The position numbers and the translations under genes were made by a program. This document shows, in pieces, positions 1-64,000 of a stretch of DNA of 64,000 nucleotides. Within the stretch, counting starts at the first letter, position 1; each line of letters opens with the position of its first letter. The notes below the pieces were generated by a model, which searched no databases, had not been told where the DNA came from, and saw only the letters and a list, made by a program, of their open reading frames with translations. The stretch covers positions 2,046,001 through 2,110,000 of the forward strand of contig CANUEZ040000206.1 in the NCBI GenBank assembly GCA_948099385.1. The letters are read 5' to 3'. The DNA comes from Fasciola hepatica (Eukaryota; Platyhelminthes; Trematoda; Plagiorchiida; Fasciolidae).

Positions 1-141
1 ATAGGAGTCGATCGGTGTGCGCGAAGCTGGTTCCTACCATTCAAATTTAAATCGAGTTTGGGAAGGGTGCTATATATGATGTAGTGTAGATGTTGAACAA
101 AGCGTTGATAGCCATCCCGGATAGCCTTGTGTTGTTAAGTT

Positions 142-150
142 GTTCGATTC
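142..150 (+). promoter_or_regulatory. Pol III B-box-like element, representative copy
   Basis: GTTCGATTC matches the core of the RNA polymerase III B box (GTTCRANNC) exactly. It is flanked by TTGT and ACAA, which can form a small T-arm-like hairpin. Partial A-box resemblance lies upstream at TAGCCATCCCGG (109-120) and TAGCCTTGTG (122-131), both missing the key central A. The element lies at anchor +52 to +60 in nearly every unit, about 50 bp before the hammerhead. Scattered units lose it, for example GTTCGTTTC near 32650 and GTTCCATTC near 50379 and 56021. Promoter function is inferred. Confidence 0.4.
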
Positions 151-198
151 ACAATGGTTCACCGGTTGTTGGAGTGCCCGTGGGGGCTCGGTCGATGT

Positions 199-248
199 GC
201 ACTGCTGATGAGTCGAGTCCCTTAGAGGATGAAACAGCTGTACAGTGC
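199..248 (+). ncRNA. Type I hammerhead ribozyme, consensus copy
   Basis: A self-cleaving RNA motif read directly from the sequence. Stem I 5' strand GCACTG at 199-204; core CTGATGA at 205-211; stem II region 212-230; core GAAA at 231-234, whose last A begins stem III; stem III palindrome ACAGCTGT at 234-241; A17 at 242; stem I 3' strand CAGTGC at 243-248, perfectly complementary to 199-204. Predicted cleavage is between 242 and 243 (GUA triplet). Beyond stem I, an internal loop (GAUGU against UUCCAUG) and a weak helix with GGUC match the layout of natural hammerheads, which use a stem I-loop II contact. Stem II is the unusual part: GUC pairs with GAU around a 13-nt loop, G10.1-U11.1 being a wobble. 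In every unit the motif sits at anchor ATG +109 to +158, shifted by one or two bases where small deletions occur. Family recognition is strong; catalytic activity is inferred. Confidence 0.85.
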
Positions 249-309
249 TTCCATGGATTTCAATGCTCAGTTGAGCGTTCAAGCTGCATGATCAATCATA
301 TTATACAAA

Positions 310-333
310 TCTAATCTGATCTAATCTAATCTC
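310..333 (+). repeat. (TCTAA)n pentamer tract, representative copy
   Basis: A short pentanucleotide tract follows the ribozyme in every unit and usually holds three to six TCTAA copies, often with one TCTGA. It ends at CTCGTACTACTAATC. Steps of five bases here explain most unit-length changes. The complement strand reads TTAGA. Units anchored at 10058, 10489, 11799, 13533 and 14395 have a different, degenerate form beginning AAGCAATT. Confidence 0.9.
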
Positions 334-2355
334 GTACTACTAATCATTTGCATGCATAGTAAGGAAGCTGTGTAGGTTGTTCATTTGGGAATGTGTTGGT
401 TGTACTTAGGCCCCTACAGAGAAGTCATCCATCATAGGAGTCGATCGGTGTGCGCGAAGCTGGTTCTTACCATTCAAATTTAGAGCGAGTTTGGGAACGG
501 TGCTATATCATGTAGTGTAGATGTTGAACAAAGCGTTGAGAGCCATCCCGGATAGCCTTGTGTTGTTAAGTTGTTCGATTCACAATGGTTCACCAGTTGT
601 TGGAGTGCCCGTGGTTGCTCGGTCGATGTGCACTGCTGATGAGTCGAGTCCCTTAGAGGATGAAACAGCTGTACAGTGCTTCCATGGATTTCAATGCTCA
701 GTTGAGCGTTCAAGCTGCATGATCAATCATATTATACAAATCTAATCTGATCTAATCTAATCTCGTACTAATAATCAATTGCATGCATAGTAAGGAAGCT
801 GTGTAGGTTGTTCATTTGGGAATGCGTTGGTTGTACTTAGGCCCCTACACAGAAGTCATCCATCATAGGAGTCGATCGGTGTGCGCGAAGCTGGTTCTTA
901 CCATTCAAATTTAGAGCGAGTTTGGGAACGGTGCTATATCATGTAGTGTAGATGTTGAACAAAGCGTTGATAGCCATCCCGGATAGCCTTGTGTTGTTAA
1001 GTTGTTCGATTCACAATGGTTCACCGGTTGTTGGAGTGCCCGTGGGGGCTCGGTCGATGTGCACTGCTGATGAGTCGAGTCCCTTAGAGGATGAAACAGC
1101 TGTACAGTGCTTCCATCCATTTCAATGCACAGTTGAGCGTTCAAGCTGCATGAACAATCATATTACACAAATCTAATCTAATCTAATCTAATCTCGTACT
1201 ACTAATCAATTGCATGCATAGTAAGGAAGCTGTGTAGGTTGTTCATTTGGGAATGTGTTGGTTGTACTTAGGCCCCTACAGAGAAGTCATCCATCATAGG
1301 AGTCGATCGGTGTGCGCGAAGCTGGTTCTTACCATTCAAATTTAGAGCGAGTTTGGGACCGGTGCTATATCATGTAGTGTAGATGTTGAACAAAGCGTTG
1401 AGAGCCATCCCGGATAGCCTTGTGTTGTTAAGTTGTTCGATTCACAATGGTTCACCGGTTGTTGGAGTGCCCGTGGGGGCTCGGTCGATGTGCACTGCTG
1501 ATGAGTCTAGTCCCTTAGAGGATGAAACAGCTGTACAGTGCTTCCATCCATTTCAATGCTCAGTTGAGCGTTCAAGCTGCATGATCAATCATATTATACA
1601 AATCTAATCTGATCTAATCTAATCTCGTACTACTAATCAATTGCATGCATAGTAAGGAAGCTGTGTAGGTTGTTCATTTGGGAATGCGTTGGTTGTACTT
1701 AGACCCCTACAGAGAAGTCATCCATCATAGGAGTCGATCGGTGTGCGCGAAGCTGGTTCTTACCATTCAAATTTAGAGCGAGTTTGGGAACGGTGCTATA
1801 TCATGTAGTGTAGATGTTGAACAAAGCGTTGATAGCCATCCCGGATAGCCTTGTGTTGTTAAGTTGTTCGATTCACAATGGTTCACCGGTTGTTGGAGTG
1901 CCCGTGGGGGCTCGGTCGATGTGCACTGCTGATGAGTCGAGTCCCTTAGAGGATGAAACAGCTGTACAGTGCTTCCATGGATTTCAATGCACAGTTGAGC
2001 GTTCAAGCTGCATGAACAATCATATTATACAAATCTAATCTAATCTAATCTAATCTCGTACTACTAATCAATTGCATGCATAGTAAGGAAGCTGTGTAGG
2101 TTGTTCATTTGGGAATGTGTTGGTTGTACTTAGGCCCCTACAGAGAAGTCATCCATCATAGGAGTGGATCGGTGTGCGCGAAGCTGGTTCTTACCATTCA
2201 AATTTGAAGCCAGTTTGGGAAGGGTGCTATGTATGATGTAGTGTAGATGTTGAACAAAGCGTTGATAGCCATCCCGGATAGCCTTGTGTTGTTAAGTTGT
2301 TCGATTCACAATGGTTCACCGGTTGTTGGAGTGCCCGTGGGGGCTCGGTCGATGT

Positions 2356-2405
2356 GCACTGCCGATGAGTCGAGTTCCTTAGAGGATGAAACAGCTGTTC
2401 AGTGC
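2356..2405 (+). ncRNA. Hammerhead variant: U4 to C core change, GUU triplet
   Basis: The core reads CCGATGA instead of CTGATGA (2362-2368), a change at conserved position U4 that should impair catalysis. The cleavage triplet is GUU, which hammerheads accept. Stem I (GCACTG with CAGTGC) is intact. The same pair of changes recurs in the units anchored at 3980, 4846 and 6581, so they form a lineage spread by unit duplication. Confidence 0.75.
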
Positions 2406-2533
2406 TTCCATGGACTTCAACGCTGAATTGGGCGTTCAAGCTGCATGATCAATCATATTATACAAATCTAATCTAATCTAATCTAATCTCGTACTACTAA
2501 TCAATTGCATGCATAGTAAGGAAGCTGTGTAGG

Positions 2534-2538
2534 TTTTT
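2534..2538 (+). terminator. T5 run, possible Pol III terminator
   Basis: The usual GTAGGTTGTTCATTT has become GTAGGTTTTTCATTT, creating five consecutive T on the plus strand. The consensus unit has no T4 run, so such point changes are the sites where a Pol III read-through transcript could stop. The same change occurs at 5138-5142 and 32452-32456. Function depends on Pol III transcription, which is inferred. Confidence 0.3.
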
Positions 2539-3062
2539 CATTTGGGAATGCGTTGGTTGTACTTAGGCCCCTACAGAGAAGTCATCCATCATAGGAGTCG
2601 ATCGGTGTGCGCGAAGCTGGTTCCTACCATTCAAATTTAAATCGAGTTTGGGAAGGGTGCTATATATGATGTAGTGTAGATGTTGAACAAAGCGTTGATA
2701 GCCATCCCGGATAGCCTTGTGTTGTTAAGTTGTTCGATTCACAATGGTTCACCGGTTGTTGGAGTGCCCGTGGGGGCTCGGTCGATGTGCACTGCTGATG
2801 AGTCGAGTCCCTTAGAGGATGAAACAGCTGTACAGTGCTTCCATCCATTTCAATGCTCAGTTGAGCGTTCAAGCTGCATGATCAATCATATTATACAAAT
2901 CTAATCTGATCTAATCTAATCTCGTACTACTAATCATTTGCATGCATAGTAAGGAAGCTGTGTAGGTTGTTCATTTGGGAATGTGTTGGTTGTACTTAGG
3001 CCCCTACAGAGAAGTCATCCATCATAGGAGTCGATCGGTGTGCGCGAAGCTGGTTCTTACCA

Positions 3063-3074
3063 TTCAAATTTGAA
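3063..3074. repeat. 12-bp perfect palindrome TTCAAATTTGAA
   Basis: This palindrome lies about 40 bp before the anchor. It is perfect where the following bases are GAAG and imperfect in units reading TTTAGAG, TTTAAAG or TTTGATG. The four forms are useful markers of unit lineage: TTTAGAG is concentrated between 0.5 and 27 kb, while the perfect form dominates from about 43 kb onward. No function is evident. Confidence 0.8.
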
Positions 3075-3650
3075 GCGAGTTTGGGAAGGGTGCTATATCA
3101 TGTAGTGTAGATGTTGAACAAAGCGTTGAGAGCCATCCCGGATAGCCTTGTGTTGTTAAGTTGTTCGATTCACAATGGTTCACCAGTTGTTGGAGTGCCC
3201 GTGGGGGCTCGGTCGATGTGCACTGCTGATGAGTCGAGTCCCTTAGAGGATGAAACAGCTGTACAGTGCTTCCATGGATTTCAATGCTCAGTTGAGCGTT
3301 CAAGCTGCATGATCAATCATATTATACAAATCTAATCTGATCTAATCTAATCTCGTACTACTAATCAATTGCATGCATAGTAAGGAAGCTGTGTAGGTTG
3401 TTCATTTGGGAATGCGTTGGTTGTACTTAGGCCCCTACAGAGAAGTCATCCATCATAGGAGTCGATCGGTGTGCGCGAAGCTGGTTCTTACCATTCAAAT
3501 TTAGAGCGAGTTTGGGAACGGTGCTATATCATGTAGTGTAGATGTTGAACAAAGCGTTGATAGCCATCCCGGATAGCCTTGTGTTGTTAAGTTGTTCGAT
3601 TCACAATGGTTCACCGGTTGTTGGAGTGCCCGTGGGGGCTCGGTCGATGT

Positions 3651-3700
3651 GCACTGCTGATGAGTCGAGTCCCTTAGAGGATGAAACAGCAGTACAGTGC
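3651..3700 (+). ncRNA. Hammerhead variant with broken stem III palindrome
   Basis: Stem III reads ACAGCAGT in place of ACAGCTGT, leaving the two outer pairs and the GUA triplet but breaking the self-complementary palindrome. Stem I and both core boxes are intact. The same change appears in the units anchored at 22198, 28703 and 29998, which are related by duplication. Confidence 0.7.
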
Positions 3701-4756
3701 TTCCTTGGACTTCAATGCTCAGTTGAGCGTTCAAGCTGCATGATCAATCATATTATACAAATCTAATCTAATCTAATCTAATCTAATCTCGTACTACTAA
3801 TCAATTGCATGCATAGTAAGGAAGCTGTGTAGGTTGTTCATTTGGGAATGTGTTGGTTGTACTTAGGCCCCTACAGAGAAGTCATCCATCATAGGAGTCG
3901 ATCGGTGTGCGCGAAGCTGGTTCTTACCATTCAAATTTGAAGCCAGTTTGGGAAGGGTGCTATGTATGATGTAGTGTAGATGTTGAACAAAGCGTTGATA
4001 GCCATCCCGGATAGCCTTGTGTTGTTAAGTTGTTCGATTCACAATGGTTCACCGGTTGTTGGAGTGCCCGTGGGGGCTCGGTCGATGTGCACTGCCGATG
4101 AGTCGAGTTCCTTAGAGGATGAAACAGCTGTTCAGTGCTTCCATGGACTTCAACGCTGAATTGGGCGTTCAAGCTGCATGATCAATCATATTATACAAAT
4201 CTAATCTAATCTAATCTAATCTCGTACTACTAATCAATTGCATGCATAGTAAGGAAGCTGTGTAGGTTGTTCATTTGGGAATGCGTTGGTTGTACTTAGG
4301 CCCCTACAGAGAAGTCATCCATCATAGGAGTCGATCGGTGTGCGCGAAGCTGGTTCCTACCATTAAAATTTAAATCGAGTTTGGGAAGGGTGCTATATAT
4401 GATGTAGTGTAGATGTTGAACAAAGCGTTGATAGCCATCCCGGATAGCCTTGTGCTGTTAAAGTGTTCGATTCACAATGGTTCACCGGTTGTTGGAGTGC
4501 CCGTGGGGGCTCGGTCGATGTGCACTGCTGATGAGTCGAGTCCCTTAGAGGATGAAACAGCTGTACAGTGCTTCCATGGATTTCAATGCTCAGTTGAGCG
4601 TTCAAGCTGCATGATCAATCATATTATACAAATCTAATCTAATCTAATCTAATCTCGTACTACTAATCAATTGCATGCAAAGTAAGGAAGCTGTGTAGGT
4701 TGTTCATTTGGGAATGCGTTGGTTGTACTTAGGCCCCTTCAGAGAAGTCATCCATC

Positions 4757-7700
4757 ATAGGAGTCGATCGGTGTGCGCGAAGCTGGTTCCTACCATTCAA
4801 ATTTAAATCGAGTTTGGGAAGGGTGCTATATATGATGTAGTGTAGATGTTGAACAAAACGTTGATAGCCATCCCGGATAGCCTTGTGTTGTTAAGTTGTT
4901 CGATTCACAATGGTTCACCGGTTGTTGGAGTGCCCGTGGGGGCTCGGTCGATATGCACTGCCGATGAGTCGAGTTCCTTAGAGGATGAAACAGCTGTTCA
5001 GTGCTTCCATGGACTTCAACGCTGAATTGGGCGTTCAAGCTGCATGATCAATCATATTATACAAATCTAATCTAATCTAATCTAATCTAATCTCGTACTA
5101 CTAATCAATTGCATGCATAGTAAGGAAGCTGTGTAGGTTTTTCATTTGGGAATGCGTTGGTTGTACTTAGGCCCCTACAGAAAAGTCATCCATCATAGGA
5201 GTCGATCGGTGTGCGCGAAGCTGGTTCCTACCATTAAAATTTAAATCGAGTTTGGGAAGGGTGCTATATATGATGTAGTGTAGATGTTGAACAAAGCGTT
5301 GATAGCCATCCCGGATAGCCTTGTGTTGTTAAGTTGTTCGATTCACAATGGTTCACCGGTTGTTGGAGTGCCCGTGGGGGCTCGGTCGATGTGCACTGCT
5401 GATGAGTCGAGTCCCTTAGAGGATGAAACAGCTGTACAGTGCTTCCATGGATTTCAATGCACAGTTGAGCGTTCAAGCTGCATGATCAATCATATTATAC
5501 AAATCTAATCTAATCTGATCTAATCTCGTACTACTAATCAACTGCATGCAAAGTAAGGAAGCTGTGTAGGTTGTTCATTTGGGAATGCGTTGGTTGTACT
5601 TAGGCCCCTTCAGAGAAGTCATCCATCATAGGAGTCGATCGGTGTGCGCGAAGCTGGTTCTTACCATTCAAATTTGAAGCCAGTTTGGGACGGGTGCAAT
5701 ATATGATGTAGTGTAGATGTTGAACAAAGCGTTGATGGCCATCCCGGATAGCCTTGTGTTGTTAAGTTGTTCGATTCACAATGGTTCACCGGTTGTTGGA
5801 GTGCCCGTGGGGGCTCGGTCGATGTGCACTGCTGATGAGTCGAGTCCCTTAGAGGATGAAACAGCTGTACAGTGCTTCCATGGATTTCAATGCTCAGTTG
5901 AGCGTTCAAGCTGCATGATCAATCATGTTATACAAATCTAATCTAATCTAATCTAATCTCGTACTACTAATCAATTGCATGCATAGTAAGGAAGCTGTGC
6001 AGGTTGTTCATTTAGGAATGCGTTGGTTGTACTCAGGCCCCTACAGAGATGTCATCCATCATAGGAGTCGATCGGTGTGCGCGAAGCTGGTTCTTACCAT
6101 TCCAATTTGAAGCGAGTTTGGGGAGGGTGCTATATCATGTAGTGTAGATGTTGAACAAAGCGTTGATAGCCATCCCGGATAGCCTTGTGTTGTTAAGTTG
6201 TTCGATTCACAATGGTTCACCGGTTGTTGGAGTGCCCGTGGGGGCTCGGTCGATGTGCACTGCTGATGAGTCGAGTCCCTTAGAGGATGAAACAGCTGTA
6301 CAGTGCTTCCATGGATTTCAATGCTCAGTTGAGCGTTCAAGCTGCATGATCAATCATATTATACAAATCTAATCTAATCTAATCTAATCTCGTACTACTA
6401 ATCAATTGCATGCAAAGTAAGGAAGCTGTGTAGGTTGTTCATTTGGGAATGCGTTGGTTGTACTTAGGCCCCTTCAGAGAAGTCATCCATCATAGGAGTC
6501 GATCGGTGTGCGCGAAGCTGGTTCCTACCATTCAAATTTAAATCGAGTTTGGGAAGGGTGCTATATATGATGTAGTGTAGATGTTGAACAAAGCGTTGAT
6601 AGCCATCCCGGATAGCCTTGTGTTGTTAAGTTGTTCGATTCACAATGGTTCACCGGTTGTTGGAGTGCCCGTGGGGGCTCGGTCGATATGCACTGCCGAT
6701 GAGTCGAGTTCCTTAGAGGATGAAACAGCTGTTCAGTGCTTCCATGGACTTCAACGCTGAATTGGGCGTTCAAGCTGCATGATCAATCATATTATACAAA
6801 TCTAATCTAATCTGATCTAATCTAATCTCGTACTACTAATCAATTGCATGCATAGTAAGGAAGCTGTGTAGGTTGTTCATTTGGGAATGTGTTGGTTGTA
6901 CTTAGGCCCCTACAGAGAAGTCATCCATCATAGGAGTCGATCGGTGTGCGCGAAGCTGGTTCCTACCATTAAAATTTAAATCGAGTTTGGGAAGGGTGCT
7001 ATATATGATGTAGTGTAGATGTTGAACAAAGCGTTGATAGCCATCCCGGATAGCCTTGTGTTGTTAAGTTGTTCGATTCACAATGGTTCACCGGTTGTTG
7101 GAGTGCCCGTGGGGGCTCGGTCGATGTGCACTGCTGATGAGTCGAGTCCCTTAGAGGATGAAACAGCTGTACAGTGCTTCCATCCATTTCAATGCTCAGT
7201 TGAGCGTTCAAGCTGCATGATCAATCATATTATACAAATCTAATCTAATCTGATCTAATCTCGTACTACTAATCAACTGCATGCAAAGTAAGGAAGCTGT
7301 GTAGGTTGTTCATTTGGGAATGCGTTGGTTGTACTTAGGCCACTTCAGAGAAGTCATCCATCATAGGAGTCGATCGGTGTGCGCGAAGCTGGTTCTTACC
7401 ATTCAAATTTGAAGCGAGTTTGGGAACGGTGCTATATCATGTAGTGTAGATGTTGAACAAAGCGTTGATGGCCATCCCGGATAGCCTTGTGTTGTTAAGT
7501 GGTTCGATTCACAATGGTTCACCGGTTGTTGGAGTGCCCGTGGGGGCTCGGTCGATGTGCACTGCTGATGAGTCGAGTCCCTTAGAGGATGAAACAGCTG
7601 TACAGTGCTTCCATGGATTTCAATGCTCAGTTGAGCGTTCAAGCTGCATGATCAATCATGTTATACAAATCTAATCTAATCTAATCTAATCTCGTACTAC

Positions 7701-8224
7701 TAATCAATTGCATGCATAGTAAGGAAGCTGTGCAGGTTGTTCATTTGGGAATGCGTTGGTTGTACTCAGGCCCCTACAGAGATGTCATCCATCATAGGAG
7801 TCGATCGGTGTGCGCGAAGCTGGTTCTTACCATTCCAATTTGAAGCGAGTTTGGGAAGGGTGCTATATCATGTAGTGTAGATGTTGAACAAAGCGTTGAT
7901 AGCCATCCCGGATAGCCTTGTGTTGTTAAGTTGTTCGATTCACAATGGTTCACCGGTTGTTGGAGTGCCCGTGGGGGCTCGGTCGATGTGCACTGCTGAT
8001 GAGTCGAGTCGCTTAGAGGATGAAACAGCTGTACAGTGCTTCCATGGATTTCAATGCTCAGTTGAGCGTTCAAGCTGCATGATCAATCATGTTATACAAA
8101 TTTAATCTAATCTGATCTAATCTCGTACTACTAATCAATTGCATGCATAGTAAGGAAGCTGTGTAGGTTGTTCATTTGTGAATGCGTTGGTTGTACTTAG
8201 GCCCCTACAGGGAAGTCATCCATC
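4757..8224 (+). repeat. Four-unit higher-order repeat, two copies
   Basis: Units at 4757-6491 (1,735 bp) recur in the same order at 6492-8224 (1,733 bp). Shared markers in order: the GATATGCACTGCCGATG family B unit, a TTTAAATCG family A unit, a unit whose GTTGATGGCC replaces GTTGATAGCC, and a unit beginning with ATTCCAATTTG. Small differences between copies include the 5' flank and pentamer counts. Confidence 0.85.
5138..5142 (+). terminator. T5 run, possible Pol III terminator
   Basis: Same G to T change as at 2534-2538, in the tail of the unit anchored at 4846. Confidence 0.28.
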
Positions 8225-8960
8225 ATAGGAGTGGATCGGTGTGCGCGAAGCTGGTTCTTACCTTTCAAATTTAAAGCGAGTTTGGGAAGGGTGCTATATC
8301 ATGTAGTGTAGATGTTGAACAAAGCGTTGAGAGCCATCCCGGATAGCCTTGTGTTGTTAAGTTGTTCAATTCACAATGGTTCACCGGTTGTTGGAGTGCC
8401 CGTGGGGGCTCGGTCGATGTGCACTGCTGATGAGTCGAGTCCCTTAGAGGATGAAACAGCTGTACAGTGCTTCCATGGATTTCAATGCTCAGTTGAGCGT
8501 TCAAGCTGCATGATCATTCATATTATACAAATCTAATCTAATCTAATCTAATCTCGTACTACTAATCAATTGCATGCAAAGTAAAGAAGCTGTGTAGGTT
8601 GTTCATTTGGGAATGCGTTGGTTGTACTTAGGCCCCTTCAGAGAAGTCATCCATCATAGGAGTCGATCGGTGTGCGCGAAGCTGGTTCTGACCATTCAAA
8701 TTTGAAGCGAGTTTGGGAACGGTGCTATATCATGTAGTGTAGATGTTGAACAAAGCGTTGATAGCCATCCCGGATAGCCTTGTGTTGTTAAGTTGTTCGA
8801 TTCACAATGTTTCACCGGTTGTTGGAGTGCCCGTGTGGGCTCGGTCGATGTGCACTGCTGATGAGTCGAGTCCCTTAGAGGATGAAACAGCTGTACAGTG
8901 CTTCCATGGATTTCAATGCTCAGTTGAGCGTTCAAGCTGCATGATCAATCATATTATACA

Positions 8961-9001
8961 AATCTAATCTTATCTAATCTAATCTAATCTAATCTAATCT
9001 C
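8961..9001 (+). repeat. Longest class of (TCTAA)n tract
   Basis: Eight pentamer steps, one reading TCTTA, make this unit 446 bp long. The same expanded tract with its TCTTA interruption recurs near 15918-15955 and 23720-23757, and the last two of these are related by the large segmental duplication. Confidence 0.85.
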
Positions 9002-9968
9002 GTACTACTAATCAATTGCATGCAAAGTAAGGAAGCTGTGTAGGTTGTTCATTTGGGAATGCGTTGGTTGTACTTAGGCCCCTACAGAGAAGGCATCCAT
9101 CATAGGAGTCGATCGGTGTGCGCGAAGCTGGTTCTTACCATTCAAATTTGAAGCGAGTTTGGGAAGGGTGCTATATCATGTAGTGTAGATGTTGAACAAA
9201 GCGTTGATAGCCATCCCGGATAGCCTTGTGTTGTTAAGTTGTTCGATTCACAATGGTTCACCGGTTGTTGGAGTGCCCGTGGGGGCTCGGTCGATGTGCA
9301 CTGCTGATGAGTCGAGTCCCTTAGAGGATGAAACAGCTGTACAGTGCTTCCATGGACTTCAACGCTGAATTGGGCGTTCAAGCTGGATGATCAATCATAT
9401 TATACAAATCTAATATCATCTAATCTAATCTCGTACTACCAATCAATTGCATGCATAGTAAGGAAGCTGTGTAGGTTGTTAATTTGGGAATGTGTTGGTT
9501 GTACTTAGGCCCCTACAGAGAAGTCATCCATCATAGGAGTCGATCGGTGTGCGCGAAGCTGGTTCTTAACATTCAAATTTGAAGCGAGTTTGGGAAGGGT
9601 ACAATATCATGTAGTGTAGATGTTGAACAAAGCGTTGATAGCCATCCCGGATAGCCTTGTGTTGTTAAGTTGTTCGATTCACAATGGTTCACCGGTTGTT
9701 GGAGTGCCCGTGGGGGCTCGGTCGATGTGCACTGCTGATGAGTCGAGTCCCTTAGATGATGAAACAGCTGTACAGTGCTTCCATCCATTTCAATGCTCAG
9801 TTGAGCGTTCAAGCTGCATGATCACTCATATTATACAAATCTAATCTAATCTAATCTAATCTAATCTCGTACTACTGATCAATTGCATGCAAAGTAAGGA
9901 AGCTGTGTAGGTTGTTCATTTGTGAATGCGTTGGTTGTACTTAGGCCCCTACAGAGAAGTCATCCATC

Positions 9969-12900
9969 ATAGGAGTCGATCGGTGTGCGCGAAGCTGGTT
10001 CTTACCATTCAAATTCAAAGCGAGTTTGGGAAGGGTGCTATATATGATGTAGTGTAGATGTTGAACAAAGCGTTGATAGCCATCCCGGATAGCCTTGTTC
10101 TGTTAAGTTGTTCGATTCACAATGTTTCACCGGTTGTTGGAGTGCCCGTGTGGGCTCGGTCGATGTGCACTGCTGATGAGTCTAGTCCCTTAGAGGATGA
10201 AACAGCTGTACAGTGCTCTCTTGGACTTCAATGCTGAATTGGGCGTTCAAGCTGCATGATCAATCATGTTATACAAAGCAATTCTAATCTCATGTCATCT
10301 CGAACTACTAAACAATTGCATGCATAGTAAGGAAGCTGTGTAGGTTGTTCATTTGGGAATGCGTTGGTTGTACTTAGGCCCCTTCAGAGAAGTCATCCAT
10401 CATAGGAGTCGATCGGTGTGCGCGAAGCTGGTTCTTACCATTCAAATTTAGAGCGAGTTTGGGAACGGTGCTATATCATGTAGTGTAGATGTTGAACAAA
10501 GCGTTGATAGCCATCCCGGATAGCCTTGTGTTGTTAAGTTGTTCGATTCACAATGGTTCACCGGTTGTTGGAGTGCCCGTGGGGGCTCGGTCGATGTGCA
10601 CTGCTGATGAGTCGAGTCCCTTAAAGGATGAAACAGCTGTACAGTGCTTTCTTGGACTTCAATGCTGAATTGGGCGTTCAAGTTGCATGATCAATCATGT
10701 TATACAAAGCAATTCTAATCTCTTCCCATCTCGAACTACTAATCAATTGCATGCATAGTAAGGAAGCTGTGTAGGTTGTTCATTTGGGAATGCGGTGGTT
10801 GTACTTAGGCCCCTACAGAGAAGTCATCCATCATAGGAGTCGATCGGTGTGCGCGAAGCTGGTTCTTACCATTCAAATTTGAAGCGAGTTTGGGAAGGGT
10901 GCTATATCATGTAGTGTAGATGTTGAACAAAGCGTTGAGAGCCATCCCGGATAGCCTTGTGTTGTTAAGTTGTTCGATTCACAATGGTTCACCGGTTGTT
11001 GGAGTGCCCGTGGGGGCTCGGTCGATGTGCACTGCTGATGAGTCGAGTCCCTTAGAGGATGAAACAGCTGTAAAGTGGTTCATTGGATTTCAACGCTGAA
11101 TTGGGCGTTCAAGCTGGATGATCAATCATATTATACAAATATAATCTAATCTAATCTAATCTAATCTAATCTCGTACTACTAATCAATTGCATGCATAGT
11201 AAGGAAGCTGTGTAGGTTGTTCATTTGGGAATGCGTTGGTTGTACTTAGGCCCCTACAGAGAAGTCATCCATCATAGGAGTCGATCGGTATGCGCGAAGC
11301 TGGTTCTTACCATTCAAATTTAAAGCGAGTTTGGGAACGGTGCTATATCATGTAGTGTAGATGTTGAACAAAGCGTTGATAGCCATCCCGGATAGCCTTG
11401 TGTTGTTAAGTTGTTCGATTCACAATGGTTCACCGGTTGTTGGAATGCCCGTGGGGGCTCGGTCGATGTGCACTGCTGATGAGTCGAGTCCCTTAGAGGA
11501 TGAAACAGCTGTACAGTGCTTCCATGGACTTCAATGCTCAGTTGAGCGTTCAAGCTGCATGAACAATCATATTATACAAATCTAATCTAATCTGATCTAA
11601 TCTAATCTCGTACTACTAATCAATTGCATGCATAGTAAGGAAGCTGTGTAGGTTGTTCATTTGGGAATGCGTTGGTTGTACTTAGGCCCCTACAGAGAAG
11701 TCATCCATCATAAGAGTCGATCGGTGTGCGCGAAGCTGGTTCTTACCATTGAAATTTGAAGCGAGTATGGGAAGGGTGCTATATATGATGTAGTGTAGAT
11801 GTTGAACAAAGCATTGAGAGCCATCCCGGATAGCCTTGTGTTGTTAAGTTGTTCGATTCACAATGTTTCACCGGTTGTTGGAGTGCCCGTGGGGGCTCGG
11901 TCGATGTGCACTGCTGATGAGTCGAGTCCCTTAGAGGATGAAACAGCTGTACAGTGCTCTCTTGGACTTCAATGCTGAATTGGGCGTTCAAGCTGCATGA
12001 TCAATCATGTTATACAAAGCAATTCTAATCTCATCTAATCTCGAACTACTAATCAATTGCATGCATAGTAAGGAAGCTGTGTAGGTTGTTCATTTGGGAA
12101 TGCGTTGGTTGTACTTAGGCCCCTTCAGAGAAGTCATCCATCATAGGAGTCGATCGGTGTGCGCGAAGCTGGTTCTTACCATTCAAATTTAGAGCGAGTT
12201 TGGGAACGGTGCTATATCATGTAGTGTAGATGTTGAACAAAGCGTTGATAGCCATCCCGGATAGCCTTGTGTTGTTAAGTTGTTCGATTCACAATGGTTC
12301 ACCGGTTGTTGGAGTGCCCGTGGGGGCTCGGTCGATGTGCACTGCTGATGAGTCGAGTCCCTTAAAGGATGAAACAGCTGTACAGTGCTTCCATGGACTT
12401 CAATGCTCAGTTGAGCGTTCAAGCTGCATGATCAATCATATTATACAAATCTAATTTAATCTAATCTAATCTCGTACTACTAATCAATTGCATGCATAGT
12501 AAGGAAGCTGTGTAGGTTGTTCATTTGGGAATGCGTTGGTTGTACTTAGGCCCCTACAGAGAAGTCATCCATCATAGGAGTCGATCGGTGTGCGCGAAGC
12601 TGGTTCTTACCATTCAAATTTGAAGCGAGTTTGAGAAGGGTGCTATATCATGTAGTGTAGATGTTGAACAAAGCGTTGAGAGCCATCCCGGATAGCCTTG
12701 TGTTGTTAAGTTGTTCGATTCACAATGGTTCACCGGTTGTTGGAGTGCCCGTGGGGGCTCGGTCGATGTGCACTGCTGATGAGTCGAGTCCCTTAGAGGA
12801 TGAATCAGCTGCAAAGTGGTTCATTGGATTTCAACGCTGAATTGGGCGTTCAAGCTGGATGATCAATCATATTATACAAATATAATCTAATCTAATCTAA

Positions 12901-13445
12901 TCTAATCTAATCTCGTACTACTAATAAATTGCATGCATAGTAAGGAAGCTGTGTAGGTTGTTCATTTGGGAATGCGTTGGTTGTACTTAGGCCCCTACAG
13001 AGAAGTCATCCATCATAGGAGTCGATCGGTGTGCGCGAAGCTGGTTCTTACCATTCAAATTTAGAGCGAGTTTGGGAACGGTGCTATATCATGTAGTGTA
13101 GATGTTGAACAAAGCGTTGATAGCCATCCCGGATAGCCTTGTGTTGTTAAGTTGTTCGATTCACAATGGTTCACCAGTTGTTGGAGTGCCCGTGGGGGCT
13201 CGGTCGATGTGCACTGCTGATGAGTCGAGTCCCTTAAAGGATGAAACAGCTGTACAGTGCTTCCATGGACTTCAATGCTCAGTTGAGCGTTCAAGCTGCA
13301 TGAACAATCATATTATACAAATCTAATCTAATCTAATCTAATCTCGTACTACTAATCAATTGCATGCATAGTAAGGAAGCTGTGTAGGTTGTTCATTTGG
13401 GAATGCGTTGGTTGTACTTAGGCCCCTACAGAGAAGTCATTCATC
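9969..13445 (+). repeat. Four-unit higher-order repeat, two copies
   Basis: Copies 9969-11709 (1,741 bp) and 11710-13445 (1,736 bp). The unit order is: a TGCTCTCTTGG unit with the AAGCAATTCTAATC tract; a TTTAGAG unit; an AAAGTGGTTCATTGG unit with a decayed hammerhead; a family A unit with GACTTCAATGC. The second unit differs between copies after the ribozyme (CTTTCTTGG against CTTCCATGG), which suggests gene conversion. Confidence 0.82.
12770..12819 (+). ncRNA. Degenerate hammerhead, core and cleavage site lost
   Basis: GAAA has become GAAT, the triplet GUA has become GCA, and the 3' stem I strand reads AAGTGG instead of CAGTGC. Together these should abolish cleavage. The sister unit anchored at 10920 has the same AAGTGG strand but keeps GAAA and GUA, so decay was stepwise in this lineage. 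Confidence 0.75.
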
Positions 13446-14738
13446 ATAGGAGTGGATCGGTGTGCGCGAAGCTGGTTCTTACCATTCAAATTTGAAGCGA
13501 GTTTGGGAAGGGTGCTATATCATGTAGTGTAGATGTTGAACAAAGCATTGAGAGCCATCCCGGATAGCCTTGTGTTGTTAAGTTGTTCGATTCACAATGT
13601 TTCACCGGTTGTTGGAGTGCCCGTGGGGGCTCGGTCGATGTGCACTGCTGATGAGTCGAGTCCCTTAGAGGATGAAACAGCTGTACAGTGCTCTCTTGGA
13701 CTTCAATGCTGAATTGGGCGTTCAAGCTGCATGATCAATCATGTTATACAAAGCAATTTTAATCTCATCTAATCTCGAACAACTAATCAATTGCATGCAT
13801 AGTAAGGAAGCTGTGTAGGTTGTTCATTTGGGAATGCGTTGGTTGTACTTAGGCCCCTACAGAGAAGTCATCCATCATAGGAGTCGATCGGTGTGCGCGA
13901 AGCTGGTTCTTACCATTCAAATTTAGAGCGAGTTTGGGAACGGTGCTATATCATGTAGTGTAGATGTTGAACAAAGCGTTGATAGCCATCCCGGATAGCC
14001 TTGTGTTGTTAAGTTGTTCGATTCACAATGGTTCACCAGTTGTTGGAGTGCCCGTGGGGGCTCGGTCGATGTGCACTGCTGATGAGTCGAGTCCCTTAGA
14101 GGATGAAACAGCTGTACAGTGCTTCCATGGACTTCAATGCTCAGTTGAGCGTTCAAGCTGCATGAACAATCATATTATACAAATCTAATCTAATCTAATC
14201 TAATCTCGTACTACTAATCAATTGCATGCATAGTAAGGAAGCTGTGTAGGTTGTTCATTTGGGAATGCGTTGGTTGTACTTAGGCCCCTACAGAGAAGTC
14301 ATTCATCATAGGAGTGGATCGGTGTGCGCGAAGCTGGTTCTTACCATTCAAATTTGAAGCGAGTTTGGGAAGGGTGCTATATCATGTAGTGTAGATGTTG
14401 AACAAAGCATTGAGAGCCATCCCGGATAGCCTTGTGTTGTTAAGTTGTTCGATTCACAATGTTTCACCGGTTGTTGGAGTGCCCGTGGGGGCTCGGTCGA
14501 TGTGCACTGCTGATGAGTCGAGTCCCTTAGAGGATGAAACAGCTGTACAGTGCTCTCTTGGACTTCAATGCTGAATTGGGCGTTCAAGCTGCATGATCAA
14601 TCATGTTATACAAAGCAATTTTAATCTCATCTAATCTCGAACAACTAATCAATTGCATGCATAGTAAGGAAGCTGTGTAGGTTGTTCATTTGGGAATGCG
14701 TTGGTTGTACTTAGGCCCCTACAGAGAAGTCATCCATC
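13015..14738 (+). repeat. 862-bp dimeric higher-order repeat
   Basis: Two nearly identical two-unit blocks, 13015-13876 and 13877-14738, each pair a TTTAGAG unit with a TGCTCTCTTGG / AAGCAATTTTAATC unit. The shared GAACAACTAATC and GTCATTCATCATAGG variants show a recent local duplication. Confidence 0.88.
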
Positions 14739-16056
14739 ATAGGAGTCGATCGGTGTGCGCGAAGCTGGTTCTTACCATTCAAATTTAGAGCGAGTTTGGG
14801 AACGGTGCTATATCATGTAGTGTAGATGTTGAACAAAGCGTTGATAGCCATCCCGGATAGCCTTGTGTTGTTAAGTTGTTCGATTCACAATGGTTCACCA
14901 GTTGTTGGAGTGCCCGTGGGGGCTCGGTCGATGTGCACTGCTGATGAGTCGAGTCCCTTAGAGGATGAAACAGCTGTACAGTGCTTCCATGGATTTCAAT
15001 GCTCAGTTGAGCGTTCAAGCTGCATGATCAATCATATTATACAAACCTAATCTAATCTGATCTAATCTAATCTCGTACTACTAATCAATTGCATGCATAG
15101 TAAGGAAGCTGTGTAGGTTGTTCATTTGGGAATGCGTTGGTTGTACTGAGGCCCCTACAGAGAAGTCATCCATCATAGGAGTCGATCGGTGTGCGCGAAG
15201 CTGGTTCTTACCATTCAAATTTAGAGCGAGTTTGGGAACGGTGCTATATCATGTAGTGTAGATGTTGAACAAAGCGTTGATAGCCATCCCGGATAGCCTT
15301 GTGTTGTTAAGTTGTTCGATTCACAATGGTTCACCAGTTGTTGGAGTGCCCGTGGGGGCTCGGTCGATGTGCACTGCTGATGAGTCGAGTCCCTTAGAGG
15401 ATGAAACAGCTGTACAGTGCTTCCATGGACTTCAACGCTGAATTGAGCGTTCAAGCTGCATGATCAATCATATTATACAAATCTAATCTAATCTGATCTA
15501 ATCTAATCTCGTACTACTAATCAATTGCATGCATAGTAAGGAAGCTGTGTAGGTTGTTCATTTGGGAATGCGTTGGTTGTACTTAGGCCCCTACAGAGAA
15601 GTCATCCATCATAGGAGTCGATCGGTGTGCGCGAAGCTGGTTCTTACCATTCAAATTTAGAGCGAGTTTGGGAACGGTGCTATATCATGTAGTGTAGATG
15701 TTGAACAAAGCGTTGATAGCCATCCCGGATAGCCTTGTGTTGTTAAGTTGTTCGATTCACAATGGTTCACCGGTTGTTGGAGTGCCCGTGGGGGCTCGGT
15801 CGATGTGCACTGCTGATGAGTCGAGTCCCTTAGAGGATGAAACAGCTGTACAGTGCTTCCATGGATTTCAATGCTCAGTTGAGCGTTCAAGCTGCATGAT
15901 CAATCATATTATACAAATCTAATCTTATCTAATCTAATCTAATCTAATCTAATCTCGTACTACTAATCAATTGCATGCAAAGTAAGGAAGCTGTGTAGGT
16001 TGTTCATTTGGGAATGCGTTGGTTGTACTTAGGCCCCTACAGAGAAGTCATCCATC

Positions 16057-19000
16057 ATAGGAGTCGATCGGTGTGCGCGAAGCTGGTTCTTACCATTCAA
16101 ATTTAAAGCGAGTTTGGGAAGGGTGCTATATCATGTAGTGTAGATGTTGAACAAAGCATTGAGAGCCATCCCGGATAGCCTTGTGTTGTTAAGTTGTTCG
16201 ATTCACAATGGTTCACCGGTTGTTGGAGTGCCCGTGGTTGCTCGGTCGATGTGCACTGCTGATGAGTCGAGTCCCTTAGAGGATGAAACAGCTGTACAGT
16301 GCTTCCATGGATTTCAATGCTCAGTTGAGCGTTCAAGCTGCATGATCAATCATATTATACAAATCTAATCTAATCTGATCTAATCTAATCTCGTACTACT
16401 AATCAATTGCATGCATAGTAAGGAAGCTGTGTAGGCTGTTCATTTGGGAATGTGTTGGTTGTACTTAGACCCCTACAGAGAAGTCATCCATCAGAGGAGT
16501 CGATCGGTGTGCGCGAAGCTGGTTCTTACCATTCAAATTTGATGCGAGTTTGGGAAGGGTGCTATATCATGTAGTGTAGATGTTGAACAAAGCGTTGATA
16601 GCCATCCCGAATAGCCTTGTGTTGTTTAGTTGTTCGATTCACAATGTTTCGCCGGTTGTTGGAGTGCCCGTGGGGGCTCGGTCGATGTGCACTGCTGATG
16701 AGTCGAGTCCCTTAGAGGATGAAACAGCTGTACAGTGCTTCCATGGATTTCAATGCTCAGTTGAGCGTTCAAGCTGCATGATCAATCATATTATACAAAC
16801 CTAATCTAATCTGATCTAATCTAATCTCGTACTACTAATCAATTGCATGCATAGTAAGGAAGCTGTGTAGGTTGTTCATTTGGGAATGCGTTGGTTGTAC
16901 TTAGGCCCCTACAGAGAAGTCATCCATCATAGGAGTCGATCGGTGTGCGCGAAGCTGGTTCTTACCATTCAAATTTAGAGCGAGTTTGGGAAGGGTGCTA
17001 TATCATGTAGTGTAGATGTTGAACAAAGCGTTGATAGCCATCCCGGATAGCCTTGTGTTGTTAAGTTGTTCGATTCACAATGGTTCACCAGTTGTTGGAG
17101 TGCCCGTGGGGGCTCGGTCGATGTGCACTGCTGATGAGTCGAGTCCCTTAGAGGATGAAACAGCTGTACAGTGCTTCCATGGACTTCAACGCTGAATTGG
17201 GCGTTCAAGCTGCATGATCAATCATATTATACAAATCTAATCTAATCTGATCTAATCTAATCTCGTACTACTAATCAATTGCATGCATAGTAAGGAAGCT
17301 GTGTAGGTTGTTCATTTGGGAATGCGTTGGTTGTACTTAGGCCCCTACAGAGAAGTCATCCATCATAGGAGTCGATCGGTGTGCGCGAAGCTGGTTCTTA
17401 CCATTCAAATTTAGAGCGAGTTTGGGAACGGTGCTATATCATGTAGTGTAGATGTTGAACAAAGCGTTGATAGCCATCCCGGATAGCCTTGTGTTGTTAA
17501 GTTGTTCGATTCACAATGGTTCACCGGTTGTTGGAGTGCCCGTGGGGGCTCGGTCGATGTGCACTGCTGATGAGTCGAGTCCCTTAGAGGATGAAACAGC
17601 TGTAAAGTGCTTCCATGGACTTCAACGCTGAATTGAGCGTTCAAGCTGCATGATCAATCATATTATACAAATCTAATCTAATCTGATCTAATCTAATCTC
17701 GTACTACTAATCAATTGCATGCAAAGTAAGGAAGCTGTGTAGGTTGTTCATTTGGGAATGCGTTGGTTGTACTTAGGCCCCTACAGAGAAGTCATCCATC
17801 ATAGGAGTCGATCGGTGTGCGCGAAGCTGGTTCTTACCATTCAAATTTAAAGCGAGTTTGGGAAGGGTGCTATATCATGTAGTGTAGATGTTGAACAAAG
17901 CATTGAGAGCCATCCCGGATAGCCTTGTGTTGTTAAGTTGTTCGATTCACAATGGTTCACCGGTTGTTGGAGTGCCCGTGGTTGCTCGGTCGATGTGCAC
18001 TGCTGATGAGTCGAGTCCCTTAGAGGATGAAACAGCTGTACAGTGCTTCCATGGATTTCAATGCTCAGTTGAGCGTTCAAGCTGCATGATCAATCATATT
18101 ATACAAATCTAATCTAATCTGATCTAATCTCGTACTACTAATCAATTGCATGCATAGTAAGGAAGCTGTGTAGGCTGTTCATTTGGGAATGTGTTGGTTG
18201 TACTTAGACCCCTACAGAGAAGTCATCCATCATAGGAGTCGATCGGTGTGCGCGAAGCTGGTTCTTACCATTCAAATTTGAAGCGAGTTTGGGAAGGGTG
18301 CTATATCATGTAGTGTAGATGTTGAACAAAGCGTTGATAGCCATCCCGGATAGCCTTGTGTTGTTTAGTTGTTCGATTCACAATGTTTCGCCGGTTGTTG
18401 GAGTGCCCGTGGGGGCTCGGTCGATGTGCACTGCTGATGAGTCGAGTCCCTTAGAGGATGAAACAGCTGTACAGTGCTTCCATGGATTTCAATGCTCAGT
18501 TGAGCGTTCAAGCTGCATGATCAATCATATTATACAAATCTAATCTGATCTAATCTAATCTCGTACTACTAATCAATTGCATGCATAGTAAGGAAGCTGT
18601 GTAGGTTGTTCATTTGGGAATGCGTTGGTTGTACTTAGGCCCCTACAGAGAAGTCATCCATCATAGGAGTCGATCGGTGTGCGCGAAGCTGGTTCTTACC
18701 ATTCAAATTTAGAGCGAGTTTGGGAACGGTGCTATATCATGTAGTGTAGATGTTGAACAAAGCGTTGATAGCCATCCCGAATAGCCTTGTGTTGTTAAGT
18801 TGTTCGATTCACAATGGTTCACCAGTTGTTGGAGTGCCCGTGGGGGCTCGGTCGATGTGCACTGCTGATGAGTCGAGTCCCTTAGAGGATGAAACAGCTG
18901 TACAGTGCTTCCATGGACTTCAACGCTGAATTGGGCGTTCAAGCTGCATGATCAATCATATTATACAAATCTAATCTAATCTGATCTAATCTAATCTCGT

Positions 19001-19529
19001 ACTACTAATCAATTGCATGCATAGTAAGGAAGCTGTGTAGGTTGTTCATTTGGGAATGCGTTGGTTGTACTTAGGCCCCTACAGAGAAGTCATCCATCAT
19101 AGGAGTCGATCGGTGTGCGCGAAGCTGGTTCTTACCATTCAAATTTAGAGCGAGTTTGGGAACGGTGCTATATGATGTAGTGTAGATGTTGAACAAAGCG
19201 TTGATAGCCATCCCGGATAGCCTTGTGTTGTTAAGTTGTTCGATTCACAATGGTTCACCGGTTGTTGGAGTGCCCGTGGGGGCTCGGTCGATGTGCACTG
19301 CTGATGAGTCGAGTCCCTTAGAGGATGAAACAGCTGTAAAGTGCTTCCATGGACTTCAACGCTGAATTGAGCGTTCAAGCTGCATGATCAATCATATTAT
19401 ACAAATCTAATCTGATCTAATCTAATCTCGTACTACTAATCAATTGCATGCAAAGTAAGGAAGCTGTGTAGGTTGTTCATTTGGGAATGCGTTGGTTGTA
19501 CTTAGGCCCCTACAGAGAAGTCATCCATC
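16057..19529 (+). repeat. Four-unit higher-order repeat inside the large duplication
   Basis: Units at 16057-17800 recur at 17801-19529. The order is marked by a GCATTGAGAG / GTGGTTGCTCGG unit, a TTGTTTAGTTG / ATGTTTCGCC unit, a family B unit with CACCAGTTG, and a family B unit with GTAAAGTGC. The same pair of copies is present in the second large block (about 23860-27330), so this repeat predates the large duplication. Confidence 0.85.
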
Positions 19530-21684
19530 ATAGGAGTCGATCGGTGTGCGCGAAGCTGGTTCTTACCATTCAAATTTGAAGCGAGTTTGGGAAGGGTGCT
19601 ATATCATGTAGTGTAGATGTTGAACAAAGCATTGAGAGCCATCCCGGATAGCCTTGTGTTGTTAAGTTGTTCGATTCACAATGGTTCACCGGTTGTTGGA
19701 GTGCCCGTGGTTGCTCGGTCGATGTGCACTGCTGATGAGTCGAGTCCCTTAGAGGATGAAACAGCTGTACAGTGCTTCCATGGATTTCAATGCTCAGTTG
19801 AGCGTTCAAGCTGCATGATCAATCATAATATTCAAATCTAATCTAATCTGATCTAATCTCGTACTACTAATCAATTGCATGCATAGTAAGGAAGCTGTGT
19901 AGGCTGTTCATTTGGGAATGTGTTGGTTGTACTTAGACCCCTACAGAGAAGTCATCCATCATAGGAGTCGATCGGTGTGCGCGAAGCTGGTTCTTACCAT
20001 TCAAATTCAAAGCGAGTTTGGGAAGGGTGCTATATGATGTAGTGTAGATGTTGAACAAAGCGTTGATAGCCATCCCGGATAGCCTTGTGTTGTTAAGTTG
20101 TTCGATTCACAATGGTTCACCGGTTGTTGGAGTGCCCGTGGGGGCTCGGTCGATGTGCACTGCTGATGAGTCGAGTCCCTTAGAGGATGAAACAGCTGTA
20201 CAGTGCTTCCATGGATTTCAATGCTTAATTGGGCGTTCAAGCTGCATGATCAATCATGTTATACAAATCTAATCTAATCTGAACTTATCTCGAACTACTA
20301 ATCAATTGCATGCATAGTAAGGAAGCTGTGTAGGTTGTTCATTTGGGAATGCGTTGGTTGTACTTAGGCCCCTACAGAGAAGTCATCCATCATAGGAGTC
20401 GATCGGTGTGCGCGAAGCTGGTTCTTACCATTCAAATTTAGAGCGAGTTTGGGAACGGTGCTATATGATGTAGTGTAGATGTTGAACAAAGCGTTGATAG
20501 CCATCCCGGATAGCCTTGTGTTGTTAAGTTGTTCGATTCACAATGGTTCACCGGTTGTTGGAGTGCCCGTGGGGGCTCGGTCGATGTGCACTGCTGATGA
20601 GTCGAGTCCCTTAGAGGATGAAACAGCTGTAAAGTGCTTCCATGGACTTCAACGCTGAATTGAGCGTTCAAGCTGCATGATCAATCATATTATACAAATC
20701 TAATCTGATCTAATCTAATCTCGTACTACTAATCAATTGCATGCAAAGTAAGGAAGCTGTGTAGGTTGTTCATTTGGGAATGCGTTGGTTGTACTTAGGC
20801 CCCTACAGAGAAGTCATCCATCATAGGAGTCGATCGGTGTGCGCGAAGCTGGTTCTTACCATTCAAATTTGAAGCGAGTTTGGGAAGGGTGCTATATCAT
20901 GTAGTGTAGATGTTGAACAAAGCATTGAGAGCCATCCCGGATAGCCTTGTGTTGTTAAGTTGTTCGATTCACAATGGTTCACCGGTTGTTGGAGTGCCCG
21001 TGGTTGCTCGGTCGATGTGCACTGCTGATGAGTCGAGTCCCTTAGAGGATGAAACAGCTGTACAGTGCTTCCATGGATTTCAATGCTCAGTTGAGCGTTC
21101 AAGCTGCATGATCAATCATAATATTCAAATCTAATCTAATCTGATCTAATCTCGTACTACTAATCAATTGCATGCATAGTAAGGAAGCTGTGTAGGCTGT
21201 TCATTTGGGAATGTGTTGGTTGTACTTAGACCCCTACAGAGAAGTCATCCATCATAGGAGTCGATCGGTGTGCGCGAAGCTGGTTCTTACCATTCAAATT
21301 CAAAGCGAGTTTGGGAAGGGTGCTATATGATGTAGTGTAGATGTTGAACAAAGCGTTGATAGCCATCCCGGATAGCCTTGTGTTGTTAAGTTGTTCGATT
21401 CACAATGGTTCACCGGTTGTTGGAGTGCCCGTGGGGGCTCGGTCGATGTGCACTGCTGATGAGTCGAGTCCCTTAGAGGATGAAACAGCTGTACAGTGCT
21501 TCCATGGATTTCAATGCTTAATTGGGCGTTCAAGCTGCATGATCAATCATGTTATACAAATCTAATCTAATCTGAACTTATCTCGAACTACTAATCAATT
21601 GCATGCATAGTAAGGAAGCTGTGTAGGTTGTTCATTTGGGAATGCTTTGGTTGTACTCAGGCCCCTATAGAGAATTCATCCATC
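19099..21684 (+). repeat. 1293-bp trimer duplication, present only in copy 1
   Basis: Three units at 19099-20391 repeat at 20392-21684 with an exact 1,293-bp offset (anchors 19186/20479, 19617/20910, 20048/21341). Shared private variants include CATAATATTCAAATC and TGAACTTATCTCG. Copy 2 of the large block has only one trimer and reads CATAATATACAAATC there, so the trimer was most simply gained in copy 1 after the large duplication. Confidence 0.9.
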
Positions 21685-22843
21685 ATAGGAGTCGATCGGT
21701 GTGCGCGAAGCTGGTTCTTACCATTCAAATTTGAAGCGAGTTTGGGAAGGGTGCTATATCATGTAGTGTAGATGTTGAACAAAGCGTTGAAAGCCATCCC
21801 GGATAGCCTTGTGTTGTTAAGTTGTTCGATTCACAATGGTTCACCGGTTGTTGGAGTGCCCGTGGGGGCTCGGTCGATGTGCACTGCTGATGAGTTTAGT
21901 CCCTTAGAGGATGAAACAGCTGTACAGTGCTTCCATGGACTTCAACGCTGAATTGGGCGTTCAAGCTGCATGATCAATCATATTATACAAATCTAATCTG
22001 AACTCATCTCGTACTGTTAAACAATGGCTTGCATAGAAAGGAAGCTGTGTAGGTTGTTCATTTGGGAATGCGTTGGTTGTACCCTGGTCTCCACAGAGAC
22101 GTCGTCCATCATAGGAGTCGATCGGTGTGCGCGAAGCTGGTTCTTACCATTCAAATTTAAAGCGAGTTCGGGACGGGTGCTATATCATGTTGTGTAGATG
22201 TTGAACAATGCGCTGAGGGCCATCCCGGATAGCCTTGTGTTGTTAAATTGTTCGATTCACAATGTTTCACCAGTTGTTGGAGTGCCCGTGGGGGCTCGGT
22301 CGATGTGCACTGCTGATGAGTCGAGTCCCTTAGAGGATGAAACAGCAGTACAGTGCTTCCTTGGACTTCAATGCTCAGTTGAGCGTTCAAGCTGCATGAT
22401 CAATCATATTATACAAATCTAATCTAATCTAATCTAATCTCGTACTACTAATCAATTGCATGGATAGTAAGGAAGCTGTGTAGGTTGTTCATTTGGGAAT
22501 GCGTTGGTTGTACTTAGGCCCCTACAGAGAAGTCATCCATCATAGGAGTCGATCGGTGTGCGCGAAGCTGGTTCTTACCATTCAAATTTGAAGCGAGTTT
22601 GGGAAGGGTGCTATATCATGTAGTGTAGATGTTGAACAAAGCGTTGATAGCCATCCCGGATAGCCTTGTGTTGTTAAGTTGTTCGATTCACAATGGTTCA
22701 CCGGTTGTTGGAGGGTTCGTGGGGGATCGGTCGATGTGCACTGCTGATGAGTCGAGTCTCGTAGAGGATGAAACAGCTGTACTGTGCTTCCATGGACTTC
22801 AACGCTGAATTGGGCGCTCAAGCTGCATGATCAATCATATTAT

Positions 22844-25800
22844 ACAAACCTAATCTAATCTGATCTAATCTAATCTCGTACTACTAATCAATTGCATGCA
22901 TAGTAAGGAAGCTGTGTAGGTTGTTCATTTGGGAATGCGTTGGTTGTACTTAGGCCCCTACAGAGAAGTCATCCATCATAGGAGTCGATCGGTGTGCGCG
23001 AAGCTGGTTCTTACCATTCAAATTTAGAGCGAGTTTGGGAACGGTGCTATATCATGTAGTGTAGATGTTGAACAAAGCGTTGATAGCCATCCCGGATAGC
23101 CTTGTGTTGTTAAGTTGTTCGATTCACAATGGTTCACCAGTTGTTGGAGTGCCCGTGGGGGCTCGGTCGATGTGCACTGCTGATGAGTCGAGTCCCTTAG
23201 AGGATGAAACAGCTGTACAGTGCTTCCATGGACTTCAACGCTGAATTGGGCGTTCAAGCTGCATGATCAATCATATTATACAAATCTAATCTAATCTGAT
23301 CTAATCTAATCTCGTACTACTAATCAATTGCATGCATAGTAAGGAAGCTGTGTAGGTTGTTCATTTGGGAATGCGTTGGTTGTACTTAGGCCCCTACAGA
23401 GAAGTCATCCATCATAGGAGTCGATCGGTGTGCGCGAAGCTGGTTCTTACCATTCAAATTTAGAGCGAGTTTGGGAACGGTGCTATATCATGTAGTGTAG
23501 ATGTTGAACAAAGCGTTGATAGCCATCCCGGATAGCCTTGTGTTGTTAAGTTGTTCGATTCACAATGGTTCACCGGTTGTTGGAGTGCCCGTGGGGGCTC
23601 GGTCGATGTGCACTGCTGATGAGTCGAGTCCCTTAGAGGATGAAACAGCTGTACAGTGCTTCCATGGATTTCAATGCTCAGTTGAGCGTTCAAGCTGCAT
23701 GATCAATCATATTATACAAATCTAATCTTATCTAATCTAATCTAATCTAATCTAATCTCGTACTACTAATCAATTGCATGCAAAGTAAGGAAGCTGTGTA
23801 GGTTGTTCATTTGGGAATGCGTTGGTTGTACTTAGGCCCCTACAGAGAAGTCATCCATCATAGGAGTCGATCGGTGTGCGCGAAGCTGGTTCTTACCATT
23901 CAAATTTAAAGCGAGTTTGGGAAGGGTGCTATATCATGTAGTGTAGATGTTGAACAAAGCATTGAGAGCCATCCCGGATAGCCTTGTGTTGTTAAGTTGT
24001 TCGATTCACAATGGTTCACCGGTTGTTGGAGTGCCCGTGGTTGCTCGGTCGATGTGCACTGCTGATGAGTCGAGTCCCTTAGAGGATGAAACAGCTGTAC
24101 AGTGCTTCCATGGATTTCAATGCTCAGTTGAGCGTTCAAGCTGCATGATCAATCATATTATACAAATCTAATCTAATCTGATCTAATCTCGTACTACTAA
24201 TCAATTGCATGCATAGTAAGGAAGCTGTGTAGGCTGTTCATTTGGGAATGTGTTGGTTGTACTTAGACCCCTACAGAGAAGTCATCCATCAGAGGAGTCG
24301 ATCGGTGTGCGCGAAGCTGGTTCTTACCATTCAAATTCAAAGCGAGTTTGGGAAGGGTGCTATATCATGTAGTGTAGATGTTGAACAAAGCGTTGATAGC
24401 CATCCCGAATAGCCTTGTGTTGTTTAGTTGTTCGATTCACAATGTTTCGCCGGTTGTTGGAGTGCCCGTGGGGGCTCGGTCGATGTGCACTGCTGATGAG
24501 TCGAGTCCCTTAGAGGATGAAACAGCTGTACAGTGCTTCCATGGATTTCAATGCTCAGTTGAGCGTTCAAGCTGCATGATCAATCATATTATACAAACCT
24601 AATCTAATCTGATCTAATCTAATCTCGTACTACTAATCAATTGCATGCATAGTAAGGAAGCTGTGTAGGTTGTTCATTTGGGAATGCGTTGGTTGTACTT
24701 AGGCCCCTACAGAGAAGTCATCCATCATAGGAGTCGATCGGTGTGCGCGAAGCTGGTTCTTACCATTCAAATTTAGAGCGAGTTTGGGAACGGTGCTATA
24801 TCATGTAGTGTAGATGTTGAACAAAGCGTTGATAGCCATCCCGGATAGCCTTGTGTTGTTAAGTTGTTCGATTCACAATGGTTCACCAGTTGTTGGAGTG
24901 CCCGTGGGGGCTCGGTCGATGTGCACTGCTGATGAGTCGAGTCCCTTAGAGGATGAAACAGCTGTACAGTGCTTCCATGGACTTCAACGCTGAATTGGGC
25001 GTTCAAGCTGCATGATCAATCATATTATACAAATCTAATCTAATCTGATCTAATCTAATCTCGTACTACTAATCAATTGCATGCATAGTAAGGAAGCTGT
25101 GTAGGTTGTTCATTTGGGAATGTGTTGGTTGTACTTAGGCCACGACAGAGAAGTCATCCATCATAGGAGTCGATCGGTGTGCGCGAAGCTGGTTCTTACC
25201 ATTCAAATTAAGAGCGAGTTTGGGAACGGTGCTATATCATGTAGTGTAGATGTTGAACAAAGCGTTGATAGCCATCCCGGATAGCCTTGTGTTGTTAAGT
25301 TGTTCGATTCACAATGGTTCACCGGTTGTTGGAGTGCCCGTGGTTGCTCGGTCGATGTGCACTGCTGATGAGTCGAGTCCCTTAGAGGATGAAACAGCTG
25401 TAAAGTGCTTCCATGGACTTCAACGCTGAATTGAGCGTTCAAGCTGCATGATCAATCATATTATACAAATCTAATCTAATCTGATCTAATCTAATCTCGT
25501 ACTACTAATCAATTGCATGCAAAGTAAGGAAGCTGTGTAGGTTGTTCATTTGGGAATGCGTTGGTTGTACTTAGGCCCCTACAGAGAAGTCATCCATCAT
25601 AGGAGTCGATCGGTGTGCGCGAAGCTGGTTCTTACCATTCAAATTTAAAGCGAGTTTGGGAAGGGTGCTATATCATGTAGTGTAGATGTTGAACAAAGCA
25701 TTGAGAGCCATCCCGGATAGCCTTGTGTTGTTAAGTTGTTCGATTCACAATGGTTCACCGGTTGTTGGAGTGCCCGTGGTTGCTCGGTCGATGTGCACTG

Positions 25801-28800
25801 CTGATGAGTCGAGTCCCTTAGAGGATGAAACAGCTGTACAGTGCTTCCATGGATTTCAATGCTCAGTTGAGCGTTCAAGCTGCATGATCAATCATATTAT
25901 ACAAATCTAATCTAATCTGATCTAATCTCGTACTACTAATCAATTGCATGCATAGTAAGGAAGCTGTGTAGGCTGTTCATTTGGGAATGCGTTGGTTGTA
26001 CTTAGACCCCTACAGAGAAGTCATCCATCATAGGAGTCGATCGGTGTGCGCGAAGCTGGTTCTTACCATTCAAATTTGAAGCGAGTTTGGGAAGGGTGCT
26101 ATATCATGTAGTGTAGATGTTGAACAAAGCGTTGATAGCCATCCCGGATAGCCTTGTGTTGTTAAGTTGTTCGATTCACAATGGTTCACCGGTTGTTGGA
26201 GTGCCCGTGGGGGCTCGGTCGATGTGCACTGCTGATGAGTCGAGTCCCTTAGAGGATGAAACAGCTGTACAGTGCTTCCATGGATTTCAATGCTCAGTTG
26301 AGCGTTCAAGCTGCATGATCAATCATATTATACAAATCTAATCTGATCTAATCTAATCTCGTACTACTAATCAATTGCATGCATAGTAAGGAAGCTGTGT
26401 AGGTTGTTCATTTGGGAATGCGTTGGTTGTACTTAGGCCCCTACAGAGAAGTCATCCATCATAGGAGTCGATCGGTGTGCGCGAAGCTGGTTCTTACCAT
26501 TCAAATTTAGAGCGAGTTTGGGAACGGTGCTATATCATGTAGTGTAGATGTTGAACAAAGCGTTGATAGCCATCCCGAATAGCCTTGTGTTGTTAAGTTG
26601 TTCGATTCACAATGGTTCACCAGTTGTTGGAGTGCCCGTGGGGGCTCGGTCGATGTGCACTGCTGATGAGTCGAGTCCCTTAGAGGATGAAACAGCTGTA
26701 CAGTGCTTCCATGGACTTCAACGCTGAATTGGGCGTTCAAGCTGCATGATCAATCATATTATACAAATCTAATCTAATCTGATCTAATCTAATCTCGTAC
26801 TACTAATCAATTGCATGCATAGTAAGGAAGCTGTGTAGGTTGTTCATTTGGGAATGCGTTGGTTGTACTTAGGCCCCTACAGAGAAGTCATCCATCATAG
26901 GAGTCGATCGGTGTGCGCGAAGCTGGTTCTTACCATTCAAATTTAGAGCGAGTTTGGGAACGGTGCTATATGATGTAGTGTAGATGTTGAACAAAGCGTT
27001 GATAGCCATCCCGGATAGCCTTGTGTTGTTAAGTTGTTCGATTCACAATGGTTCACCGGTTGTTGGAGTGCCCGTGGGGGCTCGGTCGATGTGCACTGCT
27101 GATGAGTCGAGTCCCTTAGAGGATGAAACAGCTGTAAAGTGCTTCCATGGACTTCAACGCTGAATTGAGCGTTCAAGCTGCATGATCAATCATATTATAC
27201 AAATCTAATCTGATCTAATCTAATCTCGTACTACTAATCAATTGCATGCAAAGTAAGGAAGCTGTGTAGGTTGTTCATTTGGGAATGCGTTGGTTGTACT
27301 TAGGCCCCTACAGAGAAGTCATCCATCATAGGAGTCGATCGGTGTGCGCGAAGCTGGTTCTTACCATTCAAATTTAAAGCGAGTTTGGGAAGGGTGCTAT
27401 ATCATGTAGTGTAGATGTTGAACAAAGCATTGAGAGCCATCCCGGATAGCCTTGTGTTGTTAAGTTGTTCGATTCACAATGGTTCACCGGTTGTTGGAGT
27501 GCCCGTGGTTGCTCGGTCGATGTGCACTGCTGATGAGTCGAGTCCCTTAGAGGATGAAACAGCTGTACAGTGCTTCCATGGATTTCAATGCTCAGTTGAG
27601 CGTTCAAGCTGCATGATCAATCATAATATACAAATCTAATCTAATCTGATCTAATCTCGTACTACTAATCAATTGCATGCATAGTAAGGAAGCTGTGTAG
27701 GCTGTTCATTTGGGAATGTGTTGGTTGTACTTAGACCCCTACAGAGAAGTCATCCATCATAGGAGTCGATCGGTGTGCGCGAAGCTGGTTCTTACCATTC
27801 AAATTCAAAGCGAGTTTGGGAAGGGTGCTATATGATGTAGTGTAGATGTTGAACAAAGCGTTGATAGCCATCCCGGATAGCCTTGTGTTGTTAAGTTGTT
27901 CGATTCACAATGGTTCACCGGTTGTTGGAGTGCCCGTGGGGGCTCGGTCGATGTGCACTGCTGATGAGTCGAGTCCCTTAGAGGATGAAACAGCTGTACA
28001 GTGCTTCCATGGATTTCAATGCTTAATTGGGCGTTCAAGCTGCATGATCAATCATGTTATACAAATCTAATCTAATCTGAACTTATCTCGAACTACTAAT
28101 CAATTGCATGCATAGTAAGGAAGCTGTGTAGGTTGTTCATTTGGGAATGCTTTGGTTGTACTCAGGCCCCTATAGAGAATTCATCCATCATAGGAGTCGA
28201 TCGGTGTGCGCGAAGCTGGTTCTTACCATTCAAATTTGAAGCGAGTTTGGGAAGGGTGCTATATCATGTAGTGTAGATGTTGAACAAAGCGTTGAAAGCC
28301 ATCCCGGATAGCCTTGTGTTGTTAAGTTGTTCGATTCACAATGGTTCACCGGTTGTTGGAGTGCCCGTGGGGGCTCGGTCGATGTGCACTGCTGATGAGT
28401 TTAGTCCCTTAGAGGATGAAACAGCTGTACAGTGCTTCCATGGACTTCAACGCTGAATTGCGCGTTCAAGCTGCATGATCAATCATATTATACAAATCTA
28501 ATCTGAACTCATCTCGTACTGTTAAACAATGGCTTGCATAGAAAGGAAGCTGTGTAGGTTGTTCATTTGGGAATGCGTTGGTTGTACCCTGGTCTCCACA
28601 GAGACGTCGTCCATCATAGGAGTCGATCGGTGTGCGCGAAGCTGGTTCTTACCATTCAAATTTAAAGCGAGTTCGGGACGGGTGCTATATCATGTTGTGT
28701 AGATGTTGAACAATGCGCTGAGGGCCATCCCGGATAGCCTTGTGTTGTTAAATTGTTCGATTCACAATGTTTCACCAGTTGTTGGAGTGCCCGTGGGGGC

Positions 28801-29346
28801 TCGGTCGATGTGCACTGCTGATGAGTCGAGTCCCTTAGAGGATGAAACAGCAGTACAGTGCTTCCTTGGACTTCAATGCTCAGTTGAGCGTTCAAGCTGC
28901 ATGATCAATCATATTATACAAATCTAATCTAATCTAATCTAATCTCGTACTACTAATCAATTGCATGGATAGTAAGGAAGCTGTGTAGGTTGTTCATTTG
29001 GGAATGCGTTGGTTGTACTTAGGCCCCTACAGAGAAGTCATCCATCATAGGAGTCGATCGGTGTGCGCGAAGCTGGTTCTTACCATTCAAATTTGAAGCG
29101 AGTTTGGGAAGGGTGCTATATCATGTAGTGTAGATGTTGAACAAAGCGTTGATAGCCATCCCGGATAGCCTTGTGTTGTTAAGTTGTTCGATTCACAATG
29201 GTTCACCGGTTGTTGGAGGGTTCGTGGGGGCTCGGTCGATGTGCACTGCTGATGAGTCGAGTCTCGTAGAGGATGAAACAGCTGTACTGTGCTTCCATGG
29301 ACTTCAACGCTGAATTGGGCGCTCAAGCTGCATGATCAATCATATT
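22844..29346 (+). repeat. Large segmental tandem duplication, copy 2 (~6.5 kb)
   Basis: Fifteen units matching copy 1 in order and detail, but lacking one trimer. Differences from copy 1 include TTAGGCCACGACAG near 25137 in place of TTAGGCCCCTACAG, TTCAAAGCG near 24337 in place of TTTGATGCG, and one pentamer fewer near 24180. The block ends near the pentamer tract after the unit anchored at 29134. Confidence 0.86.
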
Positions 29347-31210
29347 ATACAAATCTAATCTAATCTAATCTAATCTCGTACTACTAATCAATTGCATGCA
29401 TAGTAAGGGCGCTGTGTAGGTTGTTCATTTGGGAATGCGTTGGTTGTACTTAGGCCCCTACAGAGAAGTCATCCATCATAGGAGTCGACCGGTGTGTGCG
29501 AAGCTGGTTCTTACCATTCAAATTTAAAGCGATTTCGGGAAGGGTGCTATATATGATGTAGTGTAGATGTTGAACAAAGCGTTGATAGCCATCCCGGATA
29601 GCCTTGTGTTGTTAAGTTGTTCGATTCACAATGGTTCACCGGTTGTTGGAGTGCCCGTGGGGGCTCGGTCGATGTGCACTGCTGATGAGTCGAGTCCCGT
29701 AGAGGATGAAACAGCTGTTCAGTGCTTCCATGGATTTCGATGCTCAGTTGAGCGTTCAAGCTGCATGATCAATCATATTATACAAATCTAATCTAATCTG
29801 ATCTAATCTCGTACTACTAATCAATTGCATGCATAGTAAGGAAGCTGTGTAGGTTGTTCATTTGGGAATGCGTTGGTTGTACCCTGGTCTCCACAGAGAC
29901 GTCGTCCATCATAGGAGTCGATCGGTGTGCGCGAAGCTGGTTCTTACCATTCAAATTTAAAGCGAGTTCGGGACGGGTGCTATATCATGTAGTGTAGATG
30001 TTGAACAATGCGCTGAGGGCCATCCCGGATAGCCTTGTGTTGTTAAATTGTTCGATTCACAATGTTTCACCAGTTGTTGGAGTGCCCGTGGGGGCTCGGT
30101 CGATGTGCACTGCTGATGAGTCGAGTCCCTTAGAGGATGAAACAGCAGTACAGTGCTTCCTTGGACTTCAATGCTCAGTTGAGCGTTCAAGCTGCATGAT
30201 CAATCATATTATACAAATCTAATCTAATCTAATCTAATCTCGTACTACTAATCAATTGCATGCATAGTAAGGAAGCTGTGTAGGTTGTTCATTTGGGAAT
30301 GCGTTGGTTGTACTTAGGCCCCTACAGAGAAGTCATCCATCATAGGAGTCGATCGGTGTGCGCGAAGCTTGTTCTTACCATTCAAATTTGAAGCGAGTTT
30401 GGGAAGGGTGCTATATCATGTAGTGTAGATGTTGAACAAAGCGTTGAGAGCCATCCCGGATAGCCTTGTGTTGTTAAGTTGTTCGATTCACAATGGTTCA
30501 CCGGTTGTTGGAGGGTTCGTGGGGGCTCGGTTGATGTGCACTGCTGATGAGTCGAGTCTCGTAGAGGATGAAACAGCTGTACTGTGCTTCCATGGACTTC
30601 AACGCTGAATTGGGCGCTCAAGCTGCATGATCAATCATATTATACAAATCTAATCTAATCTAATCTAATCTAATCTCGTACTACTAATCAATTGCATGCA
30701 TAGTAAGGAAGCTGTGTAGGTTGTTCATTTGGGAATGCGTTGGTTGTACTTAGGCCCCTACACAGAAGTCATCTATCATAGGAGTCGACCGGTGTGTGCG
30801 AAGCTGGTTCTTACCATTCAAATTTAAAGCGATTTCGGGAAGGGTGCTATATATGATGTAGTGTAGATGTTGAACAAAGCGTTGATAGCCATCCCGGATA
30901 GCCTTGTGTTGTTAAGTTGTTCGATTCACAATGGTTCACCGGTTGTTGGAGTGCCCGTGGGGGCTCGGTCGATGTGCACTGCTGATGAGTCGAGTCCCGT
31001 AGAGGATGAAACAGCTGTTCAGTGCTTCCATGGATTTCGATGCTCAGTTGAGCGTTCAAGCTGCATGATCAATCATATTATACAAATCTAATCTAATCTG
31101 ATCTAATCTCGTACTACTAATCAATTGCATGCATAGTAAGGAAGCTGTGTAGGTTGTTCATTTGGGAATGCGTTGGTTGTACTCAGGCCCCTACAGAGAA
31201 GTCATCCATC
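28616..31210 (+). repeat. Trimer duplication of ~1.3 kb
   Basis: Units 28616-29910 (1,295 bp) recur at 29911-31210 (1,300 bp). Markers: the CCCTGGTCTCCAC / ACGTCGTCC junction, a unit with GGGTTCGTGGGGG and GTACTGTGC, and a unit with GTCGACCGGTGTGTGCG and a GUU hammerhead triplet. The first copy overlaps the right end of the large duplication. Confidence 0.85.
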
Positions 31211-32451
31211 ATAGGCATCGATCGGTGTGCGCGAAGCTGGTTCTTACCATTCAAATTTAAAGCGAGTTTGGGAACGGTGCTATATCATGTAGTGTAGATG
31301 TTGAACAAAGCGTTGAGAGCCATCCCGGATAGCCTTGTGTTGTTAAGTTGTTCGATTCACAATGGTTCACCGGTTGTTGGAGTGCCCGTGGGGGCTCGGT
31401 CGATGTGCACTGCTGATGAGTCGAGTCCCTTAGAGGATGAAACAGCTGTACAGTGCTTCCATGGATTTCAATGCTCAGTTGAGCGTTCAAGCTGCATGAT
31501 CATTCATATTATACAAATCTAATCTAATCTAATCTAATCTCGTGCTACTAATCAATTGCATGCATAGTAAGGAAGCTGTGTAGGTTGTTCATTTGGGAAT
31601 GCGTTAATTGTACTTAGGCCCCTACAGAAAAGTCTTCCATCACATGAGTCAATCGGTGTGCGCGAAGCTGGTTCTTACCATTCAAATTTGAAGCGAGTTT
31701 GGGAAGGGTGCTGTATCATGTAGTGTAGATGTTGAACAAAGCGTTGAGAGTCATCCCGGATAGCCCTGTGTTGTTAAGTTGTTCGATTCACAATGGTTCA
31801 CCAGTTGTTGGAGTGCCCGTGGGGGCTCGGTCGATGTGCACTGCTGATGAGTCGAGTCCCTTAGAGGATGAAACAGCTGTACAGTGCTTCCATGGATTTC
31901 AATGCTCAGTTGAGCGTTCAAGCTGCATGATCAATCATATTATACAAATCTAATCTAATCTAATCTAATCTCGTACTACTAATCGATTGCATGCATAGTA
32001 AGGAAGCTGTGTAGGTTGTTCATTTGGGAATGCGTTGGTTGTACTTAGGCCCCTACAGAGAAGTCATCCATCATAGGAGTGGATCGGTGTGCGCGAAGCT
32101 GGTTCTTACCATTCAAATTTAAAGCGAGTTTGGGAAGGGTGCTATATCATGTAGTGTAGATGTTGAACAAAGCGTTGATAGCCATCCCGGATAGCCTTGT
32201 GTTGTTAAGTTGTTCGATTCACAATGGTTCACCAGTTGTTGGAGCGCCCGTGGTTGCTCGTTCGATGTGCACTGCTGACGAGTCGAGTCCCTTAGAGGAT
32301 GAAACAGCTGTACAGTGCTTCCATGGATTTCAATGCTCAGTTGAGCGTTCAAGCTGCATGATCAATCATATTATACAAATCTAATCTAATCTAATCTAAT
32401 CTAATCTCGTACTACTAATCAATTGCATGCATAGTAAGGAAGCTGTGTAGG

Positions 32452-32456
32452 TTTTT
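32452..32456 (+). terminator. T5 run, possible Pol III terminator
   Basis: Same G to T change as at 2534-2538, in the tail of the unit anchored at 32160, far from the other two examples. Confidence 0.28.
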
Positions 32457-33995
32457 CATTTGGGAATGCGTTGGTTGTACTTAGGCCCCTACAGAGAAGT
32501 CATCCATCATAGGAGTCGATCGGTGTGCGCGAAGCTGGTTCTTACCATTCAAATTTGAAGCGAGTTTGGGAAGGGTGCTATATCATGTAGTGTAGATGTT
32601 GAACAAAGCGTTGATAGCCATCCCGGATAGCCTTGTGTTGTTAAGTTGTTCGTTTCACAATGATACCAGTTGTTGGAGTGCCCGTGGGGGCTCGGTCGAT
32701 GTGCACTGCTGATGAGTCGAGTCCCGTAGAGGATGAAACAGCTGTACAGTGCTTCCATGAAATTCAATGCTGAATTGGGCGTTCAAGCTACATGATAATT
32801 CATATTATGCAAATCCCATCTAATCTAATCTAATCTCGTACTACTAATCAATTGCATGCATAGTAAGGAAGCTGTGTAGGTTGTTCATTTGGGAATGCGT
32901 TGGTTGTACTTAGGCCCCTACAGAGAAGTCATCCATTATAGGAGTCGATCGGTGTGCGCGAAGCGGGTTCTTACCATTCAAATTTGAAGCGAGTTTGGGA
33001 AGGGTGCTATATCATGTAGTGTAGATGTTGAACAAAGCGTTGATAGCCATCCCGGATAGCCTTGTGTTGTTAAGTTGTTCGATTCACAATGGTTCACCAG
33101 TTGTTGGAGTGCCCGTGGGGGCTCGGTCGATGTGCACTGCTGATGAGTCGAGTTCCTTAGAGGATGAAACAGCTGTACAGTGCTTCCATGGACTTCAACG
33201 CTGAATTGGGCGTTCAAGCTGCATGATCAATCATATTATACAAATCTAATCTAATCTAATCTAATCTCGAACTACTAATCAATTGCATGCATAGTAAGGA
33301 AGCTGTGTAGGTTGTTCATTTGGGAATGCGTTGGTTGTACTTAGGCCCCTACAGAGAAGTCATCCATCATACGAGTCGATCGGTGTGCGCGAAGCTGGTT
33401 CTTACCATTCAAATTTGAAGCGAGTTTGGGAAGGGTGCTATATCATGTAGTGTAGATGTTGAACAAAGCGTTGATGGCCATCCCGGATAGCCTTGTGTTG
33501 TTAAGTTGTTCGATTCACAATGGTTCACCGGTTGTTGGAGTGCCCGTGGGGGCTCGGTCGATGTGCACTGCTGATGAGTCGAGTCCCTTAGAGGATGAAA
33601 CAGCTGTACAGTGCTTCCATGGATTTCAATGTTCAGTTGAGCGTTCAAGCTGCATGATCAATCATATTATACAAATCTAATCTAATCTAATCTAATCTCG
33701 GACTACTAATCAATTGCATGTATAGTTAGGAAGCTGTGTAGGTTGTTCATTTGGGAATGCGTTGGTTGTACTTAGGCCCCTACAGAGAAGTCATCCATCA
33801 TAGGAGTCGATCGGTGTGGGCGTAGCTGGTTGTTACCATTCAAATTTGAAGCGAGTTTGGGAAGGGTGCTATATCATGTAGTGTAGATGTTGAACAAACC
33901 GTTGATAGCCATCACGGATAGCCTTGTGTTGTTAAGTTGATCAATTCACAATGGTTCACCAGTTGTTGGAGTGCCCGTGGGGGCTCGGTCGATGT

Positions 33996-34045
33996 GCACT
34001 GTTGATGAGTCGAGTCCCTTAGAGGATGAAACAGCTGTACAGTGC
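33996..34045 (+). ncRNA. Hammerhead variant: C3 to U core change
   Basis: The core reads TTGATGA at 34002-34008 where the family has CTGATGA. C3 is essential in the hammerhead core, so this copy is probably inactive. The remaining elements, including GAAA, ACAGCTGT, GUA and CAGTGC, are intact. Confidence 0.7.
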
Positions 34046-35724
34046 TTTCTTCGACTTCAATGCTGAATTGTGCGTTCAAGCTGCATGATCAATCATGTTA
34101 TACAAAGCAATTCTAATCTCATCTCATCTCGAACTACTAATCAATTGCATGTATAGTTAGGAAGCTGTTTAGGTTGTTTATTTGGGAATGCGTTGGTTGT
34201 ACTTAGGCCCCTACAGAAAAGTCTTCCATCACATGAGTCAATCGGTGTGCGCGAAGCTGGTTCTTACCATTTAAATTGGAAGCGAGTTTGGGAAGGGTGC
34301 TATATCATGTAGTGTAGATGTTGAACAAAGCGTTGATAGCCATCCCGGATAGCCTTGTGTTGTTAAGTTGTTCGATTCACAATGGTTCACCGGTTGTTGG
34401 AGTGCCCGTGGGGGCTCGGTCGATGTGCACTGCTGATGAGTCGAGTCCCTTAGAGGATGAAACAGCTGTACAGTGCTTCCATGGATTTCAATGCTCAGTT
34501 GAGCGTTCAAGCTGCATGATCAATCATACTATACAAACCTAATCTAATCTGATCTAATCTAATCTCGTACTACTAATCAATTGCATGCAAAGTAAGGAAG
34601 CTGTGTAGGTTGTTCATTTGGGAATGCGTTGGTTGTACTTAGGCCCCTACAGAGAAGTCATCCATCATAGGAGTCGATCGGTGTGCGCGAAGCTGGTTCT
34701 TACCATTCAAATTTGATGCGAGTTTGGGAAGGGTGCTATATCATGTAGTGTAGATGTTGAACAAAGCGTTGATAGCCATCCAGGATAGCCTTGTGTTGTT
34801 AAGTTGTTCGATTCACAATGGTTCACCGGTTGTTGGAGTGCCCGTGGGGGCTCGGTCGATGTGCACTGCTGATGAGTCGAGTCCCTTAGGGGATGAAACA
34901 GCTGTACAGCGCTTACATGGATTCCAACGCTGAATTGGGCGTTCAAGCTGCATGATCAATCATATTATACAAATCTAATCTAATCTGATCTAATCTCGTA
35001 CTACTAATCAATTGCATGCATAGTAAGGAATCTGTGTAGGTTGTTCATTTGGGAATGCGTTGGTTGTACCCTGGTCTCCACAGAGACGTCGTCCATCATA
35101 GGAGTCGATCGGTGTGCGCGAAGCTGGTTCTTACCATTCAAATTTGAAGCGAGTTTGGGAAGGGTGCTATATCATGTAGTGTGGATGTTGAACAAAGCGT
35201 TGATAGCCATCCCGGATAGCCTTGTGTTGTTAAGTTGTTCGATTCACAATGGTTCACCGGTTGTTGGAGTGCCCGTGGGGGCTCGGTCGATGTGCACTGC
35301 TGATGAGTCGAGTCCCTTAGAGGATGAAACAGCTGTACAGTGCTTCCATGGATTTCAATGCTCAGTTGAGCGTTCAAGCTGCATGATCAATCATATTATA
35401 CAAATCTAATCTAATCTGATCTAATCTCGTACTACTAATCAATTGCATGCATAGTAAGGAAGCTGTGCAGGTTGTTCATTTGGGAATGCGTTGGTTGTAC
35501 TAAGGCCCCTACAGAAAAGTGATCCATCATAAGAGTCGATCGGTGTGCGCGAAGCTGGTTCTTACCATTCAAATTTGAAGCGAGTTTGAGAAGGGTGCTA
35601 TATCATGTAGTGTAGATGTCGAACAAAGCGTTGATAGCCATCCCGGATAGCCTTGTGTTGTTAAGTTGTTCGATTCACAATGGTTCACCGGTTGTTGGAG
35701 TGCCCGTGGGGGCTCGGTCGATGT

Positions 35725-35774
35725 GCACTGCTGATGAGTCGAGTCCCTTAGAGGATGAAACAGCTGTGCAGCGC
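35725..35774 (+). ncRNA. Hammerhead variant with non-cleavable GUG triplet
   Basis: Position 17 is G (triplet GUG). Hammerheads require A, C or U there, so this copy should not cleave. Its 3' stem I strand is CAGCGC, a variant also found in the units anchored at 34754 and 38643, which share the TTACATGG segment that follows. Confidence 0.7.
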
Positions 35775-38315
35775 TTACATGGACTCCGACGCTGAATTGG
35801 GCGTTCAAGCTGCATGATCAATCATATTATACAAATTTAATCTAATCTAATCTAATCTCGTACTACTAATCAATTGCATGCATAGTAAGGAAGCTGTGTA
35901 GGTTGTTCATTTGGGAATGCGTTGGTTGTACTTAGGCCCCTACATAGTATTCATCCATCATAGGCATCGATCGGTGTGCGCGAAGCTGGTTCTTACCATT
36001 CAAATTTGATGCGAGTTTGGGAAGGGTGCTATATCATGTAGTGTAGATGTTGAACAAAGCGTTGATAGCCATCCCGGATAGCCTTGTGTTGTTAAGTTGT
36101 TCGATTCACAATGGTTCACCAGTTGTTGGAGTGCCCGTGGGGGCTCGGTCGATGTGCACTGCTGATGAGTCGAGTCCCTTAGAGGATGAAACAGCTGTAC
36201 AGTGCTTCCATGGATTTCAATGCTCAGTTGAGCGTTCAAGCTGCATGATCAATCATATTATACAAATCTAATCTAATCTGATCTAATCTAATCTCGTACT
36301 ACTAATCAATTGCATGCATAGTAAGGAAGCTGTGTAGGTTGTTCATTTGGGAATGCGTTGGTTGTACTTAGGCCCCTACAGAAAAGTCTTCCATCACATG
36401 AGTCAATCGGTGTGCGCGAAGCTGGTTCTTACCATTCAAATTTGATGCGAGTTTGGGAAGGGTGCTATATCATGTAGTGTAGATGTTGAACAAAGCGTTG
36501 ATAGCCATCCCGGATAGCCTTGTGTTGTTAAGTTGTTCGATTCACAATGGTTCACCGGTTGTTGGAGTGCCCGTGGGGGCTCGGTCGATGTGCACTGCTG
36601 ATGAGTCGAGTCCCTTAGAGGATGAAACAGCTGTAAAGCGCTTACATGGACTCCAACGCTGAATTGGGCGTTCAAGCTGCATGATCAATCATATTATACA
36701 AGTCTAATCTGATCTAATCTAATCTCGTACTACTAATCAATTGCATGCATAGTAAGGAAGCTGTGTAGGTTGTTCATTTGGGAATGCGTTGGTTGTACTT
36801 AGGCCCCTACAGAGAAGTCATCCATCATAGGAGTCGATCGGTGTGCGCGAAGCTGGTTCTTACCATTCAAATTTGAAGCGAGTTTGGGAAGGGTGCTATA
36901 TCATGTAGTGTAGATGTTGAACAAAGCGTTGATAGCCATCCCGGATAGCCTTGTGTTGTTAAGTTGTTCGATTCACAATGGTTCACCAGTTGTTGGAGTG
37001 CCCGTGGGGGCTCGGTCGATGTGCACTGCTGATGAGTCGAGTCCCTTAGAGGATGAAACAGCTGTACAGTGCTTCCATGGATTTCAATGCTCAGTTGAGC
37101 GTTCAAGCTGCATGATCAATCATATTATACAAATCTAATCTAATCTGATCTAATCTCGTACTACTAATCAATTGCATGCATAGTAAGGAAGCTGTGCAGG
37201 TTGTTCATTTGGGAATGCGTTGGTTGTACTTAGGCCCCTACAGAAAAGTCTTCCATCACATGAGTCAATCGGTGTGCGCGAAGCTGGTTCTTACCATTCA
37301 AATTTGAAGCGAGTTTGGGAAGGGTGCTATATCATGTAGTGTAGATGTTGAACAAAGCGTTGATAGCCATCCCGGATAGCCTTGTGTTGTTAAGTTGTTC
37401 GATTCACAATGGTTCACCAGTTGTTGGAGTGCCCGTGGGGGCTCGGTCGATGTGCACTGCTGATGAGTCGAGTCCCTTAGAGGATGAAACAGCTGTACAG
37501 TGCTTCCATGGATTTCAATGCTCAGTTGAGCGTTCAAGCTGCATGATCAATCATATTATACAAATCTAATCTAATCTGATCTAATCTCGTACTACTAATC
37601 AATTGCATGCATAGTAAGGAAGCTGTGTAGGTTGTTCATTTGGGAATGCGTTGGTTGTACTTAGGCCCCTACAGAGAAGTCATCCATCATAGGAGTCGAT
37701 CGGTGTGCGCGAAGCTGGTTCTTACCATTCAAATTTGAAGCGAGTTTGGGAAGGGTGCTATATCATGTAGTGTAGATGTCGAACAAAGCGTTGATAGCCA
37801 TCCCGGATAGCCTTGTGTTGTTAAGTTGTTCGATTCACAATGGTTCACCGGTTGTTGGAGTGCCCGTGGGGGCTCGGTCGATGTGCACTGCTGATGAGTC
37901 GAGTCCCTTAGAGGATGAAACAGCTTTACAGTACTTCCTTGGATTTCAATGCTCAGTTGAGCGTTCAAGCTGCATGATCAATCATATTATACAAATCTAA
38001 TCTAATCTGATCTAATCTCGTACTACTAATCAATTGCATGCATAGTAAGGAAGCTGTGTAGGTTGTTCATTTGGGAATGCGTTGGTTGTACTTAGGCCCC
38101 TACAGAGAAGTCATCCATCATAGGCATCGATCGGTGTGCGCGAAGCTGGTTCTTACCATTCAAATTTGAAGCGAGTTTGGGAAGGGTGCTATATCATGTA
38201 GTGTAGATGTTGAACAAAGCGTTGATAGCCATCCCGGATAGCCTTGTGTTGTTAAGTTGTTCGATTCACAATGGTTCACCAGTTGTTGGAGTGCCCGTGG
38301 GGGCTCGGTCGATGT

Positions 38316-38365
38316 GCACTGCTGATGAGTCGAGTCCCTTAGAGGATGAAACAGCTGGACAGTGC
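38316..38365 (+). ncRNA. Hammerhead variant: U16.1 lost (GGA triplet)
   Basis: The triplet is GGA instead of GUA, removing the A15.1-U16.1 pair beside the cleavage site. Probably inactive, although the CTGATGA and GAAA boxes and stem I are intact. Confidence 0.7.
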
Positions 38366-41300
38366 TTCCATGGATTTCAATGCTCAGTTGAGCGTTCAAG
38401 CTGCATGATCAATCATATTATACAAACCTAATCTAATCTGATCTAATCTAATCTCGTACTACTAATCAATTGCATGCAAAGTAAGGAAGCTGTGTAGGTT
38501 GTTCATTTGGGAATGCGTTGGTTGTACTTAGGCCCCTACAGAGAAGTCATCCATCATATGAGTCAATCGGTGTGCGCGAAGCTGGTTCTTACCATTCAAA
38601 TTTGATGCGAGTTTGGGAAGGGTGCTATATCATGTAGTGTAGATGTTGAACAAAGCGTTGATAGCCATCCCGGATAGCCTTGTGTTGTTAAGTTGTTCGA
38701 TTCACAATGGTTCACCGGTTGTTGGAGTGCCCGTGGGGGCTCGGTCGATGTGCACTGCTGATGAGTCGAGTCCCTTAGAGGATGAAACAGCTGTACAGCG
38801 CTTACATGGACTCCAACGCTGAATTGGGCGTTCAAGCTGCATGATCAATCATATTATACAAATCTAATCTAATCTGATCTAATCTCGTACTACTAATCAA
38901 TTGCATGCATAGTAAGGAATCTGTGTAGGTTGTTCATTTGGGAATGCGTTGGTTGTACTTAGGCCCCTACAGAGAAGTCATCCATCATAGGAGTCGATCG
39001 GTGTGCGCGAAGCTGGTTCTTACCATTCAAATTTGAAGCGAGTTTGGGAAGGGTGCTATATCATGTAGTGTAGATGTTGAACAAAGCGTTGATAGCCATC
39101 CCGGATAGCCTTGTGTTGTTAAGTTGTTCGATTCACAATGGTTCACCAGTTGTTGGAGTGCCCGTGGGGGCTCGGTCGATGTGCACTGCTGATGAGTCGA
39201 GTCCCTTAGAGGATGAAACAGCTGTACAGTACTTCCATGGATTTCAATGCTCAGTTGAGCGTTCAAGCTGCATGAACAATCATATTATACAAATCTAATC
39301 TAATCTAATCTAATCTCGTACTACTAATCAATTGCATGCATAGTAAGGAAGCTGTGCAGGTTGTTCATTTGGGAATGCGTTGGTGATACTTAGGCCCCTA
39401 CAGAAAAGTCTTCCATCACATGAGTCAATCGGTGTGCGCGAAGCTGGTTCTTACCATTCAAATTTGAAGCGAGTTTGGGAAGGGTGCTATATCATGTAGT
39501 GTAGATGTTGAACAAAGCGTTGATAGCCATCCCGGATAGCCTTGTGTTGTTAAGTTGTTCGATTCACAATGGTTCACCAGTTGTTGGAGTGCCCGTGGGG
39601 GCTCGGTCGATGTGCACTGCTGATGAGTCGAGTTCCTTAGAGGATGAAACAGCTGTACAGTGCTTCCATGGATTTCAATGCTCAGTTGAGCGTTCAAGCT
39701 GCATGATCAATCATATTATACAAATCTAATCTAATCTGATCTAATCTAATCTCGTACTACTAATCAATTGCATGCATAGTAAGGAAGCTGTGTAGGTTGT
39801 TCATTTGGGAATGCGTTGGTTGTACTTAGGCCCCTACAGAGAAGTGATCCATCATAAGAGTCGATCGGTGTGCGCGAAGATGGTTCTTACCATTCAAATT
39901 TGAAGCGAGTTTGAGAAGGGTGCTATATCATGTAGTGTAGATGTCGAACAAAGCGTTGATAGCCATCCCGGATAGCCTTGTGTTGTTAAGTTGTTCGATT
40001 CACAATGGTTCACCAGTTGTTGGAGTGCCCGTGGGGGCTCGGTCGATGTGCACTGCTGATGAGTCGAGTCCCTTAGAGGATGAAACAGCTGTACAGTACT
40101 TCCATGGACTTCAACGCTGAATTGGGCGTTCAAGCTGCATGATCAATCATATTATACAAATGTAATCTGATCTAATCTAATCTCGTACTACTAATCAATT
40201 GCATGCATAGTAAGGAAGCTGTGTAGGTTGTTCATTTGTGAATGCGTTGGTTGTACTTAGGCCCCTACAGAGAAGTCATCCATCATAGGAGTCGATCTGT
40301 GTGCGCGAAGCTGGTTCTTACCATTCAAATTTGATGCGAGTTTGGGAAGGGTGCTATATCATGTAGTGTAGATGTTGAACAAAGCGTTGATAGCCATCCC
40401 GGATAGCCTTGTGTTGTTAAGTTGTTCGATTCACAATGGTTCACCAGTTGTTGGAGTGCCCGTGGGGGCTCGGTCGATGTGCACTGCTGATGAGTCGAGT
40501 CCCTTAGAGGATGAAACAGCTGTACAGTGCTTCCATGGATTTCAATGCTTAATTGGGCGTTCAAGCTGCATGATCAATCATGTTATACAAATCTAATCTA
40601 ATCTGAACTTATCTCGAACCACTAATCAATTGCATGCATAGTAAGGAAGCTGTGTAGGTTGTTCATTTGGGAATGCGTTGGTTGTACTTAGGCCCCTACA
40701 GAGAAGTCATCCATCATAGGCATCGATCGGTGTGCGCGAAGCTGGTTCTTACCATTCAAATTTGAAGCGAGTTTGGGAAGGGTGCTATATCATGTAGTGT
40801 AGATGTTGAACAAAGCGTTGATAGCCATCCCGGATAGCCTTGTGTTGTTAAGTTGTTCGATTCACAATGGTTCACCAGTTGTTGGAGTGCCCGTGGGGGC
40901 TCGGTCGATGTGCACTGCTGATGAGTCGAGTCCCTTAGAGGATGAAACAGCTGTACAGTGCTTCCATGGATTTCAATGCTCAGTTGAGCGTTCAAGCTGC
41001 ATGATCAATCATATTATACAAATCTAATCTAATCTGATCTAATCTCGTACTACTAATCAATTGCATGCATAGTAAGGAAGCTGTGTAGGTTGTTCATTTG
41101 GGAATGCGTTGGTTGTACTTAGGCCCCTACAGAGAAGTCATCCATCATAGGAGTCGATCGGTGTGCGCGAAGCTGGTTCTTACCATTCAAATTTGAAGCG
41201 AGTTTGAGAAGGGTGCTATATCATGTAGTGTAGATGTCGAACAAAGCGTTGATAGCCATCCCGGATAGCCTTGTGTTGTTAAGTTGTTCGATTCACAATG

Positions 41301-44300
41301 GTTCACCGGTTGTTGGAGTGCCCGTGGGGGCTCGGTCGATGTGCACTGCTGATGAGTCGAGTCCCTTAGAGGATGAAACAGCTGTACAGTACTTCCATGG
41401 ACTTCAACGCTGAATTGGGCGTTCAAGCTGCATGATCAATCATATTATACAAATTTAATCTAATCTAATCAAATCTCGAACTACTAATCAATTGCATGCA
41501 TAGTAAGGAAGCTGTGTAGGTTGTTCATTTGGGAATGCGTTGGTTGTACTTAGGCCCCTACAGAGAAGTCATCCATCATAGGAGTCGATCGGTGTGCGCG
41601 AAGCTGGTTCTTACCATTCAAATTTGATGCGAGTTTGGGAAGGGTGCTATATCATGTAGTGTAGATGTTGAACAAAGCGTTGATAGCCATCCCGGATAGC
41701 CTTGTGTTGTTAAGTTGTTCGATTCACAATGGTTCACCAGTTGTTGGAGTGCCCGTGGGGGCTCGGTCGATGTGCACTGCTGATGAGTCGAGTCCCTTAG
41801 AGGATGAAACAGCTGTACAGTGCTTCAATGGATTTCAATGCTCAGTTGAGCGTTCAAGCTGCATGATCAATCATATTATACAAATCTAATCTAATCTGAT
41901 CTAATCTCGTACTACTAATCAATTGCATGCATAGTAAGGAAGCTGTGTAGGTTGTTCATTTGGGAATGCGTTGGGTGTACTTAGGCCCCTACAGAGAAGT
42001 GATCCATCATAAGAGTCGATCGGTGTGCGCGAAGCTGGTTCTTACCATTCAAATTTGAAGCGAGTTTGGGAAGGGTGCTATATCATGTAGTTTAGATGTC
42101 GAACAAAGCGTTGATAGCCATCCCGGATAGCCTTGTGTTGTTAAGTTGTTCGATTCACAATGGTTCACCGGTTGTTGGAGTGCCCGTGGGGGCTCGGTCG
42201 ATGTGCACTGCTGATGAGTCGAGTCCCTTAGAGGATGAAACAGCTGTACAGTACTTCCATGGACTTCAACGCTGAATTGGGCGTTCAAGCTGCATGATCA
42301 ATCATATTATACAAATTTAATCTAATCTAATCTAATCTCGTACTACTAATCAATTGCATGGATAGTAAGGAAGCTGTGTAGGTTGTTCATTTGGGAATGC
42401 GTTGGTTGTACTTAGGCCCCTACAGAGAAGTCATCCATCATAGGAGTCGATCGGTGTGCGCGAAGCTGGTTCTTACCATTCAAATTTGATGCGAGTTTGG
42501 GAAGGGTGCTATATCATGTAGTGTAGATGTTGAACAAAGCGTTGAGAGCCATCCCGGATAGCCTTGTGTTGTTAAGTTGTTCGATTCACAATGGTTCACC
42601 AGTTGTTGGAGTGCCCGTGGGGGCTCGGTCGATGTGCACTGCTGATGAGTCGAGTCCCTTAGAGGATGAAACAGCTGTACAGTGCTTCCATGGATTTCAA
42701 TGCTCAGTTGAGCGTTCAAGCTGCATGATCAATCATATTATACAAATCTAATCTAATCTGATCTAATCTCGTACTACTAATCAATTGCATGCATAGTAAG
42801 GAAGCTGTGTAGATTGTTCATTTGGGAATGCGTTGGTTGTACTTAGGCCCCTACAGAGAAGTCATCCATCATAGGAGTCGATCGGTGTGCGCGAAGCTGG
42901 TTCTTACCATTCAAATTTGAAGCGAGTTCGGGACGGGTGCTATATGATGTAGTGTAGATGTTGAACAAAGCGTTGATAGCCATCCCGGATAGCCTTGTGT
43001 TGTTAAGTTGTTCGATTCACAATGGTTCACCAGTTGTTGGAGTGCCCGTGGGGGCTCGGTCGATGTGCACTGCTGATGAGTCGAGTCCCTTAGAGGATGA
43101 AACAGCTGTACAGTGCTTCCATGGATTTCAATGCTCAGTTGAGCGTTCAAGCTGCATGATCAATCATTTTATACAAATCTAATCTAATCTGATCTAATCT
43201 CGTACTACTAATCAATTGCATGCATAGTAAGGAAGCTGTGTAGGTTGTTCATTTGGGAATGCGTTGGTTGTACTTAGGCCCCTACAGAGATTTCATCCAT
43301 CATAAGAGTCGATCGGTGTGCGCGAAGCTGGTTCTTACCATTCAAATTTGATGCGAGTTTGGGAAGGGTGCTATATCATGTAGTGTAGATGTTGAACAAA
43401 GCGTTGATAGCCATCCCGGATAGCCTTGTGTTGTTAAGTTGTTCGATTCACAATGGTTCACCAGTTGTTGGAGTGCCCGTGGGGGCTCGGTCGATGTGCA
43501 CTGCTGATGAGTCGAGTCCCTTAGAGGATGAAACAGCTGTACAGTGCTTCCATGGACTTCAACGCTGAATTGGGCGTTCAAGCTGCATGATCAATCATAT
43601 TATACAAATCTAATCTAATCTAATCTAATCTAATCTCGTACTACTAATCAATTGCATGCATAGTAAGGAAGCTGTGTAGGTTGTTCATTTGGGAATGCGT
43701 TGGTTGTACTTAGGCCCCTACAGAGAAGTCATCCATCATAGGAGTCGATCGGTGTGCGCGAAGCTGGTTCTTACCATTCAAATTTGAAGCGAGTTAGGGA
43801 AGGGTGCTATATATGATGTAGTGTAGATGTTGAACAAAGCGTTGAGAGCCATCCCGGATAGCCTTGTGTTGTTAAGTTGTTCGATTCACAATGGTTCACC
43901 GGTTGTTGGAGTGCCCGTGGGGGCTCGGTCGATGTGCACTGCTGATGAGTCGAGTCCCTTAGAGGATGAAACAGCTGTACAGTGCTTCCATGGACTTCAA
44001 CGCTGAATTGGGCGCTAAAGCTGCATGATCAATCATATTATACAAATCTAATCTAATCTGATCTAATCTAATCTCGTACTACTAATCAATTGCATGGATA
44101 GTAAGGAAGCTGTGTAGGTTGTTCATTTGTGAATGCGTTGGTTGTACTTAGGCCCCTACAGAGAAGTCATCCATCACAGGAGTCGATCGGTGTGCGCGAA
44201 GCTGGTTCTTACCATTCAAATTTGAAGCGAGTTTGGGAAGGGTGCTATATCATGTAGTGTGGATGTTGAACAAAGCGTTGAGAGCCATCCCGGATAGCCT

Positions 44301-44371
44301 TGTGTTGTTAAGTTGTTCGATTCACAATGGTTCACCGGTTGTTGGAGTGCCCGTGGGGGCTCGGTCGATGT

Positions 44372-44421
44372 GTACTGCTGATGAGTCGAGTCCCTTAGAG
44401 GATGAAACAGCTGTACAGTAC
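44372..44421 (+). ncRNA. Hammerhead with compensatory stem I pair
   Basis: The 5' stem I strand is GTACTG (44372-44377) and the 3' strand is CAGTAC (44416-44421). The common right-end change at 1.5 (G to A at 44420) is matched here by C to T at 2.5 (44373), so a C-G pair is replaced by U-A and stem I is again fully paired. This is the only unit I found with the 2.5 change. Core boxes, stem III and the GUA triplet are intact. Confidence 0.8.
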
Positions 44422-47400
44422 TTCCATGGATTTCAACGCTGAATTGCGCGTTCAAGCTGCATGATCAATCATATTATACAAATCTAATCAGATCTAATCT
44501 CGGAATAATAAACAATTGCATGCATAGTAAGGAAGCTGTGTAGGTTGTTCATTTGGGAATGCGTTGTTTGTACTCGGGCCCCTACAGAGAAGTCATCCAT
44601 CATAGGAGTCGATCGGTGTGCGCGAAGCTGGTTCTTACCATTCAAATTTGAAGCGAGTTAGGGAAGGGTGCTATATCATGTAGTGTAGATGTTGAACAAA
44701 GCGTTGATAGCCATCCCGGATAGCCTTGTATTGTTAAGTTGTTCGATTCACAATGGTTCACCGGTTGTTGGAGTGCCCGTGGGGGCTCGGTCGATGTGCA
44801 CTGCTGATGAGTCGAGTCCCTTAGAGGATGAAACAGCTGTACAGTACTTCCATGGACTTCAACGCTGAATTGGGCGTTCAAGCTGCATGATCAATCATAT
44901 TATACAAATCTAATCTAATCTAATCTAATCTCGTACTACTAATCAATTGCATGCATAGTAAGGAAGCTGTGTAGGTTGTTCATTTGGGAATGCGTTGGTT
45001 GTACTTAGGCCCCTACAGAGAAGTCATCCATCATAGGAGTCGATCGGTGTGCGCGAAGCTGGTTCTTACCATTCAAATTTGAAGCGAGTTAGGGAAGGGT
45101 GCTATATATGATGTAGTGTAGATGTTGAACAAAGCGTTGAGAGCCATCCCGGATAGCCTTGTGTTGTTAAGTTGTTCGATTCACAATGGTTCACCGGTTG
45201 TTGGAGTGCCCGTGGGGGCTCGGTCGATGTGCACTGCTGATGAGTCGAGTCCCTTAGAGGATGAAACAGCTGTACAGTACTTCCATGGACTTCAACGCTG
45301 AATTGGGCGTTCAAGCTGCATGATCAATCATATTATACAAATCTAATCTAATCTAATCTAATCTCGTACTACTAATCAATTGCATGCATAGTAAGGAAGC
45401 TGTTTAGGTTGTTCATTTGGGAATGCGTTGGTTGTACTAAGGCCCCTACAGAGAAGTCATCCATCATAGGAGTCGATCGGTGTGCGCGAAGCTGGTTCTT
45501 ACCACTCAAATTTGAAGCGAGTTTGGGAAGGGTGCTATATCTTGTAGTATAGATGTTGAACAAAGCGTTGACAGCCATCCCGGATAGCCTTGTGTTGTTA
45601 AGTTGTTCGATTCACAATGGTTCTCCAGTTGTTGGAGGGTTCGTGGGGGCTCGGTCGATGTGCACTGCTGATGAGTCGAGTCTCGTAGAGGATGAAACAG
45701 CTGTACAGTGCTTCCATGGATTTCAACGCTGAATTGGGCGTTCAGGCTGCATGATCAATCATATTATACAAATCTAATCTAATCTAATCTAATCTCGTAC
45801 TACTAATCAATTGCATGCATAGTAAGGAAGCTGTGTAGGTTGTTCATTTGGGAATGCGTTGGTTGTACTTAGGCCCCTACAGAGAAGTCATCCATCATAA
45901 GAGTCGATCGGTGTGCGCGAAGCTGGTTCTTACCATTCAAATTTGAAGCGAGTTAGGGAAGGGTGCTATATATGATGTAGTGTAGATGTTGAACAAAGCG
46001 TTGATAGCCATCCCGGATAGCCTTGTGTTGTTAAGTTGTTCGGTTCACAATGGTTCACCGGTTGTTGGAGTGCCCGTGGGGGCTCGGTCGATGTGCACTG
46101 CTGATGAGTCGAGTCCCTTAGAGGATGAAACAGCTGTACAGTGCTTCCATGGATTTCAATGCTCAGTTGAGCGTTCAAGCTGCATGATCATTCATATTAT
46201 ACAAATCTAATCTAATCTAATCTAATCTCGTACTACTAATCAATTGCATGCATAGTAAGGAAGCTGTGTAGGTTGTTCATTTGGGAATGCGTTGGTTGTA
46301 CTTAGGCCCCTACACAGAAGTCATCCATCATAAGAGTCGATCGGTGTGCGCGAAGCTGGTTCTTACCATTCAAATTTGAAGCGAGTTTGGGAAGGGTGCT
46401 ATATCATGTAGTGTAGATGTTGAACAAAGCGTTGATAGCCATCCCGGATAGCCTTGTGTTGTTAAGTTGTTCGATTCACAATGGTTCACCGGTTGTTGGA
46501 GTGCCCGTGTGGGCTCGGTCGATGTGCACTGCTGATGAGTCGAGTCCCTTAGAGGATGAAACAGCTGTACAGTGCTTCCATGGATTTCAATGCTCAGTTG
46601 AGCGTTCAAGCTGCATGATCAATCATATTATACAAATCTAATCTAATCTAATCTAATCTCATACTACTAATCAATTGCATGCATAGTAAGGAAGCTGTGT
46701 AGGTTGTTCATTTGGGAATGCGTTGGTTGTACTTAGGCCCCTACACAGAAGTCATCCATCATAGGAGTCGATCGGTGTGCGCGAAGCTGGTTCATACCAT
46801 TCAAATTTGAAGCCAGTTTGGGAAGGGTGCTATATCATGTAGTGTAGATGTTGAACAAAGCGTTGATGGCCATCCCGGATAGCCTTGTGTTGTTAAGTTG
46901 TTCGATTCACAATGGTTCACCGGTTGTTGGAGTGCCCGTGGGGGCTCGGTCGATGTGCACTGCTGATGAGTCGAGTCCCTTAGAGGATGAAACAGCTGTA
47001 CAGTGCTTCCATGGATTTCAATGCTCAGTTGAGCGTTCAAGCTGCATGATCAATCATGTTATACAAATCTAATCTAATCTAATCTAATCTAATCTAATCT
47101 CGTACTACTAATCAATTGCATGCATAGTAAGGAAGCTGTGTAGGTTGTTCATTTGGGAATGCGTTGGTTGTACTTAGGCCCCTACAGAGAAGTCATCCAT
47201 CATAAGAGTCGATCGGTGTGCGCGAAGCTGGTTCTTACCATTCAAATTTGAAGCGAGTTCGGGACGGGTGCTATATGATGTAGTGTAGATGTTGAACAAA
47301 GCGTTGATAGCCATCCCGGATAGCCTTGTGTTGTTAAGTTGTTCGATTCACAATGGTTCACGTGATGTTGGAGTGACCGTGGGGGCTCGGTCGATGTGCA

Positions 47401-48259
47401 CTGCTGATGAGTCGAGTCCCTTAGAGGATGAAACAGCTGTACAGTGCTTCCATGGACTTCAACGCTGAATTAGGCGTTCAAGCTGCATGATCAATCATAT
47501 TATACAAATTTAATCTAATCTAATCAAATCTCGAACTACTAATCAATTGCATGCATAGTAAGGAAGCTGTGTAGGTTGTTCATTTGGGAATGCGTTTGTT
47601 GTACTTAGGCCCCTACAGAGAAGTCATCCATCACAGGAGTCGATCGGTGTGCGCGAAGCTGGTTCTTACCATTCAAATTGGAAGCGAGTTTGGGAAGGGT
47701 GCTATATCATGTAGTGTAGATGTTGAACAAAGCGTTGAGAGCCATCCCGGATAGCCTTGTGTTGTTAAGTTGTTCGATTCACAATGGTTCAACGGTTGTT
47801 GGAGTGCCCGTGGGGGCTCGGTCGATGTGCACTGCTGATGAGTCGAGTCCCTTAGAGGATGAAACAGCTGTACAGTACTTCCATGGACTTCAACGCTGAA
47901 TTGGGCGTTCAAGCTGCATGATCAATCATATTTTACAAATCTAATCTAAACTAATCTAATCTCGTACTACTAATCAATTGCATGCATAGTAAGGAAGCTG
48001 TGTAGGTTGTTCATTTGGGAATGCGTTGGTTGTACTTAGGCCCCTACAGAGAAGTCATCCATCATAGGAGTGGATCGGTGTGCGCGAAGCTGGTTCTTAC
48101 CATTCAAATTTGAAGCGAGTTTGGGAAGGGTGCTATATCATGTAGTGTGGATGTTGAACAAAGCGTTGATAGCCATCCCGGATAGCCTTGTGTTGTTAAG
48201 TTGTTCGATTCACAATGGTTCACCGGTTGTTGGAGTGCCCGTGGGGGCTCGGTCGATGT

Positions 48260-48309
48260 GCAGTGCTGATGAGTCGAGTCCCTTAGAGGATGAAACAGCT
48301 GTACAGTGC
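48260..48309 (+). ncRNA. Hammerhead variant with stem I mismatch
   Basis: The 5' stem I strand reads GCAGTG, placing G opposite G at pair 1.3/2.3. Everything else, including CTGATGA, GAAA, ACAGCTGT, GUA and CAGTGC, is consensus. Confidence 0.7.
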
Positions 48310-48840
48310 TTCCATGGACTTCAACGCTGAATTGGGCGTTCAAGCTGCATGATCAATCATATTATACAAATCTAATCTAATCTAATCTAATCTAATCTAA
48401 TCTCGTACTACTAATCAATTGCATGCATAGTAAGGAAGCTGTGTAGGTTGTTCATTTGGGAATGCGTTGGTTGTACTTAGGCCCCTACAGAAAAGTCATC
48501 CATCATAGGAGTCGATCGGTGTGCGCGAAGCTGGTTCTTACCATTCAAATTTAAAGCGAGTTTGGGGAGGATGCTATATCATGTAGTGTAGATGTTGAAC
48601 AAAGCGTTGATAGCCATCCCGGATAGCCTTGTGTTGTTAAGTTGTTCGATTCACAATGGTTCACCGGTTGTTGGAGTGCCCGTGGGGGCTCGGTCGATGT
48701 GCACTGCTGATGAGTCGAGTCCCTTAGAGGATGAAACAGCTGTACAGTGCTTCCATGGACTTCAACGCTGAATTGGGCGTTCAAGCTGCATGATCAATCA
48801 TATTATACAAATCTAATCTAAGCCGGTCTAATCTAATCTT

Positions 48841-51800
48841 GTACTACTAATCAATTGCATGCATAGTAAGGAAGCTGTGTAGGTTGTTCATTTGTGAATG
48901 CGTTGGTTGTACTTAGGCCCCTACAGTGTAGTCATCCATCATAGGAGTCGATCGGTGTGCGCGAAGCTGGTTCTTACCATTCAAATTGGAAGCGAGTTTG
49001 GGAAAAGTGCTATATCATGTAGTGTAGATGTTGAACAAAGCGTTGAGAGCCATCCCGGATAGCCTTGTGTTGTTAAGTTGTTCGATTCACAATGGTTCAC
49101 CAGTTGTTGGAGTGCCCGTGGGGGCTCGGTCGATGTGCACTGCTGATGAGTCGAGTCTCGTAGAGGATGAAACAGCTGTACAGTACTTCCATGGACTTCA
49201 ACGCTGAATTGGGCGTTCAAGCTGCATGATCAATCATATTATACAAACCTAATCTAATCTAATCTAATCTCGTACTACTAATCAATTGCACGCATAGTAA
49301 GGAAGCTGTGTAGGTTGTTCATTTGGGAATGCGTTGGTTGTACTTAGGCCCCTACAGAGAACTCATCCATCATAGGAGTCGATCGGTGTGCGCGAAGCTG
49401 GTTCTTACCATTCAAATTTGAAGCGAGTTTGGGAAGGGTGCTATATCATGTAGTGTAGATGTTGAACAAAGCGTTGATAGCCATCCCGGATAGCCTTGTG
49501 TTGTTAAGTTGTTCGATTCACAATGGTTCACCGGTTGTTGGAGTGCCCGTGGGGGCTCGGTCGATGTGCACTGCTGATGAGTCGAGTCCCGTAGAGGATG
49601 AAACAGCTGTACAGTACTTCCATGGACTTCAACGCTGAATTAGGCGTTCAAGCTGCATGATCAATCATATTATACAAATCTAATCTAATCTAATCTAATC
49701 TCGTACTACTAATCAATTGCATGCATAGTAAGGAAGCTGTGTGGGTTGTTCATTTGGGAATGCGTTGGTTGTACTTAGGCCCCTACAGAGAAGTCATCCA
49801 TCACAGGAGTCGATCGGTGTGCGCGAAGCTGGTTCTTACCATTCAAATTTGAAGCGAGTTTGGGAAGGGTGCTATATGATGTAGTGTAGATGTTGAACAA
49901 AGCGTTGAGAGTCATCCCGGATAGCCTTGTGTTGTTCAGTTGTTCGATTCACAATGGTTCACCGGTTGTTGGAGTGCCCGTGGTTGCTCGGTCGATGTGC
50001 ACTGCTGATGAGTCGAGTCCCTTAGAGGATGAAAAAGCTGTACAGTGCTTCCATGGACTTCAACGCTGAATTAGGCGTTCAAGCTGCATGATCAATCATA
50101 TTATACAAACCTAATCTAATCTGATCTAATCTAATCTCGTACTACTAATCAATTGCATGCATAGTAAGGAAGCTGTGTAGGTTGTTCATTTGGGAATGCG
50201 TTGGTTGTACTTAGGCCCCTAAAGAGAAGTCATCCATCATAGGAGTCGATCGGTGTGCGCGTAGCTGTTTCTTACCATTCAAATTTGAAGCGAGTTTGGG
50301 AAGGGTGCTATATCATGTAGTGTAGATGTTGAACAAAGCGTTGATAGCCATCCCGGATAGCCTTGTGTTGTTAGGTTGTTCCATTCACAATGGTTCACCA
50401 GTTGTTGGAGTGCCCGTGGGGGCTCGGTCGATGTGCACTGCTGATGAGTCGAGTCCCGTAGAGGATGAAACAGCTGTACAGTACTTCCATGGACTTCAAC
50501 GCTGAATTGGGCGTTCAAGCTGCATGATCAATCATATTATACAAATCTAATCTAATCTAATCTAATCTCATACTACTAATCAATTGCATGCATAGTAAGG
50601 AAGCTGTGTAGGTTGTTCATTTGGGAATGCGTTGGTTGTACTTAGGCCCCTACAGAGAAGTCATCCATCATAGGAGTGGATCGGTGTGCGCGAAGCTGGT
50701 TCTTACCATTCAAATTTGAAGCGAGTTTGGGAAGGGTGCTATATCATGTAGTGTAGATGTTGAACAAAGCGTTGAGAGCCATCCCGGATAGCCTTGTGTT
50801 GTTAAGTTGTTCGATTCACAATGGTTCACCAGTTGTTGGAGTGCCCGTGGGGGCTCGATCGATGTGCACTGCTGATGAGTCGAGTCCCTTAAAGGATGAA
50901 ACAGCTGTACAGTGCTTCCATGGATTTTAATGCTCAGTTGAGCGTTCAAGCTGCATGATCAATCATGTTATACAAATCTAATCTAATCTGATCTAATCTC
51001 GTACTACTAATCAATTGCATGCATAGTAAGGAAGCTGTGTAGGTTGTTCATTTGGGAATGCGTTGGTTGTACTAAGGCCCCTACAGAGAAGTCATCCATC
51101 ATAGGAGTCGATCGGTGTGCGCGAAGCTGGTTCTTACCATTCAAATTTGAAGCGAGTTTGGGAAGGGTGCTATATCATGTAGTGTAGATGTTGAACAAAG
51201 CGTTGAGAGCCATCCCGGATAGCCTTGTGTTGTTAAGTTGTTCGATTCACAATGGTTCACCAGTTGTTGGAGTGCCCGTGGGGGCTCGGTCGATGTGCAC
51301 TGCTGATGAGTCGAGTCCCTTAGAGGATGAAACAGCTGTACAGTACTTCCATGGACTTCAACGCTGAATTGGGCGTTCAAGCTGCATGATCAATCATATT
51401 ATACAAATCTAATCTAACCTATTCGAATCTAATCTAATCTCGTACTACTAATCAATTGCATGCATAGTAAGGAAGCTGTGTAGGTTGTTCATTTGTGAAT
51501 GCGTTGGTTGTACTTAGGCCCCTACAGTGTAGTCATCCATCATAGGAGTCGATCGGTGTGCGCGAAGCTGGTTCTTACCATTCAAATTGGAAGCGAGTTT
51601 GGGAAAAGTGCTATATCATGTAGTGTAGATGTTGAACAAAGCGTTGAGAGCCATCCCGGATAGCCTTGTGTTGTTACGTTGTTCGATTCACAATGGTTCA
51701 CTAGTTGTTGGAGTGCCCGTGGGGGCTCGGTCGATGTGCACTGCTGATGAGTCGAGTCTCTTAGAGGATGAAACAGCTGTACAGTACTTCCATGGACTTC

Positions 51801-52651
51801 AACGCTGAATTGGGCGTTCAAGCTGCATGATCAATCATATTATACAAACCTAATCTAATCTAATCTAATCTCGTACTACTAATCAATTGCACGCATAGTA
51901 AGGAAGCTGTGTAGGTTGTTCATTTGGGAATGCGTTGGTTGTACTTAGGCCCCTACAGAGAACTCATCCATCATAGGAGTCGATCGGTGTGCGCGAAGCT
52001 GGTTCTTACCATTCAAATTTGAAGCGAGTTTGGGAAGGGTGCTATATCATGTAGTGTAGATGTTGAACAAAGCGTTGAGAGCCATCCCGGATAGCCTTGT
52101 GTTGTTAAGTTGTTCGATTCACAATGGTTCAACGGTTGTTGGAGTGCCCGTGGGGGCTCGGTCGATGTGCACTGCTGATGAGTCGAGTCCCGTAGAGGAT
52201 GAAACAGCTGTACAGTACTTCCATGGACTTCAACGCTGAATTAGGCGTTCAAGCTGCATGATCAATCATATTATACAAATCTAATCTAATCTAATCTAAT
52301 CTCGTACTACTAATCAATTGCATGCATAGTAAGGAAGCTGTGTGGGTTGTTCATTTGGGAATGCGTTGGTTGTACTTAGGCCCCTACAGAGAAGTCATCC
52401 ATCACAGGAGGCGAACGGTGTGCGCGAAGCTGGTTCTTACCATTCAAATTTGAAGCGAGTTTGGGAAGGGTGCTATATGATGTAGTGTAGATGTTGAACA
52501 AAGCGTTGAGAGTCATCCCGGATAGCCTTGTGTTGTTCAGTTGTTCGATTCACAATGGTTCACCGGTTGTTGGAGTGCCCGTGGTTGCTCGGTCGATGTG
52601 CACTGCTGATGAGTCGAGTCCCTTAGAGGATGAAACAGCTGTACAGTGCTT
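48841..52651 (+). repeat. Duplicated block with 2601-bp offset
   Basis: The stretch from about 48841 to 50050 recurs at about 51442 to 52651. Shared private variants include TTTGTGAATG with ACAGTGTAGTC, GGGAAAAGTGC, TTGCACGCATAG, AGAGAACTCATCC, GTGTGGGTTG and GAGAGTCATCC with TTGTTCAGTTG. Similarity ends inside the third unit, which continues as family B in the left copy and family A in the right copy, marking a recombination point. Confidence 0.8.
50239..50757 (+). repeat. Single-unit duplication, partner at ~55882
   Basis: This stretch shares GCGCGTAGCTG, TTAGGTTGTTCCATTC, TCATACTACTAATC and the following AGGAGTGGATCGG with 55882-56400, an offset of 5,643 bp. Neighbouring units on both sides do not correspond, so it is a short non-adjacent transfer. 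Confidence 0.72.
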
Positions 52652-53224
52652 CCATGGATTTCAATGCTCAGTTGAGCGTTCAAGCTGCATGATCAATCAT
52701 GTTATACAAATCTAATCTAATCTAATCTAATCTAATCTAATCTCGTACTACTAATCAATTGCATGCATAGTAAGGAAGCTGTGTAGGTTGTTCATTTGGG
52801 AATGCGTTGGTTTTACTTAGGCCCCTACAGAGAAGTCATCCATCATAGGAGTGGATCGGTGTGCGCGAAGCTGGTTCTTACCATTCAAATTTGAAGCCAG
52901 TTTGGGAAGGGTGCTATATCATGTAGTGTAGATGTTGAACAAAGCGTTGATAGCCATCCCGGATAGCCTTGTGTTGTTAAGTTGTTCGATTCACAATGGT
53001 TCACCAGTTGTTGGAGTGCCCGTGGGGGCTCGGTCGATGTGCACTGCTGATGAGTCGAGTCCCTTAGAGGATGAAACAGCTGTAAAGTGCTTCCATGGAC
53101 TTCAACGCTGAATTGGGCGTTCAAGCTTCATGATCAATCATATTATACAAATCTAATCTGATCTATTCTAATCTAATCTAATCTCGTACTACTAATCAAT
53201 TGCATGCATAGTAAGGAAGCTGTG

Positions 53225-56200
53225 TAGGTTGTTCTTTTAGGAAAGCATTAGTTGTACTAAGCCCCTGGATAGTGGTCATCCATCATAGGAGTCGAACGGT
53301 GTGCGCGAAGCTGGTTCTTACCATCCAAATTTGAAGCGAGTTTGGGAAGGGTGCTATATGATGTAGTGTAGATGTTGAACAAAGCGTTGATAGCCATCCC
53401 GGATAGCCTTGTGTTGTTAAGTTGTTCGATTCACAATGGTTCACCAGTTGTTGGAGTGCCCGTGGGGGCTCGGTCGATGTGCACTGCTGATGAGTCGAGT
53501 CCCGTAGAGGATGAAACATCTGTAGAGTACTTCCATGGATTTCAACGCTGAATTGGGCGTTCAAGCTGCATGATCAATCATATAATACAAATTTAATCTA
53601 ATCTAATCTAATCTCGTACTACTAATCAATTGCATGCATAGTAAGGAAGCTGTGTAGGTTGTTCATTTGGGAATGCGTTGGTTGTACTTAGGCCCCTACA
53701 GAGAAGTCATCCATCACAGGAGTCGAACGGTGTGCGCGAAGCTGGTTCTTACCATTCAAATTTGAAGCGAGTTTGGGAAGGGCGCTATATCATGTAGTGT
53801 AGATGTTGAACAATGCGCTGATAGCCATCCCGGATAGCCTTGTGTTGTTAAGTTTTTCGATTCACAATGGTTCACCGGTTGTTGGAGTGCCCTGGTTGCT
53901 CGGTCGATGTGCACTGCTGATGAGTCGAGTCCCGTAGAGGATGAAACAGCTGTACAGTACTTCCATGGACTTCAACGCTGAATTGGGCGTTCAAGCTGCA
54001 TGATCAATCATATTATACAAATCTAATCTAATCTAATCTAATCTAATCTAATCTGGTACTATTAATCAATTGCATGCACAGTAAGGAAGCTGTGTAGGTT
54101 GTTCATTTAGGAATGCGTTAGTTGTACTAAGCCCCTACATAGTAGTCATCCATCATAGGAGTCGAACGGTGTGCGCGAAGCTGGTTCTTACCATTCAAAT
54201 TTGAAGCGAGTTTGGGAAGGGTGCTATATCATGTAGTGTAGATGTTGAACAAAGCGTTGAGAGCCATCCCGGATAGCCTTGTGTTGTTAAGTTGTTCGAT
54301 TCACAATGGTTCACCAGTTGTTGGAGTGCCCGTGGGGGCTCGGTCGATGTGCACTGCTGATGAGTCGAGTTCCGTAGAGGATGAAACAGCTGTACAGTAC
54401 TTCCATGGATTTCAACGCTGAATTGGGCGCTCAAGCTGCATGATCAATCATATTATACAAATCTAATCTTATCTAATCTAATCTAATCTCGTAATACTAA
54501 TCAATTGCATGCATAGTAAGGAAGCTGTGTAGGTTGTTCATTTGGGAATGCGTTGGTTGTACTTAGGCCCCTACAGAGAAGTCATCCATCATAGGAGTCG
54601 ATCGGTGTGCGCGTAGCTGGTTCTTACCATTCAAATTTGAAGCGAGTTTGGGAAGGGTGCTATATCATGTAGTGTAGATGTTGAACAAAGCGTTGATAGC
54701 CATCCCGGATAGCCTTGTGTTGTTAAGTTGTTCGATTCACAATGGTTCACCAGTTGTTGGAGTGCCCGTGGGGGCTCGGTCGATGTGCACTGCTGATGAG
54801 TCGAGTCCCTTGGGGGATGAAACAGCTGTACAGTACTTCCATGGACTTCAACGCTGAATTGGGCGTTCAAGCTGCATGATCAATCATATTATACAAATCT
54901 AATCTAATCTAATCTAATCTCGTAATACTAATCAATTGCATGCATAGTAAGGAAGATATGTAGGTTGTTCATTTAGGAATGCGTTAGTTGTACTAAGCCC
55001 CTACATAGTAGTCATCCATCATAGGAGTCGAGAGGTGTGCGCGAAGCTGGTTCTTACCATTCAAATTTGAAGCGAGTTTGGGAAGGGTGCTATATCATGT
55101 AGTGTGGATGTTGAACAAAGCGTTGATAGCCATCCCGGATAGCCTTGTGTTGTTAAGTTGTTCGATTCACAATGGTTCACCAGTTGTTGGAGTGCCCGTG
55201 GGGGCTCGGTCGATGTGCACTGCTGATGAGTCGAGTCCCTTGGGGGATGAAACAGCTGTACAATACTTCCATGGACTTCAACGCTGAATTGGGCTTTCAA
55301 GCTGCATGATCAATCATATTATACAAATCTAATCTAATCTAATCTAATCTCGTAATACTAATCAATTGCATGCATAGTAAGGAAGCTGTGTAGGTTGTTC
55401 ATTTAGGAATGCGTTAGTTGTACTAAGCCCCCACATAATAGTCATCCATCATAGGAGTCGAGAGGTGTGCGCGAAGCTGGTTGTTACCATTCAAATTTGA
55501 AGCGAGTTTGGGAAGGGTGCTATATCATGTAGTGTGGATGTTGAACAAAGCGTTGAGAGCCATCCCGGATAGCCTTGTGTTGTTAAGTTGTTCGATTCAC
55601 AATGGTTCACCAGTTGTTGGAGTGCCCGTGGGGGCTCGGTCGATGTGCACTGCTGATGAGTCGAGTCCCGTAGAGGATGAAACATCTGTAGAGTACTTCC
55701 ATGGACTTCAACGCTGAATTGGGCGTTCAAGCTGCATGATCAATCATATTATACAAATCTAATCTAATCTAATCTAATCTCGTAATACTAATCAATTGCA
55801 TGCATAGTAAGGAAGCTGTGTAGGTTGTTCATTTGTGAATGCGTTGGTTGTACTTAGGCCCCTACAGAGAAGTCATCCATCATAGGAGTCGATCGGTGTG
55901 CGCGTAGCTGGTTCTTACCATTCAAATTTGAAGCGAGTTTGGGAAGGGTGCTATATCATGTAGTGTAGATGTTGAACAAAGCGTTGAGAGCCATCCCGGA
56001 TAGCCTTGTGTTGTTAGGTTGTTCCATTCACAATGGTTCACCAGTTGTTGGAGTGCCCGTGGGGGCTCGGTCGATGTGCACTGCTGATGAGTCGAGTCCC
56101 GTAGAGGATGAAACAGCTGTTCAGTACTTCCATGGACTTCAACGCTGAATTGGGCGTTCAAGCTGCATGATCAATCATAATATACAAATCTAATCTAATC

Positions 56201-57610
56201 TAATCTAATCTCATACTACTAATCAATTGCATGCATAGTAAGGAAGCTGTGTAGGTTGTTCATTTGGGAATGCGTTGGTTGTACTTAGGCCCCTACAGAG
56301 AAGTCATCCATCATAGGAGTGGATCGGTGTGCGCGAAGCTGGTTCTTACCATTCAAATTTGAAGCGAGTTTGGGAAGGGTGCTATATCATGTAGTGTAGA
56401 TGTTGAACAAAGCGTTGATAGCCATCCCGGATAGCCTTGTGTTGTTAAGTTGTTCGATTCACAATGGTTCACGTGATGTTGGAGTGCCCGTGGTTGATCG
56501 GTCGATGTGCACTGCTGATGAGTCGAGTCCCTTAGAGGATGAAACAGCTGTACAGTACTTCCATGGACTTCAACGCTGAATTGGGCGTTCAAGCTGCATG
56601 ATCAATCATATAATACAAATTTAATCTAATCTAATCTAATCTCGTACTACTAATCAATTGCATGCATAGTAAGGAAGCTGTGTGGGTTGTTCATTTGGGA
56701 ATGCGTTGGTTGTACTTAGGCCCCTACAGAGAAGTCATCCATCACAGGAGTCGAACGGTTCGCGCGAAGCTGGTTCTTACCATTCAAATTTGAAGCGAGT
56801 TTGGGAAGGGCGCTATATCATGTAGTGTAGATGTTGAACAAAGCATTGATAGCCATCCCGGATAGCCTTGTGTTGTTAAGTTTTTCGATTCACAATGGTT
56901 CACCGGTTGTTGGAGTGCCCGTGGGGGCTCGGTCGATGTGCACTGCTGATGAGTCGAGTCCCGTAGTGGATGAAACAGCTGTACAGTACTTCCATGGACT
57001 TCAACGCTGAATTGGGCGTTCAAGCTGCATGATCAATCATATTATACAAATCTAATCTAATCTAATCTAATCTCGTACTACTAATCAATTGCATGCATAG
57101 TAAGGAAGCTGTGTAGGTTGTTCATTTGGGAATGCGTTGGTTGTACTTAGGCCCCTACAGAGAAGTCATCCATCATAGGAGTGGATCGGTGTGCGCGAAG
57201 CTGGTTCTTACCATTCAAATTTGAAGCGAGTTTGGGAAGGGTGCTATATCATGTAGTGTAGATGTTGAACAAAGCGTTGATAGCCATCCCGGATAGCCTT
57301 GTGTTGTTAAGTTGTTCGATTCACAATGGTTCACCAGTTGTTGGAGTGCCCGTGGGGCTCGGTCGATGTGCACTGCTGATGAGTCGAGTCCCGTAGACGA
57401 TGAAAAATCTGTAGAGTACTTCCATGGATTTCAACGCTGAATTGGGCGTTCAAGCTGCATGATCAATCATATTATACAAATCTTATCTAATCTTATCTAA
57501 TCTAATCTAATCTCGTACTACTAATCAATTGCATGCATAGTAAGGAAGCTGTGTAGGTTGTTCATTTAGGAATGCGTTAGTTGTTCTAAGCCCCTACATA
57601 GTATTCATCC
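53225..57610 (+). repeat. Cluster of units with the short-tail variant
   Basis: Several tails here read GTTAGTTGTACTAAGCCCC instead of GTTGGTTGTACTTAGGCCCC, one base shorter and often followed by ACATAGTAGTC or ACATAATAGTC. Copies begin near 53243, 54115, 54983, 55414 and 57572. The variant was not seen elsewhere in the window, so it is young and still confined to about 4.5 kb. Units in this cluster also carry ATCTGTAGAG and GGGGGATGAAAC changes in the hammerhead. Confidence 0.75.
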
Positions 57611-60395
57611 ATCATAGGAGTCGAACGGTGTGCGCGAAGCCTGGTTCTTACCATTCAAATTTGAAGCGAGTTTGGGAAGGGTGCTATATCATGTAGTGTA
57701 GATGTTGAACAAAGCGTTGATAGCCATCCCGGATAGCCTTGTGTTGTTAAGTTGTTCGATTCACAATGGTTCACCAGTTGTTGGAGTGCCCGTGGGGGCT
57801 CGGTCGATGTGCACTGCTGATGAGTCGAGTCCCGTAGACGATGAAAAATCTGTAGAGTACTTCCATGGATTTCAACGCTGAATTGGGCGTTCAAGCTGCA
57901 TGATCAATCATATTATACAAATCTAATCTAATCTAATCTAATCTCGTACTACTAATCAATTGCATGCATAGTAAGGAAGCTGTGTAGGTTGTTCATTTGG
58001 GAATGCGTTGGTTGTACTTAGGCCCCTACAGAGAAGTCATCCATCACATGAGGCGAACGGTGTGCGCGAAGCTGGTTCTTACCATTCAAATTTGAAGCGA
58101 GTTTGGGAAGGGTGCTATATCATGTAGTGTAGATGTTGAACAAAGCGTTGAGAGCCATCCCGGATAGCCTTGTGTTGTTAAGTTGTTCGATTCACAATGG
58201 TTCACCGGTTGTTGGAGTGCCCGTGGGGGCTCGGTCGATGTGCACTGCTGATGAGTCGAGTCCCTTAGAGGAAGAAACAGCTGTACAGTGCTTCCATGGA
58301 CTTCAATGCTCAGTTGAGCGTTCAAGCTGCATGATCAATCATATTATACAAATCTAATCTAATCTAATCTAATCTCGTACTACTAATCAATTGCATGCAT
58401 AGTAAGGAAGCTGTGTAGGTTGTTCATTTGGGAATGCGTTGGTTGTACTTAGGCCCCTACAGAGAAGTCATCCATCATAGGAGTCGATCGGTGTGCGCGA
58501 AGCTGGTTCTTACCATTCAAATTTGAAGCGAGTTTGGGAAGGGCGCTATATCATGTAGTGTAGATGTTGAACAATGCGCTGAGAGCCAACCCGGATAGCC
58601 CTGTGTTGTTAAGTTGTTCGATTCACAATGGTTCAACGGTTGTTGGAGTGCCCGTGGGGGCTCGGTCGATGTGCACTGCTGATGAGTCGAGTCCCTTAGA
58701 GGATGAAACAGCTGTACAGTACTTCCATGGACTTCAACGCTGAATTGGGCGTTCAAGCTGCATGATCAATCATATAATACAAATCTAATCTAATCTAATC
58801 TAATCTCGTAATACTAATCAATTGCATGCATAGTAAGGAATCTGTGTAGGTTGTTCATTTGTGAATGCGTTGGTTGTACTTAGGCCCCTACAGAGAAGTC
58901 ATCCATCATAGGAGTGGATCGGTGTGCGCGAAGCTGGTTCTTACCATTCAAATTTGAAGCGAGTTTGGGAAGGGTGCTATATCATGTAGTGTAGATGTTG
59001 AACAAAGCGTTGATAGCCATCCCGGATAGCCTTGTGTTGTTAAGTTGTTCGATTCACAATGGTTCACCAGTTGTTGGAGTGCCCGTGGGGGCTCGGTCGA
59101 TGTGCACTGCTGATGAGTCGAGTTCCGTAGAGGATGAAACAGCTGTACAGTGCTTCCATGGATTTCAACTCTGAATTGGGCGTTCAAGCTGCATGATCAA
59201 TCATATTAGACAAACCTAATCTAATCTAATCTAATCTCGTACTACTAATCAATTGCATGCATAGTAAGGAAGCTGTGTAGGTTGTTCATTTGGGAATGCG
59301 TTAGTTGTACTTAGGCCCCTACAGAGAAGTCATCCATCATAGGAGTCGAGAGGTGTGCGCGAAGCTGGTTCTTACCATTCAAATTTGAAGCGAGTTTGGG
59401 AAGGGTGCTATATCATGTAGTGTAGATGTTGAACAAAGCGTTGATAGCCATCCCGGATAGCCTTGTGTTGTTAAGTTGTTCGATTCACAATGGTTCACCA
59501 GTTGTTGGAGTGCCCGTGGGGCTCGGTCGATGTGCACTGCTGATGAGTCGAGTTCCGTAGAGGATGAAACAGCTGTACAGTACTTCCATGGATTTCAACT
59601 CTGAATTGGGCGTTCAAGCTGCATGATCAATCATATTAGACAAACCTAATCTAATCTAATCTAATCTCGTACTACTAATCAATTGCATGCATAGTAAGGA
59701 AGCTGTGTAGGTTGTTCATTTGGGAATGCGTTGGTTGTACTTAGGCCCCTACAGAGAAGTCATCCATCATAGGAGTCGATCGGTGTGCCCGTAGCTGGTT
59801 CTTACCATTCAAATTTGAAGCGAGTTTGGGAAGGGTGCTATATCATGTAGTGTAGATGTTGAACAAAGCGTTGATAGCCATCCCGGATAGCCTTGTGTTG
59901 TTAAGTTGTTCGATTCACAATGGTTCACCAGTTGTTGGAGTGCCCGTGGGGGCTCGGTCGATGTGCACTGCTGATGAGTCGAGTCCCTTAGAGGATGAAA
60001 CAGCTGTACAGTACTTCCATGGACTTCAACGCTGAATTGGGCTTTCAAGCTGCATGATCAATCATATTATACAAATATAATCTAATCTGATCTAATCTCG
60101 TAATACTAATCAATTGCATACATAGTAAGGAAGCTGTGTAGGTTGTTCATTTGGGAATGCGTTGGTTGTACTTAGGCCCCTACAGAGAAGTCATCCATCA
60201 TAGGAGTGGATCGGTGTGCGCGAAGCTGGTTCTTACCATTCAAATTTGAAGCGAGTTTGGGAAGGGTGCTATATCATGTAGTGTAGATGTTGAACAAAGC
60301 GTTGATAGCCATCCCGGATAGCCTTGTGTTGTTAAGTTGTTCGATTCACAATGGTTCACCGGTTGTTGGAGTGCCCGTGGGGGCTCGGTCGATGT

Positions 60396-60445
60396 GCACT
60401 GCTGATGCGTCGAGTCCCTTAGAGGATGAAACAGCTGTACAGTAC
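60396..60445 (+). ncRNA. Hammerhead variant: A9 to C core change
   Basis: The core reads CTGATGC (C at 60408). A9 is a conserved core base, so this copy is likely impaired. It also carries the weakened CAGTAC stem I strand. Confidence 0.7.
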
Positions 60446-61061
60446 TTCCATGGATTTCAACTCTGAATTGGGCGTTCAAGCTGCATGATCAATCATATTA
60501 TACAAACCTAATCTAATCTAATCTAATCTCGTACTACTAATCAATTGCGTGCATAGTAAGGAAGCTGTGTAGGTTGTTCATTTGGGAATGCGTTGGTTGT
60601 ACTTAGGCCCCTACAGAGAAGTCATCCATCACAGGAGTCGAACGGTGTGCGCGAAGCTGGTTCTTACCATTCAAATTTGAAGCGAGTTTGGGAAGGGTGC
60701 TATATCATGTAGTGTAGATGTTGAACAAAGCGTTGAGAGCCATCCCGGATAGCCTTGTGTTGTTAAGTTGTTCGATTCACAATGGTTCACCGGTTGTTGG
60801 AGTGCCCGTGGGGGCTCGGTCGATGTGCACTGCTGATGAGTCGAGTCCTGTAGAGGATGAAACAGCTGTACAGTACTTCCATGGACTTCAACGCTGAATT
60901 GGGCGTTCAAGCTGCATGATCAATCATATTATACAAATCTAAACTAATCTAATCTAATCTCGTACTACTAATCAATTGCATGCATAGTAAGGAAGCTGTG
61001 TAGGTTGTTCATTTGGGAATGCGTTGGTTGTACTTAGGCCCCTACAGAGAAGTCATCCATC

Positions 61062-61497
61062 ATAGGAGTCGATCGGTGTGCGCGAAGCTGGTTCTTACCA
61101 TTCAAATTTGAAGCGAGTTTGGGAAGGGTGCTATATCATGTAGTGTAGATGTTGAACAAAGCGTTGAGAGCCATCCCGGATAGCCTTGTGTTGTTAAGTT
61201 GTTCGATTCACAATGGTTCACCGGTTGTTGGAGTGCCCGTGGGGGCTCGGTCGATGTGCACTGCTGATGAGTCGAGTCCCGTAGAGGATGAAACAGCTGT
61301 ACAGTGCTTCCATGGACTTCAACGCTGAATTGGGCGTTCAAGCTGCATGATCAATCATGTTATACAAATCTAATCTAATCTGATCTAATCTAATCTCGTA
61401 CTACTAATCAATTGCATGCATAGTAAGGAAGCTGTGTAGGTTGTTCATTTGTGAATGCGTTGGTTGTACTTAGGCCCCTACAGAGAAGTCATCCATC
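61062..61497 (+). repeat. Representative family B satellite unit
   Basis: A 436-bp unit with the family B signature ACTTCAACGCTGAATTGGG after the ribozyme. The TGA in this signature closes the plus-strand frame that stays open in family A, and it changes the distal side of hammerhead stem I from GGAUUU to GGACUU. This unit has the CCCGTAGAGG variant of the ribozyme stem II loop, an intact GUA cleavage triplet and an intact CAGUGC stem I strand. Family B is scattered on the left (for example anchors 2247 and 3980) and is the large majority from about 43 kb to the right end. Confidence 0.93.
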
Positions 61498-63864
61498 ATA
61501 GGAGTCGATCAGTGTGCGCGAAGCTGGTTCTTACCATTCAAATTTGAAGCGAGTTTGGGAAGGGTGCTATATCATGTAGTGTAGATGTTGAACAAAGCGT
61601 TGATAGCCATCCCGGATAGCCTTGTGTTGTTAAGTTGTTCGATTCACAATGGTTCACCGGTTGTTGGAGTGCCCGTGGGGCTCGGTCGATGTGCACTGCT
61701 GATGAGTCGAGTCCCTTAGAGGATGAAACAGCTGTACAGTGCTTCCATGGACTTCAACGCTGAATTGGGCGTTCAAGCTGCATGATCAATCATATTATAC
61801 AAATCTAATCTAATCTAATCTAATCTCGTACTACTAATCAATTGCATGCATAGTAAGGAAGCTGTGTAGGTTGTTCATTTGGGAATGCGTTGGTTGTACT
61901 TAGGCCCCTACAGAGAAGTCATCCATCATAGGAGTGGATCGGTGTGCGCGAAGCTGGTTCTTACCATTCAAATTTGAAGCCAGTTTGGGAAGGGTGCTAT
62001 ATCATGTAGTGTAGATGATGAACAATGCGCTGAGAGCCATCCCGGATAGCCTTGTGTTGTTAAGTTGTTCGATTCACAATGGTTCACCGGTTGTTGGAGT
62101 GTCCGTGGGGGCTCGGTCAATGTGCACTGCTGATGAGTCGAGTCTCGTAGAGGATGAAACAGCTGTACAACGCTTCCATGGACTTCAACGCTGAATTGGG
62201 CCCTCAAACTGCATGATCAATCATATTATACAAATATAATCTAATCTGATCTAATCTCGTACTACTAATCAATTGCATGCATAGTAAGGAAGCTGTGTAG
62301 GTTGTTCATTTGTGAATGCGTTGGTTATACTTAGGCCCCTACAGAGAAGTCATCCATCACAGGAGTCGAACGGTGTGCGCGAAGCTGGTTCTTACCATTC
62401 AAATTTGAAGCGAGTTTGGGAGTTTTGCTATATATGATGTAGTGTAGATGTTGAACAAAGCGTTGATAGCCATCCCGGATAGCCTTGTGTTGTTAAGTTG
62501 TTCGATTCACAATGGTTCACCAGTTGTTGGAGTGCCCGTGGGGGCTCGGTCGATGTGCACTGCTGATGAGTCGAGTCCCGTAGAGGATGAAACAGCTGTA
62601 CAGTACTTCCATGGACTTCAACGCTGAATTGGGCGTTCAAGCTGCATGATCAATCATATAATACAAATCTAATCTAATCTAATCTAATCTAATCTTGTCT
62701 GGTACTACTAATCAATTGCATGCATAGTAAGGAAGCTGTGTAGGTTGTTCATTTGGGAATGCGTTGGTTGTACTTAGGCCCCTACAGAGAAGTCATCCAT
62801 CATAGGAGTCGATCGGTGTGCGCGAAGCTGGTTCTTACCATTCAAACTTGAAGCGAGTTTGGGAAGGGTGCTATATCATGTAGTGTAGATGTTGAACAAA
62901 GCGTTGAGAGCCATCCCGGATAGCCTTGTTTTGTTAAGTTGTTCGATTCACAATGGTTCACCGGTTGTTGGAGTGCCCGTGGGGGCTCGGTCGATGTGCA
63001 CTGCTGATGAGTCGAGTTCCGTAGAGGATGAAACAGCTGTACAGTGCTTCCATGGACTTCAACGCTGAATTGGGCGTTCAAGCTGCATGATCAATCATAT
63101 TATACAAATCTAATCTAATCTAATCTAATCTCGTAATACTAATCAATTGCATGCATAGTAAGGAAGCTGTGTAGGTTGTTCATTTGGGAATGCGTTGGTT
63201 GTACTTAGGCCCCTACAGAGAAGTGATCCATCATAAGAGTCGATCGGTGTGCGCGAAGCTGGTTCTTACCATTCAAATTTGAAGCGAGTTTGGGAAGGGT
63301 GCTATATCATGTAGTGTAGATGTTGAACAAAGCGTTGATAGCCATCCCGGATAGCCTTGTGTTGTTAAGTTGTTCGATTCACAATGGTTCACCAGTTGTT
63401 GGAGTGCCCGTGGGGGCTCGGTCGATGTGCACTGCTGATGAGTCGAGTCCCTTAGAGGATGAAACAGCTGTACAGTACTTCCATGGACTTCAACGCTGAA
63501 TTGGGCGTTCAAGCTGCACGATCAATCATATTATACAAATATAATCTAATCTAATCTGATCTAATCTCTTACTACTAATCAATTGCATGCATAGTAAGGA
63601 AGCTGTGTAGGTTGTTCATTTGGGAATGCGTTGGTTGTAATTAGGCCCCTAAAGAGAAGTCATCCATCATAGGAGTCGATCGGTGTGCGCGAAGCTGGTT
63701 CTTACCATTCAAATTTGAAGCGAGTTTGGGAAGGGTGCTATATCATGTAGTGTAGATGTTGAACAAAGCGTTGAGAGCCATCCCGGATAGCCTTGTGTTG
63801 TTAAGTTGTTCGATTCACAATGGTTCACCGGTTATTGGAGTGCCCGTGGGGGCTCGGTCGATGT

Positions 63865-63914
63865 GCACTGCTGATGAGTCGAGTCCCGTAGAAGATGAAA
63901 CAGCTGTACAGTAC
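63865..63914 (+). ncRNA. Last complete hammerhead in the window
   Basis: Both core boxes, ACAGCTGT and the GUA triplet are intact. Stem I is GCACTG against CAGTAC, with an A-C mismatch at pair 1.5/2.5, the usual state at the right end. The stem II loop is the CCCGTAGAAG variant. It shows that the motif continues to the window edge. Confidence 0.78.
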
Positions 63915-64000
63915 TTCCATGGACTTCAACGCTGAATTGGGCGTTCAAGTTGCATGATCAATCATATTATACAAATCTAATCTAATCTAATCTAATCTGG

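Follow-up and report, generated by a model that had tools for sequence, protein, structure and literature searches.

Does a hammerhead motif repeated through a satellite array make that array a source of self-cleaving RNA, or is it the relic of a mobile RNA element? The question bears on how ribozyme RNA becomes satellite DNA and on which enzyme moves retrozymes, and a hammerhead within a satellite is in itself no proof of self-cleaving RNA. We addressed it in a 64-kb stretch of the Fasciola hepatica genome (the window), in which tandem-repeat analysis recovered a single array with a period of 431 and 147.8 copies, with 148 unit starts. The repeat, termed satellite A, was compared with a dispersed 400-bp element, T400. 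Features of the array and of its first unit are as follows.

1..64000, plus strand: head-to-tail array of satellite A with 148 units, most of them 431 bp long, within G000:C206
111..190, plus strand: unit 1, tRNA-like head remnant, aligned to the T400 head
167..177, plus strand: unit 1, decayed box B by alignment, TGTTGGAGTGC against GGTTCGAGTCC in T400
199..248, plus strand: unit 1, type I hammerhead motif (RF00163, 24.5 bits, cut-off 34)
630-679, 1061-1110 and 1923-1972, plus strand: further hammerhead motifs from the same RF00163 search
205..211, plus strand: unit 1, core CTGATGA, exact in 141/148 units
210..219, plus strand: unit 1, 5-nt tandem duplication GAGTC GAGTC, by direct reading
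231..242, plus strand: unit 1, GAAA, stem III and A17, with predicted cleavage after 242
234-241, plus strand: unit 1, self-complementary stem III ACAGCTGT
242, plus strand: unit 1, A17
243..248, plus strand: unit 1, stem I 3' strand CAGTGC, exact in 98/148 units
307..333, plus strand: unit 1, (AATCT)n-like tail stretch, whose copy number differs among units
343..362, plus strand: unit 1, counterpart of T400's tail-to-leader junction, by alignments

A satellite A 31-mer, allowing up to 3 mismatches, has 15,753 sites genome-wide, and the reversed-sequence control had 0 sites in the same search, so the satellite A motif is not a product of chance.

A hammerhead motif with an interrupted core runs through the array

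The preliminary description had placed a type I hammerhead in each satellite unit and judged about 80 of 148 copies exact. The motif was confirmed in the 148-unit array, with all listed parts exact together in 83 units. In addition to the counts given above, GCACTG is exact in 146 units, GAAA in 147, ACAGCTGT in 136 and A17 in 140. The complete 50-nt string is exact in 65/148 units, and the core, six stem I pairs and two outer stem III pairs are found together in 91/148. CUGANGA, GAAA and NUH occur in the required order, together with stems I and III, and the core is present in 140/148 window units and intact in 425 of 459 satellite A units sampled. Stem I had been described as perfectly complementary, which is true of the consensus, but G247A breaks one of its pairs in 34/148 units.

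RF00163 aligns end to end with the motif (24.5 bits, E 0.0047), which bears out the type I assignment; the proposed covariance-model check thus yields a match with a longer loop II, but one that lies below the gathering cut-off of 34 bits. For satellite A this score is not decisive by itself, because T400 (28.8-29.9 bits in 20 matches) is also under this cut-off. A minus-strand hammerhead was rejected, with 0 minus-strand unit seeds in the window and 0 RF00163 matches on either strand at the cut-off. The satellite's exact hammerhead had 0 matches in viral contigs. A flatworm spliced-leader pattern also gave 0 matches, a result that rules out little.

A direct 5-nt duplication (GAGTC|GAGTC) lies between CUGAU and stem II. 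A segment of the duplicated length is present in 148/148 window units, and the duplication was also found in 459/459 satellite A units sampled from the genome. The base of stem II is a G.U pair (GGAT, not GGAC). The preliminary description had overlooked both the duplication and this G.U.

Among the 459 sampled units the core varies at 1.1% compared with 2.8% overall, but the 50-nt motif is not unusually conserved, as 20% of windows vary less. Conservation was therefore dropped as proof of ribozyme function. On the satellite A branch, 0/37 functional columns changed compared with 33/351 of the rest (P 0.058), which could reflect constraint.

Satellite A is predicted to cleave poorly

The duplication favors a non-catalytic register of stem II, 5 nt away, with a predicted energy of -7.7 compared with -4.4 kcal/mol for the catalytic one. 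A stem II adjoining A9 and G12 can form with 3 bp and the G.U, but the rival register is 3.3 kcal/mol better; the canonical old copy L009, described below, has a register energy of -9.9 kcal/mol. The circular fold of the 431-nt consensus unit is no better than shuffles (z +0.4 to +0.6). Stem I pairing probability in context was 0.56 for T400 and 0.01 for satellite A, but it separates nothing because it is also 0.01 for L009. No Rfam tRNA match at E<=10 was found in window positions 1-2000, and a box B pattern (regex) matched once in the whole 64-kb window; by these searches satellite A units show no tRNA-like head with box B.

The array had been proposed to give transcripts that self-cleave into 431-nt monomers. 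The predicted stem II register and the lack of a circular-fold signal do not support this, and the decayed box B and a sister satellite about five times as common with a mutated core also appear to speak against it. Self-cleavage could still proceed through a 3-bp stem II (GUC/GAU) with a 13-nt loop II, or in dimers through the self-complementary stem III, with 431-nt RNAs then circularising. This reading draws on catalytic residues that are all intact in the consensus and mostly so among units, on the unchanged functional columns of the A branch, on an Rfam alignment in the catalytic register, and on the weak stems and dimeric action described for salamander retrozymes (PMC7229834). It has to accommodate the energetic cost of the catalytic register, the missing promoter-like box B and circular fold, and the low activity that PMC3088659 reports for a hammerhead with an insertion following A6. 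On these models we consider self-cleavage of window transcripts unlikely and T400, rather than satellite A, the likelier source of ribozyme RNA. The array is probably the fossil of a mobile RNA element more than an RNA factory, since its motif is predicted to cut poorly.

A sister satellite carries a mutated core

Satellite B has 76,022 genome sites, about five times as many as satellite A. Its hammerhead core reads CTCATGA...CAAAC, with G5 and G12 mutated, and in three of four satellite B stretches no Rfam match was found at E<=5. On the B branch change was as rapid in the functional columns as elsewhere (4/37 compared with 43/351), and the circular fold of the consensus unit gave a z of -0.5. 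Satellites A and B are both megabase-scale, with putative ribozymes that are interrupted (A) or mutated (B).

The satellites are related to a young dispersed element and to older copies

T400 is a young dispersed element of 400 bp combining a tRNA-like head with a hammerhead, and has 32,601 genome sites. Its unit has 47.8% GC and occurs as short tandem repeats with the type I hammerhead, which has a U10.1-U11.1 mismatch and a self-complementary stem III. The head scores 33.1 bits to Rfam tRNA (cut-off 29) and is at or above the cut-off in 15 matches; ARAGORN called no tRNA gene in seven loci, which did not include T400 loci. The circular fold of one unit (z -5.2 against 60 shuffles) indicates a highly self-paired monomer. 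In its make-up T400 is a retrozyme/SMalpha-like element; retrozymes, which the preliminary description had named, and schistosome SINE-like elements are kin of the right kind.

Satellites A (85.6% identity to T400) and B (79.8%), T400 and the older dispersed copies share a common order of leader, tRNA-like head, hammerhead and tail, with a matching inter-unit junction. In the old copy L009 the hammerhead is canonical, and it is the sole one here at or above the Rfam cut-off. Another dispersed copy, L091, has identical 12-nt flanks and carries the satellite's exact duplicated hammerhead in one arm. An unrooted tree groups A, B and L091 with a support of 92, suggesting that the two satellites are a derived clade. 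One genome holds a series made up of the old canonical copy, the young T400 family and its Penelope-type footprint, the dispersed L091 bearing the satellite variant, and two megabase-scale satellites.

Two further ideas were set aside. L009 and B first suggested that the duplication arose on the A branch, but the tree with L091 no longer decides this; a duplication older than the divergence of A and B would imply its loss in B. The differing arms of L091 suggested two templates per insertion, but one private base, at unit position 12, is common to both arms of the C8 array, and two templates are not proposed as a general rule. No target duplication was found at the old copies L009 and L010, nor at L085 and the C10 array.

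A Penelope-type footprint at T400 insertions

Neighboring opposite-strand pairs among the 100 T400 sites listed were head-to-head in 10/10 cases, as were the arms in all 18 loci read individually. One arm had a longer, tailed end in 14/15 pairs (permutation P 0.00012), with end classes defined after inspection of the ends. Shared flank words of at least 8 nt, taken as target duplications, were found at 9/13 insertions compared with 6/156 in the cross control, and they surround whole head-to-head pairs. Junction overlaps of 1-5 nt, seen in 15/18, were not used as evidence of microhomology because such overlaps are partly expected by chance. Counts of insertion ends of this kind make the question of the retrozyme mobilizer testable. 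A partial literature search found no report of a head-to-head, one-tailed footprint in retrozymes, which is no proof of absence.

Candidate Penelope elements are represented by GIY-YIG domains in 11 frames of 798-869 aa (about 830), among 90 matches in the genome. Over 700 bases read, a GIY-YIG element, L093, shared only a 10-nt match with T400 (E 0.83) and had no Rfam hammerhead. The putative link between the T400 tail and this element was dropped on that match, and searches with two short peptides of the element found neither a Pfam family nor a homologue.

T400 might instead be an ordinary tRNA-derived SINE mobilized by a LINE through a linear 400-nt RNA running from about unit position 97 to about 96, with tandem and head-to-head forms made by later recombination. 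Several arms, those of L066 and L087 among them, span about one unit, from about 90-99 to 91-99, and these as well as the tRNA-like head fit this account. In such an RNA, however, the head would be internal, about 190 nt in, and not at the 5' end, and the uniform head-to-head order, one-sided tails and duplications around pairs are unexpected from later recombination of single SINEs; we regard it as improbable.

A probable retrozyme origin for the satellite

We therefore favor, with reasonable though not high confidence, the reading that the window is satellite A, likely derived from a T400-family retrozyme for which movement by Penelope-like elements is predicted, and that its ribozyme would cleave poorly or not at all. 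T400 would be transcribed, its hammerhead would cut multimers, and the 400-nt RNA would circularize. A Penelope-type reverse transcriptase may then start at internal sites of this RNA, 40-73 or 91-106 nt beyond the point of cleavage, from each end of a staggered cut in the target, and continue along the template or around it. This would leave tandem units in arms that face each other head-to-head, one of them tailed, with a short duplication of the target. Such an array would then have expanded to megabases by DNA-level satellite turnover, losing promoter and RNA fold. A more specific version, which we put forward tentatively and hold to be somewhat short of an even bet, is that Penelope machinery is borrowed by the circular hammerhead RNA. 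The enzyme would enter the circle from both cut ends, at two favored sites, and roll round it, so that head-to-head tandem arrays form in one step and seed satellites of megabase size that no longer need the ribozyme.

The reverse order, an older satellite whose pieces were spread as dispersed copies by reverse transcription, would suit the greater number of A and B sites together than of T400 sites, but it is very improbable given the intact heads of dispersed copies, the only above-cut-off hammerhead in L009, and an A and B clade that is putatively derived (on an unrooted tree), its heads decayed and its cores interrupted in A and mutated in B.

Comparison with known hammerhead elements

Cervera and de la Pena (2020) named Penelope elements strong candidate mobilizers of metazoan non-LTR retrozymes (PMC7229834). 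As described there, these retrozymes resemble the elements found here in having a type I hammerhead, tandem repeats of 150-450 bp, less than 50% GC and Penelope elements in the genome (here candidates by GIY-YIG frames), and resemble T400 in a self-paired circle and target duplications of more than 4 bp. They differ from T400, as far as that text goes, in its tRNA-like head and head-to-head, one-tailed footprint. Satellite A also departs from them with its 5-nt core insertion and lack of a circular-fold signal, as does B with its mutated core.

SMalpha/SJalpha and the W-elements of schistosomes (PMC2770079, PMC8490949) are, as here, tRNA-derived, with a type I hammerhead, dispersed and tandem satellite forms and some altered cores; SMalpha is 335 bp and tRNA-Gln-like compared with a 400-431 bp unit here. 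Penelope-like elements (PMC3846280, PMC11167929) share with T400 a head-to-head inverted end copy, tandem units, target duplications of 8-10 bp and a tail of about 31 bp on one inverted end, as well as the internal start of reverse transcription proposed for T400. Unlike them, T400 has no reading frame for a reverse transcriptase and would use machinery in trans.

Satellite 2 of newts and salamanders, described in PMC7229834, is transcribed and cleaves mainly as dimers. It resembles satellite A as a hammerhead-bearing tandem satellite with a weak, self-complementary stem III, whereas the core is interrupted in A and mutated in B.

A direct duplication interrupts the hammerhead in every unit

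The window is a single array of 148 units of satellite A (mode 431 bp), on the plus strand throughout. The preliminary description estimated that about 80 of these copies carry an exact hammerhead motif, which agrees with our count of 83 units exact in every listed part; the 50-nt hammerhead string is exact as a whole in 65. The stem II segment it described is present, but its direct 5-nt duplication (CTGAT-GAGTC-GAGTC-CCTTAGAGGATGAAAC) had been overlooked. This duplication is the crux of the A motif. It was found by segment length in 148/148 window units, and it occurs in 459/459 A units when 14 further stretches are taken together with the window. At unit consensus position 247, a G247A change in 34 of the 148 window units breaks one stem I pair and has no compensating change.

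The A ribozyme is predicted to be weak

The Rfam type I hammerhead model proposed as a check aligned to A end to end, but scored 24.5 bits, below its cut-off of 34. In the catalytic register, where stem II adjoins the core, stem II consists of GUC/GAU, with 3 bp, a G.U beside the core and a 13-nt loop (-4.4 kcal/mol). The register shifted by 5 nt forms GUCC/GGAU at -7.7 kcal/mol, and stem II in L009, an older dispersed copy without the insertion, reaches -9.9 kcal/mol. In the available text of Perreault et al. (PMC3088659), an insertion after A6 leads to low hammerhead activity, and a U10.1-U11.1 mismatch allows more activity than any other mispair at that place. Because the stem II registers compete and that text associates a post-A6 insertion with low activity, the A ribozyme is predicted to be weak. 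Two observations count against this prediction: functional columns changed at 0/37 positions on the A branch versus 33/351 others (Fisher P 0.058), and across 459 units the core varies by 1.1% against a unit average of 2.8%. In the same units, conservation of the 50-nt motif taken whole is not unusual. Self-cleavage of A transcripts, as previously suggested, is unlikely. In-context stem I pairing probability (T400, a young dispersed element, 0.56; A 0.01; L009 0.01) fails to separate good from bad ribozymes, because L009 also gives 0.01.

A sister satellite amplified with a mutated core

The genome searched comprises 1.5 Gb in 656 contigs. Among 20 stretches of 10 kb, 14 were A, four were the sister satellite B and two were a further 311-317 bp satellite with no BLAST match to A or B. 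The 423-bp B unit is about 72% identical to A by BLAST and 78.4% in a multi-family alignment. Allowing up to 3 mismatches, hammerhead sites number 15,753 for A and 76,022 for B genome-wide, with 0 in reversed controls. The B consensus core, CTCATGA...CAAAC, has G5 and G12 changed; it also has one mismatch in stem I and lacks the duplication. No Rfam match was found at E<=5 in 3/4 B stretches, and functional columns in B changed at the same pace as the rest (4/37 vs 43/351, P 1.0). An intact ribozyme was not required for this amplification. B forms with only one core change (G5 or G12) also occur, at sites on contigs C191 and C194, a pattern that suggests gene conversion or repeated loss. Of 674 sites for a duplication-free A motif, the first 100 listed all have at least 3 mismatches.

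On the window's contig (G000:C206), the 311-317 bp satellite flanks the A/B block on both sides, outside the B arrays:

G000:C206 500001-510000 (L018), 311-317 bp satellite
G000:C206 between 1121000 and 1130001, B array edge
G000:C206 between 2830500 and 2840001, B array edge
G000:C206 2940001-2950000 (L023), 311-317 bp satellite

An isolated 256-bp A piece (L090, G000:C120:14916201-14917200; 95% identity) includes the duplicated hammerhead and is remote from the arrays.

Satellite A is related to a retrozyme-like element

A canonical hammerhead pattern search identified five dispersed loci (control 0), of which L009 alone exceeded the Rfam type I cut-off (36.7 bits); L010 scored 26.2 bits, and L011 and L012 had no type I match at E<=1. 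L009 is akin to the satellite across most of the unit, and a search with it reached T400, whose 400-bp unit comprises a leader, tRNA-like head, hammerhead and tail. The head scores 33.1 bits in 12 matches and reaches its cut-off of 29 in 15; the hammerhead scores 28.8-29.9 bits in 20 matches, all below 34. With up to 2 mismatches allowed, 32,601 T400 sites were counted (control 0); they occur singly, in tandem arrays or paired head to head. Aligned identity to T400 is 85.6% for A and 79.8% for B, and the unit junctions of all three correspond. Box B is intact in an array on contig C142 and decayed in A and B. The 400-nt T400 circle folds far better than its dinucleotide-shuffled versions (60 shuffles, z -5.2), with no such gain for A (z +0.4) or B (z -0.5).

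Every feature of T400 checked here fits the available account of metazoan retrozymes (PMC7229834), save the Rfam score cut-off, and T400 is predicted to work like one. Its tRNA-like head resembles schistosome SMalpha as described in the accessible parts of PMC2770079 and PMC8490949. A is a relative that falls below the Rfam cut-off and lacks a circular-fold signal. We class it among retrozyme-derived satellites, with a hammerhead that is interrupted.

T400 insertions read are mostly head to head and often flanked by duplications

Among 100 exact sites listed, opposite-strand T400 neighbours within 1 kb were minus-then-plus in 10/10 cases and plus-then-minus in 0. The two arms meet 5' to 5' in 18/18 loci read, most of them chosen because searches showed both strands. 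An insertion's own flanks share at least 8 nt in 9/13 insertions versus 6/156 cross-locus comparisons, and at least 10 nt in 6/13 versus 1/156; the 13 comprise 12 head-to-head insertions and one plus-only array, with L068 (incomplete at the stretch edge) entered at 7 nt, and L086 and L092 (TA repeats), L067 and L069 (incomplete at the edge) and L009 and L010 (no target-duplication candidate) left out. No target duplication was found in L085 or the C10 array. Nine target duplications have A or T at 75/100 positions. Outer ends map to positions 40-73 and 91-106 of the unit, beyond the predicted cleavage site 400/1, and exactly one arm is longer-ended in 14/15 pairs (permutation P 0.00012), the end classes having been defined after inspection. 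L010 is the exception, and L067, L068 and L069 were unusable. The T400 stretch 74-106 has A or C at 25/33 positions. One insertion, with 8 minus and 11 plus exact sites, has matching 12 nt on its two flanks. The arms run across the cleavage site, and this excludes a cleaved linear monomer; the template would be a circle or an uncut multimer. Two arrays have one mid-array orientation flip:

G000:C8:10423463-10430902, 8 minus then 11 plus exact T400 sites
C10:1048921-1054016, 11 minus then 3 plus exact T400 sites

The duplication may predate the A/B split, and Penelope offers a comparison

L091 is a dispersed pair of arms set head to head, with an identical 12 nt on each flank by eye (8 nt within the span used for the flank-word count). 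One arm carries the satellite's exact 50-nt duplicated hammerhead and the other is duplication-free. In an unrooted tree the duplicated arm joins A and B (support 92; A+B 98), and the duplication may therefore be older than the A/B split and later lost in B.

Penelope elements reportedly carry a copy of their end inverted head to head, duplications of 8-10 bp and, at one of the inverted ends, a tail of about 31 bp (PMC3846280). According to PMC11167929, the Penelope protein of the anole cleaves both strands and extends them, with a preference for AT-rich targets. It initiates internally, within an AC-rich stem loop, and the tail corresponds to the sequence that separates two such initiation sites. 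In the same study insertion in vitro does not need hammerhead cleavage, consistent with L091 having spread with an interrupted ribozyme.

GIY-YIG has 90 matches in the genome, 11 of which lie in open frames 798-869 aa long; neighbours are arranged in tandem at a spacing of about 2.75 kb and also head to head. An inverted repeat at L013:2247-2443 (about 95% identity, weak Rfam miRNA match) contains words that recur, by eye, in the sequence separating the frames of L093's GIY-YIG element, and for this reason it probably represents that element copied head to head.
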